The notes below the pieces were generated by a model, which did not search any database, was not told the origin of the DNA, and saw only the letters and a program-made list of their open reading frames with translations. Below are positions 1 through 64,000 of a stretch of DNA of 64,000 nucleotides, in pieces. Origin of the DNA: Pleodorina starrii. Its lineage: Eukaryota; Chlorophyta; Chlorophyceae; Chlamydomonadales; Volvocaceae. A program made the translations under genes and the position numbers. The stretch covers positions 908,501 to 972,500 of the forward strand of contig BRXU01000033.1 of assembly GCA_030267565.1 (NCBI GenBank), written 5' to 3'. The stretch's first letter is position 1. The number at the start of each line of letters is the position of its first letter.

Positions 1-1790
1 TCACAGTGCCACCCGGAGTGGTTACGTTGATGCAAGACCGGTATGGATCCTGAAGCCGCGAGATGCCAAAGTCCGCAATCTTGGCCCGACCCCTGGAGTC
101 CAGCAGCACGTTACCGGGCTTGAGGTCTGCGAGGAAGAGAGATATCGATGGGATAGCCGCGTGAGGTGGGGGGCTGATGGCTGGGGAGTTGAGAAGCAGC
201 CTGCTGGTCGATGGCGGCGGCGATGAATGTATGGAATGGACGTCATGCATGTGCGTGTATGGCAAGAAGGGAGGCATGCACGCATGTGCAGGTCCCGCTA
301 CTGTAAGTCGGCAGCACATGAAGCAGCAGACGGCTAATAGGGCTGCCCTGACTGGCGGCGTCTTTCCTTTTTGAGGTCTTTTCCCCTTTACTATTTGCTG
401 TTGGCGGTCGTTGCCCGGGGGTCCGCAGGAGGTGAGGCAGGTCGGTTCTCGAGGTACCACAGGCCGGTATGTACACTCACAGACACAAATCAAAAAACGG
501 CAGCATGTAATTATCGCAATCCTACCAGTGGGTCCCAGACCTCATTTCCGAAGAGGCGATCGATCGATGGAACCACGAAAGGTAGATCTCACACGTATGT
601 ACTTCGTCAGTCTAATAAACCAACAATCGCGCACACCTCGGTGCAGTACTCCGAAGCGGTGCAGGTGCGCCAAGCCCTCCGCCATGTCGCGGGACAGCTG
701 CATGCATGTGCAGACACAGGAGAAGGACGGGAAGGCAGGGAATCCCGGTGAAGCAGCAGTGGAGCAACAGTCAGGGCTATCTACCTGGTATTGCCTGCCT
801 GCCTCTCATGTCCCGAAAAGATACAGCCCTCTTCCAGCTATCTAAGCTCCCCCACGCATCGCACATCTTCTATCTGTCTCACCCTGCCGCTCACCTGCAG
901 CACCTCCAGGTACTCCAGTCGGCGCATGTGGGGGTGGCGGATGCGGTCCCCCAGGTTGCCACCCTCACACAACTCCATGATCAGCGCCGCGAGTTGCTGA
1001 CGACGACCCAGCAGCAGGATTGGCAGCCCCAACTGCTGCTTGCCCCGTGGCGGCTGCTGCTGCGACTGCTGCTGCTGCTGTTGCCCCGCTTGAGTTAGTC
1101 GATTGTTGGTGCGGTGGTGTGTTGGATCCGATGGCGGAGGCGCTCCCTGCTGCTGCTGGCCGTCTGACGGCGACATCCCGTGGCTCTCCGTACCCTGGTC
1201 GCTGGTGCTGGTCTCGCCGTGGAGTACCTCAGTCGCATTTGGTTGTGCGGGCGTACCGGGTGCAAAGATGCGTTCCCCGCTGCTGGTGGTTTCAGTGCCG
1301 CCTCCGCTGCCGCCGTGACTGGCGGCGGCGCCTGAGGCGCTGGGACCCAGTGAGACACCCAGGAGCTGCACGATGCGCTCGCAGCACCTGTGTGGATGTC
1401 CAACCGCGGAGACGAAAAACAACCGGGTTGGTGACATGTAATTGAGTTGAAAAGCACTTTATATACTGTTGACATCATTTGGCCGCGTACATTTATCCTG
1501 CCTTGCGCCTGGAAGTTACCAAAACCCATGACTACGTACTAGCAAGGCACAGTATGCCTATATAGAACAGCAGTATGGACACAATGGCTTTGGAATGCTC
1601 GTTGCCTCACCTGAACCTGGCGGTTATCTGTGCCTCCTTGGCCAGCGCCTGCCGCTGCGCCTCACTGTCAATGGTGACCGTCTTGACTGCCACCTTGCGC
1701 CCCCGCCACGTGCCCTCGTACACCCGCCCGAAGCCGCCCACGCCGATTAGCCGGACCAGTTTGGGCGCCACCTCTGCTTCGAAGTCCACA
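1..1790 (-). other. Kinase domain of gene 1, N-lobe to activation loop (truncated by window edge)
   Basis: The glycine loop LIGVGGFGRVYEG and catalytic Lys in KVAVKTV are in exon 1611-2099. The conserved ERIVQLLG and ALIMELCEGGNLG are in exon 895-1387, separated by a Gln/Pro/Ser-rich insert of about 110 residues. GLAHLHRFGVLHR is in 637-697, and DLKPGN, ADFGISRL and DPYRSC...PGGT are in 5-126. The pattern is that of TKL/Raf-like kinases. In this copy DFGISRL and DPYRS lie in one exon; genes 2 and 3 have an intron between them. Confidence 0.85.
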
Positions 1791-4700
1791 TCCAACTCGA
1801 TGGGCGCCAGTGACAGCGACACGGGCAGGACACGGTGGGCAACGGTGCCGCCAGCGGGCTGCGGTGCCACCCCAACCGCACCGTCACCAAGAGCCAGGGA
1901 GGGCATCCGGCGGGGCACGGCCGTGTGGGAAGAGGGTGGCGGCTGAGGTTGGGCACCCGGACGCGGCTCCAGCTCGGTTGCCTGCGGCTGTAGCTCTGCC
2001 AGCTCTGGCTGCAGTGGCGGCAGTAGCAGGTGCGGTGGGAACTCTGGCAGCAGCTCCCAGGTCTCATCCACACGGCCCGTCCACGTCTTGGCCGTGTTGC
2101 TGCGGTTGCCAGGTGTTCAGTAGTATTAATAAAGGGTGTTGCCTGGCGGTTATAATGAACACCTGACTCTTTTGACCTACGTACCACAGCATGCAGCGCA
2201 GCCGTATGTATATACATGTGTCATACAAAGAGGGACCAGACAAGCAAGGGAAATCAAAATAGGGGTAGCAAGAGGCACTCACGTGAGGATCCGCAGCAGT
2301 ATACCGCCGTCGTCCTGCAGTCCCGTCACAGCAGCGGCGGCCCAGGTGTCGATGTGCTCAACCTCAGCCACTACTGCCTCTGCGGCGGTGCGGCCGCTCA
2401 CCAAGCACCCATCACCCGCCACACTCGCCAGCAGGTGCGCCCTCAGTTCCTGTGTGGTGGGCGGCGACAGCGCCGCTACGTGCGCCATGAAGGCCTCCGC
2501 GGGTACGGTAGGATATTTGGGCATTAGGATTTGTTGACCCATGGGTCCGCCTCTGCGAGGGGAGTTGCGCTGCCACCAGGCCGCATCTACCACAGAGCGG
2601 AGCTCGCCGGCTGCATTAGGGGTGGGGGGCGGCGGTAGATCGATGAAGCTGCCGTGCCAAGGTGATGAATTGATATCAATTCATGAATGGAGGCAAATTA
2701 ATGAGAACGGATGGATGGGCGCGCACGCAGTAATATTGCTACCGCTGCTGCATCCGTCCATCTCTAAGACAAATCTTACGTTGGGCTCCTTCAGCTGGCT
2801 TTTATGAACACATGCATGTCCATCGGCCTTACGTAATCATCCTAGAGACACGCAAACGTTGACCAATGCTAGCTGGAGCGACTGCGGTTCATGCGTGTAT
2901 GTTGGCTGTTTGCTAATGCGCGCATCAGCAGACCTGACCTGACCGCCGCACCTTCCGACGCCGTGACGTTTATGTCATCGACGACATGGTACGGCGGTTG
3001 CTGCTGCAGCCGATGCAACTCCACAAGCATCCCCTGCTGACCACTACCCATACTGCCTCGGTCGACACCATCCCCGCCGCCGCCACCACCTACGCCGCCG
3101 CCTTCACCACGACCATCGTGACGCCAGCGGCGACGAAGCAGCAGCAATACGGCCGCAATGAGAATGCCGATGAACGCTGCCACGGACCCAATTATGATGG
3201 CGGCTTTCTTTCCAGGGGATAGAGCTTGTGGTGGCGATGGCGGTGGCAATGGTGATTGCGACATGCTGGTAATCGCGTCCACAATGTACGGCGGCAGCTC
3301 CGTCACAATTGCGGCCTCTGTGCTTATCGTGTTGCAGCAGTAGCTGGCCTTCCATTGGCAGTACTGCGTCGATAGGGCGGGGCAAACTCGGGGTAACGTA
3401 AGGGTCAGTGGGAAACGACGGGATATGGATGGATGGTTCATGCCCGTAACGACATACCGTACTGACGCTTATGTTTTTATAGCCTAATTTTTTAGCGTCT
3501 TGAAAAGTTTGGAGAATATATTTTTAGAGCTTAATGTTTTTAGGCGGCTCAGGGGAGTTTTCGAACGAATCCTAACTTTTTAGCAAGCTTCGCAGAAGCA
3601 TGTAACTTTTTAGTGAGCTCAATTACGAGTGCATTACCTCTGGTTGTGCGCTTGCTATTAAAGCAAATGGAAGCGCATCGTCGCTTTTAAACTTGTTTGC
3701 GATGCCGTACAGCACAAACCCGCCCAGACACCCGAGCGCCTCCTGCACCCCTCGACACCGCACATCCACCCGCCCCACACGTCCTGTCGAGAGCGCCCTG
3801 ATCTTTTTAGCGGGCTTGGAATTACCCCATAAAAAACTTTTTAGGAAACTGGAGCAATTTCCAGGAAACTCCTAATTATTTTTGGGAACCTCGCACAATT
3901 TCCGTGGACGGGTTTTATGCACCCAGATAATTATATAATTAATAAAAACATTAGCGTCAGTACGGTAATATACATGATGTAGCCATATCAGGTTATGTAT
4001 TTATTATACATACTAGTAAAGCACCATAAACATATTTGGCGGAACTCCAACTTCACAGTCCTCGGCCCTAGGAAGATGCGCCACCAGCACTGCTGGCTGG
4101 TGACCCACCAGCGTTCGTTGATTGCGCGACCTACCGACAGCCCAACGCGGGCGCGGCGCGCCATGGACGGACTCACGCAGCCCTTATTAATGCCAGTGCA
4201 TTGCAAAGGTTAATGAAGGGGTGCTCTCGACGGCTTGAACGCACATATATATGAAACGTAGTGCAAAATAACTGGTTTTGAAACATACACGCAACTCGAA
4301 CCCAGAGCGTAGATTATTCCCCCAGACATGCATCAGTCGTGTACCCACACGCACTGTGTTGTCCGAGCCTTCATCGCAGTAGCTGCCTGGTGGCAGCACT
4401 GAGTTGATGTCCGTCGTCACAGGCTGCCCCTGCCCCTGCCCCTGCTGCTGGTCATCCACGCTAACGGCGGCGGGCTGCTCCCAGGCGGGGTTTGGCGGGG
4501 AGCCCCACGCAATGAAGTTGTCCAGATATGCCGGGATCCTGAGTGCGTGCGGATGGATGCGTGGGGGCGGGGCGGGAGGTTCATATATACGCGAGAGCGC
4601 TTCGCAGTATACTGCGAGGTAACAAGGCGAAGAACAAGGTTTACACCAGAAAGTGCAACGCCCGGTCCAAAATGCGTTCATGACGTCGTGTGTATACATC

Positions 4701-7700
4701 ATTTTTAGAAATGGGTTGCTGGGAGGGTGCATTCAGGTTTTGCAGCGGCGATGGATATATACGCGTCCAGGATAACACTCCACTTATCCACCGCCGAAAG
4801 CCCATCAAAGCAAGCCAAACCACATTATCAAGCCAGCTGTAACCCGACCTTCTTGCCCGCCCGCCCGCACGCACCTGGGGTTGGGCAGGCTCTGCCGCGG
4901 TAACAAAATCCTGGCGATGCCGTCGCCCGCCGAAAACGTTTCCAGCAGTGCGTTCAAGTCAGGGGTGGCCAGCAGCGGGTCCTCCGAACCAAACAGCACA
5001 GGCGTGTTCATGTGGCTGTGGCGAGATGCGGTGGTCAGGCAGGGGAGCAAGCAACGGAGGAGCCAGCAGATTTGTCACAAGGCCGAGAGATTTATCTTGG
5101 TTGTGCGCACACGCAGACGTGTATATATACAGGTACCATATTCTCATTGCTTGCACCTCTTTTACTTCCCTCCATCTCCACCCACCTGTAGTCCTGCTGC
5201 GCATTCAACTGGGAGCGGGGGTCTGTTGGCGCAATGGAGATGATGAGTTCCACGAAGTAAATCCTTGACATGCCCTCGTCGCCGTACGACTGTGAGCCAT
5301 CAGTGCCATCATTGGCGGACGACCCGCTACGCGGCACCAGCAGGTTCCCGGCGGTCGTGTTGGCGAACCCCAGGGCCAGCACATACTGCGCGCCCGGCAC
5401 TCCGTTGGCGGCGCGACTGATGTTCCACGTCAGCATGCTACAGTCCAACCCTGCTGCGTGGTAACGTGCGTGGGAAATAAAGGGCAGGCGGGCAAAGCAG
5501 CCCGCATGCAGTCGTCATGCTCCAACCAGCAAACCTGCAGCCCTTGCATTGATTGGTTCGGCAGTACCTAGCAATCCGCCGGCCGGCCAAACAAGATAGA
5601 CAGCAGTGTATCCCTTCCCCATCGAGCTCACCCTGCGCCGGGCTGGTGTACCAACACTTCATCTCGAAGAGCGAGACCGAGTTGTTACCGCTTCCAATGG
5701 TGTCGCTGCTGCTGCCGTTGCCTACAGTCGCCGGCGCCTCATCAGTGGCGTTTGGGCCTTGAAACCAGTACTGCATCTGGACGCGGTCATACAGACGACG
5801 ACGGGGGAAACACACGTTTGTGTGCATCGCAGGTGGACAACCCTGAGAAGATCGATCCATCGAGTTCCATCGGTCAATCAAATGGCTTATTCATTCGTTC
5901 CTTTGACGAGCTATCTAGCTATCATGCATGAGCGGCGACCCTCCTTATTACGTGCAGACATCTCTTGCTTGCCCACCTGAATGCTGGGGAGCGGGATAGC
6001 CTGATCGCCACTACTGTTGCCATTGTTGGATAGCCTGCATGTAGCACAAGTGTCCGGAAACCGTTTATTTCTCTTGGGGGACGACTCTATCTTGGGGTCT
6101 GAAGGGGGCGAGCGAGGTGGCTGGTCATCAGCAGAACCTAATAATTGCTTGGCGCATGCATGTACATCATGTCTCCTCAATAGCAATCTCTGTATGTAAT
6201 TATAAAACTTAGCCCCTGGCGCCCGTAATGTGGGTCGGTGTGATCGGTAGATGTTGTCGTTGGGGAGTTGGTGCTGGGATGGCAAGTTTGATGCGAGAAT
6301 GGAGTTGCATGAATGCATGACTGAAAACGATGCGTCGTATGCATAATAGTTTCCCAGCGTTGGGCCCGGCTGGGGGTAGGGGGGCTGCTGCCCCCCCTCC
6401 CCCAGACCCCCTCCCCCCCGCTGGTGGGGGGCGGGGGGCTGCCGCCCCCCATCCCCCCGCCCACACCCCCCTTCCCCCCGCGCACTCTGAATTGCAGTGT
6501 CCGTGCTAACCGTGAAATTACAAAGGAAGGCGACCTCGGCCTCAAAACGTTCATGTTTCACAAACATGCATGCAAACAAAATATATTCATTTGCGGCTTG
6601 GCGTCCAACAACCACTTTGCCACTCATGGTTTGTCCCTTGCCATTTTTGTTACTTTATGTATTCGTAATATTATTTGCGTCAAGGCCGTCGGATCGGCTA
6701 GCAGAACTGTGGCATGGTCGCGAGAACATGTTCGCACTGCAATTATTTGGATGTCGGAAAGATGAAGCGCCGCCATGTACATCGTTATAATGGACGACAA
6801 CGGTACAATATGGAATGAACTGAAGTTCCGGATGCGTTGGAGCGAGTGCAGCCTCCGACCTGCTCGGACCACGGACTCATTCCAACATCTTTCATACTGA
6901 TACATGCACTATTGCTTTTAAGATTCTGTTATAGTATTACGATTATTAAGGGCTATTAAATAGCGTTGATAGCGTATCCAGCCACGAAGGTTGCTCGTCA
7001 CTCAGCCGGGCAGACAGCCAGCCATTCATACTGATACATGCACTATTGATTTTAAATTTCTAATATAGTATTACGAGTATTAAGGGCTATTAATTAGCGT
7101 TGATAGCGTATCCAGCCATCAAGGTTGGTCGACACTCCGCCGGGCAGCCAGCATGCCAGGCAGCCACGAACAGGGCCATCACCCCCACGCAACAGACATT
7201 CAAATTCCATATCAGCTTCAGTGCCGCTGCCCTCGCGAGGTCGCTTGGAAGTGTCAAATCGTTATACGCTCTGCCGTACCGAAGTGTCACACTACATTAC
7301 GGGCCTCGCCAGCCAGGCGGGCCGTGTTGTGTTTGTCGGCCCTCCGGACTCTGTCTCCCCTCCCGGCTCCCCCTGACGGTTTCGGCGGGAGTGTTCCGCG
7401 GGCGCCTGTGTCCTGCCCTCTGCTGTTTGCTTTGTCCTTGCTTGCCGTGTGTGTGCTTGTCTTCGTCGGGGCGGCGGCGGCGACATGGTGTTGCGAAGTG
7501 CTCTGCTATGTGTCCTGAGGACGCTCTCTTGTTTGTCTGGTTTCGTTCTTCGTGCGTCTGGACCTCTTGCGGGCCCTGTGCTTCTGGGGCTCTCTTTTTT
7601 GCTTTTTCCCATTCTGAGTGATGTGCGGGCTTGGTGCTGGTGGGCCTTGGAGGCTTGGCTTTCGGCACCCCTCCGTGGGTGCCCCTGGGGTAGGATGAAC

Positions 7701-10700
7701 AGTCCGTCTAGCATGTACGGCTAGCAACCGATATGAACATCGGTTCCCCTTGTAATCCTTGCATTCTAAAGATATTCTTGGTGCTCATCACACATGTCGT
7801 CTGTATGCCATGCTCCCTTCCTTGTGCATTCCGGGCTATTTCCTCCTTATTAGATGTAAGGGGTCGTTCATGGGGAAGGCAGGCCGTTATTACGTACGGG
7901 TTTCATCTATCCCTGCGTGTTGCGGGGTGTCGTCAACACCTTCACAGTAATGCTGCTGTATCGTTACATGGCATCCCCGTTAGTTAGTGGGGCGCGTGTT
8001 ATGGGGTTAATAAGGTGTCCTATCTATGGCGCCGTATGGTAGCGGGAGGGCGGAGCTGACATACACAGGGCTGGTCGGCTCTCCAGCCATGCACGTACGT
8101 GATGTTCATTAGTGTGGACGAATAGTCGGCGGTGAGGAGCGATACAGCGGGGGACGTGTCATTGCCGGCCGCCTCCGCCGTCTGCTGCTGCTGCTGCTGG
8201 CCACCCGCAGTGCTGCTGTTGGAGGCAACGTCAGCACCAGCGGCGGCGGCGATGAGGACCGTGATGGGGGCGTACGACACCTGGAGCGAGCAGGGCAATG
8301 GCTGGGGCGTTAGTTCCCGCCCGCCAGTTAGAGGAAGCAAGGAACGAAGCACCGGCTCAGCACACACCCATCTTCTCATAGAAGTGGGGTTCCACTCATC
8401 ATACATACATGTCGTCCAACTAATAATAATGCTCCGGCGCTGCACCGCATGTACATGGTGAGTATCAAGAAGGCTCTCTGTCCAGGGCAGTACGTACTTG
8501 CAGATAAACTAACCGTCACCTCGCTCGGTATGGTAGATAGCTCGGTCCCAGCAGATTCGACACGTGCATGCAGGGACCGTGGTACGGCCTGCACCTCCCT
8601 GCCACCCCGATGTATGTATGTGTCAATTAGTACGTGCGTTTAGTCTTATATATCTCGCCTGAATTTTTCTGGGAAGAGTCGTCTCCGGCAGTAGCGGCTG
8701 GGCCGTTTGTATCAGCGGCGGAGGTGCCGGCAGAGCGGGCGGTGGCGGCGGGGAAGGCAACGACCCGCCACCGGTTGTTGACTTTGACCCGTTACCCCTC
8801 TTAGCAGCTGATTCCTGCATACGTGGTCCGTTGGGGTGGAAAGGGCTTGGAAACGTCGAGATTAGTCGTGAAATTAGTATCGAGATCCGTACAGGTAGGT
8901 ATTGTTCCGCACGCTCTCCTTCGGATCTATCGTTGTTAGTCGATCCCGCTGGTATTCGGAAAATTATTTGTTTGGATATTATTTTATAAAGACGTAGCTG
9001 CGAAAACATATTTTCAATATTTTTGCGGCAATAAATACAAACATTCGAGCTGCGGTGGAAAAACATTCTATAACGACCTCAAAATTATGGGGATATATGT
9101 ATATAGTTCATCCATCCACTTAGCAGGATTGGATAGATGAACTCTGGTTCAAATCTTGGTCCGTTAGTTAGGTTGTTACAAAAACCATCAGCGCATATCT
9201 GTAGGACGGAGACAGCCACTCACAGCAACAAATGCTTCCATCAACACATCCAACCACGACGTACCCAATCAAAATTCCTAAAGTTCCATCCTTACCTGTT
9301 CCTCCGTACATGCCATGTTGTTGAGAAAGACGTATGTCGGGGAAGCTGCCCGCATTGGCGCATAAGCGGGCCCATCCAAGAACGGCTGCTGTGATGAGTC
9401 ATTGCTGGCATTACGGCCAACGACGGCTGCGGGGCCCTTGCTGGCCAAAAGGGTGAAAAATAGGTCCGTGCCGTTGCCATCCATCACCGAGACGTTTGCT
9501 GTGGCCGCACTACCGTCGGCTGGGATGGAGATAGAAGACGAGAAGGGAGGGGCCATACTTACGTGTATGTATGCAAGCGAATGGAGCATCTTTTGTCATT
9601 TGCGAAGTAGATCGATCGACCGGATTCCATCAATGCATTTTTGTCAATGTTGCATACATTAAACTGGACAGTGATGCATCACCACCGTCCCCGCACTAGA
9701 ACAAAAGGAAATGTGTAGGATAAGTGCTAGACGGCGGGCGGGGCGTTGTCTTCCACCAGACCGGTCGGCAGAAAGAGGTCTTTCAAGCTTGCCCGGCGCC
9801 ACAACGCTTACCCAACACTGTCACGCTCTGGAATGGCCGCACGACGCTGCCGCCTGGCCAGGCGTCCTGGGGCGAGTTAAAGCGCATACAGCGGAAATTT
9901 AAAGACGCATTGCGTGCTTAATTAGGCCGATGAGCCTACAGCCCAGCCCTTTCCTGAACTATTCCAACGTCCGTGCATGCATGCATGCATGGCTGCTTCC
10001 GCTTCACCCCCTTCGTTGACCAATCTATTTGCTGTCTATCTCCGGCATCTTCCGACCAACTCACCACCTTCCCGGCACGTTCCCCCTCCCCCTTAACTAA
10101 CCCACCTGCAGCACCAGGCCCCTGACATTGGCCGGCGCAGGGCCGTCTGGCTGCTCCTCGTAGTCACTGAACTCGCTTTCATCCCCGCTGAACACCATCC
10201 GCTCACCGGCAGTGAAGGTCCAGCCTAGAGCCCAGGAGCGAAGGGCGGGCACCTGCTGCTGGGCGAACGGGAGGGAACAAAGCTCAAATACCACCCCGAA
10301 GGGATGCGAAACGAATTTCTCCTCCATTCGTCGCCGTTGCCGATGTAGAAAACACAACATATATATGTCCACCTTGCTACGTAGCTTGAGCGCAGTGCTA
10401 CTATCTAGGCACACGCTTCATTCCGGCTTGAAATCCAATCAAGGCGTGCGGTGGACAGGAACCCGGCTCGGCTCCTCGCTAATGGCGCCCGGCCGTATGC
10501 CCTGGTGACCCAGCCACGCACCGACTGCTGTGTCGTCTTGATCTGCCAGTAGCCTTTGAAGTCAGGGCCCTCCGGATCTTCTACTACCGCCCAGTAAGTA
10601 ATGGACACAGCACAGGTGCCGGGGGTCGTTGAAAGCAAGGCCCGTTGGGGGGAGGGAGCTGCTGCCGGCAGCGACGGCGGCTGGTCCGGCGATCGCGATG

Positions 10701-10998
10701 GCGATGGTGGCTGCTCCAGGACCCCGCCTCCATACGCGTCACCGGAGGCGGGGCGCGCCTCGAACCCGGACGACGACCAATGCAGAGCCAGCAAACTGTG
10801 GAAGCCCGTAATGGAGAGCGCTGCGATCACTGCCGCTGCCAGCCACAGAGCGAGCAGCAGGCGGTGGCGGCGCTGCGACCCAAGGGCGTGGGCGCGGCGA
10901 TTGAGACGGCCGGCAGTCCCCGGCAGCAACAGCTCGGTGGCACAGCCGTCCGCCGCCGGTGACTGCTTGCGAACCTTACGGCTGTAGCTCAGCATCAT
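1..10998 (-). CDS. Array gene 1: CBM2-CBM3 ectodomain transmembrane protein kinase, 3' end beyond window
   Basis: Putative receptor kinase with an extracellular carbohydrate-binding-like region and a cytosolic TKL-type kinase. Exons read from the sequence (5' to 3'): 10522-10998, 10106-10252, 9812-9866, 9296-9519, 8659-8814, 8099-8280, 5977-6034, 5632-5776, 5186-5453, 4875-5015, 4355-4538, 2952-3363, 2283-2610, 1611-2099, 895-1387, 637-697, 5-126. They join in phase into 1,314 codons with no stop. The start is the double ATG at 10998/10995; the codon further upstream at 11007 is GTG. Domain order: cytosolic N-tail, hydrophobic segment about residues 48-67, CBM2-like, Pro linker, CBM3-like, Cys motif (YCC), membrane helix about 733-756, juxtamembrane region, kinase with GVGGFGRVYEG, VAVK, HRDLKPGN and DFG. 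The last coding base seen is 5, followed by a GTGA donor, so the APE motif, C-lobe and tail lie outside. It lacks one intron present in genes 2 and 3 and has one GC donor. Functional assignment is by family inference only. Confidence 0.85.
2952..3363 (-). other. Gene 1 Cys motif, Pro-rich stalk and membrane-spanning exon
   Basis: The exon opens with YCQWKASYCC, equivalent to SC(G/T)V..(S/T)YCC in genes 2 and 3, followed by a Pro/Ser stalk. A helix AAIIIGSVAAFIGILIAAVL (about 3150-3211) is closed by LLLLRRRWRHD, whose charge predicts an intracellular C-terminal side. A Gly/Arg-rich stretch and the conserved HRLQ..PPYHV....VTASEG sequence end the exon at a phase-1 GTGCGG donor. Confidence 0.8.
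3455..3967. mobile_element. Non-autonomous terminal-inverted-repeat element (MITE-like) in a gene 1 intron
   Basis: The left end (3455-3480) begins TACCGTACTGACGCT and the right end (3942-3967) is its inverse, with one mismatch over about 26 bp. The 513-bp element is AT-rich compared with its surroundings, has repeated TTTTTAG motifs inside and no credible ORF. A TA at each tip could be a TA target duplication, as for Tc1/mariner-derived MITEs, but a longer target duplication is not obvious. It lies wholly within the 3364-4354 intron. Confidence 0.7.
6361..6481. repeat. Self-complementary G-run/C-run block in gene 1 intron
   Basis: Alternating runs of five to seven G and C, including ggggggctgctgcccccc and ggggggctgccgcccccc, can fold into several hairpins and could form quadruplexes on either strand. 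It lies in the 6035-8098 intron just upstream of a dispersed repeat. It may be the terminal part of an unrecognised transposon. Confidence 0.55.
6588..6781 (+). repeat. Dispersed repeat, copy 1
   Basis: About 195 bp beginning catttgcggcttggcg. It matches the reverse complement of 11645-11839 with scattered differences and small indels along its full length. The copy lies in the gene 1 intron between the two halves of the CBM3 start. It has no convincing coding content; I see it as a degenerate transposon fragment. Confidence 0.7.
6891..7155. repeat. 134-bp tandem duplication in gene 1 intron
   Basis: Two direct copies, 6891-7024 and 7025-about 7155, each start ttcatactgatacatgcac and end in a gccgggcag motif. 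They differ at a few positions (for example attaaatag versus attaattag). The unit is AT-rich and non-coding. Confidence 0.8.
9296..10612 (-). other. CBM2-like module of gene 1
   Basis: The module is spread over four exons. It starts with a Cys in CAVSITYW, passes through FKGYWQI, SWALGWTFTAGERM and DAWPGGSVVRPFQSV, and ends with YVFLNNMAC. This order (first Cys, aromatic strand, GW..F..GE, W.gG..., closing LNxxxC) matches bacterial family 2 cellulose-binding modules, whose first and last Cys form a disulfide. The similarity is remote and judged by eye. A structure prediction overlaid on a CBM2 fold would settle it. Confidence 0.55.
9974..9991. repeat. (ATGC)n microsatellite
   Basis: About four and a half tandem copies of ATGC in a gene 1 intron. 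Confidence 0.8.
10522..10998 (-). other. Gene 1 first exon: N-terminal anchor and start of CBM2-like module
   Basis: The exon has 159 codons. A basic, Ser-rich head ending in QRRHR is followed by about 20 hydrophobic residues (LLLALWLAAAVIAALSITG), then a Pro/Ser-rich stretch and the first Cys of the CBM2-like module (GTCAVSITYW). The positive charges before the helix predict a cytosolic N-terminus, so the segment may be an uncleaved anchor rather than a cleaved signal peptide. The donor is GTGCGT after codon 159, the same place as in genes 2 and 3. Confidence 0.75.
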
Positions 10999-11356
10999 AA
11001 AGGGCACGGATTAGGGATTTTGTCGCATGGCCATCACCCTAAAAACCGCTTTCCCTAGTGGCGTTACAGCGGGACTAACGAAAGGTGGAAATCCTGGCCG
11101 CCGACCATTGGGTCGTCGGTGTTTGTCCCCTCACTTTACATATAGTGATGTTATGTATGTAAGAAGCCAGCTGGTACTAATGAATTGTTTTGTTGTAAAC
11201 TATCTCAAGTTGCGCTCCGTTATTCTCGTGTCGTCGAGCAGGCTCGTGACCTAACCAACCTTGGAAAGAGCATTCGAGCAAATGCAGATGAGCCGGAAGC
11301 CAAACCAGATACTACATACGAGATACTTCTATGTTTGGTATCGTATGTACTTTTTT

Positions 11357-11397
11357 GGGCGGGGCCCCAGCGCGAAGCGCCCAGGGGGGCCCCGCCC
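11357..11397. repeat. Perfect 12-bp inverted repeat hairpin, GGGCGGGGCCCC arms
   Basis: Arms 11357-11368 and 11386-11397 are exact inverse complements around a 17-bp loop. A third copy of the same 12-mer lies at 12472-12483, in the orientation expected for the far end of an element starting at 11357. Confidence 0.7.
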
Positions 11398-11644
11398 TGT
11401 AGGATTGCCCATGTCCGTGTCTGGGTTCTGGGATTAATTGGACAAGTGCAGGCTTTCGGCCAACGGAAAGGCTGCATAAGTAAAAGATTACATTCTTTAT
11501 TGCACGGTAAATTTATTATTGGAACCCAACATCGCATGAGTACAAACCAGTTTGGCAGTCTCCATGGACCGAGGCCGAGGTCAAACCATCACCTCTCGGC
11601 CTATAATTAATTCCAGAAGAGTCATCGTTCCTTAAGGTGGAATT

Positions 11645-11839
11645 CTGACATGACGGCGTGAAATGAATCTTCGTTTCGGAAACAAACTATGTTTGCATTG
11701 CAAACATTCTTCCCGCGACCACACCACAGCAGCTCTGCTAGCCGGTCCGATCGTCTTGACGCATAATGCTATTACAAAGGTTGCAAGGTGCAAACCATGA
11801 GGGGCAAACTGCTGGTTGTTGGACGCCAAGCCGCAAATG
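11645..11839 (-). repeat. Dispersed repeat, copy 2 (inverted relative to copy 1)
   Basis: The reverse complement aligns with 6588-6781 from catttgcggcttggcg to the cgccgtcatgt end. It lies about 0.65 kb upstream of the gene 1 start codon. Confidence 0.7.
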
Positions 11840-12179
11840 CACGCATGATGCAGCGGTCTTCTGCGGGCCGCCCAACAAGTCCAGTCGGCAACCTAGGGGA
11901 TGGACTTCTACATTCCCTGTCCTAATGTTAAAGGAGTCAAGCCTCCTCTACGGCGAATACCTCGGTAGCGAAGCCTGTGCACTCTCGTCGGCAACTGCAC
12001 GTCGTCGCAACCCTCGCAAACAGTTCCGCTGTCCTTCTATTGGCAAGTCAGCCTGCGTGATGTGTAAATGATACACTCCATGTCTACTGTCAAGTAACTT
12101 CAGCCAATGCGCTGGCCGGAAGAGTTGCACAGTGCCGAGACGGTGCACGATGCTAAACATGGGTCGGATTGCTGAAGCC

Positions 12180-12445
12180 GCAGGCATTTCAGATATAAAG
12201 CTCTGGCTGCCTATCAGCAGGAATGTCGACACTCTCACAGTTGACGCCCTCGCCGCTCGCTTTGGAAATGCCGTATTTCGATCGATGCGCACATGCGCTC
12301 ATGCACCCGGCGGGATGACGCGCTTCGCGCGGTGCCGGCAGGCCTTGCTAACGACTCGGCTAGCAGGCATTTCGGGAAAAAGCTCTGGCTGTCTATCAGC
12401 AGGAATGTCGACACTCTCACACTTCACGCCCTCGCCGCCCTAGCA
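12180..12445. repeat. Partial direct repeat, 183-bp spacing
   Basis: About 80 bp starting gcaggcatttc and containing ctatcagcaggaatgtcgac occurs at 12180 and again at 12363, with few differences. The sequence between the copies is not repeated further. Confidence 0.7.
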
Positions 12446-12617
12446 CTCAACTTAACCCGTACGGATTTAGTGGGGCCCCGCCCTTTTTCCGGCTTCAAGG
12501 AAGCCGACACCAACCCCTTGTCGGCTGACTTCCGCAAAGCTGCTGCAAGGAGCGCGGACCGCCGAGAAAACAGGACACGAAGAGGGCGCGAGAGAGAGTT
12601 GCCTGACAATGGACCAT

Positions 12618-12622
12618 TTACA
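12618..12622 (-). terminator. Candidate poly(A) signal for gene 2 (TGTAA on minus strand)
   Basis: TTACA on the plus strand reads TGTAA on the gene 2 strand, the usual chlorophycean poly(A) signal. It lies about 0.88 kb past the stop codon, and I saw no closer copy. A five-base motif occurs often by chance, so support is weak. Confidence 0.3.
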
Positions 12623-13501
12623 CTGCACAATATAGCATACGCCAAGTCCGGGCCACGGCACCGGAGCGGCGGCGACACAAGGTGGCGAGACCCGGGCAGC
12701 CATCCGGTGCTGTATGCATGCAGTCGTTCTGGAAGCCACACCCGCCCTCTGGCCTGTCACCGATTCGGTGCACGACTCGATCCCACCGACCTTTGTTTGT
12801 CAAGAACCGACCCCCACCCTTGCTTGCAGAATGTCAGCCTGGCACTCGTCAGCCGCGATGTACTCAGTATCATTTAGGCAGGGGTGTCATAACTGTGTCT
12901 GTGGCCCCTGAATCCTAGACCCACGCAAGCCTCATCTGAACGCGAATTTGCCGGTCGCAACATGAAAGCAACAGAATGTCTCCGCACACGGCGGCGTCCC
13001 ATCCACGCAGCAATCTTCGAACCTAGCTATCAGCAACTTAAAACCATGTTCCTCTCGCCCCGCATGCATGTCACAGCGAATTGATGAAATGCAGGAAACT
13101 GGTGATCGGCTCGCAATGCAGTTTTTGATCCGCGCCAGCAGCGAGTGTGGAACCACGCAGCAAGTACCATGTCCCACCTGTCCAACAGCGCTGGGAACGC
13201 TCCGTTGCGACCCCACCGTTCGTACCCCTCCTAAACGACGCCCGACATCCATCACCCCACGCAACCCGCCAGCAGCACCCGTGCTGGCAAACCCTGCCGC
13301 AACGTTAGTAACGTCAACCCCATGCACGTGTCATACGCTGAAAGCAGCTACCAGACCCCCTGCGTCACCTCGCTCCTGGCCGCTTGCGGCTTCTTGGCCC
13401 CCTCTAGCCGAGCCCACATCTGATACCAGCCGTCGCCTGTGATTCCGACCTCTTAACCCCAAACCCAAACCCACCAATTCCTACGGTCCAGAGGCTCGTT
13501 G

Positions 13502-15633
13502 TCACACGTGCTCGTAGCCTGCTGCTGGTTGGCACCCCTGGCCCGGCCCGCGGACTCCGTGGGGTAACGCGGTGCCCACATCGGCAGCGGATGGAGGGCC
13601 GAGCGGGGCTGCGTCGTGTGCTGCTGCGGCGCCCCGTTCACCCATGGCCCAGGGGATTAGGCTCCCGGCGGCGTAGGATGGCCCGAGCGACTGCGCCGAC
13701 ACGGCGCCGCGCCTGACCGGACCCGCCGCGGAAGAGTCCAAGCAAGGGTTGTGCTGCAGGTGGCTGTACGACGACGGCAGCACGGAAGGACAGTACGGGT
13801 ACGGCAGACCGATGCTGCTGCTACTGAAGATATTATTTGTGCTGGTCGCGGTGTTCATCGTCGTGGTCCTCGATTGCAATTGAGAGGGGTCGGGCCAAGC
13901 CGAGCCACACACCGATGGCACCGCCTCCGTCCCTTCGCCTCCCCCGCCGCCCTGCGCGGCCGCCCCCGTGGGTCCTTGCGGCTGCGGTTGCGGCTGCGGG
14001 GCCGTGGCCGTGGCCAGCGGGGGCTGGTGCTGGTGCGGCTGCTCCGCACTGCGCCTCGGGCCGCTTTCAGCGGGCCGCTGCAGCAGCCACCAAGGGCGCC
14101 AGAGGGAAAGGCTGCCCCCGCCGGTGCTCTCCCGGCCGGCCACCAACCCCAGAGGCCCTGGTGCGGAGTCACCATGCGGCGATGGCGACGGTGATGACGG
14201 CGACGACGGCGGGTTTTGCGACTGCTGCTGCGCCATTACCCGGTGGTGGTTCTGCAGCTGGCAAGCATCGCTACTCCGCCGAACCAGCGGCCGCAGCGCA
14301 GCGGCGCCGCTGCCGCCGTCCGCATCAGTTGCGGCTAGCATGCTGCTGAGCTGTTGGGAGCTTGCGCGCCGGCGCGGCGCGCCATTGCTGACGCCAACGG
14401 CAGTGGGTCCCATGCCGCCTTTTCCCACGTCGTCCTCTCCCTCCGTCGGGGTGGCGGTGGCGTTGTCCTCGGATGATTGCGGGTCGTGGCGGCTGCGGGC
14501 GGAGAAGAACCGGTCTGAGGCCCCCTCAGACCTGCCCTCGGGACCGCGCCGAGCCCAAGCAGCCCGCTGCTGCAACGCTGCTGCATCCGGTTCCGCGCCA
14601 TTTGATGACTCTTGCGGGGTAAACTCGTCCGCCCGATCCGCGTCGCTGCGGCTGCGGCCCTCGCCACCTGACGCCGGCGTCGACGGCATGGGACCCGCAC
14701 CGTTGGCGGCGGCGATGATGGGGCCTGTGGGCGCGGCCGCCTCCGCTGACAGCGGCGCAGCCGGATGCCGGTCTTGCTGCGTGGTGGTTGTTGACAATGA
14801 CGGCGCGGGCCAGCCACCGAAACCGCGGCCAGGTGTGGCCTCCTCTCCGCCACTACTGGTGCTGGCGCCGCCAGACCACCTGTGGCTGGTGCTCCAGTGC
14901 CCGGTGGCCGCGTTACCGAGGGCTGCCGCGGCCATTTGCGACAGCGAAAGATCCGTGCGCCCGCTAGCGGCACCGCCTTCGGCGACGATATTTGCAGTGC
15001 CCACTGGCGTTTGCCGCCGCAGGGCGCCCGGCGGCTGTTGCTGCGGCTGCTTCCAGTTGTACCCCTGCTGCGGCAGCGGCGGAGGCAGCTCAGGCGGGGA
15101 TGGTTGCAGCGCTGAGCCCCCTTCTGGCGGCTTCGGCGGCGGAAATTCCATTCGGGGTGGACGGGGTTGGAAAGGCAATACCACGCGTTCCGGCGGTGAC
15201 GGTGACGGTGGCGGCCTGGGCAGCTGCGGCGGGGGAGGCGACCCCGGCGGCGACGGCGGCCGAACCACCAGCTGGGGCTCCGCATCCCGCGGCAGCAGCT
15301 CGGCACCGGAGGCCGCTCCGGAACCGGACCTGGGCCGGGCGGACGGCAGCAGCGGCCGCCGGGCCGCAGCCGCAGCAGCCGCCGCTGCGGCCGATGACGC
15401 GGTTGATAACCCAGTGTGGGAGGACTTGTCGCCCTGCCCCCCGGCGGGTATCTGCGCGGATGGATGGCGCTGAGATGGAATAGCAGCCTCGCCCCTGCCT
15501 CGTTCGCCTTCACGTCCGCCTTCGCCGCCGGATGCTAACGCTGGGCTTTGGCCGCTGGGCGAGGGCAACGTCAGCAGCGGAAGGGCCTTGACCTGGGCGG
15601 GTGAAGGTGGCGGCGATGGCAGCGCGGGGCCCA
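13502..15633 (-). other. Long low-complexity C-terminal tail exon of gene 2
   Basis: A single exon of 2.1 kb encodes about 710 residues rich in Pro, Ser, Ala, Gly and Gln. Islands shared with the gene 3 tail are ALPSPPPSP, RRPL..S.RPRSGS, LPRPPPSPS, FFSARSRHDPQ(S/T)SED, NGAPRRR, WWLLQRP-like aromatic cluster, and GLPYPY. The stop is TGA at 13502-13504. The islands may be docking or phosphorylation sites; no known domain is visible. Confidence 0.8.
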
Positions 15634-18600
15634 CTGCGGCAGACACAAACCGTAGGTGGGGAAACGGACGGGGGGCCGGCGGACCAGCGGGGCTCGATGG
15701 CATCTCCTCGCCACGCAGAATGGCGAAGGCCATGGCGATAAAATAACAATGCAGAACAAGGATGAAAGGCGCACAGCGAGCCGCCCCGGCCATACAGGCC
15801 GTAACCCAAGCTGCGAGGCAGCCGGGACCAACCCAGTCAGGCAGATACTCCAGCCCAGCCCCGTGTGCAGTTTTAAAGCCTCGGATACGTAGCTGCCCAA
15901 GGCACCCAGCCATTCGGCAGTACAGCGACCCAGCCATCGCGCACCTGATGACGCCGCGACGGACTCCACGGCGGGCAGTCCCGGGCTGCTGACGCGGGGC
16001 CGGCCGCCAGCAGCCGCCCAGGGGGTCTTGAGCGCCCGGCGGGCCATCTCCTCACCAATCAGGTTATCCAGACGCACACACACCTGAAAAGGATTGGGGA
16101 CGAAGTGCAAGGGGGTTAAGAAGGGGCGCAGTCGCGGCATGCCGAGGCGCAGCAATGCTGTGGATGGGTAGCGAAGCCGGGGCGCCGCCGGCGGTGGCCC
16201 CGATGGCGGGGTAGGAAGTCCGAATCGTCAACCCAAGACCGAAGGCGCGTGCACGGGTTCGTTTTCTTGTGCCACACACAGCCCTCCGCCGCAGCCGTCC
16301 CTTACCTGCGCCGCCGCTGGCCGTGCCTTGGGGTCCTCCGCCCAGCACGCGGTGATGAGCTCCGCCAGGCCGCGGGGGACCCAGTCCGGCAGCGGTGGCC
16401 GGCGGCCCAACACAGCAACTGCCAAAATCACGGCGGCGGGGCTGCCAGCCGCAATGCCGATTTGCTCGCCGCCCGGCCCCACAATGGGTCCCCGCACCAG
16501 GTTGTCAAACGGCACCTTGCGGGTGAGCGCCTCGTACATGATGCAGCCTGGGGGACCAACGGCAGTCCATGGCGGGCAGGCAGGGCTACGCATGGGTGGT
16601 TGGGCCCATTGGCTTTCATCGAGGCGGCATGCGACGGCAGAAGGGTTGACCAGTGGAGCCGTGCAGGGAAACAACAGCGGAAGAAAGCGCTTACGAGCTC
16701 GGACGGGTGGACGGACTGGCGCATGCGTTTGGGGTTTCGCTCCCGCTTCATGCAACCCACAGCAGTCCACGCACACACATACGGTACCAGAGGGCAAAGC
16801 TCCCGCCCTCCGGAGCTTACCCAGGCTGTAAAGGTCGGCGCGCTCGTCCACGCGGATACCGGTAAACAGCTCCGGAGCCATGTAGTTGATCTGTGCGGTT
16901 GGCAGTTGACAATGCACCGGTTCACAGGTTAATAATAATTCTTCAGCAGTCTTACTTACACTCACGTCATCCCTGTCCATCAACGCTTTGCTTACCGTGC
17001 CGCCCGGTTCCGTAAGGCTGACGCACGAGCGGTACGGATCCTGCACACAGCAAGGAAGGGGCGGGAACCGGGAAGGCCGGAAGCGACAAGGGGCGGGGTG
17101 CTTGGCGCCTGTGGAGCGACTGCACACGACTTGCTTGCGGATGGAAGCGAGTTTTTTTATACAGCGAGGCTCAGAACTCACCCAATGATGAGGTGAGGAC
17201 CCAACCCAACAGCGCCCCAACAGCTCCCCTCCCCCGGCCCTCACCCGCAGCCGCGAGATGCCAAAGTCGGCAATCTTGGCCCGACCCCTGTAGTCCAGCA
17301 GCACGTTGCCGGGCTTGAGGTCTGCGGGGTGGAGGATTTATGAGCTATTAGGTTTGCTAGGCATGTATGCACCTGAATGATATATCAAGGCATGTCTGCC
17401 ATATGCACGGTGGGATTTCAATAGAGGCAGGCTTGCCGCTGGCCTTGAACTGAGAGCCAGTAATGCTTGGTTGTCGACGGATATGCGAAGGTTGTACTGC
17501 GCAGTCGTACCTCGATGCAACACTCCGAAGCGGTGCAGGTGCGCCAGGCCCTCGGCCACATCGCGGGACAGCTTCGCGGGGAAAAGGGAAGGCAGGCGGT
17601 TGCGGTTTGAGGAAGGAGCCTAGATAGGCGAGGCCGGAACAACGCACAAGGCCTAGTCTCACCATGTCCTATAGCACCGTTGTAAATGTATCCATTAATT
17701 GGTCGTACATACACCGCAAGCCTATCACAAATGGACGTGAAGAAAGCCGATGGTGCACGCGTGCACCGGCGAGATCCATCCGTACACCGTAAACCCTGTA
17801 GCCTGTACGTTATAAGAACCAGAGCTCTGATAAGAATTCACACTTATCTTGATGTTAATCCGTTTTCTGATGCTGGGCGTTCTACTACTTCAACAAATTA
17901 ACGCACTCCTGCATTTGTTTTTAATCTGGACAGCTGGATAAAAGTTTTCTTGCTCATGCTCAAGTGAACGTACAATGTGTCAGCATTCCTTTATACGTTC
18001 ATCAAACTGCTTAGATGTTGTTGGCATGGGAATCGCTTCGGTAGCAACTCCAAGCGTCTGACATCAAAGCTCCCGCACATGGCTTCACAAGATGTGTCTT
18101 CTTTACCCGAAGTAAACAGGTGAGGGAAGAAAATAAGAGACGTTCTTGGGCAATTGCTGGAGCTGGCTGCCACGGAGGACGCTACGGTCAAGACATTCCA
18201 TTGCAAACTTTTGCCGGCAGCTGGAAATGAAAAATTTAATGAGCGCACGGCTTGTGTCCTCCACGGATCCCAACCGACGTGTGAAACAAGAGTGCTAGGA
18301 CTTCCGTCTGTAGTTTGGCTCCCGGACTCCACCTCGCTCCACCTCAGCAGTTTCCGTTTGACAGAAGACGGCCACGCATCATTCGCCTTATCCCAGCCCT
18401 ACTCCGTCCCGTTGCTGCCCCTCACCTGCAGCACCTCCAGGTACTCCAATCGGCGCATGTGAGGGTGACGGATGCGGCCGCCCAGGTTGCCGCCCTCACA
18501 CAGCTCCATGATCAGCGCCGCGTACTCCCGACCTTTGCCTCTGGGCTGCTGTGCCTGCTGCCAGCCGCCGGGGCTGCCGACCTGCTGTCCCGGTGCGTGC

Positions 18601-21600
18601 TGTCCCGATGTCGCGTACGTTCCTGCACCGATGTTGGTACCGTGGTCGCTGGCGCTACCATCTCCGCGGCGCGACAAGGCTGCGCCATTCTGAGCCGCCA
18701 CACTGCCGTTTTGAACGCCAGCGTGGATTCTGCGACTGGCGGCGCGGCCGCTGCCGGCAGCTCGGGTGAGAGTGGTGGCGGAAGCGCTAAGGCCTAGACA
18801 GGCGCCCAGCAGCTGTACGACGCGCTCACAGTTACTGCAAACGGCGCATGCGAAGGGTGACGCAGCAGCAGTAACTTTTAAGCATAAATGGCAAATGGAG
18901 CGCGAGCGATGCTGCCATACTCCCTTCCATCGCTGTAGTGAAAGCATCACCAACCAGCTAATTTCGCCACATAGAACTCAGCACAGACAGCATCACAGCA
19001 CAGAGGCATGAAAATGCAGTATCAGCTCAAGGCACATCTATCGGGGCTAGTTTTGAACCTGGATTGCTTGCGCATGCAGAAACACCTGCGAGACTGAGCA
19101 TTTGCACAGAGAACATTGGCGCGTGCGAAGCGCAACAACACGACTCGCACCTGAACCTGGCGGTTATCTGCGCCTCCTTTGCCAGCGCCTGCCGCTGCGC
19201 CTCATTGTCGATGGTGACCGTTTTGACCGCCACCTTGCGACCCCGCCACGTGGCCTCGTACACCCGCCCGAAGCCGCCCACACCGATCAGCCGACCCAGG
19301 TTGGGCGCCACCTCCGTTTCGTAGTCCACATTCAACTCGATAGCCGCGAGCGACAATGTGGCCAGCAGACCAGGCAAGGCCGCGCCTACACCGGCGCCGC
19401 AAGCGACAGACCGGGCCAAGGAGGGCACCCGGGCCGGTGTTGCGTAACGTCGAGAGGCTGCCCGCGGTTGTGGGCTGCCGCCGGAACGCGGCTCCAGCTC
19501 TGCCGCCTCGGGCTGTAGCCCCGCTGGCTCTGGTGGCTGCAGTGGCGGCAGTAGCAGGTGCGGTGGGTAGTCCGGCAGCAGCTCCCAGGTCTCATCTACA
19601 CGGCCAGTCCAGGTGTTGGCCTTGCGCCTACGAATACGCAGGGGTCCATTCAGGGATTGGGTTGGCTGCTGTTAGGATTGTGTGTGGTTAATACTACAAC
19701 GGCATATGCATAGGTCCATCCTTGCCCTGCAGGCAAATATCAGAACTATTGCCGCTGCACCGTCCTGCGCGAAGTTGGGGGTGCACAAGGGTATCGCACT
19801 CACACGAGAATCCGCAGCCGCACGTTGTCTTCGGGTCCTGCCAAGGCGGCGGTCTCGTCACCGCGGTCCGCTGCTACGGCCACCTCCGCCGTGCGGCTGC
19901 GCCTCCGCTGCACGCCGCTGCCCTCAAACCCTTCGGCGCCTGCTCCTTCTCCCTGGCCGCCGACACCGCCGCCGCCCTCCTGGTCGCCACCGCCTCCGCC
20001 GCTGCTCGTAAACCCCCGCGCCAGTTGCTCCCTCAGCTCCCGTGTGGTTGGCGGCGACAGCGCCTCCACATGCGCCATGAAGGCCTCCGCGGGTACGGTG
20101 GGGTACTTGGGAAGCAGGCCCAGATCGATGGGTCCGTCCTGGTAGGGTGAGTTGTCCTGCCACCAGCCAGCGTCCAGAACCAAATCAAGCTCGCTGGCTG
20201 AGGGAACAGGGTAGCAAATGGGCGCAGGCTTAGGCGGAGTTCTGTCACATGCACAGGAGCAGGGTCAACAGTTGAACATGCTACGGGGCACATGAAAACC
20301 GTCAGGGGACGGATAGCGCAGGACATCCTGGGCCGCACCTTCCGACGGCGTGACGTGCACCTCCTTCAAGACGTGGTACGGCGGCTGCCCCTGAAGACGG
20401 CGCAACGTGCTCATCACACTTTGCCATGGGCCACTGCGACCACCACTGCTGCCGCCATCGCTGCTTGGCACGTCCACGCCGCCGCCGCCACCGCCGCAGT
20501 AACTGCCGCTACGGCGACCGCCATTGTCACCGCTGCCTTCGTTGCCGCCGCCGCCGCCGTGGCCCCTGCGGCGGTAGAGGAACAGAGCGGCTACCAGCAG
20601 CATGGCGGCAGCCCCAACCACGACACCGACTGCAATGGCGGCGGTCCTCCTCGGATCACCGCTGCCGCCGGAGCGGCCGCTGGCGTGCAATGTGGTCGTG
20701 GAATTGGCAGTGGAACTGTTCGGCGGCGGGGTTGACGGCTGCGGAGGCGGTGGCATTGCAGGCGCCGGCGACGGCTGTGGTGCTGGCAGCTGCAACGCTG
20801 TCAGAGCGGTCCACAGCAGCGGCACGCCCGTCACGACGGTGCCCTCCGTGGCGCAGCAGTAGGTGGCTGCCACGGTGCAGCTCTGCAAGCAGTTTACACG
20901 AGGCAAGTGTCGGGATCCGCAGAGGGGTTGTGATGCGGCTAGCAGAACACGCGCGGTCGGGACGCGGCTTAGTGCGCCACGATCGATCGGACTCATTCAA
21001 ACATCTCGAGCAGTGACGAGGCTACTTCAACTAACGCGAAGGGCGCCGGAGCACAGTCCCTTCATTCCTGGAAACACACATCAGAATACACTTTGCCCTG
21101 ACCACACGTCTTCTCGCCCCATTCACTCTCTTGCACGCCTGCCTTCACCCACCAGCTTTCCGTTTGCCTGCGTTTGGCAGAAGCTGCCCGGCGGCAGCGA
21201 GTTAATACTGATCGCCGGCTGCTGGTCTTGTTTCCCCTGCAGCTGAGGGCCTGTGGGCTGTGGTGGAGTGATGGCGGCCGGGGGGGAGCCCCACCCAATG
21301 ATGCCCAGGGCGCCCTGCATGTAGGCCGGCATCCTGGCGGCGGTAGGTGGGGAGGACGTGCGTCGGCGCGGCGGCGCAGTGCCGTGAAGCGGTGGGGAGG
21401 GTTCCATAGCACAACACGCGTGAGGTGGGTTTCAGCCCCGGCGTACGTAGTGGAACGATACGACCCAGAAAATATGTCCCAAACCCTCTGCGAAAGGACG
21501 GACCGGGTGCTCGAATCCTGGTACTAGAAACCCGGACCTTTTGAGCACCTGCCTGTCTCGCCCAAGCAACCAGCTGCCTGCAGCCGCGTCCCATCCGCTG

Positions 21601-24600
21601 CTTTCCCCTCTCGGCGCCACACACCTGGGGTTGGGCAGGGTCTTGCGAGGCACCAGGAGCCGAACCGCGCCCTCGCCCATCGAGGGCATGTTCACGAGTG
21701 CGCCCTTGGAACCCTTGGTCGGGGAGGTCCCCACCGCGACTTGGGGTTGCCACAGCAGGGGTGTTTCCATAAAGCTGTGAGGCAGAGGGTTGGTGACGAA
21801 CACGCAAAGAAAGTCGAGGCGGAAGGCCAGCGCTTCGGGCGAAGCGCTGGGAACTAAGGGTAGCATACTACCGTCGTGATAGGGCGCAACCCACGGCCTC
21901 GATGGGACTACCGTACTCTTCCCCTTGTCGCCAGAACGAACCTCGGCACCTGACGCCTCGCACCTTGGTATCCACTGCCGGCGTCCACCCGCCCTACCCA
22001 TCACACACCGTTGCGCGAAAACACGGTACACAAAAATCAGGGCCCTCGTGCCGCCGTCCCGTCCCCCTGCATGCCATCCGCGGTCTCCACCCACCTGTAG
22101 TCTTGCCGCGCGTCCATTCGCGCGGGCGTGGTGGGCTCAATGGAGATCACGAACTCAACGCTGTGAAGCTGGGGGACGCCATCGGACGCGTAGGTGTCGG
22201 CGTAATCGTAGTCGCCATTCGTGCTGTTGGCGGTTCCCGGGGGCGACCGCGGCACCAGGTCTCCGGAGCCGTTGGCGAACTGCAGACTCAACACGAATCT
22301 CGCACCGGGAACTCCGGGCAAGCCGGGGCCGAACACCGGCACCAGCGCACCGCAACCATTGCCTGAAAAGGAGTGACATGCAAGGGGCGGTTTGTTTTCG
22401 CGTGCACCGTCTAAGGCTAGCCTAGACAGAGTGACGGTGCCTAGATAAAGACATCACTGGCAGGGCCCCGAACGAAGCGCTGCGCTCTCGAATGACATTT
22501 GTTGCCAGCCCCACTTACGTAGCTGGGGGCTTGCGTACCAGCACTTCAGGGAAAAAGGCGTATCCACGTCCCCACCATGGTTGTCGCCAGCCGCCGCTGC
22601 CTCCGTATCGTTAGGCCCTTGGAACCAGTACTGGACCTGGATCGCATGGCACGGCGAGAGACGGACCCGCAGGCAAAACGCCGGGGAATGGGGGATGGAT
22701 CTGACAAGAGCGTGCATTACTGCATTACTCATCGCTGCATCATTCCTGTCGCTGCGCCACCGACTGGCATACTTTTCGCCCGCGCTCTTTTCTCCGTATG
22801 CGGAAGAGCCTCCAGGCCCGAATCAACACTACATTCAGCAGACACCTCCCCAGGACCTGGCTGGCTCCTCCCTCTCTATCTCCCGGCTCCCGGCCCGCCC
22901 TCACTCCGCCCATATACGCACCTGGATGGTCTGCAGCGATATGGGCTCGTGCCTTCCGATGTTGATGACCCTGCGTACGGCCGCATAATTTCCGCACACA
23001 GAGACCAACGACTCCTGTGTTCGGTCTGCAAGTAAGCATGTCCGGTGTGGCGGTTTTATGCGCTGGTACGACACCGTTCGGCCAGGTTCCTAGGTGTTTG
23101 GATTGTCCAGTGTCCAATGCACCATCCTGAGTTTGGTCGAATCAGACACCGCCGTGTCTCTCTGCACTGCACCATGCGATATCACAGGTCATGTTTAGCG
23201 TCGCATGGTGGATCAGGGCCCGCCTCCACCTCAACAACCTATTTTCCCGACCGAAGGGCGCATCAGCTGGAGCCGCCCGAGGCGGCAGTTAGATAAAGTG
23301 GTCGACGCTCCACGAACACAATCCGGCCGCATGGAGGGTGGTTTGCTGGCAGAGAACAGGGCATGAGCCGCGAAGGACGCCAGATACACGGTAACGCTTT
23401 AACAGCGCTAATCAGATTCTGTAACGCATGCACGCACGGGATAGGGGGGCAGGGAAGGCCCAGTAACAACATTGACAGGCCGACAAAGCGGCTCGTGACA
23501 TACACCCACGTGATGTTCATTTGGGTGAACATGTCGGTGACGAAGACCGGCACGGAGGCGGATCCGTTGACGGCCTGACCGGCTGCCGGGCTGCCGCCGT
23601 GTGAGGCTTGCTGCTCCGAGACCAAGTATGTCATCGGCGCGTACGACACCTGCAACGCGTGGGCAGTTGATCCGTGTGCAATGCGCCATGGGCACAAGTA
23701 GCGCTGCATTGCAACTCCAAACTTACATGCGGCACCTAGGGTTCGCGCCCATGCCAGGACCAGCAGCCAAGCGGTACACCCAACGCAAACGTCAAGTTCC
23801 GTTCGCTGCTGCCAAGTCAGAAACTCAGCGGGTCGTGTGTCGAAGTAGCCCTGTTACCCAATGCCGCAAACACGTTGTGGCAATACGCACTGGAGCGCAG
23901 TTCTCCCTAACGGTAAACGCATACGCACATCCGCTCGCACGCGCCTCGTCCCCCGTGGCTCCGACCGGTGTGCACTCGCTCCTGACCTACCTGCAGGACC
24001 TGGGGCACCTGCTGCTCCTGCAGCAGCGGTGAGGCCGTCTGTATAAGCGGCGGGGCAGCCTGCTGCAGCTTGCCCTGTCCGCTTCCTCCGGCGGTTTTCT
24101 GCACACATACACGGTGCGAAGCGTAGAGGGTCATACCCGGGGGATCATAATGGCAATCACCAAATCAGAGCGCATGCAGGCAGCGGCGATGCACCCAGTA
24201 GCCTGCCGGCAGCCGACCCTCACCTCAACCCCAAACCACAGCGCTCGCCACCTTTATTCGTACGCACCAGGAAATCGCTCATTGACAGGCAAGCCATGTT
24301 GTTGAGGTACACGTCGACCGGAGGCGCCGTCCGCAGGGGCGCAAAGGCAGGGCCGTCCAAACCGGGCTCGGAGGATGCGCTGCTGGTGTTGGCGGCTGCG
24401 GGTCCCTTGCTGACCAGCAGGGTAAGGGAGAGGTCCGATCCCCCGGGAACCAGTGTACCGTTGCCTGGCGAGAAAAGTGTGGGGTTGCAAGCAAGGGGGT
24501 TTGTCAAAAGCAAGGGACCCTTCAATATTGAGTAAGGAAGTCGTGCTGCAGGTCGAGTAATTGCAAGCTTGGTGTTTTGGTTGTAATAGTTAGGAGCCAG

Positions 24601-26131
24601 AAAGGCATATGAATAGGGCAGCGGCCAGTGCCCATGATCCCGGTTCAGCCTGCCCTGCCATCCTCTTACGGTACGGTACTCACCCAGCACGGCGATGTTC
24701 TGGAATGGACGGACGATGCTGCCTCCCGGCCACGCGTCCTGCGCCCGTGGGGGCGGGAGATTTATGGAGCTAGGCAAAGATTTGAAGGGAGGTTACGAAA
24801 GCCGCGCGCTCCCTGCAGCAGGTCCATCCCTCCATCCGCCCGCCTGCCCACCTGCACCACCAGACCGCGAACACTTGCTGGCAGCGTGCCCGCGGGCCGC
24901 CCCGTGTCGCCGCCAAACACATCATCATTTCCCCCGCTGTACATCAGCCGCTCGCCCGCGTTGAAGTTCCAGCCGATAGCCCAGGAGGTGATGGCAGGCA
25001 GCTGTGGGTCGCGTGGCAAAAGGCGGATAGGGAGGGTAAAAACTCATGGAGTCCGCGTGGAGAAGAGGACGAGGGCGGCAGGGGATGTCCTGCGGCAGAG
25101 TGGAGGATGCCAGCGAGGATGCCATGCCCCATCATTGCCCCACCATGCGGGAACCGCCGCGTAGCACAATTGCACAGCCGGCCCACCACGCACCACCGAG
25201 TCGCCGTTGTCACGCGCTTCTCACATCATCATCATCATCCCCCTTAACCCTTCACCCGCCCTCACGCACCCACCGGTGACAAGCCCGGCACCAGCGTCCA
25301 GGTGCCATCGAACTGCATATGGTCCCGCGGGTCATTCGGGTCGCCGACGTCCGCCTGGTACTCCAAGAGGACGGCACATGCGCTGGCATTGACAGTCGCC
25401 GTGGGGGCGGCGATGCCCGCCGACATGTCCAGCGGCGAAGGAGGCGGCTGATCCTGCTGCGCAAGGCGGCGGTGGGGACCACCGCTCGTGCCCAGGCCGT
25501 GCACGTGTGCAGACTCTATCGGCGTAGACGCCGCCCTTGCGCCGGTCACAGCCGCCATGGGGGTCGCAATGACGTCCCGGGCGCACCTGTCATCTGCCGG
25601 TGTACCTTCGGGTGGCAGCGGCAGCCTGGGCAGCAATCGCCGGAAGCCAGACCCGAGGGGCCGAGCAGCGCTCGCCTCGCCAGTGCCGCTGCGGGCCCAG
25701 CCAGCCGCTGTGTGCACGTCGTCGCCGCCGGGTACGTCGTCCCGGGGTGCTCCTGACGCCGTGCCGCTGTCGGCGGTTGCGTCACGCGGGCGGCCCACCG
25801 GAGAGACCGTCAACAGAAGGGCCACCGCCGCCAGCAGCGCTACAAACAGCACAAGCCGGCGGCGGCGGCGCTGTGGCCCAAGGAACCGGCCCGGCAGCAG
25901 GCGGCCGGTCTCGCAGAGCGGGACGCTGGAGTCTTTCGCCCCCGGCGCCTGGCGCCAATTGAAGGACTGCGTGCGGTCCTCGCGGGTGTGGTGGCGGCTC
26001 TTCATCGAGGGGGGCCCCTCACAACAGGTCAGCTTGGCGTTAGCGCCTCGGAAAGCCTCAGCCGGGCTGTCTCCCTCCCGGCGCTGTTGCTGCTGCTCCT
26101 GCGGCTGCTGCTGATGCCCCGCGCCCAGCAT
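13502..26131 (-). CDS. Array gene 2: CBM2-CBM3 ectodomain receptor-like TKL protein kinase, complete
   Basis: Putative cell-surface receptor kinase, 2,287 codons plus stop. Exons: 25274-26131, 24852-25001, 24684-24738, 24268-24464, 23991-24098, 23510-23649, 22922-22970, 22519-22636, 22095-22362, 21625-21774, 21153-21333, 20339-20882, 19804-20197, 19151-19627, 18426-18834, 17511-17571, 17245-17321, 16996-17040, 16821-16890, 16306-16547, 15945-16083, 13502-15633. All phases agree. The start is the ATG at 26131 (MLGAGHQQQ). Order: Gln-rich cytosolic head, RRRRR-led hydrophobic segment about residue 90-108, CBM2-like, CBM3-like, YCC motif, membrane helix about 838-862, juxtamembrane region, kinase with glycine loop, VAVK, HRDLKPGN, DFG, YMAPE and a C-lobe CW motif, then a tail of about 710 residues. 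It lies between genes 1 and 3 on the same strand. Ligand and substrates are unknown. Confidence 0.87.
15945..19320 (-). other. Kinase domain of gene 2
   Basis: LIGVGGFGRVYEATWRG and KVAVKTV in 19151-19627; ERVVQLLGACLG and ALIMELCEGGNLGGRI in 18426-18834 around a low-complexity insert of about 85 residues; HRDLKPGNVLL across 17511-17571/17245-17321; DFGISRLR, DPYRSCVSLTEPGGT and INYMAPELFTG; DERADLYSLG; MYEALTRKVPF; LPDWVPRGLAELITACW..DPKARP. Every catalytic motif checked is present, so activity is expected. TKL/Raf-like by the DLKPGN and W.PRPTA-type C-lobe pattern. Confidence 0.87.
20339..20882 (-). other. Gene 2 Cys motif and transmembrane exon
   Basis: SCTVAATYCC opens the exon, then a Pro-rich stalk with NSS and NST sequons. 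A helix TAAIAVGVVVGAAAMLLVAA with FLYRRRGHGG follows (about 20555-20650), then a Gly-rich stretch and RRLQGQPPYHV..VHVTPSEG. The basic residues after the helix predict that the kinase side is cytosolic. Confidence 0.82.
21290..23649 (-). other. CBM3-like module of gene 2
   Basis: VSYAPMTYLV, MNITVINIGRHEPISLQTIQ (joined across a phase-2 intron), VQYWFQGP, SLKCWYASP, RFVLSLQFANGSGDLVPRS, VEFVISIEPTTP, RQDYR, then IIGWGSPP. The sequence after the Cys shares CWY with gene 1, whereas both gene 3 copies have CSDT. Confidence 0.68.
24268..25390 (-). other. CBM2-like module of gene 2
   Basis: From CAVLLEYQADVGDP in the first exon through FDGTWTLVPG, SWAIGWNFNAGERL, DAWPGGSIVRPFQ and NGTLVPGG to VYLNNMAC. 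The intron positions and phases (0, 0, 1, 0) are the same as in genes 1 and 3, which supports the exon calls. Confidence 0.55.
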
Positions 26132-28253
26132 CCCCTGTGATCTAAATCCGTCGGTTGCGCTGCTGTTATGTCACCGGGAGTTTCTCTGATTCCACTCCGA
26201 CGGTCTACTTTATGCGGTTAAGCGCGGCACGAGCGCCGTGCCTTCTGAACATTAGCAGAAACGCTGCCGCGCAACCAAAAAGGCGTCCATCCGCGCTAGC
26301 TGCCACGAGTCGCGAGCTAGGAGCTGTGGTTGGGCAGAGGCCACACTGATGTTCACAGCCTCTATTAGCGCCTCAACTCGTCAAGCCAGTGGCACCCAAC
26401 AGAGTATCCCCAAGTTTCCGTGCGGCCGGCGCGTGTGTGGTCCAGAGGTGAATATCTTGATGGCTCCGAGCTCCAACTTTGGATGGGAAACCGCTCCCTA
26501 ACCAAAAGCCTGAGCACTGCAGAGCGCAAAATGCTTCCAAGCGGCGGCTGTAACGCCCTGCCTTCGAGGCTGCTGCCGGAGGGCGACGCACGTTGCTGAC
26601 TGGATCTAGCAGTAATGCACCCTGAACAGTGTCAGCAAATGCAAAGCAGCAAGACAACAACTTGGTAAGCCTGGAAGTGCGGAGAAAGCGGCTCCGACCA
26701 GTGGGTCGGTCCTTCCGGAGGCGCCTCTGATTAACAAGTCTCCTGTGTCTGCCTCCACTTAACGAAAACACCAGCCTATAAGGATCTCTATTGGCCTCGT
26801 CTTGAAAGACATTTTTTGATTTAGTCGGCACTTTCTGGTTGTTACGAACCTCGTTGAACGAGTAGTTGAAACGCTGGCCGGTGCGAACGAATCAAGTTGC
26901 AATTCTGAAGGAAAACACCTGCAGGATTAAAAAAACACGGCAGTGCAGGTTGCGGCGAGCACGCAGCGCAAACGTCCACAAGTACGGGTTGGTGGCGCAG
27001 GGCGGCGCTTTTGCTTGCCTTGGCGTCGCGCAGCCAACCCCTGCGCCCCTAGACCGCGCGCCGCGGATCTGCTAGCCGGAGGATAGCTTGTCGCAGGTCG
27101 GACCGTACGCCGGGTTCCGGGTTCTGGGGCCGCACAATTTGAAGGGTCGCACAGCACGCACATGACGGCCCGGTCTCGGGGCAGTGACAATAAACATTGT
27201 CTTTACGAGCCAGTTCGTTATCCGACTCGGGCGCCCAGGCATTTAGTTGCCCTGAACCTAGAGTGAGCTGGCCCAGCCTTCCGCCCTCCCCGAGTTACCC
27301 TACTTGCCACACAACGGAGTTCGCAATAGCAGAACGCGGACAACACTTATCAGCAACAAGTGCTTCAAAAGGCTGGAAAAACCTGCTGATGACAGCCAGC
27401 CAACGTTTATGCGGGACCCATCCTGCCAAACCTGCTGCCGGAGAGCGGGGACCCCTCCGCTCATCCGCCAAAACAGCATGCGCCCATCCCACGTCACGAG
27501 TACTCGGATTCGACAATGCGACACAGGACGGGAACCCGCTCCCCCTAGTCACATAGCGTTGCCCATCATTATTCGTTCCACGGTCAAGTTTCGTCAGCGC
27601 GCTGACACAGCTCAACACCGTCCACCCGAATCTACATTGGTCTGGTCAATAAAACGGTCGGATCGAATCAATCAAAGCATATGAAACCCACGAGGGATCA
27701 TTCGTAGGCTTGACTGTCGAGGGCCGCCAGCGACTCAACAGCGGTCCTCTTCCCCAGCACGTCAACAGCAACCCTTCCGCCCCAGACTGCACGAAAGCAG
27801 CCCGACCAACCCGACCAACCCGGTAAGGTGATACCTACCTCGGTTCCGCGGCGCGCCCTTGTCTACGCCCGCAGTCACCCGCGACACAACACGACGCGTG
27901 GTTGCTCAGGCCGCTGGCAGCGCCGGGCCGTATCGCGTCTGCAACTGTCGTCCATGCCAACGGTCGGGCGGCCGACTCAATATGCACGGCAGCGCCTTGC
28001 ACAACAACGCCTGCTGCTACGGCCATGTTCGCCCAACTCTGCGCCCCGGTGGTGGTTCTGCGGCATATGGGACTGCCCCTGAATCCGAGTTGCCCATCCG
28101 CACCGCTACTTCGGAAGGCATAGAAACACGCTATTATCAGCCGACAACGCACATGTGGACCGTCTGTCCCACTGACCGCAAGTACCATGTTAACAAATCA
28201 AGGCGAGATGCGGTCAGTGTCAATGTCCTCCTCAAATTCTGCTGCAAGCCCCG
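26132..28253. other. Spacer between gene 2 (5' end) and gene 3 (3' end)
   Basis: 2.1 kb that should contain the gene 2 promoter and gene 3 3' UTR. I see only short unconvincing ORFs without paired splice signals, no repeats of note, and no TGTAA motif in gene 3 orientation. Confidence 0.55.
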
Positions 28254-31200
28254 TCACGAGCCTCCTCGAGCGTCCCCTTCACGGGAATCCGCACTATCAC
28301 CGAGGCCCCACTCCGAAAGCGGGGGTAGCCCCCCGCCCCGACCAGGGACGGGTCCCTCAGGCGCACCCAACATCAACCCGTAACCCCGGCTCCCCACCAC
28401 GGGGCCCCGGGCACTTTCACCTTCCCCTTCCGGCTCAGCTCCGCCTCCGACCCCACCCGCAAACCCACCCGTCCCGTCGGCTCCAACTACTTGGCACCCG
28501 CGCTGCCCTTGTCCGGGGCCGCGGGCCTCGAAAACGGGCGCGCTACCGAACGCCTTCAAGGCCCCTGCCGCAGCTGCTGGGCCCGAAGCGGGCGTGCCAC
28601 ACGGCCCCGAACCTCCCGCCCATGGTGTGAAGGTGTTCGCGGCGGACCCAGGCGACATGGCCGCCATTGCCCCCCGTCCGAGGTGGCTCACGGGCGAGCC
28701 CCATGGGTAGGGAAGCATGTACCGGTACGATGGCGGCTGCGCCGACGGCGAGTACGGGTACGGATATGGCAGGCCGGCATTGCTGCTAAGCGTCCGCGTG
28801 CTAGCCACGGTGTAGTCGGTGGTGGTCCGAGATGGGCCTGGCTCCCCTGTGCCACACACCGACGGCGCCGCGTCCGTGCCTCCGCTGCCGCCCCCGGATC
28901 CGCCGTCGCCGGGAATGCCAACGCCATCGACGCCCTGCCCCGCCCCTGCGGCACCGTTGAGATGTGCTGCGTGGTACTGGACTTGCTGCGCCGGTGACTG
29001 CGGCCACGGCCACGAACCCGCGGCTGCCGGACACGGCGTAGATACAGTGCGTGAATGGCCTGGGTGCGGCTGCGGTTGCCGACTGGGCGGCTCCGGTTCC
29101 GGGTTCCAGGAGGACTGGTGGGGGTGGCGATGGTTGCCCGGATACTGGTTGTACGCATGCTGCGGTCCCCGGTGTGCATGGCGAGCAGGCGGCTGCCGCA
29201 GGTGTGCTCCAGCAGCCAGGTGCGTCTCGGGCTGACCTTCCTGCGGCCGAGCCGCCGGGCCGGAGCCTTGGGCCTGCGGGGCCTGCGCGACCTGCTGGTC
29301 ACCGGTGGGCCGGCGGAACAGCCACCAGGGCCACCAGCGGGCCACATTGCCTGAGAGGCTGCCGCCACCGTCGCCCCCGCCTCCACCAGTGCTCCTATTA
29401 ACCTGACCGCCACCATCATCGCCACCGCCGGTATCGTCCGACACGGAGGACTGGGGATGACTACCGCTGAGTGGACGATGGTGATGGCCGTCGCAGTCGC
29501 CAGGCCCCGTCGGTGCGGAGACGCCTTCACCGGCGGTCAGCTCCCTGCCCATACCTGCGACTCCGCCCTCGCCACCGCGCCCAACCCTGCCGCCCATCGC
29601 CACTGCGCTGTCGCCAACAGCTCCCCTCTCAGCGGCATCAGCAGCGTCCCTGAGCCTCGCTGCGCCGTACAACGCGGGCTGCGATGCGAGCATCCGGGCG
29701 TGCTGCAGCGACTGCTGCGGCTGGTGGGCATCGCTACCATGCCACAGCGCCGACCTCGACGCCGAGCCGCCGCTGCTGCCTATGGGCGATGCAGCCGCAC
29801 TTCGGCCACGCACCGCGCCGCTGCTGGTGCCGGCACCGTCACCGCCGTCCTCAGTGTTGGCTTGCACGCTCCTGTGCCTGGAGCCTCTGCGCCGCCGCGG
29901 CGCGCCGTTGCTGCCGCCAGCCGGGCCCGAGTCTTCTCCCGTGTCTGCCTCGTCCTCAGTCACCGTGCAGTAGTCTTCAGAGGTCTGCGGGTCGTGTCGA
30001 CTGCGGGCAGAGAAGAAGCGGCCCGCCAACTCTGCTGCGTCGGCAGCGTCCTCGGCCTTGGCCCCAGCCCCAGCTTCAGAGCGGCGGAGCGCCAAAGCAG
30101 CTCGCTGCCGTCGCTCCTCGGAGGCAGGCCCCGCCTCCGCCCGCACAGCGCGACCTCCCTCGACATCACCGTCGGTCCACGTGGTGTTGACCAAAGCATC
30201 CAAGCCGCTGAGGCTCCGGTCGAGGGAATCCGACGTCTGCGTTGACGTCGATGCCGTCGAGGGCAACGCAGAGGCAGCGACCGCGGCCAGGCCTGCTTGT
30301 GCGCCCACCTCCGCTGGCAGCGGTCCCATCGAACGGCGGGGGCGCTGGTCTGATTGCAAGGGCGGCAGCGGCAATGCCGCCGGGGCCGGTTCTGCCAGCG
30401 GAGACGCCAACGACGGCGAGACCCTGCGGCTAGCGCCACGCGCTGGCGGCAATGCGGCCTCCTCACCGCCGCTCGCGCTGACGCTGCCGGCTGTGGTGGT
30501 GGCGCTGCTGTTGCCACCGAACCAGCTGCCGCTGGTGCCCCGTCCGCCGGTCGCCGCACCAAAGACCGCTGCAGCCATCTGCGCAAACGAACGACCCGCG
30601 CGCCCACTGCCGCTTGTCGCTGGTACTGGTGCCTTTGAAGGGGGCTCTGACTGCTCCTCTTGCTGGTGCCTGTGCGGCAAGGAAGAGTCTTGCGGCCGCA
30701 GCGGTGGCGGCGGCGGTAGATTGGGCGGTACCGGCTGTAGCTTCGGGCTCCCTTTAGAATAATCCGGCAGTGGCAGGTCCAGCCTGGGCGACATTGGCTC
30801 CGGGTGCAAGGCGGTGCGCCCTGGCGGCGACGGTGGTGGCCGCGGCAGTTGCTGGCGCCGCGCTAGCCTCCCTGCAGCATCCGGCGACCGCGGCGGCTGC
30901 GGCAGCTGAAGCTCCCCGCCAGGCAGCAGCTCCGGATGCGGGTCAATGTACGGCGCGAGTTGAGAACCCAGCGGTAGCTCGGCAACGGCGGTCGATCCGG
31001 ACCTGGGGCGGGGAGAGAGCTGCAGCGGCCGCCGGGCCGCAGCCGCAGCGGCTATCGCAGCCGACGACCCTGAGGACGGGATGTACGAGTCGTGGCGCTC
31101 ATTCCCACGGGAGACCGGCGCGGGCACGGCAGCGGCCTCGCCCTTGCCTCCGCCGGCGCTGTCCTGAGACTGCGGCGGCTGGCTGCTGGACTGCGACACC

Positions 31201-31261
31201 AGCGCCGGGGGGGTTGGGAGCATGGAGGGCGACGGCGGCGGCGACGGCAGCGCATGGACCC
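28254..31261 (-). other. Long low-complexity C-terminal tail exon of gene 3
   Basis: A 3.0-kb exon encodes about 1,000 residues rich in Gly, Pro, Ser, Ala and Arg. It shares ordered islands with the gene 2 tail: ALPSPPPSP, RRPLQLSPRPRSGS, LPRPPPSP, RSFAQMAAA, FFSARSRHDPQTSED, NGAPRRRRGS, ARWWPWWLFRRP, GLPYPYPYSP. It ends at a stop at 28254 after an added Gly-rich extension that gene 2 lacks. Confidence 0.8.
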
Positions 31262-34200
31262 CTGCGGTGGACACGTCCATGGAGGCGGCAGCGTTGGTTT
31301 CTCTGTGGCTCAGCCCTGTCAGCAAACAGCCGAAAAGACTGTGGGACAAACGGATAATTGGCCATCGAGTGATGGACGGACGGAGGGACGACCGGGCTTG
31401 GCATGGCGATGCTCATGCTGGCGGTGGGATCGTGCAGCGCGCCGGGCCACCGAGCCACGGAGCCAGCAGCAGTACCCGGGCTCAGAACACCCTGCCCGCG
31501 CTCCTTCCCCAATTATACGACAGTCCCGCACACATCCCTGCCTTGTCCGCTCGTAACGCAGCCCAACCCATCCATTTCTCAGCGTGACGCCAAGATACGC
31601 CCAGCTACAGCAAACGCATTAACGCTTCCTCACCTGAAGAGGAGGCGGACGCCATTGGAACCAGCGCCGCGCCGCTCCCGCCGTAGTGGCGGCTGACACG
31701 CGGCCGGCTGACGCCCACCCTCGCCGCCCGAACTGCCCGGCGGCCCAGCTCCTCAGCAATTAGTGCGTCCAGCCGGGCGTACACCTGGCATACAAGAGCA
31801 AGTGGAGCAATCCTTGCGTGAAGCGTCAAGGAGGCGTGCTGGTCCGGCTGGCAATGGCCAATCGGTAGCGGTTTGCAAAAGCCGCGGCAGCCGACAAATA
31901 GGCAGAGCGCTGGGCACAGCCTAAGCTCGCCGCGGACACAAGCCCTCTTTGCCACCGATATCCATTTCCTCACCTGCGCCGCCGTGGGCCGTGCCCTGGG
32001 GTTTTCCGCCCAGCAAGCCGCGATGAGGTCCGCCAGACCACGCGGCACCCAGTCAGGCAGCGTCGGGCGACGGCCCTGAATGGCCACTGCCAGAATGATG
32101 GCGAACAGGCCGCCCATGGGCAGCGGCGCGGGCATGCCGTCCGGGCCACCACCGCCCTCGCCGCCGCCCGGACCCTGCCCCGCCGCGGGACCCCGCACCA
32201 GGTTGTCAAACGGCACCTTGCGGGTGAGCGCCTCGTACATGATGCAGCCTGGGGGACCAGCGCATGGAAGAGGGGCGCAGGTGAGGGAGGACATTGCGGT
32301 CTTGCTGTGCCATGCAAGGAGACCGCGACAGAAGTACAGAAATGACAAGAGACGGGCGGGCGAATGATAAGAGACTGAACAAGAAAAGAAAAAGGTGCAG
32401 AGTCGTGGAGGCAAGGAAACGAAGTCAACGGACGGGACGGCCGCGTCTGGATCTGATTCAGCCCCGTGGGTTGGGCCGGACGGGAATCACACCTACATAC
32501 GGTGACCACCGTTGTGATTTGCCCTGCACCTCAACTTGCCGACCACAAACCCCGGACCCACCAAGACTGTACAGGTCGGCCCGCTCGTCCACCCGGGTGC
32601 CGTTGAACAGCTCTGGGGCCATGTAGTTGGGCTGTGGGATTGGATTGTCGAGGCACAGGCGGGCAGTGGTCGCAGCAAACAGTCACAGGAGTAGTCGCAG
32701 GAGGAGGGCGGTTTCAACATGTCGTTGGGCTTCGTAATCATTTCAAAAAGGAGGTGCTGTTCAACACTACCCTGTCCCAGAGATGCCCTTGTTGGGAGCC
32801 TCAGGCACGCCGCTGGTAATTCTGCTGCCACTGGTCGCCCTCTCCATCGGTTACACACTCACCGTGCCGCCCTGCTGGGTCACGTTGACACAGGATTTGT
32901 ACGGATCCTGCATGGAAGTGAAAAGAGAAAGAGAGATCTTGGAGCGACGAATGGAAACGAGAATCATTGTGGCGACACAATTCCGCTGCTGCCCCTGCCC
33001 CCCTTGCTCCCCAGGCGCCCTCCGGCCCTCACCCGCAGCCGCGAGATGCCAAAGTCCGCAATCTTTGCCCGGCCCCCGGAGTCCAGCAACACATTGCCGG
33101 GCTTGAGGTCTGCGAGGATGAGAGGAATGGGACTGCGGTGTTAGGTGTCGATGGAATAGCGAGTGTGAAAAGGGACACGAGGGGATGTGCACGGTCGGCC
33201 TGCAGCTTCATCCGCACATGAACCCGCAGGGGCCGCCTGAGCATTGGCAGCGTCAGATTCGGCAGCGAAAAGCGCAATGATAAAGCAACCAGCCAGCCAG
33301 ATGGGTGGTTCAGACCAGCACCTTGTATAGCGATTTGCGCACCTCGATGCAGCACACCGAAGCGGTGGATGTGCGCCAGGCCCTCGGCCACATCGCGGGA
33401 CAGCTGGATGGGCAGCGCATGAGGCAGGGAGTGGCAACGACGGGCGCAGTTAGCTTGCCGAGCAAGCTGGAGAGAGCGCAAAGAGGGATGAGCAATTGCA
33501 TGGCTTTCAGGACAGACCAGAGCAGTTCGTCGTCCCCAAGCCAGAAAGGCGCAGCCCTGTCCGACCGGTATGGCATATCGGTATGCGAATGCACAGGCCA
33601 CGGGACAACGCAGCGACGCGCCCCGTCGCATGGAACTCACCGCCCTTCCTCCGTGCCTCACCTGCAGCACCTCCAAGTACTCGAGCCGGCGCATGTGAGG
33701 GTGGTGGATGCGGCCGCCCAAATTGCCACCCTCACACAACTCCATAATCAGCGCCGCGTTCTGCTGCCCCGGATGCCCTTGGCCCTGGGCTCCCGCCTGC
33801 TGCTGCTGGGCGGGGCGGCTGGTTGGCTGGTAGGCCGGCCGGCCTGGCGTGCCCATCCCCGACGTTGCGTACGTCTCCGCGCCGGTCGGGACAGGCTCCG
33901 CTCCGCTGCTGCCGCGGCCGTCGCTGCTGCCTTGCCCGCGGCGTGACGTGGTTGACCCGAAGGCAGCGGACGCGTCCGGGGCGGGAGCGGCTGGAATGGC
34001 GCCGCCTCCGCTGCTGATTTCGGTGCCGCCGCGGGTGGTGCGCCTGAAGACGCCGCCGGTGCCGGCGCCGGCTGGAGGGCTGTTGGCGGCGGAGGGCCCT
34101 AGTCCCAGGGAGGCGCCCAGAAGCTGCACGATGCGCTCGCAATTCCTGTGTGCATCGGGGGCGCATGTCAGCAACAGAGCGTAGCACGGTTCCAGGACGG

Positions 34201-37200
34201 AGAAGGCACAGCACAGCATGCGCCTCTCATGCGTACAACATGCTAGATTCGCATCACTTATGCGTACACGCATAGGTGCGACTCGACTTGTGTTGTGCTG
34301 GAACAATTCACGAGAGTGCTGGAACAACTCACGAGATGCCAGTCCATGTCCCTGTTTGGTCGGGGTAGAGACATCACTGACACGACGCAGTCAGCCTTAG
34401 GGTTTTAGGGTTTGGGCTCGGGACGCTAATTTTGTTACGCCCCGCACCTGAAGCGCGCGCACATCTGCGCCTCCTTTGCCAGCGCCTGCCGCTGCGCCTC
34501 ATTGTCAATGGTAACCGTCTTAACCGCCACCTTGCGCCCCCGCCACGTGCCCTCGTACACCCGCCCGAAGCCGCCCACGCCGACCAGCCGACCCAGGTGG
34601 GGCGCCACCTCTGTTTCAAAGTCCACATCCAACTCAATGGGGGCCATGGAAAGCGACACGGGCAGACCGGGCAGCACCGCCACACCCGCACCGCCGCCCG
34701 CGCCGCGCGCCAGGGAAGCCACCTTGTCCAGCGTAATGTAACGGGACGCTCCCAGCGGCTCCGGGCCGCCCGGATGGTGATGCAGCTGCGCTTGCGCCGC
34801 CTGGGGCTGCCGCGGCTGTAGCTCAATGCCGGCGGCGGTCGTACCGGCGGCCAATGGAGACCCGGGGCTGGGTGCGCCCATGTCCCGGTTGAGCGTGGGC
34901 CGCCGGCGGTGATGATGGTGTTTGGACAGCGCTGCAGGCGGGGACGGCGCCGGGGGCGACTCCATTGGCGCCGCCAGCGTGCGCCGTCGCGGCAGCAGGC
35001 GGGAGAGCAGCGGCTGGGTGCGCTCCAGCGGAGCTCCAGGAGCTTGTGGGGGGTGCGGGACGGCTCCGGCGCCACCGCTGATTTCGCCAGCAGTCTGTCC
35101 ATCCGGCACGCTCGCTGCTTGCAGCTCCAGCTCTGCCACCTCCGGTTGCTGCATCGGAGGCAGTAGCAGGTGCGGTGGGTAGTCCGGCAGCAGCTCCCAG
35201 GTCTCATCCACACGACCAGTCCAGGTCTTGGCCTTGCGCCTGCACGTCGCGGGTTGCAATGATGTTTGTTAGTAACGCAACAGTGCTTCCACGTTAGATG
35301 CAGATGGGAGGTGCCATGAAGATGAACCACCCAATCGAGCAAGCGGAAAGCCCCGGGCGCCAAGCCCAGTCGTGCGTTGCGGTCCACTAGAAACAAAGAC
35401 TTGGGTGGTTGGGCCGCTTACACGAGGATCCGCAGCCGAATGTCGTCGTCGTCCAGGCCGGCCAAGTCTGCTGCCGCCAGCGTGGCAGCGGCCCAGCCGC
35501 GACCGCCTTCCGCCTCCGCCTCCGCTGCGGCGGCCGCCGCGGCCACCGCCGCCGCGCGGCTGCGCTTCCGCTGCACGCCGCTGCCCTCAACCCCTTCGCT
35601 GCCCGCTCCTTCTCCCTGGCCGCTGACACCGCCGCCTCCCTCCTGGCTGCCCACGCCTCCGCCGCTGCAGATCGGCCCCCGCGCCAGTTGCTCCCTCAGC
35701 TCCCGTGTGGTGGGTGGCGACAGCGCCTCCACATGCGCCATGAAGACCTCAGCGGGCATGGTGGGGTACTTGGGCAGCAGGCCCTGCTGACCCATGGGTC
35801 CGCCCTTGCTGGCGAAATTGTCTTGCCACCAGCCAGCGTCCAGCACGTAGCGGAGCTCGCTGGCTGCGGTAGGCGGCGATTCGGGCTCGGAATGAACGGA
35901 AAGGGGGAAACGAGATACTGATGTCAGGCATTGATCAAATCCTTGCCAGGACGCAATTTGCGGCGGCATACTCGCCACTGCCCTGCGTGGGTTTACCGGC
36001 TGTCACGGAATCTCTGCGGCTATATTCGTACTCACACTCGGCAGGGAACAAACAAGACATGAGCACGTTGTTTCACATGACGTGGCCCCGGTGCTGTGTG
36101 CAGATGACGACATGCTCCTGCCAGCCTGATGAACACTACGCCGGGGAGGCCGGCAGCGCAGCTCCGTACCTTCCGACGCCGTGACGTGGATATTGGTACT
36201 GACCAGGCAGGGCTGCTGCTGCTGCAGCCGATGCAAATCCCGCAGCACCCCTCGCCAGTGCGCATCACCACCGCGGCTCCTGCCAGTGCTCCTGCTATCA
36301 CTAGGGCTCGTCGAGGGGCTGGTGCTGCTGCTGCTGCTCCGGCTGCTGCTGCTGCCGCTGCTGGCGCCGCTGCCGGCGCTGTCGGAGCGCTTCAAACCCG
36401 CAGGCAGCAAGAACGCGGCGAAATGGGGCAAGCGCCAGCCCCCACCGGCAGTCCGCCCGAACCGCCGACGGACGTCATCACCGCGGCGGCCGCGTCCCCC
36501 ATGGCCTCGGCCTCCGCCGCAATCCGGGCGCAGGTATGCATACAGACCCACTCCGAGAAAGAGAGCGACAGTCCCCAACGAGACGCCGACTGCGATGGCA
36601 GCTGTCCTCGCCGAGTTGCCTCCGCCGCCACCTCCGGTCCCATTGGCACGCGCGGTTACGTTGCCATTTGACGACAGCGGCGGCCGGTCGGGTGACGGTG
36701 CTGATGACGACGGTGGTGGCGGTGGCGGTGGCGACGGTGGTGGTGATGGCGGTGGCAACGACGACGGCGGTGGCGGTGGCGACGACGGCGGCGGCGCGAT
36801 GATCGTCGCCCAGCCCGGGGGTACCTCCGTCACGATAATGCCCTCCGTTGCGCAGCAATACGAGTCCGCCACGCCGCAGCTCTGCATACGGACAGTTCAA
36901 GGTGAGGAGCGAGACGGGGCGGTGCAGGGACGGAGGCGGGTGGTGAGAGTGCAGGCCGCCCATATGCCGCGAGGGTCTATGCCGCATGCATGAAATGCAG
37001 GCGTGACTGTGTTGACAGGCAAGTGGGTTGGCAAGTGCAGCTACAACACAGTCCCAGTGCCCACAGGATCGCCAGACGACTGGATAAGACCGACGCGGAG
37101 CGGTCAAACCCCCACCCGCGATTGCCCCAGGTGCAGGCGGCACAGCCCTTCCCACACTCACCAGCTTCCCGTCGGGAGTCTTCTGGCAGGAGCTGCCCGG

Positions 37201-40200
37201 CGGCAGCTGCTCCTCAAGAGCGTCCATGTCCGATGTTTGCTGCTCCGAAGGCGGCGGCAACAGGTCCTCCGGCGGCTGCTGCGAGGCGGGCGCCGGCGGG
37301 GAGCCCCATGCGATGAAGCCGCGGACGTAGGCGGGAATCCTGGGCGGGGTCGGCGAGCGGAGATTACGCGCACGCCTCTTCGAAGTCGGCAATGTTGCGG
37401 GTCAGGTCAGGGCCACAGAACCAAGCAGATCAGCGTTGGGCTTTTTTTATGCAAAGCAGCTCGACAACGCTGCTTCCGCCCCGTCCGGTATCCCTCTGCA
37501 CCCGTCCCGCACCGCACCGCGGGTTTGGCAGCCGCTGCCGCAGCATGACGATACGGGGTGCGCCCTCGCCCTGTCCTGCCGAGGCGTTGGCGGGGGCAGC
37601 CGATCCAGAGCTTGTGGGAGCCTTCAGGCTGGTCTGCTGCTGGCCCAGGATGGGCGTGTTCAAGAAACTGCGGCGAGCGGGTTTCGGGGAGGAACAGTCG
37701 AGGTCAGGAGAGAGAGAGACGAGCGGTTGGTGTCCCCCCGCTGTTCACAGGTCGCATGGCATGCAGCACGCCAAAGCGCGAAGGAAGAAACTGGACAGCA
37801 GCGTCCGCCTGCCATCACCTCTTCACCTGCCTTCCCTCCTGCCGCCTCCCCCGCTCTCCCTCCTTCCGGCCGTGCTGTCACGACAATCCCCTCCAGCCTC
37901 GAGTGTACACCTCTCCCTGCTCAAGTGCACGCCCCCTGCTCTCCCCCATTCAACCCCCACCTTACCTGTAGTCCTGCCGCGCGTCCATTCGTGCGGGTGT
38001 GGTGGGTTCAATGGAGATAATGAGCTCCACCGCGGGCAGCTGAATGTCCTCGTCTTCGGAGCCAGCCACTGCGGAGCCGGACTCCGACCCGCCGGCGCCC
38101 CCGGTTGGGTTGGCACCTGCTGCTGCTGCTCCGGTCTCCCCTCCACCGGTGGAGTTGGTGCTGGTGGTCCCATTCGTGGCGTTGGCGGATTGCGGCGCCA
38201 GGTTCCCCGAGCCGGGCGCGAAGCCCAGGGCCAGCACGTACCGAGACCCGCGGACTCCCGGGACGCCGCTGCTGAACAACCAAGCCAGCGCGCCACACCG
38301 ATTAGCTGGAGTTGGACACAGGGGAGGGGAGGATTTAGGGTAACACGTTGGTCCACCTGGGCCAGCGCTTTGATTTCCCGACCCTCCCGACCCGACCCTC
38401 CAAGGCCATCCCGACCCGACCCTCCCGACCCGACCCTCCATGGCCTCGTGTAACCCCCGCACACCGCTGCAGCAGGGCAGCTTGGATCCCTGGTCGACGT
38501 TTTAGCTGATAACCCCGGACACTTGCCCTCCCTCCAGGAGGTCCCTCTGCAGGGCGCCGAGCCCTGCCCGGTCCACTCACGCAGTGCGGCCGAGGTGTCC
38601 GAGCACTTGAGCTCGAAGGGCGGCTCCGAGCTGCCGTTGCTCTCATTCGACGCTCCCGGAGGTGACCACGACTCGTCGGGGCCCTCAAAAAAATACTGGA
38701 TCTGAACCACCACCACCGTATAGGCCACGCGACAGCACATGACGAAAAGGAATGGGACGACGTGCGTCAGCGTCAGCGAGGCATGACCTTGTTGAGAGTT
38801 ACGGAACATTGAGCGACGACAAGTTTGGACTGGGCAGCAACAATACGGTATGTGGCATACAACCTTAAGACTACGCGGGGTGTCTTCCCCGGGAGTGCAC
38901 ACCTGCGACACGTCAGATATGGCCCGGCGCAATACGCAGCAGGAGTGCCCCTGGGCGACGGCCGCTAGCGCCCTCCCCCCCTCCGCCCACCTGGACAGTC
39001 TCCAGTGGAATGGGCCGGCGGCTGCCCACGTTGGTGATCCTGCATGCGGAGGCGCCCAAGGGGGCGAGCACTCATCTTACGACGTCAAGAGCACGATGGA
39101 ACACGCCAAGCAAGTCCAGGCATCCAAGATCCTCTGGGTCCACTGTCAACCGCCGAGGTGGCGGGCAGCAGAGAGAGCTACAGCTCGCGGTTTCAGGTGA
39201 CAGAGGGCGTCTTGCCGCCGCGGTTGCCACCGGGCGCAAGCACGGGCGCCGCATCGTGTACCGGCGCCGTACATGGGGCGCAACGGGGAAGCAAGGTTGC
39301 GTGACCAGGAGCGCCACCAGCAGGCGGGGTAAGCGGGGTGCGGTGTCGCGACCCGTCCCACATCCCCGCACTCACTTGATGTACATCTGGGTGAACGAGT
39401 CGGAAAAAAAGACCGACGCAGCCGAGGACTCGTTAGCGGCCGCCAGCGCCTGCTGCGCCGCACTCGCATTCGCGTCGGCGGCGCCGGTACCGGACTGCGA
39501 CCCGACCGTCATGTACGTGATCGGCATGTAGGACACCTGCAACACGCACGCGCGCAGTTTGCAGCATAAAGCGACATTAGCGGGCGCGCCAGACGCGGTC
39601 GCAACCTCCAACCCCCTTGTCTGGAAGTGGTCGGCCGGACACCCTTTCCCTAACAGCCCCATCTACTCCTTTCCCGCCCTGCCGTCTCTTCTCCTCACCT
39701 CCAGCACTCGGGGGATCTCGGTCAGCAGCGGCTCAGCCACCTGTGTCAGTGGGGGCGGACGCAGAGGAGGAGGCGAAGGCGCCGGCGAACCGCTGGACCC
39801 GCCCAGGCCGCTCCGCGCTGCAGCGTCCTGCGCGGGCGGGCGCACACCGGCCTCGGGCGCCTTAGCTGTGTAGGGTATCACCGCAGCTGCCCCATCGAGG
39901 TGGCGGCATGTCAGGGCCCATCGTCTCCAGACCCGCCCAGACAAACCTTCCCACTCTCTCTCCATACGTGCCTGCTGCCGCGACGCAGCCGAGCACGCAC
40001 ATACAAACACCTGCCGGCTCGCCGGCCCCCCGGTCCCACCCGGGGGCACGTACCCTCGCAAAGCCCATCAGATCCCGCAGCGAAGAGCAAGCCATGTTGT
40101 TGAGGTAGACATTGCTGGGGGGAGCGATCCGCAGGGGGGCCGTGGATGGGCCGTCGAAGACGGACGAGGCGGCGCCGTCGGCCGCCGGGGGGCCCTTGCG

Positions 40201-43200
40201 GCCGAACATGGCGATGGCGAGGGAAGGCCCGTTGGCGACAATCGTGCCGTTACCTGATGAGGAAACGACGAGAAGAAGCGGGCAGTGGCGTAACGGCGGG
40301 CCCGCCGCGAATTGGTGCTGATGCTAGGAAGAAGCAAACAGGACCCAAACCCGCAAACCCGCCCTGTGTAGGGCTCCTAGCGCGGCTTGCCCAGTTGCAC
40401 TACCCCGTCTCACCCAGCACTGCGACGCTCTGGAAGGGACGGACGATGGTGCCACCCGGCCAGGCATCCTGGGGCGAGGAAAAGGGCGCCGTACAGTACA
40501 GCTCACGGTGATGACGGAGATCAGGGCATACCTCCTCCCAGCCCCCAGCCCCCAGCTGCCAGTTCCGGTTTCCTTCCCAGCCCTCCGCCTCACCTGCAGC
40601 GTGGCGCTGGTGACGTTGGCGGGGACTGTGCCCGGTCCCCCCGCGTCATCGCTGAATATGTCCTTGCTGGACACCAACCGCTCGCCCGCGGCGAAGGCCC
40701 AGCCCAGCGCCCAGGAGCGGATGGGCGGCAGCTGCGCATGAGAGGCGAGGGCAGTAGGGAAGCAGGGCAGCAGGTGGAATGGGCGCCCACACGCAGAACG
40801 CACGGGCTCGAGATGCTCAGCTGGGACACACGGGCGCTACCTGAAAGCTGAGACAGATGGAGCGACCCTGCTGAGGTTGTGTGGCCGTGTGGAGGTTGGG
40901 AATCGACGTGGGGCTGGGCTGGGCTGCGCCTGGCGGCCTGACTGTGTGGTCAGACCCGCGGCACGGCCCCCATCGCCCTTGCCCTTGCCCGGGCCCCATG
41001 CCGAGCCCTCGCCCCGCCGTCCGCACCTGCTGCGCGGCGGGCACCAGCTTCCAGAAGCCCTGGAAGACCGGCCCCGAGCCGGGATCCGTCGGGTCGCCCA
41101 CGCCCGCGCCGTACTGCAGCAGGACCGCGCAGGCGCTGGCGTTGACAGTCGCCATGGAGGAGGCGCCCCCCGTCGACGAGTTCAACATCACCACCGGCGG
41201 CGATTGCTTCTGCTGCGCCAGGCGGCGGCGGCCGCGGCTTGGAAGGGTGCCCTGCATGCGTACAACCTCCATTGGCTGCACTGACACGGCGGAGGCGAAC
41301 AGCTGATGGCGCCTTGCGTCGCCGCTGGATTGGCCGGCGGGCGGTCCGTCCAGTGCACCTCCGCGAAGGACGAGTCCGTCGTACAGCTCGTTGCCGCCGC
41401 CCGCGGAAGCTTCCGCTCGAGTGGTGGGCTGAACGGCAGCAGCAGCACCAGCCCTTGGTTTAGCCGCTTCCGCTGCCGCCTGCGTCATCGTTGTCACCGT
41501 CGCAAGGCGCCGTCCCGTTCTGTTCGCCGGGGCGCTCCCCGCTGGGACCGGGCCGACCACGGGAGGGGCTGCGGCAGCGGTCGCGTTCGACGTGACGTTG
41601 GCGCTGGCACCCGCCATGGTGCCCGCCTGGGCGTCGGTGGCGTTGCCGTCGGCGCTGGTGTTGTTCGGCAACGCCGTCTGCGTCCACAAGGGCTGCACAT
41701 CCGCCACCACGGGGCCGGCCGATGCACAACAGTACACCTCAACCAGGCCGCAACTCTGCGCGGGCAAACAGGCGAAAGAACCAGGGGCGCCCTCAAACCC
41801 ACCGTCAGCTGCGATGGCAAAGGTTAGATCATGGAAGGAACGCGGGGACGCGTGGTACGGCACCTCAAGGCACTTCAGAAGGATCGATACGCCCCAACAC
41901 GGCAAACTGGTCATGGCCAACGTCGGAGGTGCCTCAACCCTGATCTCAGCGCCCTAGCGTGGAAACTAACACGGCAGCTGCTTATAACCGCCCGCCACTC
42001 GAAACTGCTTGGCCGACCCATTCGGCGCGCCGACCCACCCACCAGCGTTCCATCGCCCGCCTCTTGACACGCGCTGTTGGGCGGCAGCTGTGAGTTGAGC
42101 TGCTCCAACCGCTGCACCGCCGGCGGCGAGGAGGGCAGCTGGGCGACGGGGCCGGGCGCCGGTGGGGAGCCCCATGCCAGGATGCCGTCCACGTAGGCTG
42201 GGATCCTGAGGACGGGGCGTTGGCGGAGGGTGGCATCGGTGGACAATACTACTGCGAGCACACGTGCAGGGGCGCTATTATAGCAAGATAAGGGGTCCTA
42301 CGGTAACAGGAGCTGCATCCGCCAGGGCCCAACGAATGCCAGCAACGTTAGCGCGGCCGTCCTTGCGGCCTTGCGCTATCTCCCAGCTATCCGCTGCGGA
42401 GGTCCCGCACCTGGCGTTGGGCAGTGTCTCGCGCAGCACCACCATTCCAAGCTCCCCTTCGCCGCTCGAGGCTTCGGTGGCGCCCTGCGACATCTCCCGC
42501 TGGCCCCGAACGGGCGTGTCCAGGTAGCTGCAGGGAACGGGTAGAATACAGGTGTATGTGTGTGTGTGTGTTGGGGGGATCTGGGCGGGTGTAAATTCCA
42601 ACCGCGGGGAGATGGGGTCACCAAGCTGGCAGCTGGGGCGTCAGCGCGCGACCGCACGTGACCTCCACCGAGCTAGGGCCGGTGGGGACTCAGTGGACTC
42701 GTTGCGCCTTGGCGTTCCTCCCAGGAGGCTAGGGACCCAGGAGGCTAGGGATACAAGGAATCACCCTTGGTTGGCCATTTACCCTTTGCCTTCCCGGCCC
42801 GATAATCCCCGCAGGGATACCGTTTACGCACGCAACGCTCTTGTCACAGCAACGCCCACCTGTAGTCCTGCCGCGCGTCCATTCGTGCGGGTGTGGTGGG
42901 CTCAATGGAGAGGATGAGCTCCACCGCGGGCAGCTGCGGAGGTCCCGAGCCGGCGGTGCTCTTGGTCCCCTTTGTGGAGTTGGCGGATTGCGGCGCCAGG
43001 TCCCCGGAGCCGGGCGCAAAGCCCAGGGCCAGCACGTACCTTGCGCCGCGAACATCGGGGAGGCCGGCGCCGTACACCCACAACACCGCATCGCAGCCCC
43101 CGCCTGATCAGGGTTTCCGGGCCGAGCGTCGTGACAAAGCACAAAGTTGCGGCAGTGAGTGGGACGTGGCAGGTGGCTGGAGGGAGTGCCGATGGTGCAA

Positions 43201-46200
43201 ACTGTGGAGAAATCCGTTAAAGCGATGGCGAAAGCCACCAAACAGAGTACATGAGAAAAGTACTCAACGACCGTCACGGTGCCCCCCTCCACCTCTTTCA
43301 GCTGCTTTGGCCCATCGCCAACGACACGCGCTTCTGTAACTTACGGAGTCCCGGCGTGGTGTCGGAGCAGGAAAGCTGAAAGGGCGGCAGCAAGGCGCTC
43401 GAGTTGCCACTGGCAAGGCTGGAGCCATTACTCGCCCCCTGTCCATCCTCCGGGAGGCCCCACGGGTCCCACAGGTCAAGCGGGCCCTCGAACCAGTACT
43501 GGATCTGGGTGCAGGACCGGGCAGGGCGAGGAAAAGATGTCGGGACGCACCAGGTGAACGGCGGAGGGGCGCATGCACGCGGTGAGAGGCAGCCGAGCCG
43601 CAGCGGGGCGGCCGACAGCAGCACAGAGAAGATCCAAGGCAGGTGTAGTCACCAGCCAACAAGCCAGACACCGTCACCACCGCCTTCAAAGCGCAAGCCG
43701 CCCCCTTCAGGAAGAAGTGGCGCCCGTACCTGAATGTCCTCCAGCGGCAGAGCACGCTGGCTGCCAACGTTGGTGAGCCTGCGTGCGCACAACCGACATG
43801 TCATGCAGACAACCTTCCAATTCCGCAACATGTGACGATATGCCCTTGGCACTGCCCGGTGGAACCGACCGCGATGCGGCACCCACTTGACATAAAACTG
43901 GGTGTAGGGCTGCGGAAGGTAGGCAGCGGAGATGCCGGCGCTGGAGTTCAGGTCCGCTCCGGACACCAGCGTAATCGGCATGTATGTCACCTGCGGGGAG
44001 GGGGAACACACGCGCCGCAAGCCCACATTGGCCCCATCGTTCATCGTGTACAGGGGCGCAGTTGTGCGCGGCGCCACGTGCGCCTGTCCAGTGCACACCG
44101 CGCGCTGCACTGCAGAGGTCGCCTCGCCCGCTTCCGGCTTCCAAATAAAACATGGCCAGCTGTGGTGCGGACCCTCGGGTACACAACGGCCAAGCACGGC
44201 CCGTCTGTCGAAGTACAGTACAAGCCTCCCGACGGTATTCACCTTTCTCACGGGACCGAGCCCACTCCCACGCCACCCCTGGCCCGCACCCACGTACCTC
44301 CAGCATCCGGGGATACTCCTCCAGCAGCGGCTCAGCTGATCTGATTGGCTCGCGGGTGGGCGGCGACGCTGTGACGTTGGAGGCCATGCTGGCCCGGGCC
44401 CCGTCCTGCTGGGATGAAGGGGCGCAATGACGGGCTCGCTGCGGACGTCCTCTCATCCCCTTTCAAGGGGCTCCGTCGTCACCACCACGGCCTCTACGCC
44501 CCGACCCACCGCAAGCCCCTGTCCAGCATAACATGCCCCATGGCCCCGCGGAATCCTTTGCGCTCCAGCTCGAGTACACAGGGGCAACCCGTGTGCTGTC
44601 AAGCTCGGTGGCGGTGGGAACACCTGGACTGGCCCGCAAACGTACCCCATACGGTATGCACATGCAGAAGTATAGTGCGATTGACGCTGAGGACCCACCC
44701 ACCCTCGCAAGTTTCGCCAGGCCAGGCGCTGGCGAGCAGGCCATGCCGCTGAGGTACACATCAGAGGGTGGTCCAAACCGCAGCGGGGCGGAGGGCGGGC
44801 CGTCGAAGGCGCGCGGTGAGGAGGCGCTGGCGTTGGCTGCTGGAGGGCCCCTGCGGCCAAACATGCTCAAGGACTGCGCGGCTCCGCTGGCGGCCAGCGG
44901 TGTGCCACCTGCGCGCGTGGGGGCCAACGGAGATCCGGAAGCGGATACACGGGTTGATGGTGGTGGCCGTCGGGATGCGCGGGCGGTCGAACGGAGCCGA
45001 GTCCCAGCAGTAATTGCCAGCCGCAGTTTAATAAACGAAATGACTCGGAGGGAGAGAGAGACATGTCCACAGCGCTACTCGCCGTGGCGAGCAGCCGATC
45101 TCAAGGCGGCACCTGTGTGAGTGTGTGTGTGTCGAGGGCGGCACGACAGCACGAATCATACATATCAACTGGACATCGCAGTGTTCTCCCCGTCTCCCAC
45201 CGAACCTTACCCAGAACTGCGACGCTTTGGGCAGACGTGACGTTGCCGCCGCCGGGCCGGACGTCCTGAGGGAGACAGGCAGAAGGCAGGAGAGGGAAGG
45301 GGAGGAAATTACGACATGCGAGCTGCTTAGGCCAAGCACCGTTAGAAGGTCGGCGACGGATGACACACTATTCTTTCACCCTTGCCAGCTACAGGCGCTG
45401 GCCGGCGCCCCTTGGCCCGCAAGGCATGGTTCCGAAATGCTAAGCCGCATGCACGACACCACCCACCGCTACCTTCTCGCCCTGCCCAACCACACTCCGA
45501 CAGGCTGCCCAACCACCCTTCATCCATGTCCGGAAGACAAGCGTACTCCTTGGTCCCTTCGCGCCCCGGTCTCGCACAGCATGGTACCCCGCTTCTGGCT
45601 CGGCGCAACTCCGCCCTCTCTTGCCGCCGCCCAGCTGGACCTAGCCGTACCTGCAGCCGCACGCTGCTGATGAGCGCTGGCGTTGTGGTCGGCCCGTCCT
45701 CGCCACTGAAGACGTCCCGGGAGGACAGAAGCCGCTCCCCGGCTGAAAACGTCCAGCCCAGGACCCAGGAGTGAAGGGGCTGAAGCTGGGTTCGGCAGCA
45801 GGAGTTCATCAGCAGGGGACAGCGGAGGGCAAGGGAAAACTTGAATCTCTTTGGGTGGTGGCGCGAGGTGAGGTGAGATTAGTGCGATTGCAGGTGTCAA
45901 CACAGGCGCACGCTCCCGCGAGGAGCGTTCGCGTGGATGCATGCAGGTTTCAGTCCGGTGCCAGGTTTCAATCAGCCAAGCGTGGCAGAAAACACTGAAT
46001 GAAGGTCTGGGTGAAATGTCCCAAAAGCCCCCAGGGCGCACCTCCGAGGATGCGACCGTGAGCCTCCATGACGCCTGGAAGATCGGCCAGCTGTCCGCCT
46101 GCGTCGGGTCGCCCACTACCGCGTCGTATCGCAGCACGGCCGCGCAGGCCGTGGTGTTGATGTCCGCCGGGACGTTGACGTTGATGGCCGCCAAGGCGGC

Positions 46201-47244
46201 AGCAATGTCGCTGGTGCGGTTCGCCGCCCGGGGCGCTGGCGATGGCTCAGGCCGCTGTAACTGTTCCGCCGCCAGGAGCGAGTGGCCGACAGCGGCCGCA
46301 GCGCCGTCACCACTGCCGACCCCGTGCACGCGCACGACTTTGAGAGCGGGGCCTCCACGTGTGGCATCACCGGACGCAGCGGTTGCGGCGGTTGCGGCTT
46401 CGTCCGCGCGACGGCTGCTCGGGGTTGTCAGATCCCGACGGAGGAGGTGCCTGCCCGTGTAGCCGCTGCCGGAATCGTAGCTTTTCCCGGGCCGGCACGA
46501 GAGTGGGGGTGCGGGCCCGCCGCAGCCGCCGTACATGCTGGTCAGGCTGCCGCCAAGCAGCTGGCTGTACAGGTCGCCGTCGTTACTGCCGCTGTCATCA
46601 TTGCCGCTGGGCGGAGAGGAGTTGCTGCTAACGGGAGCTGCCATTGTCGCCGCCGCGCCGGCCCCGCGGACGCCAAATGCGGTCGCCAGGGCGTCGGTTA
46701 CGCTGCCCGCGCTGGCGCCTTTGCTGCCTGCTGTGGCTGCCGCCTTGGATGCAGCGGCCTGCTGAGCCGCTGGTGCCGCTGATTCGGAAGGCGCCACCAG
46801 CAAGGCGCGGCTGCGAGTGCCATCGCCGCAGCCGGAAAGAGATGCCGGGGAAGCCGCTGCGGCGCCGTTAAGCAGAGGAGGCAGTGGCCTGGGCAGGCGG
46901 GTTGCTGGCCCACGGAAGCCGTAGTGAAGTCGCGGGCGGCCGTCCTGCCCGACACCGCCGCCCCTCGTAAACCCAGCGGTGTCGTCTCCATCCGCGCTGA
47001 TAGCCACGCCTGCGGTCGCCGGTACTGACTCGGCGGCGGCGGCGGCGGCCGACAGGCCCATTGCGGGGACCGCCGACGGGAGGGCCGCCGTCGCCAGAAC
47101 CACCAAGAACATCAGCCAGCAGCAGTGCCCCGAGCCAAGGAGCCGGCCGCGGCTGCGGCCAGGCGCCACGGGCGGGGCGCTGCTCTCCCGTAGCCCGCTC
47201 CGCTCCGTGGGATGTCGGTAACCCTCCCAGACGTGACACCGCAT
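28254..47244 (-). CDS. Array gene 3: receptor-like kinase with two tandem CBM2-CBM3 ectodomains, complete
   Basis: Putative receptor kinase of 3,637 codons. Exons: 46042-47244, 45651-45785, 45211-45265, 44703-44908, 44298-44408, 43887-43990, 43730-43778, 43345-43504, 42860-43103, 42411-42527, 42043-42205, 41027-41755, 40594-40731, 40414-40468, 40054-40253, 39699-39827, 39376-39536, 38991-39039, 38581-38701, 37966-38305, 37518-37667, 37162-37339, 36170-36881, 35422-35863, 34448-35239, 33662-34145, 33343-33403, 33033-33109, 32863-32907, 32562-32631, 31974-32248, 31634-31784, 28254-31261. Start at the ATG at 47244; hydrophobic segment WLMFLVVLATAALPSAVPAMG. Copy A of the ectodomain joins copy B through exon 41027-41755, which has no membrane helix; a single helix lies after copy B, then an intact kinase and a 1,002-residue tail. 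Alternative: two genes, but there is no stop, kinase or terminator after copy A and all phases run through. Confidence 0.83.
31634..34620 (-). other. Kinase domain of gene 3
   Basis: LVGVGGFGRVYEGTWRG and KVAVKTV in exon 34448-35239; ERIVQLLGASLG and ALIMELCEGGNLGGRI in 33662-34145 around a Gly/Pro/Ser/Gln insert of about 110 residues; HRDLKPGN; DFGISRLR; DPYKSC..QQGGT; PNYMAPELFNG; DERADLYSLG; MYEALTRKVPF; a Gly-rich extra loop; LPDWVPRGLADLIAACW..NPRARP. All key catalytic motifs are intact. Confidence 0.87.
36170..36881 (-). other. Gene 3 Cys motif and transmembrane exon
   Basis: SCGVADSYCC, a long Pro/Ser stalk, and a helix TAAIAVGVSLGTVALFLGVG with LYAYLRPDCGG (about 36515-36612). A Gly/Arg and Ser-rich stretch (SSSSRSSSSS type) follows, then HRLQQQQPCLVSTNIHVTASEG. 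This is the only clear membrane helix between the N-terminus and the kinase. Confidence 0.82.
37162..41027 (-). other. Gene 3 ectodomain copy B (CBM2-like plus CBM3-like)
   Basis: SWALGWAFAAGERL, DAWPGGTIVRPFQSVAVLG and NVYLNNMAC complete the CBM2-like fold begun in the fusion exon. The CBM3-like part reads VSYMPITYMTV, MYIKITNVGSRRPIPLETVQ, IQYFFEGPDESW, LKCSDTSAAL, RYVLALGFAPGSGNLAPQS, VELIISIEPTTP, RQDYR, FIAWGSPPAP. CSDT and GFAPGSG.LAPQSAN are shared with copy A but not with genes 1 and 2. Confidence 0.72.
38376..38450. repeat. CCCGACCCTC-type tandem array in a gene 3 intron
   Basis: Irregular copies of a 14-bp CCCGACCCGACCCT-like unit, interrupted by short caaggccat/ccatggcc spacers, lie in the intron between the two middle CBM3 exons of copy B. 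Confidence 0.75.
41027..41755 (-). other. Fusion exon linking the two ectodomains of gene 3
   Basis: It begins like a pre-membrane exon (SCGLVEVYCCASAG) and ends like a first exon (CAVLLQYGAGVGDPTDP..FQGFWKLVPAAQQ) with the normal GTGCGG donor. Between lie about 190 residues rich in Ala, Thr and Asn with NTS, NAT, NVT and NRT sequons and several RR-type basic sites, but no hydrophobic helix. It is 729 nt and phase 0 at both ends, so it joins the two halves seamlessly. Confidence 0.82.
42043..47244 (-). other. Gene 3 N-terminus and ectodomain copy A (CBM2-like plus CBM3-like)
   Basis: The first exon has 401 codons: signal or anchor, long Ala/Gly/Ser-rich stretch, then CAAVLRYDAVVGDP..FQASWRL. 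CBM2-like elements continue with SWVLGWTFSAGERL, DVRPGGGNVTSAQSVAVLG (the usual Trp replaced by Arg) and VYLSGMAC. CBM3-like elements: VTYMPITLVSG, LTNVGSQRALPLEDIQ, IQYWFEGP, LSCSDTTPGL, RYVLALGFAPGSGDLAPQS, VELILSIEPTTP, RQDYRW, IPAYVDGILAWGSPP. The exon ladder is the same as in genes 1 and 2. Confidence 0.72.
42557..42571. repeat. (GT)n microsatellite in a gene 3 intron
   Basis: About seven GT units followed by a G run. Confidence 0.8.
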
Positions 47245-50172
47245 CCGGTGCGGTTTCGAATGGGCTCAAGGATTCGCCTTGGTCGGGTCCGAGGGCTTGG
47301 GTCGGTGCAAGGCAAGGCTATCGAGAAAGAGATTGGGTTCGCAGCACCCAAGCCGGACTGCCTCCCTGCTGCTGCTGCTGCTGTTGCCTGCTGGCGCCCA
47401 GGAGCCGCCGCGATTAAGTTCTGTTGCCCTGTCCGGTCGCCGGAACGTCTCGGCGGCCGTTCCGGCGGTCCTCCGCATGCGGGCGCAGGAGCGCTGCGCC
47501 GTTATGAAGGACGACGCGCGACAAGGTCCGCCGATACTAGCAGCTCGCAGCGCGCCGCGTTTAGAATAAATCGTCGTAACACGCCAAATCCCCAGCTCGG
47601 CGCCGGCTGAGAGGAGTCCTTTTTCCAAATCTGTCGCGGCGAATCGTTACCGAGGTAACGGCCGACCGAAAAGCTACCTCGAACCAAGTTGCCAGACACG
47701 CGGTGCGCCTGCCGAAATCGCCTCTGGTCCACGAGCTTCCTGGAGGCTCGCCTGTGACCGATGAAACGTCCCCAAAACGCTTGGCGGCGCGGGCGTTTCA
47801 AGCTTTCTCGTCGGACATGGGAGGCGAGAAGCGCCTCAAGGACGCACGAGGAGCGCCGCAAGGACACGCGCGTCAGCCAGCCGCTCAGTAAAGCCGGCTT
47901 GAACTTGCTGAGGTTTGTACTGCCTGCTACTCACTTCAACGATGCTGAGGCCTAGATGGATCAGTTGGTCTCCAGAGGCCGGGACTGATTACGATGTATC
48001 TTGAGCCGAAGAAGTGTCGTGGACTGAAATGCTCATTCGCGCACCCCTTGGCCACAGCTTGAAAGCTCCACCAGTTGGGCAAGGTCGAGTTGCGGCAAAA
48101 ACTACTGACCGCTAACTGCGAAACGGTCCACGCCCCACTGTTGAGCAACGCTGCACAAGAAAAAAATGTCGATTGTTGCCGGAAGGGAGACAAAGGCGGA
48201 GAAGGCACCTCCGTGAGCTGCGGCCGAAAATGTAATGTCTCGATGAGGCCGTGTGAAAATGCTCTTTGACAGTCGTATTGCCGGCTTTGACAGTCGTGAT
48301 TTTGCGTGGTTACTACTAGCAAAAATCTGTAGGGTACACCAAGCTTAACCTTTGGATATCTGGATTTACAAAAACAGTTGAGCAGACCAATGGGTCGGCC
48401 CTGCGCACTTGGGGCGCGCCTGACGCACCGGCGGCGCGCGCGGCCGATGACAGGGCGTCACCGCACGAAAAAGCGATTAACGATTACGCCGTTTACAGCA
48501 GCAAGGCCATACGCCCTCATAACATGTATAGCTTCGACTTTGTAATCGATCGCATTTAGCACCACTTTCAGGAAGGCTGCGGTTGCTTACAGTTTTTATG
48601 ACCGGAAAATGGCTTTCGTCATCAGCCCACATTGTTTTGCTGTTTAGATATGCACCGCACGATTTGACAGTCATCGGCAGCGGTTGGCAGCACATTTTGC
48701 ACGGCCGCAACGAGCGCACCAGACTTTTAAGCAGGCTGTGTGCTTTCCACCCTTTCCACTTGCGCAGCGAAAGGGATCCGAACAATCTTGCAAAATCTCT
48801 GTCGTTCCGGGGAACAGCTATACGGGCGAGTCGCGCCTTCTGGCCAAGCTGTGCGATCCCTTCACAGTTATGCGAGCAGCCCAGCTTCTATGTCGTTGTG
48901 CAGAGCTCACCTGCTCCTGGCGACCACGCCCAAAACAGAACATGGAGGACGAATTCGCCGCGCAGCCGCTGTTTAGGCCGTTCATGTACGGCGCTTCTTC
49001 GTTTCTTGGGAAGATGGGGTTCGTGTGGCCAGCCGCGTGGATGGACGGGAGCAGCGGGAGATTGGGTTGGTAACGACAAAATCACAGGTGTCCGGGATTT
49101 GCTGTTCCCAGGACTGTGATCTGTGCGCTGAATTCTGGGTGCGGCAGCTCGGTTTCTTCGAGGTCTTCGCAGGGGATTTGCAATCGCCGTCGACGCCGCG
49201 AAGCCTGCGGACCCAGTCGCGGCAACTGAACTGCGAGTGTCTGGCGCTAAGCTCTCCTTGTGTCACGGGTTACCGATAGAGGTGGCAGTAGGCATGGCTG
49301 GTGAGACCATACATGCCCATCACAAGAATGTGCGGAACCTCGGCCAACACGGGCCAGCTGACCCAATGTTCAGTACAGAACATGTGCATTGTCCCTCCGC
49401 CCATCCGTACAAATGGAGCCCCACTCCGTGTTGCCTGGCAATGTCCTAGATAACCCACCGGTCCAGCTCGTGTCAGCAATCTGTTCGATCTGAACCAATC
49501 TTTGACATTGGCATTATTGCGCCCATCAGAGCCACTTGCCTCGACATGCCCGAAGGAGAGCCCTCCGCCAGCGGCTCCCTGCTGGCCGGGCCCGCCGCAC
49601 GTGCCACCTCAGCATTGCCAGCCTTCCCCAATGGCTCCAAGGCAACGTACCACACGGCACCTAAACTGGCGAGAGACACCCTTGCCCTCCACCTCCAGTA
49701 TGCCACCGCGCATATTATGCTCAGGCAGCCAACGATTGCTGTGGAGTCCAGTCGACCTTGTTGTGCCTTAAGATGTCTGTCTGCTGATGCCCTTGGTGCC
49801 GGAACGCAGGAGCCTGCAGCGTGGAGTAGGCAGGGACGGGGGCGTACGATATAGCGGTGGTACAAAGGGGTTGCCGGCACGGGAAAGGCACGTCAGGCCG
49901 CCGGACTGGCCTCTTCTGCTTTGCATAGCCCCACAATCCACGTTAGTGCCTGCCCAGCCTTACCTCCGCTCGCTGTAGGCGGGTCGTGACGCACGCCGGT
50001 ACTTGTTAAGGCGTTTTGGGCGTATACCATGCCGCCGCTGCTGTCATCGGCCACCTTCAATGATGGCGCTGGTATGACAATCGCCGTTGGCGGTCACCAC
50101 TGGTCTTCGACATGTCTGGTCACCGCTGGGAAACAGCCGGAGGACGGGCGCCGTACTCGACTGCAGATCACG
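47245..50172. other. Spacer between gene 3 (5' end) and the coiled-coil gene (3' end)
   Basis: 2.9 kb. The part next to 47245 should hold the gene 3 promoter and 5' UTR. The rest contains short ORFs on both strands (for example 49473-49880 minus) that show no splice partners, domain motifs or compositional bias, and I do not call them genes. Confidence 0.5.
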
Positions 50173-52626
50173 TCACCAGCGTGGCAGAGAGTTGCCAAGG
50201 AGCGGCCGCAGCTCAGACAGGAAGCTACCGATGCTGTCGGCGTCGCCATCGGCCGCCTCGTCCAAAGTTTCTTCATCCCGATCCCCCGGCGCCTCCCCGC
50301 GCGCCGGCGGGTGGTCGAAGCCCTCGTCATCGTCCATCCAGGTGGGCAAATAGACCTGCACGGCTCGTGGGCAGCACAACCAGAAATCAAACTGACCACC
50401 AAGCACGCTTGTTAATGTCCTCCTCGGAGCAATACAGATCGGCGCGCGCAGGGAGTAGACCGACGCAGGAGCCGCGTTTCATGCGAGGACCTTGCAATGC
50501 TGTGCCGATGCAAGAGACAGAATCTGCACCGCCAACGACGTTACAACGGCGCCGTGTGCTCAGGCAGCTTACCTGCATCGTCCACGACCAAAGCACGGCG
50601 CTGTCCCTGGGTCCCAACGCGTCGCTGCCGCCGCTTCCGCGACAGTCACCATCGCAGCGATCTGGTTCGGCCCGGCTCGCGGCTTGTCCACTGCCGCCAC
50701 CGCTCATTTCGCTACCAACGGGTTTTGCGCCTCGCTCCAAGGCCCCCGACAACCCCCTGCCCAAGCCCGGCAGCCCCAGCTGGCCTCCTCCCGAAAACGC
50801 TATCGATCGGCAGCTGTAGCTCCGCCAGGCAGTCAGGCGCGCTTGGAGAGCCTCGTATGCGGCCGTCTCGCGCCGCAGCTCCCGGGCCAGAGAGCGCAGC
50901 TGGGTTCGAGAAGAGCCGCAGTAGGGTTGGAGGGGGTCGAGGAGGGGGGCATCAGATGGCCGTCGGCTACCAGGACCTTGAACTCCGGGAAACACGCTGC
51001 TGTGTAATATCCTGCCGTCAATCTGTGTCGATCATGTGCACACAGAGTGCGCCCACACCAGGGTGTCCCAGTTGGGAGCTGGGCAAGGGGAACCCACAAA
51101 CCAGCCCGACTTGCTGCGCTCCTCACCTTGTCCCTGGCCTGGTCCACCAGCAGCTGGTCGTGTTGCAGCGACCGCTCCAGCTCACGAGCCTCTCGGTCCA
51201 GGCGCTGTGGTGGCAAGTGCCGCAATCAGGGCGGGGCAGGGGCGGAGCTATCACTGCGCAGATCAACACGCGCGGCTTGAAGGTCGACATGTGCATGAGC
51301 GGTGTGCACATGAGCTGTCCAAATGCGCACAGTCATCAAGCGCGGCTCAGGCTTCCCGTCGCCCGCGGTATTCACATCCTGCTGAAACAAGCTTGTCAAT
51401 GCATGTACCGTACAAGGGAGCATTAAAGCGCCATACCTCGAGCTCCCGGCGCCATCCGTCCAGGCGCCACCTGACGTAGAGGGAACGCCACGGTGCCAGC
51501 GCAGCTGCAAGGGGCCCGCCCCCACTGCTACCGCCGCCAGTGGACCCCAGCCCCAGCCCCGCCGCCAGCTCCTGCTCGAGCTGCCGCCTCCGCTCCGCCA
51601 CCCGCCGCTGGCACTCCCGCGCCGCCGCTGTGCTGGAGTTCAGTTGGCGCTCCACAGCGGCGGCGTGGCGCGAGTAGTACGCTATGGAAGCCTGTGACCA
51701 CAAGGCGGGCACCCGAACTGGTTGGCGCGCGTCTGCCAGGAAGCAGGAACGAGAGCAATGTGCACGCAGATGCCATAACTTGCTTTGTACGCTTTGCGGA
51801 CCCCAGTATTTCCCCCGTCCTCTCAGCCCTGCAACGTCTTCGCGCGGCGGACCTGCAAACTCGTAACAGCCTCCGCCGCCAGCTCCGTCCGCTGCTGGTA
51901 GTATCGGGCCAGACTTGTGCGTCTGGGGCCATGGGAATTGGGTAGGGGCAGTAATACGTGTTGAACTAAACCTTAGGCGTCACAGGATTCCCGGGAATGC
52001 AATTGTCCAGAACGTGAAACGGTTCCTCGTGGAGGCCAACCGTCGACACGAAAACCCAATAATCGCCACGCGTCGCAGCAGCACCGCAAGGACCCCAAGG
52101 AATGCCGGACTTCCCCGCTCACCGGGTCCGCTCATCAAAACGTTCCATGATATAGGCGCCCGCAGCCACGTGGGCGATGGCTGCGAGGAAAGCCCCCGCC
52201 ACAATTGCGCCTTCCCACGCCAGCAGCAAGGAGACCGCCCGGGGTAGCTCTACGTGTAGAAGGTAACGGGGTAAAGGTGCGAGTAAATCTTTAGCTGAAC
52301 AGGAACAAGCAGGCATGGGGCAAGCGTTCAAAAAAGCCGATTCCGCCAACGGGTATATAACGCACCAAAGCCAATCTCTAATTGCAACTAACCCTTGACT
52401 GAAGGAGTTTCCGTGTCGTGCAAGAGCGAAACACTAGCTTGGACGGCGGAAGTGTTGCCATTAGTCAAGATTTTTCAGTACCTGTCGCTCGTTTACGCCG
52501 CAGGCGATACTTGTCGATGATCTCCATGGCTTGTTGCTTTGCGTGTTGCACAACCAGAGAGCCAGGATAACGGGGACCCTCGTCCATAATCGTGCTGGTA
52601 TCGAGCAACCGTCGACGACCGTGACG
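50173..52626 (-). CDS. Single-pass membrane, coiled-coil protein with acidic C-terminus; function unknown
   Basis: Exons: about 52482-52626 (5' limit uncertain), 52123-52249, 51853-51922, 51437-51691, 51127-51204, 50573-50899, 50173-50355. From the second exon on, donors and acceptors pair with consistent phases. The first exon reads LLDTSTIMDEGPRYPGS.. and a basic RLRRKRAT end; its MDEGP Met could be the start, or an upstream exon may exist. The second exon holds a helix SLLLAWEGAIVAGAFLAAIA plus HVAAGAYIM. The next four exons are rich in Arg, Glu, Leu and Ala and look coiled-coil (RRQLEQELAAG, REARELERSLQ, ELRRETAAYEALQARL). The last exon is acidic (WMDDDEGFD, DEETLDEAADGDAD) and ends GNSLPRW before TGA. 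I do not recognise the family. An organelle membrane protein is possible. Confidence 0.65.
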
Positions 52627-54005
52627 CTTTGGGGATGAGCTTGACAGCAGGTCAATACCTATAACTACAAGTTAACCCACTCATGTAAAAATGTTTGTAG
52701 CCCTGGTTGCGAACCACACGGCCACAGCGATGGCTCCTGATGTCCTTGTAACAACGGCCCTAACGGAGCAGGGATGGCGATTTGGTGCCAACGACGCCTT
52801 CAATGAGAACCAACAGGCGATGCTTGACTAGATAGCTGTTTTACGGGTCTTGATCGTCCGGGACGTCGTACCGTACGGATCGCGGGCTGCTGTTATTCGG
52901 CAACCGACCAGGTTGCCACCTTATGGGATCTTGACCCTTGGCAGGATGCAGCCCGGCAGCGTGGATGACCGTGCGGCTGCTGCCTAGTAAGCCTGGGTAT
53001 CCTTACACGCATACGCCCACCCCCCACAGCCCCGGTCGTCCAAACTGCATGGAGCCCACGGGACTGGCGTACTCTCCGCGCGGGTGCTGTCCTGCAGGAG
53101 GACGGGCTTGGGCTGAGGGTTACTTTGCGTTTGCCACATGATCTCGTAACCCAGCCTGGACCTCTCCCGATGGCCCCAAAGGGCCCCAACGGGTCCCAAA
53201 AAACTGTAACTACAGCCCCTGAGCACAACCAGGACGCAAGGGGCAGTCCTAGCGCTCATTCCTTTGAAATTTAGGTCCCAGATCAGTTTAGTAGCATCCG
53301 CATCCGTTACCTTTCAGGCCCCCAGAAGAACCTTCCGTCGCAGCTATGGCCGTCAGGGGCGCGCGGTGCCAGGCGGCTTTCACCTGCTGAACAGTGCATT
53401 ATTTTGACGAACAATTGAGCAATTTTCATTGTAAGTCCAGCCCTTCTGCAAGGTTGCGCTCGTGCCTTACGAGGCTAGAGTGGACGTGACCTGACGTGAC
53501 CCTTGCCAAACCCATGGCAACCCGTCATCCTCATACTGGTTTCCTAACCCTGGGCCTCGGAGTGGTGTCCCTTCCCAAGCTTTATTTTTGGACCTACAGC
53601 GTCGACGAGGTTAGATCATAGTACATGCCGGGACGTATCGAATCCCTTCCGGTGCCAATTGCCAATTTCCGGTGTCAATCAAGCCAGCCGTGCGGAAAAC
53701 GATATTCCGGATCGGAGTATGTATATCTACTAGCGTTGACTCCTTGCGCCAAAAATGCAATATTTGCGCTGTGCTTTCATTGCATGGTTTCGGAGAAAAA
53801 GAAATCTCTCGGCCTCGTCGGGACTCGTCATTGACCCAGCAGCAACTATGTATAGACTCACTATTGCAGTGTGATAGGCAATAAAATATTGTGCAGCTCT
53901 TACAAGACGGCTTCTTCCTTCTTGTTACTTGTTCGGCCGAGATACCTTACGCATTGTTCATCGGGCAATTAAGCCTGCCTATCTAGTAACGTTGGTATAG
54001 TAGAG
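52627..54005. other. Divergent spacer between the coiled-coil gene and the PDZ-like gene
   Basis: About 1.4 kb of lower GC content between two divergently oriented genes, presumably containing both promoters. A missing 5' exon of the coiled-coil gene could lie here. No other coding signal or repeat is evident. Confidence 0.5.
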
Positions 54006-55839
54006 ATGCAAGTGTTATCGCAGCGCCATGTTGCAAAGGTGCATTTGGCAGCGCGCGCAGGAGTAACTAGGGTGCCTCGCTGTGTGCAAGTCAGTGGAGC
54101 GTCAAACAACGGACAGTCAATCGATCAGGTTAGTAGCTACACTTATACCTGGCATTGCATTTGTATGATGTGCTTCGATGGGCGATTGACTCCATGTCAT
54201 GCTTACGCGTCGTAAAGCTTGCACGAACTTGAGCACTTTCGAGCTCTTGTCGCGACATGCAAAGTTGAATATGGATGCATATTGCCTGTTAAATGTAGCC
54301 AAGTTCTCAGGCACCATGCCGATTTGGTGGGCCGAACCCCGCCCGCTGACCCCGTAACGGCTGAGGCTGCTCTGGATCAAACCCCGCCCTTCAGGTCCCC
54401 ATCGGCTGCTCCAGGTACAGCGTTGCATTGAGGAAGCCTCTCGGCATTGTGTTGGAGCAGGACAGCAAGAGCGGCAACATTTTTGTGGTGCGTGTACGGC
54501 TCTTGAGCCGTGGGTACACAAGGCCGTGGAATGGCGGAGACTCGGGTCTCGGTTCTGGATAGCCGGTACAGGCCCAGGCTGTTGCAGGGGAACCGGAGGC
54601 CCAGAGCGAATAGATTGTTATATGGACCCAGAAGGCCCACCGTCGGTGCACGGAACGCATAAGAGAGGCCGTTTTGGCGTGGGTTTATGAGAGCGGCGCA
54701 CGGCGTTAGTCCTGCGAGATACGTGCAAGTGGGCCGGCCGAGCCCTACCTGTAGGGAAACGCACTCAACGCTGTCATCACACCTACTGAGAAGGTACTGG
54801 CGCGGCGCCACTGACGGGTGTTGATGCGGGTACGTTCTGGCCCGGGCAGGTGGAGATCAAACCGGACGGAAGCGCGGCTCGTGATGGAAGGGTCAAACTG
54901 GTAAGCAAGCTTCGGGGCCCCCCTGGGTTGGAGGATCTGCATGCGCCGCAGCTCGGGTACCCCTCGGGCGATGCAAGTTTGGAAAGCGTGTTGATACCGA
55001 AGCTGGGTGGGCATCGTTAGTCGCGAGAGCGTGCTGGCGTGCATGCTGGGTCGAACCGTGCCGTGCTTGCTGTTTCAAGGTGTCAGCCTGCGTCCCTTGT
55101 CAGCATGTTTACTTCCAACCTTACGAACTTTACCACGAGGGGGATATGCAGCCCAAGGGGTGGTTGGGAATCTCCAGTCTCACCGTTGTGCGACGAACGA
55201 TCACAGCCCGTTCGTATAGCCGACGGCACTCATGCGGCACTCACGGGGGCACGGACGCCTGCGGCACACGAACGCAGGGCGACCAACTCATCGCCACCAG
55301 CGGCGTCATCTATACCACGGAAAGCGACTACGGTGGTGCCACGGTCAAGGGGGGGCAGCAGGTCGTGCGGTTGCGGGTCCAGGGCGAGGTGAGGTGGCGG
55401 GGGCGGGAGTGCGGGACGTGGGGGAGGCACAGGGGCGCCGGGTGGCAAGGCGGGCTATGGCGGGAGGAACGCCGAATCCAAGCGCCGATGCCAATACTGG
55501 ACTTTTGCTTGGGGACGGCGCCGCCGCTGCTGCCACCGCCCGGCAGCCCAAGGGCGGCGCCTATGACCCGTCGCGCCGCTCAACACTGCACCCGTCCACT
55601 CACTCCCCATGCCGGCACCCCCCCCGCCGCCCCAGTTGGCGGGTATACTCCCATGCCCGTTGACCCCCGTCGCTAATGCCGGCCCTGCCCCCTTCACGCA
55701 GACGTTCAAGACCGTGTCGGCGGCGATCGGCTCGCACCCCGGCCACATGGCGGTGACACTGGAGTTCCAGCGGTGTGACACCTACATTCGAAGCTCGGTG
55801 GACGGGGAGCTGGCGGAGCGGCCCTCGACCGGCAAGTAG
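54006..55839 (+). CDS. Small PDZ-like protein with plastid-type N-terminus
   Basis: Five exons, 54006-54128, 54395-54487, 54850-54900, 55278-55388 and 55702-55839, all phase 0, encode 171 codons ending in TAG. The first exon (MQVLSQRHVAKVHLAARAGV...) is basic, Ser/Ala-rich and almost free of acidic residues, as in chloroplast transit peptides. The following exons build a PDZ-like fold: RYSVALRKPLGIVLEQD, NIFVVEIKPDGSAARDGRVKLGD, QLIATSGVIYTT, GGQQVVRLRVQGETFKTVSAAI and VTLEFQRC. In plants, PDZ-type plastid proteins with the GD..(L/V)ATS pattern act in thylakoid assembly or regulation; that role is inference here. No TPR or kinase part is visible. It diverges from the coiled-coil gene and is upstream of the ZIP gene on the same strand. 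Confidence 0.72.
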
Positions 55840-57871
55840 AGGGCCGCACTGCTGGGCCTTCAGGGATGCTGGGAGCGGCTATGCTGGCGCGTGCGTGCGT
55901 GCGTCCTTTGGATGCTGATGGCTTGCGGCGTCAGGGTTTCGGCGGTCAACGGCTGGCGGTGGAGGGTATGGCCGGTCCGGCTGCTGCAGCGGTCCGGCCG
56001 CAGAGGGGGTTGTGGTGCACAGACCTGCTTGACGTGGTTACGCAAAGGAAAGCTGTGCGTGGGTGTGTGGCCCCGTGTGCGCTCGCTTTGGCTCCTGCCG
56101 TGCCGCGCATGTACACCGGCGGGGTCCTGCGGGGTTTTGGGTGGAGCCCTGGGCCCGAACTCCGGCCATACTCAGTGAATCCACATCAACCCTTTCACGG
56201 TGCATTCCTGCTTCGCCCGTCTTTTCTTTAATTTCCTTTTAGTTGCAGAGCTGCGGCCCTCTCAGTTGGAATGCCGTACTCGTGTCTGTTGTGTCAGTTG
56301 GGGCGAGCGGCAAGCAACGGCACTACGGCAGGCAGCCGCATAGGATCATACGCACGGCGAAGAATGCGTCTTACATGCGGATTGAGCGCCGTGCGCGATT
56401 GCCTTCGGGCACTGTCTCCATAATTGAAGCCCACTGGTTCGCGAGCAGCGTCAAGGTTTGCACAGGATGGCATGCACGTTGTGAGCATGGTGCGGCCCGG
56501 TGCTTGTCTGTGCTTGTTGAGACCGTTGGCTGTTGGGTTTCGAATGTGCCTGACTGGCGTACAGAGCGAGAACGGGGCGCGGACTTGAGGATATTATCAG
56601 AACGGCACGCCAAGTGACGGCGTAAACCGACACAATTTATGTGTGAGCGACTTGTGGCCTTGACAGAATGCAGTTTGCCCCGGGAGCCGGCCGAGGCCAA
56701 ATTTGGGAGCAGGACAAATTTGGGGGCGAGCCGACGCAGCAGGTGGATGCTGGTCGCTTAACGAGTGCGTAAGACTATGTGACGATACCAGCGGTACATT
56801 ACCCCATAGTCGCGGGTGTCTGAGCCTTCCCCCCGGGCTCGCTCGTTCGTTTCTGAATGACTTTGTGCTGTCTGGTCTGGGTGTGCGTCTCGGCTGCACT
56901 GATTGCCTCAGGTCCATTTCACGGCCAGCTGGCACGTTGGCTCAACGAGTCTGAAGCCCACTGTAGACTGTACCCTCACGAGTCTGAAGCCCACTCACGA
57001 GTCTGAAGCCCACTCACGAGTCCACTCACTGCCCACTCACGAGTCTGAAGCCCACTGTAGACTGTACCCCCCCCCCCAGCGGCCTGTATAGTGTGCACAG
57101 GTGTGTACGGTATCGATGATCGTACCATTGAAAGCCTGAAAGGCCCTAAACAGGTCTGTCTACCGCGTCTTACACTTTCGTTAGATTCCAGCATTCCCCA
57201 GGCAGCGCGAACAACTCGGGCAAATGAGCGAATGTCCGTACCCGTGGTCCCTGGGTCGCCGAACAGCGGATTTTTATGCTGACCCAAGCCGTACTTTATC
57301 ACAATAACCCTTTCCTACAATAAAGTAGGTGCAATGCCAAACAAATGCTAGTGTGTTCGTTAACCTTGGGACGGAAAGGGCGGGAAGCCATCAGGCGGCT
57401 TCACTGGCGACACCAGGACTCTGCGTGGGCCACACAAGGTAATCGCCAACCGCATATACAAGCTTGAAGGCAGATAGGCGAGTAAGAGGCAGGTGCGTTC
57501 CAGGGACAAGGCTGAGGCATGCTGAGGCTGTGAGGCGGCGAGTGTGCCGCAACGGTCCACAACGTCTCAGCCGCATACTGTACGTTCTTATTTAATTTGT
57601 AATTAACAACAAGCCAGACGACTAGCACCCTGCCGATAGGGAGAGATGCCGCACTTTATTGGGGCTTCGGGGGGGTACGTTGCTCCGAATCCTGGTACAG
57701 TACGGTTATGTATGGGCCGAGCCGACGGAGGTTTTGCAAAGGTTGCGGGATAGTTTCAACTGCAACTTCGGTTATTCATCGGAGCATATGCTAACTTTGT
57801 CAGTTGACCTTTATTATACTGCATTTTTACGTTGCTTTGGCATTCCTTTCAAGTGACCGCGATCCCAAATC
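55840..57871. other. Spacer between the PDZ-like gene and the ZIP gene
   Basis: 2.0 kb holding the PDZ-like gene 3' UTR, a 19-bp tandem array (56944-57070) and the ZIP promoter. A TGTAA lies at 57599-57603, far from the PDZ stop. I see no additional exons. Confidence 0.5.
56944..57070. repeat. 19-bp tandem array (ACGAGTCTGAAGCCCACTC)
   Basis: Four full and one partial copies; two copies carry the same extra gtagactgtaccc block, so the array probably grew by unequal exchange. Confidence 0.8.
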
Positions 57872-60796
57872 ATGAACATGGACGGCTTCCTACTTAAGCG
57901 CGTCCTTCATTCCCAGGATAATGGAGATAAGGAAGACCTAGTCGACTATGCCGGCGGGGGCGCGCATGACAACACTCAGACGCTTCGTATCGTGTCCATT
58001 TTCGTAATTTTAGCTTCAGGGCTAATTGGCGGCCTGCCACCGCTTTACCTGAAGGTATGTGCAATCCTGGGCTTGTAAATGACTCCCGTCGGCTGTCGTC
58101 CGACAGACGGAAGACAGCCGCCCCACCGCGCGCCGCCGCAAGGCAATTCCTGTTTGATTTCTCATGGGATTGTATGATACAAATCCAAATCTACTGGTCT
58201 AGTCGGCGCGTCGTTTGAAGTGCCGGCCGTCCGACGGGAACGGCCGCGACTGCGGGCTTTCGGATTTGCATAGTCCTCCGAGTGACCCAGATGAACAGGC
58301 ATTACCCAACGCATCCTAACGTTCTCACACGACCTCGCATGTGCTTCGTGGCGTCTCGTAGTTTATGACGGTCCACCACTTCGAACGCGCCACCACGTTA
58401 CGTCATCGCAGGTGTTTCGGGATCCTGACAGCACGCTCACTCGCCTGGTTCGCTCTTTTGCGGCGGGCGTCATCGCGGCCCTTGCCCTGGTGCACATCAT
58501 CCCAGGTGCGTTGCGCAGGAAGGGATGCGCAGTTCGGTGCGGCCAAAGCCTGCCCCCCGCTCTTGACGGTCATGGCGGCGCTTCGGTCGGCCGGCATAAC
58601 TGTCAACGAACAGAACTCTGTGGCAGTCGACCTGCTGTCCCATTGCCCACCTCCTCACGTCGGATCACGTGCTCATCCCCCGCCCACCGGCGCTGCTGCT
58701 GTCGTGACCGCGTCCGCCCTTTCTCCGCCGGCCTTTCTCGGCCGACCCTCAGAGGCTGTCGAGGAGATGACTGACCTGAACGGCATCGAGTACCCGCTGG
58801 GCGGCACATGCGCCCTGGGCGGCATTGCGCTGATGATCCTGTTGGAGCACATCGCCCACATCATGCACGGGGACGACACGCCCGGCGGCGTACACAAGCA
58901 CTCGCGGCCGCCGTCGCGGGCTCCCTCGCAGTCCCTCTGCGCCGTGGCGGTCGCCCCGTCCTCCCCGGCGGCTGCGGTGGAGGGTGCGCTCAAGGCGCCT
59001 CCCAGCTGCAGCGGTGACCTGCAGCCCCTGGAGGGCGGCGGCCTGGGGGCGGCGGTGCAGGGCCACAGCCACGTGTGTGTGTCCCGGGGCCCCGCCTCCA
59101 ACTGGCTGACGGCGGGGGCGGTGGAGGCGATGGGCAGCCTGCGGCTCAAGGTGGTTGCCTACCTGTTTGAACTGGGCTGCATCTTCCACAGGTGGGAAGG
59201 GGAGGGGTCGGGGGGGGGGGGCGGCGCGTGCGTGCGCCGGGTCGGTGGGTCGGTGCGCCCCCGGTGTGGTGTGGGAAACCTCACGTGTCCATCTCTCGAG
59301 GTGAGAACACCCGGTGGTGGACGTCTGGAGTGAGTGAGTGAGTGAGAGGTTCGCGTCCGCAAGTTTCCTACCTACCTACCTACCTCTACCTACCTACCAA
59401 CCAATCAACCAACCAACCAACCAACCTACCAGTCCAATCCAGGAGCACTGGCCCCCGCAGCCATCTCAACCACCTTCTGCCCCTCCCTCCTTTTCTCCTC
59501 CTCCCCGGCCCCGCCTGCCCTCCTGCGCTCAGCTTCATCATCGGCCTGTCCCTGGGAGTCAACCAGACCGACATCCGGGAGGTCCGCTCGCTGCTCATTG
59601 CTCTGGCCTTCCACCAGTGGCTCGAGGTGCGGAGGGGGGAGGGGGAGGAGGTGAAGGATGGGAAGAGAGGGGAGGAGGGAGGTTCGGGAGGGAGGGAGCG
59701 TTTCCGGTGTTCCCAGCGATCATCGGGTCGGCGCCGTAAGGCCGCTGCAACCCTCCAGATCCAGATCAGGCCCTGCATCCGACTCTGAAGTGATGCGGGG
59801 GCCCACTTGGGATCAAGGATCACTCCTTCGTCACCGATTCTGCCGCCAAGTTATGCGAGGGGGCTCACTGGGGATCACAGATCACTCCCTCTCCTCTCAA
59901 CTCCCCGTTCCCCGCCCACCCCACCCCGGTGCCCGGCCCCGCGGGCTCCTGCCGGCCCTCCTCTCACCCTCGCGTGCCCATCTGCCTGACTGTGATGCCG
60001 TTACGCCCCCACACGCAAACACACGCAGGGCATCAGCCTCGCCAGCGTGGTGATTCGTGGTGGCTTCTCGGCGCTCAAGGGCGCCGCCATGATTGCCACC
60101 TACTCGCTGACCTGCCCCGTGGGCATCGCGGTGGGCATGGCCATCGCGGAGACGTACGACGCCGAGTCGACCAAGTCGCGCGGCATCCAGGGCGCCTTTA
60201 ACGGCGTGTCGGGCGGCATGCTGCTCTACATTTCGCTCGTGCAGGTGGGTGGGTATGGGTGTGGGTGCGGGTGCGGGTAGTTGATGGGACCGGAGAAAAT
60301 GTCGGGCCGGGTCGGGTCAAGAGGAAATGGGTAAGACTGGAGGGAGTTTGGGGCCGGTTCCGGCCCGCCCGCGGCTCTCCCCCCTCCCTGGAGTAGTGTG
60401 GCCGCGGCAGCTTGAGGCGGGGGCCTGAGAGCTCTTGCTGGCAATGTACTCCCCGGACATGGCTCTCTTGACGAGGTCGGACTCGGGGGTGGTACAGCCC
60501 GGGGCCAATCGCTGACTGCAGCGTCTGCGCAACGGCCCTTCAAAATTCTCCCGGACACGTGCCATGCGCTACCGCCCCCCCTCCTTTCTCTTGCTTGTCG
60601 TCACCTAACGGCCCTCCCTTCTGCTGCTGCCCGGCCCGCCCCGCCCTGCCGCTCCCTCCCTCCCTCCCTGCAGTTGGTTGCTGAGGACATGGGGCGTCTG
60701 GTTCCGGGGCGGGACAGCGCACGGGGGCGTATGGCCTGTTTCGCTGCGCTGTGCGGCGGGGCTGCGTCCATGTGCCTGCTGGCGGTGTGGGCCTAG
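57872..60796 (+). CDS. ZIP-family (ZRT/IRT-like) divalent metal transporter
   Basis: Imports zinc, iron or similar divalent metals into the cytosol. Six exons, 57872-58054, 58412-58505, 58753-59191, 59533-59626, 60029-60244 and 60674-60796, join in phase into 382 codons. The start is MNMDGFLLKR. Membrane helices: IVSIFVILASGLIGGLP; VRSFAAGVIAALALVHIIPEAVEEM; TCALGGIALMILLE; ELGCIFHSFIIGLSLGVNQ; LLIALAFHQWLEG; SALKGAAMIATYSLTCPVGIAVGMA; GGMLLYISLVQLVAEDMG; and a final CFAALCGGAASMCLLAVWA. The signature HSFIIGLSLG is restored exactly by splicing CAC-AG to C-TTC at the 59191/59533 junction, and HQWLEG matches the helix V metal-site motif. The loop after helix III has a His-rich run (EHIAHIMHGDD, VHKH, GHSH), as in metal-sensing ZIP loops. 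The 382-residue length is typical. Substrate cannot be read from sequence. Confidence 0.9.
59366..59431. repeat. (CTAC)n/(CAAC)n microsatellite in ZIP intron 3
   Basis: CTAC units change into CAAC units. A GAGT run (about 59326-59345) precedes it in the same intron. Confidence 0.8.
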
Positions 60797-61041
60797 GCAG
60801 GAGGGCCGGAGGGCTACAGGGCCGGGCGGGGCTAAGAGTGGCTTGGGGCCGAGAAAGCCGAGGAGCTACGAAGGGCGCGGGGCCAAGGAGGGCGGTGGAA
60901 GTGTTAAGGGGAGGGCCGTGGTCGCCTGGCACCATGTTCCATGATCGCATGCAGCAGCAGTGGCAGCTTGAACGAATGGTTGTCTGAACTACTGCCGTAA
61001 TACGCGGGCTTTTGGACACACAACATAAAATTGCAGGGCGG

Positions 61042-61111
61042 TAGCAGCAGCAGCAGCAATAGTAGGGCTGAAAGCTGCAGTAGTAGCAGCAGTAGCAGCA
61101 GCAGCAGCAGC
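61042..61111. repeat. Imperfect (AGC/AGT)n triplet repeat
   Basis: About 20 AGC or AGT triplets with a short interruption, in the presumed ZIP 3' UTR. Confidence 0.75.
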
Positions 61112-61963
61112 GGAGCAAAGGTGCCGCCTGGACTGGGACGGGCTCTAAGGTGGTGGTGCTTGTCACGAGGGGGGGGATGGCAGGTTGTTGGGCGGTGGGC
61201 GCAAAGCCCCGGGGCACTGGGTGGCCCAGCGGGAGGGGGGAACCGGGAGCAAGGTTTACGATATGGGGGATGGGCTCAGCAGGAACCCGTGGGTCGCTGT
61301 GTTCCCTCGCGGGCTGTAGAGAGTTTTGGTGGACAGCGGCGGGCTGGGGGCTTGACACTGCGTGGCCTGGAGCCGTGACCATGACTGGAGGCCTCGGCGT
61401 GTTCGCTGTCTACGAATGTTCGCTGAAGGCCGTGCAGTCAGCTACCAACCATTTAGGCAGCTAGCTCGTCGGGTTTTGCGTTCTGCGTTGCTCGGCGTGC
61501 AGCATCGATTGGCTTTGGCGGCACGGGGGAGGGAGGGGTGCGTGCACGCTGCGCCGCTGGTTCCCCTCCGGTCCTCCAAGGCCGCCAGGAGCGGTCGTGT
61601 GATTGCTGTTCTTTCCAATTTTTTCGTCGTCGTCGCCATCTTCGTTTTGGTCGTTGTGTCGTGATTTTGAAACTGCGGAAGTGGACCACCAGACCCCACC
61701 AGACCCGGTGACCTGACAGAAGGGCTGCTGGACTGACTGACGGGGACCGACTGGTAGCGTGTGTGGGGAGGAGGGAGGGAGGGAGCGAGAAAGAGGAGTG
61801 GGGCTTTGACGCGGCGGGTTGCAAATAACCACCCCCTGGAGCCCTGATGATGATGATGTTAGATTCATCCATTTCCCGCACGAGCTCACACTTCAACCCA
61901 TCTACCTGCAGCTTTGTGTGCGCTTTCTCGGACACGCAGACCCGCGTGACGTGTTCTTGTTGT

Positions 61964-61968
61964 TGTAA
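61964..61968 (+). terminator. Candidate poly(A) signal TGTAA for the ZIP gene
   Basis: Chlorophycean-type TGTAA in gene orientation, about 1.17 kb past the stop. Chance occurrence cannot be excluded. Confidence 0.35.
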
Positions 61969-62095
61969 TGGTTTAGCTGTTGTGTGCAGATGCTCGTACG
62001 CGCATGCACGCACGCATTGGTGTGGAGCTGTTAGCACGGACCAGCTGCTGCTAGCTGCTGGTCCCCGCGTTTTCCTTATATGACTCCTTATGCAT

Positions 62096-62100
62096 TGTAA
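62096..62100 (+). terminator. Second candidate poly(A) signal TGTAA for the ZIP gene
   Basis: TGTAA about 1.3 kb past the stop, in a locally T-rich context. Confidence 0.35.
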
Positions 62101-63193
62101 TAGGTCATTCGTGCTCAAGTTTGAGACCAATTGCTGAGATGATGTGCGCCCCCGTTTTGATCGCCCCCTCGACACCCGTTTGGGGCGCTTTGCCCGCGTT
62201 TGGCTGTTGGCACCACCCGATACAACAGCATGTCTTTGACACCCACAGCATGTCTTCATGGTGCATGCGCTCCTGCCTGCCTATCCCTGGAGCGAACGGC
62301 AGGTTGCCTCCAGGGTGGGACGTCCCTGCTGGGTGCGCATGTTTAGACGGACGGGCGGATGGTGGGCGGGGACGCGATGCCGGCGTTGTGCCAGCCGATT
62401 GGGGCGCTCGCTGTCTGCTCCTTCTCCGAGACTTGTGCAATTATGCATTCAAATTTGTTTAAGCTGTGCACCGGGCGTGGAGGTCTTTGCGCCTAGGCTT
62501 GCGGTGTCGGTGGTACCTAGTTGAGATGCTGCTGGTGGTGCTGTGGGTCGCCTCTCGCCTGGCGGAGGGAGTTGAGACCCCACAGCTGCGTCGTAGGGCC
62601 TGGTAGGCAGCCACATGAGGGACCAATCAGGCGCTGTCGTGAATGACGCCGTCCGTGGTCCGTGGTCCGTGGTCCTTGCCTTTAGGGTGTTGGGAGTGGC
62701 AGTGCGTTTTTGCGTGTTGTGGCGGGTGTGTGCGACGGGCGACCTCTGTGCGGCGGTTGACGTCCTTTCATCCGATAGGGAAAGGTGTAGCCCGGAGTAC
62801 CGTATGTCTCGCTCGTGCGTTTTGCTCTTTCTCTCTCCCTGATCCTGATCGGAGCCTGGAACATCCGGGACATACCTCGCTCCCAGCAGCTTCCAGAGCA
62901 TGCCAGTAGTGATGCAACTGATGACCGTTTGACAGCACCCGGTTACAGTGTGATCAGGGTGTTGTTGTGGTTACAGTCCGGCTCCAGACTCCGAAAGAGT
63001 GTAAGCAGGTGTTCGGTGAAGCACCGTCGCGGCCCCTACGGCAATGCGACAATGTTCACGCAGGGAATAACAACGTACGCAGCGGCTTACCGCCCGGTTC
63101 CTCCCCCCCGGCTCGACCTTTCCAAATCTGCAACCGAACCACAGACTGGGCAGCTTCCGACCCACCAACCGACCCACTGGGCAGCTTCGCAGC

Positions 63194-64000
63194 ACACACG
63201 CACACGGACACACGCACACGGACACACGCGCACGTACACACGCACACGTACACACGCACACGTACACACGCACACGTACACACGCACACGTACACACGCA
63301 CACGTACACACGCACACGTACACACGCCCACACGCACACATACACACGCGCACGTACACACGCGCACGTACACACGCACACGTACACACGCACACGCACA
63401 CACGCACACGTACACACGCGCACGGACACACGCACACGGACACACGCACACGGACACACGCGCACATACACACGCGCACGTACACACGCGCACGTACACA
63501 CGCCCACACGCACACGGACACACGCGCACGTACACACGCACACACGCACACGCCCACACGCACACATACACACGCACACGTACACACGCGCACGTACACA
63601 CGCACACGTACACACGCACACGTACACACGCACACATACACACGCGCACGGACACACGCACACGTACACACGCGCACGTACACACGCACACGGACACACG
63701 CACACGGACACACGCACACGTACACACGCATACGTACACACGCACACGTACACACGCATACGTACACACGCGCACGTACACACGCGCACGTACACACGCA
63801 CACGTACACACGCGCACAGACACACGCACACGGACACACGCACACGTACACACGCACACGTACACACGCATACGTACACACGCACACGTACACACGCACA
63901 CATACACACGCACACGTACACACGCGCACGGACACACGCACACGGACACACGCACACGTACACACGCACACGCACACACGCACACGTACACACGCACACG
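63194..64000. repeat. 14-bp AC-rich minisatellite (CACACGCACACGTA)n, continues past window
   Basis: More than 55 copies of a 14-bp unit with recurring variants (GTA/GGA/ATA at the junction, CGCGC for CGCAC). Because 14 is not a multiple of three and the unit lacks stop codons on the minus strand, three overlapping minus-strand frames stay open throughout; none is a gene. Confidence 0.95.

What the first reader, a model, noticed from the sequence alone, without database searches (positions are those of the whole stretch)
1..47244. A tandem family of receptor-like kinases whose ectodomains look like cellulose-binding modules (CBM2 plus CBM3)
All four ectodomain copies carry, in order, a CBM2-like pattern (CAV..., SW..GW.F..GE, W.GG, LN..AC) and a CBM3-like pattern (ITN.GS..I.L, QYWF.GP, YVLALGF..G.L, I.I.PT.P, QDYRW, AY..G..AWGSPP). 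Both families are normally attached to bacterial secreted cellulases or scaffoldins. Here they sit outside a membrane helix with a TKL kinase inside. Volvocine walls are glycoprotein-based, so a cellulose-like ligand would be external, from food, debris or other organisms. Chlamydomonas has been reported to digest cellulose, so a sensor is plausible. The sensing role is inference.
Basis: partly seen in the sequence, partly recalled or inferred. Interest (0 to 1): 0.92.

Follow-up and report, generated by a model that had tools for sequence, protein, structure and literature searches.

The report
Algal receptor kinases with cellulose-binding-type ectodomains
A green alga carries a tandem array of cell-surface receptor kinases whose outside parts descend from two bacterial-type cellulose-binding modules, and the same receptor design recurs in other green algae, which gives a testable lead on how these algae might sense walls or polysaccharides.

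Summary
The window lies in Pleodorina starrii NIES-4479. Its minus strand carries three receptor-kinase genes with four ectodomain modules; gene 1 has two in one protein. They belong to a seven-gene, eight-module array on one contig, and searches of the genome found no further copy. The second domain is CBM3 by profile-profile comparison (P 5.3e-11; 0 of 100 column shuffles reach the score). The first is weak as CBM2 from Pleodorina alone, but relatives in other green algae make it CBM2 (P 2.7e-11; three proteins pass Pfam's CBM_2 cut-off). CBM2-CBM3-Cys motif-TM-TKL kinase is a family found in Chlorophyceae and Trebouxiophyceae (CBM3 in 26, CBM2 in 24 of 28 proteins). My searches of the held literature found no description of it. 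The cellulose-sensor reading is not supported: most residues that bind crystalline cellulose in both folds are replaced. Most likely these are receptors for a wall, matrix or foreign glycan; the ligand is unknown.

The parts
28254..47244 (-). Gene 1: receptor kinase with two CBM2-CBM3 modules (A, B), Pro-rich stalk, TM, TKL-like kinase, long cytoplasmic tail
   Evidence: the part from module B exon 8 on matches public protein P0006. 5' and 3' ends and the A-B join are model-based.
47062..47112 (-). Hydrophobic N-terminal signal segment of gene 1
44703..46146 (-). CBM2-like domain of module A (4 exons)
   Evidence: Pfam CBM_2 E 9.3e-4
42043..43990 (-). CBM3-like domain of module A plus the segment leading to the Cys motif (6 exons)
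   Evidence: Pfam CBM_3 E 0.029; hhalign
41027..41755 (-). Bridge exon: Cys motif of module A, N-glycosylation-rich linker, first exon of module B
   Evidence: Open in frame, no TM-like stretch
40054..41131 (-). CBM2-like domain of module B
37162..39536 (-). CBM3-like domain of module B
   Evidence: Pfam CBM_3 E 7.7e-4; exons 8-11 identical in P0006
36531..36605 (-). Transmembrane helix of gene 1
   Evidence: hydropathy on P0006
31974..34581 (-). Kinase domain of gene 1 (G-loop/VAVK 34581-34519, LKPGNVLLD 33107-33081, DFG 33065-33036, APE 32628-32605)
   Evidence: Pfam kinase in public paralogues
13502..26131 (-). Gene 2: 22 exons, 2287 aa; public protein P0001, PLESTB_001596600
24268..25378 (-). 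CBM2-like domain of module C
21153..23649 (-). CBM3-like domain of module C
   Evidence: Pfam CBM_3 E 2.9e-3
20574..20645 (-). Transmembrane helix of gene 2
   Evidence: hydropathy on P0001
16306..19284 (-). Kinase of gene 2 (VAVK 19284-19222, HRDLKPGN across the 17511/17321 junction, DFG 17277-17248, APE 16887-16864)
   Evidence: Pfam Pkinase 1.8e-42 in P0001
1..10998 (-). Gene 3, cut by the window start; continues in L001 to about -1828
   Evidence: public protein P0004, PLESTM_000574700
9296..10614 (-). CBM2-like domain of module D
4355..8280 (-). CBM3-like domain of module D (likely linker exon 8659-8796 upstream)
3136..3207 (-). Transmembrane helix of gene 3
   Evidence: hydropathy on P0004
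1..1744 (-). Kinase of gene 3, N-lobe to DFG; APE and the rest lie in L001

Best explanation
These are single-pass receptor kinases of a green-algal family with a fixed order: signal segment, CBM2, CBM3, Cys motif (YCC), Pro/Ser/Thr-rich stalk, TM helix, juxtamembrane blocks, TKL-like Ser/Thr kinase. Pleodorina starrii has expanded the family into one tandem array of seven genes. SHOWN by sequence: architecture, CBM2 and CBM3 ancestry, kinase motifs in the three window genes, occurrence in two algal classes, and loss of most crystalline-cellulose contact residues. INFERRED: the paired CBMs bind a glycan of the alga's own wall or matrix, or of another organism, and binding or loss of binding clusters or releases the receptors so that the kinases act on each other and on downstream targets. 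Crystalline cellulose through the canonical flat faces is unlikely to be the ligand.
For: CBM3: profile-profile P 7.7e-12 and 5.3e-11 over 135 and 134 columns end to end; score 74.7 against a maximum of 19.0 in 100 column shuffles; cross-controls 0.2-0.8%. 8 of 9 PDB chains hit by the ectodomain profile at E up to 10 are CBM3, best 2.6e-6. Module E passes Pfam's CBM_3 cut-off, 24.2 against 22.4 bits. CBM2: 14 non-Pleodorina domains against bacterial CBM2 give P 2.7e-11, 0 of 60 shuffles reach it; the same set against the Pleodorina domains gives P 1.8e-16. P0014, P0021 and P0022 pass Pfam's CBM_2 cut-off. P0022's domain hits solved Cex (6.4e-5) and endoglucanase D (3.7e-4) chains. Family: CBM3 in 26, CBM2 in 24, YCC in 25 and a TM-like stretch ahead of the kinase in 25 of 28 proteins. 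Kinase tree: the 26 CBM proteins plus Scenedesmus P0027 form one group, 93/90. Ligand-face loss. Ectodomains are less alike than kinases in 14 of 15 pairs of six paralogues, mean identity 50 against 73%, as expected of recognition domains.
Against: No ligand, binding, localisation or kinase-activity data exist here. From the Pleodorina modules alone CBM2 is weak: hmmscan listed it for 3 of 8 modules, all below the cut-off; the PDB search gave 17 chains at E 0.12 or worse, none a clear CBM2; hhalign gave 0.6% with 8 bacterial sequences and 33-51% over 33 columns with 20 and 17. NCBIfam has no hit for either consensus domain. Faster ectodomain change could also be relaxed constraint. No TM-like stretch was found in P0014, P0018 and P0026, and neither CBM in P0018 and P0027. 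The family group in the kinase tree is below the tool's strong-support mark.
Confidence: 0.6

Rival explanations
1. Cellulose sensor: the ectodomains bind environmental cellulose and switch on cellulose use.
For: CBM2 and CBM3 ancestry. The genome holds GH9 cellulase-type exons on contigs C3, C5 and C16. Chlamydomonas reinhardtii is reported to use cellulose (PMC6032398, start of abstract). Bacterial RsgI CBM3 sensors bind cellulose (PMC4711584, passages). CBM2 W54 is replaced by F or Y in 21 of 22, and CBM3 position 57 is W or Y in 17 of 26.
Against: CBM2 W17 and W72 kept in 0 of 22; CBM3 W118 in 0 of 26 (F in 3, gap in 6), R112 in 2 of 26; the bacterial sets with their reference keep them in 17 of 18, 11 of 18, 21 of 30 and 27 of 30.
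Confidence: 0.15
2. Self/non-self, mating or partner recognition: the diversified array distinguishes glycans of other cells or microbes.
For: Seven tandem genes; ectodomains of six of them compared are 41-52% identical apart from one pair at 88%; double module in gene 1.
Against: Each other named species shows one protein in the listing (a search limited by protein length and 90% clustering), so diversification looks like a Pleodorina feature, not the family's core role. No expression data were examined.
Confidence: 0.22
3. Adhesion or anchoring: the ectodomain mainly fixes the membrane to the wall or matrix, and the kinase reports tension rather than a ligand.
For: Two CBMs in series, a Pro-rich stalk, N-glycosylation-rich linkers; malectin-like CrRLK1L kinases of plants are cited in connection with cell wall sensing (PMC10868138, passages).
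Against: Not separable from ligand sensing by sequence.
Confidence: 0.2
4. The ectodomains are generic beta-sandwiches and the CBM likeness is convergence of short motifs.
For: Weak single-sequence scores in Pleodorina, most below Pfam cut-offs.
Against: End-to-end profile alignment with null controls, PDB hits, Pfam cut-offs passed by module E and by relatives.
Confidence: 0.03

Closest known systems
RsgI anti-sigma factors of Clostridium thermocellum (RsgI1, 2, 4 with CBM3)
   Same: Outer CBM3, transmembrane segment, inner signalling part; polysaccharide sensing (PMC4711584, passages).
   Different: Bacterial, CBM at the C-terminus, inner part binds a sigma factor and is no kinase. Works-like comparison only; no homology of the whole protein was tested or is claimed.
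Malectin-like CrRLK1L receptor kinases (FERONIA type) of land plants
   Same: Ectodomain of carbohydrate-binding type, one TM, kinase; linked to cell-wall sensing (PMC10868138 passages; PMC6038381 start of abstract).
   Different: Different ectodomain families; in the kinase tree the FERONIA-named row and its neighbours sit outside the algal group.
Chlorophyte RLKs reported so far (for C. [quoted passage not shown]
   Same: Receptor kinases in the same phylum (PMC10868138 passages).
   Different: No CBM2 or CBM3 ectodomain is mentioned in the passages seen. The two RLKs tabulated there for each of C. eustigma and Coccomyxa may include members of this family; not checked.
CBM3 of cellulosomal scaffoldins and CBM2 of Cex and endoglucanase D
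   Same: Domain families, by profile or sequence.
   Different: Those are attached to enzymes or scaffoldins and keep the contact residues that the algal domains have mostly lost.
Cys-rich putative CBMs of Chlamydomonas, Gonium and Volvox GH9 cellulases
   Same: Algal carbohydrate-binding candidates (PMC6032398 passages).
   Different: The passages call them Cys-rich and outside known CBM families; not compared by sequence here.

Membership tests
CBM3 (PF00942) | Profile match above Pfam's curated cut-off | tested here: met
   Met by module E (24.2 against 22.4 bits). Below the cut-off in A, B, C, F, Sanguina and the consensus; no hit for D (an incomplete piece) or for P0004. G and H were not scanned singly.
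CBM3 (PF00942) | End-to-end alignment to the bacterial family, up to DYSF and the WG-x-P end | tested here: met
   hhalign 97.1-97.5%, 134-135 columns; 99.1%, 144 columns with 18 non-Pleodorina domains
CBM3 (PF00942) | Planar cellulose-binding strip (CipA D56, H57, R112, W118; roles recalled; Y67 is present in only 3 of 30 of the bacterial set and so is uninformative) | tested here: not met
   W118 0 of 26, R112 2 of 26, D56 as D 2 and as E 9 of 26; position 57 is W or Y in 17 of 26
CBM2 (PF00553) | Profile match above Pfam's cut-off | tested here: met
   Met in relatives P0014 (25.4), P0021 (27.7), P0022 (26.2) against 24 bits. Not met by any of the 8 Pleodorina modules.
CBM2 (PF00553) | Profile-profile homology to bacterial CBM2 | tested here: met
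   97.3%, P 2.7e-11, 72 columns with 14 non-Pleodorina domains; Pleodorina set alone 33-51%, 33 columns, 0.6% against the first small bacterial set
CBM2 (PF00553) | Three surface Trp (Cex W17, W54, W72; roles recalled) | tested here: not met
   W17 0 of 22; W72 0 of 22 (Y in 1); W54 as F 19, Y 2, I 1 of 22; core W38 kept 22 of 22
Receptor-like kinase | Ectodomain, one TM and kinase in one protein | tested here: met
   Gene 2 model and P0001; annotation used RNA-seq (PMC10256686 section 16); transcript-derived P0016 carries partial CBM2 and CBM3 matches, YCC, TM and kinase. Reads were not inspected.
TKL-group active kinase | G-loop, VAVK, HRD, DFG, APE; nearest solved kinases TKL | tested here: met
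   Motifs for the three genes (HRD of gene 3 seen in P0004). First named PDB chains TAK1, then one labelled EGFR, MLK4, TNNI3K, CTR1 (60 of 562 shown); TKL grouping is recalled. Activity is not testable here.
Polysaccharide sensor (RsgI-like in function) | Ligand binding that changes signalling | not testable with these tools
   No binding or signalling data

The most novel reading that the evidence does not exclude
A previously undescribed class of receptor kinases, older than the split of Chlorophyceae and Trebouxiophyceae, recruited bacterial-type CBM2 and CBM3 modules and changed their flat cellulose-binding faces into a receptor for a wall or matrix glycan: a eukaryotic counterpart of the bacterial RsgI biomass sensors, expanded in Pleodorina into a recognition array.
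Probability: 0.45. Interest if true: 0.85.

Novelty: new variant of a known kind. Interest (0 to 1): 0.72.

Why it matters
Receptor kinases are described as few and patchy in chlorophytes (PMC10868138, passages). A CBM2-CBM3 receptor family shared by two algal classes gives named genes to delete and ectodomains to test on glycan arrays, in algae with different walls. It also offers a natural experiment in which two classical cellulose-binding folds lost their cellulose face inside receptors.

Tried and rejected
A first Viterbi gene finder over-joined the whole strand; a stricter one split genes wrongly. Models were then curated by exon and phase and checked against public proteins. Exon 5 of module D was a forced junk match and was replaced. 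Genome searches with Pfam CBM_2 and CBM_3 against the whole alga found nothing; even the known array was missed, so this says nothing about absence. A first hhalign with only 8 bacterial CBM2 sequences gave 0.6%; I built a larger set instead of accepting that. A viral-contig scan for CBM2 found no relative. Homologue searches with the ectodomain found only Pleodorina and Sanguina, which suggested a narrow family; the kinase-region search overturned that. Precomputed CBM_3 labels for P0012 and P0022 were not reproduced by my Pfam scans at E up to 0.05. The family HMMs were built from the Pleodorina modules plus P0012, P0014 and P0022, and P0007 for CBM3, so those rows and P0001-P0006 are self-hits. 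Of 44 rows chosen for, 43 entered; Dunaliella P0018 fell out at the script's filters. The tree root is a midpoint, and the tool warned of long branches. The 26 CBM rows alone are not one side of a branch there, because P0027 sits among them. Chlamydomonas reinhardtii and Volvox carteri are not named among the 96 hits; this is no proof of absence.
Full report
WHERE. The window is G000:C33:908501-972500 of a 136,057,477-base, 95-contig assembly. This equals the P. starrii NIES-4479 assembly in PMC10256686 (95 contigs, 136.1 Mbp; passages), and gene 2 equals the PLESTB protein P0001 with no mismatch and one gap. The paper says that annotation used Funannotate with RNA-seq of asexual and sexually induced samples (section 16).

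WHAT IS THERE. Open frames of the minus strand repeat. Exon-wise modelling gives four modules A-D of 11 exons; phases of A were imposed on the search for B-D. Public proteins contain 52 of 66 exon peptides of modules B-F and H exactly and confirm the phases at the junctions that can be read, except exon 3-4 of D and H. A and B lie in one gene in my model: exon 41755-41027 carries A's Cys motif, a glycosylation-rich linker and the start of B's CBM2 without stop or TM-like stretch. Gene 2 has 22 exons and 2287 aa. Gene 3 runs over the window start. TM helices and kinase motifs are placed.

THE ARRAY. Searching the whole genome with module C gives 49 matches at E up to 0.01, all on C33 between 838,888 and 953,409 and all on the minus strand. 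The juxtamembrane/kinase probe gives 28 matches: 21 form seven gene sites on C33; of the 7 weaker ones elsewhere 6 start at probe residue 84 or later and one (C2, E 4e-4, 29% identity) spans 42-146. Modules E-H outside the window fit the same 11-exon plan, with the same phases imposed. So there are seven genes and eight modules, and I found no further copy; the tool calls its counts lower bounds. A search with the joined CBM domains of P0022 found one C33 exon at E 0.24 and nothing else at E up to 1.

CBM3. Pfam CBM_3 was hit in modules A (0.029), B (7.7e-4), C (2.9e-3), E (4.5e-5, over the cut-off), F (7.1e-3) and Sanguina (2.3e-3), and not in D; 4 of 7 members of the public ectodomain set matched. 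The 4-module profile hits 5 PDB chains at E up to 10, all CBM3. The 7-sequence profile hits 9, of which 8 are CBM3 and one (2imd) is unrelated; best 2.6e-6 (which chains are CBM3 is read). Against 29 bacterial CBM3 domains hhalign gives P 7.7e-12 with 8 algal sequences and 5.3e-11 with 9, score 74.7 against a maximum of 19.0 in 100 column shuffles.

CBM2. Evidence from Pleodorina alone is thin: Pfam in A (9.3e-4), F (0.093) and H (0.082), all below the cut-off, none in B, C, D, E, G or the consensus; the PDB search of A-D gives 17 chains at E 0.12 or worse and no clear CBM2; hhalign 0.6% against 8 bacterial sequences, 33-51% over 33 columns against 20 and 17, though 0 of 100 shuffles reach the latter score. 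Relatives settle it. P0014, P0021 and P0022 pass the Pfam cut-off. The set of 14 non-Pleodorina domains gives P 2.7e-11 against bacterial CBM2, 0 of 60 shuffles, and P 1.8e-16 against the Pleodorina domains; its cross-control against CBM3 is 0.2%. P0022's domain alone hits solved Cex and endoglucanase D chains at 6.4e-5 to 4.3e-4 (one further hit there, E 0.33, I take as chance).

THE FAMILY. A kinase-region search from Sanguina P0007 returned 96 proteins at E up to 1e-20. Of 28 that I took as green-algal or close environmental relatives (P0001-P0022, P0024-P0028, P0030), 26 have the CBM3 and 24 the CBM2 domain, 25 the YCC motif, and 25 a TM-like stretch ahead of the kinase. Misses: CBM3 P0018, P0027; CBM2 P0006, P0007, P0018, P0027 (P0006 and P0007 begin inside the ectodomain); YCC P0014, P0018, P0025; TM P0014, P0018, P0026. 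Named sources with the CBMs include Pleodorina, Sanguina, Chlamydomonas eustigma, Monoraphidium, Micractinium, Chlorella, Myrmecia, Coccomyxa, Prototheca and Auxenochlorella; the names given there are mostly hypothetical protein or protein kinase, once nodulation receptor kinase, and many rows have none. P0016 comes from an assembled transcript (TRINITY name), so ectodomain and kinase are joined in RNA at least there, with partial CBM matches. In the kinase tree the 26 CBM proteins plus P0027 form one group (93/90), with subgroups that follow the algal classes and one Pleodorina clade (100/100). This fits vertical descent from before the split of the two classes; that dating is inference, and the class names are recalled. 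In the ectodomain tree all eight Pleodorina modules are one clade, 100/99.

LIGAND FACE. Mapping CipA and Cex onto the algal domains: CBM3 W118 0 of 26 (F in 3, gap in 6), R112 2 of 26, position 57 aromatic in 17 of 26; CBM2 W17 0 of 22, W72 0 of 22, W54 to F or Y in 21 of 22. Core residues stay: CBM2 W38 22 of 22; CBM3 Y127 as Y or F and the tryptophan of the WG end 26 of 26. Which residues touch cellulose is recalled, not read here. The register near R112-W118 is uncertain because of gaps. Loss of the strip argues against canonical binding of crystalline cellulose, not against glycan binding.

HOW IT MAY WORK. Shown: outside modules, one TM, kinase with the catalytic motifs; nearest solved kinases TAK1, MLK4, TNNI3K and CTR1, with one chain labelled EGFR among them. 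Inferred: ligand-dependent clustering and trans-phosphorylation. Ectodomains are less alike than kinases in 14 of 15 pairs of six paralogues (modules A and G are not in that count). The genome has GH9 cellulase-type exons on C3, C5 and C16, so cellulose need not be irrelevant to the organism.

LITERATURE. Those aimed at CBM or cellulose-binding receptor kinases in algae listed no paper that shows this architecture in its title or abstract start; one search listed 20 of 34. Subscription journals are mostly not held, so this is no proof that it is unpublished. Seen: PMC6032398, PMC10868138 and PMC4711584 in passages; PMC10256686 in passages and two short sections; PMC6038381 as abstract start only.

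Noticed in passing
window 18770-18530 and equivalents: Pleodorina kinases carry a Gln/Gly/Pro-rich insert in the N lobe that Sanguina P0007 lacks.
   Followed up: no
window 31315-28254 and 15633-13502; P0005: Very long Pro/Ser-rich cytoplasmic tails (700-1000 aa) share a short motif RFFSARSR-DPQ.
   Followed up: no
window 35837-35817, 20171-20151, 2584-2564: Two conserved juxtamembrane blocks (WWQ-N ... LSPPTT-ELR, and LRIL ... TWTGR ... TWELLP) without Pfam label; a form of the second is also in Sanguina P0007.
   Followed up: partly
window 48000-64000: Seven long open frames tested here have no Pfam domain at E up to 0.001; genes of this stretch were not modelled.
   Followed up: partly
P0026, P0027: Coccomyxa model carries an HLH and Scenedesmus model a DnaJ domain at the N end; perhaps fused gene models.
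   Followed up: no
other contigs of the assembly: PMC10256686 (passages) reports a seven-paralogue GCS1 cluster of about 100 kb in the same species, so long tandem arrays are not unique to this locus.
   Followed up: no
G000:C3:6366600-6369741, C5:5155747-5161631, C16:2655714-2708593: GH9 glycoside hydrolase exons (21 matches), apparently several genes, perhaps three in tandem on C16.
   Followed up: no
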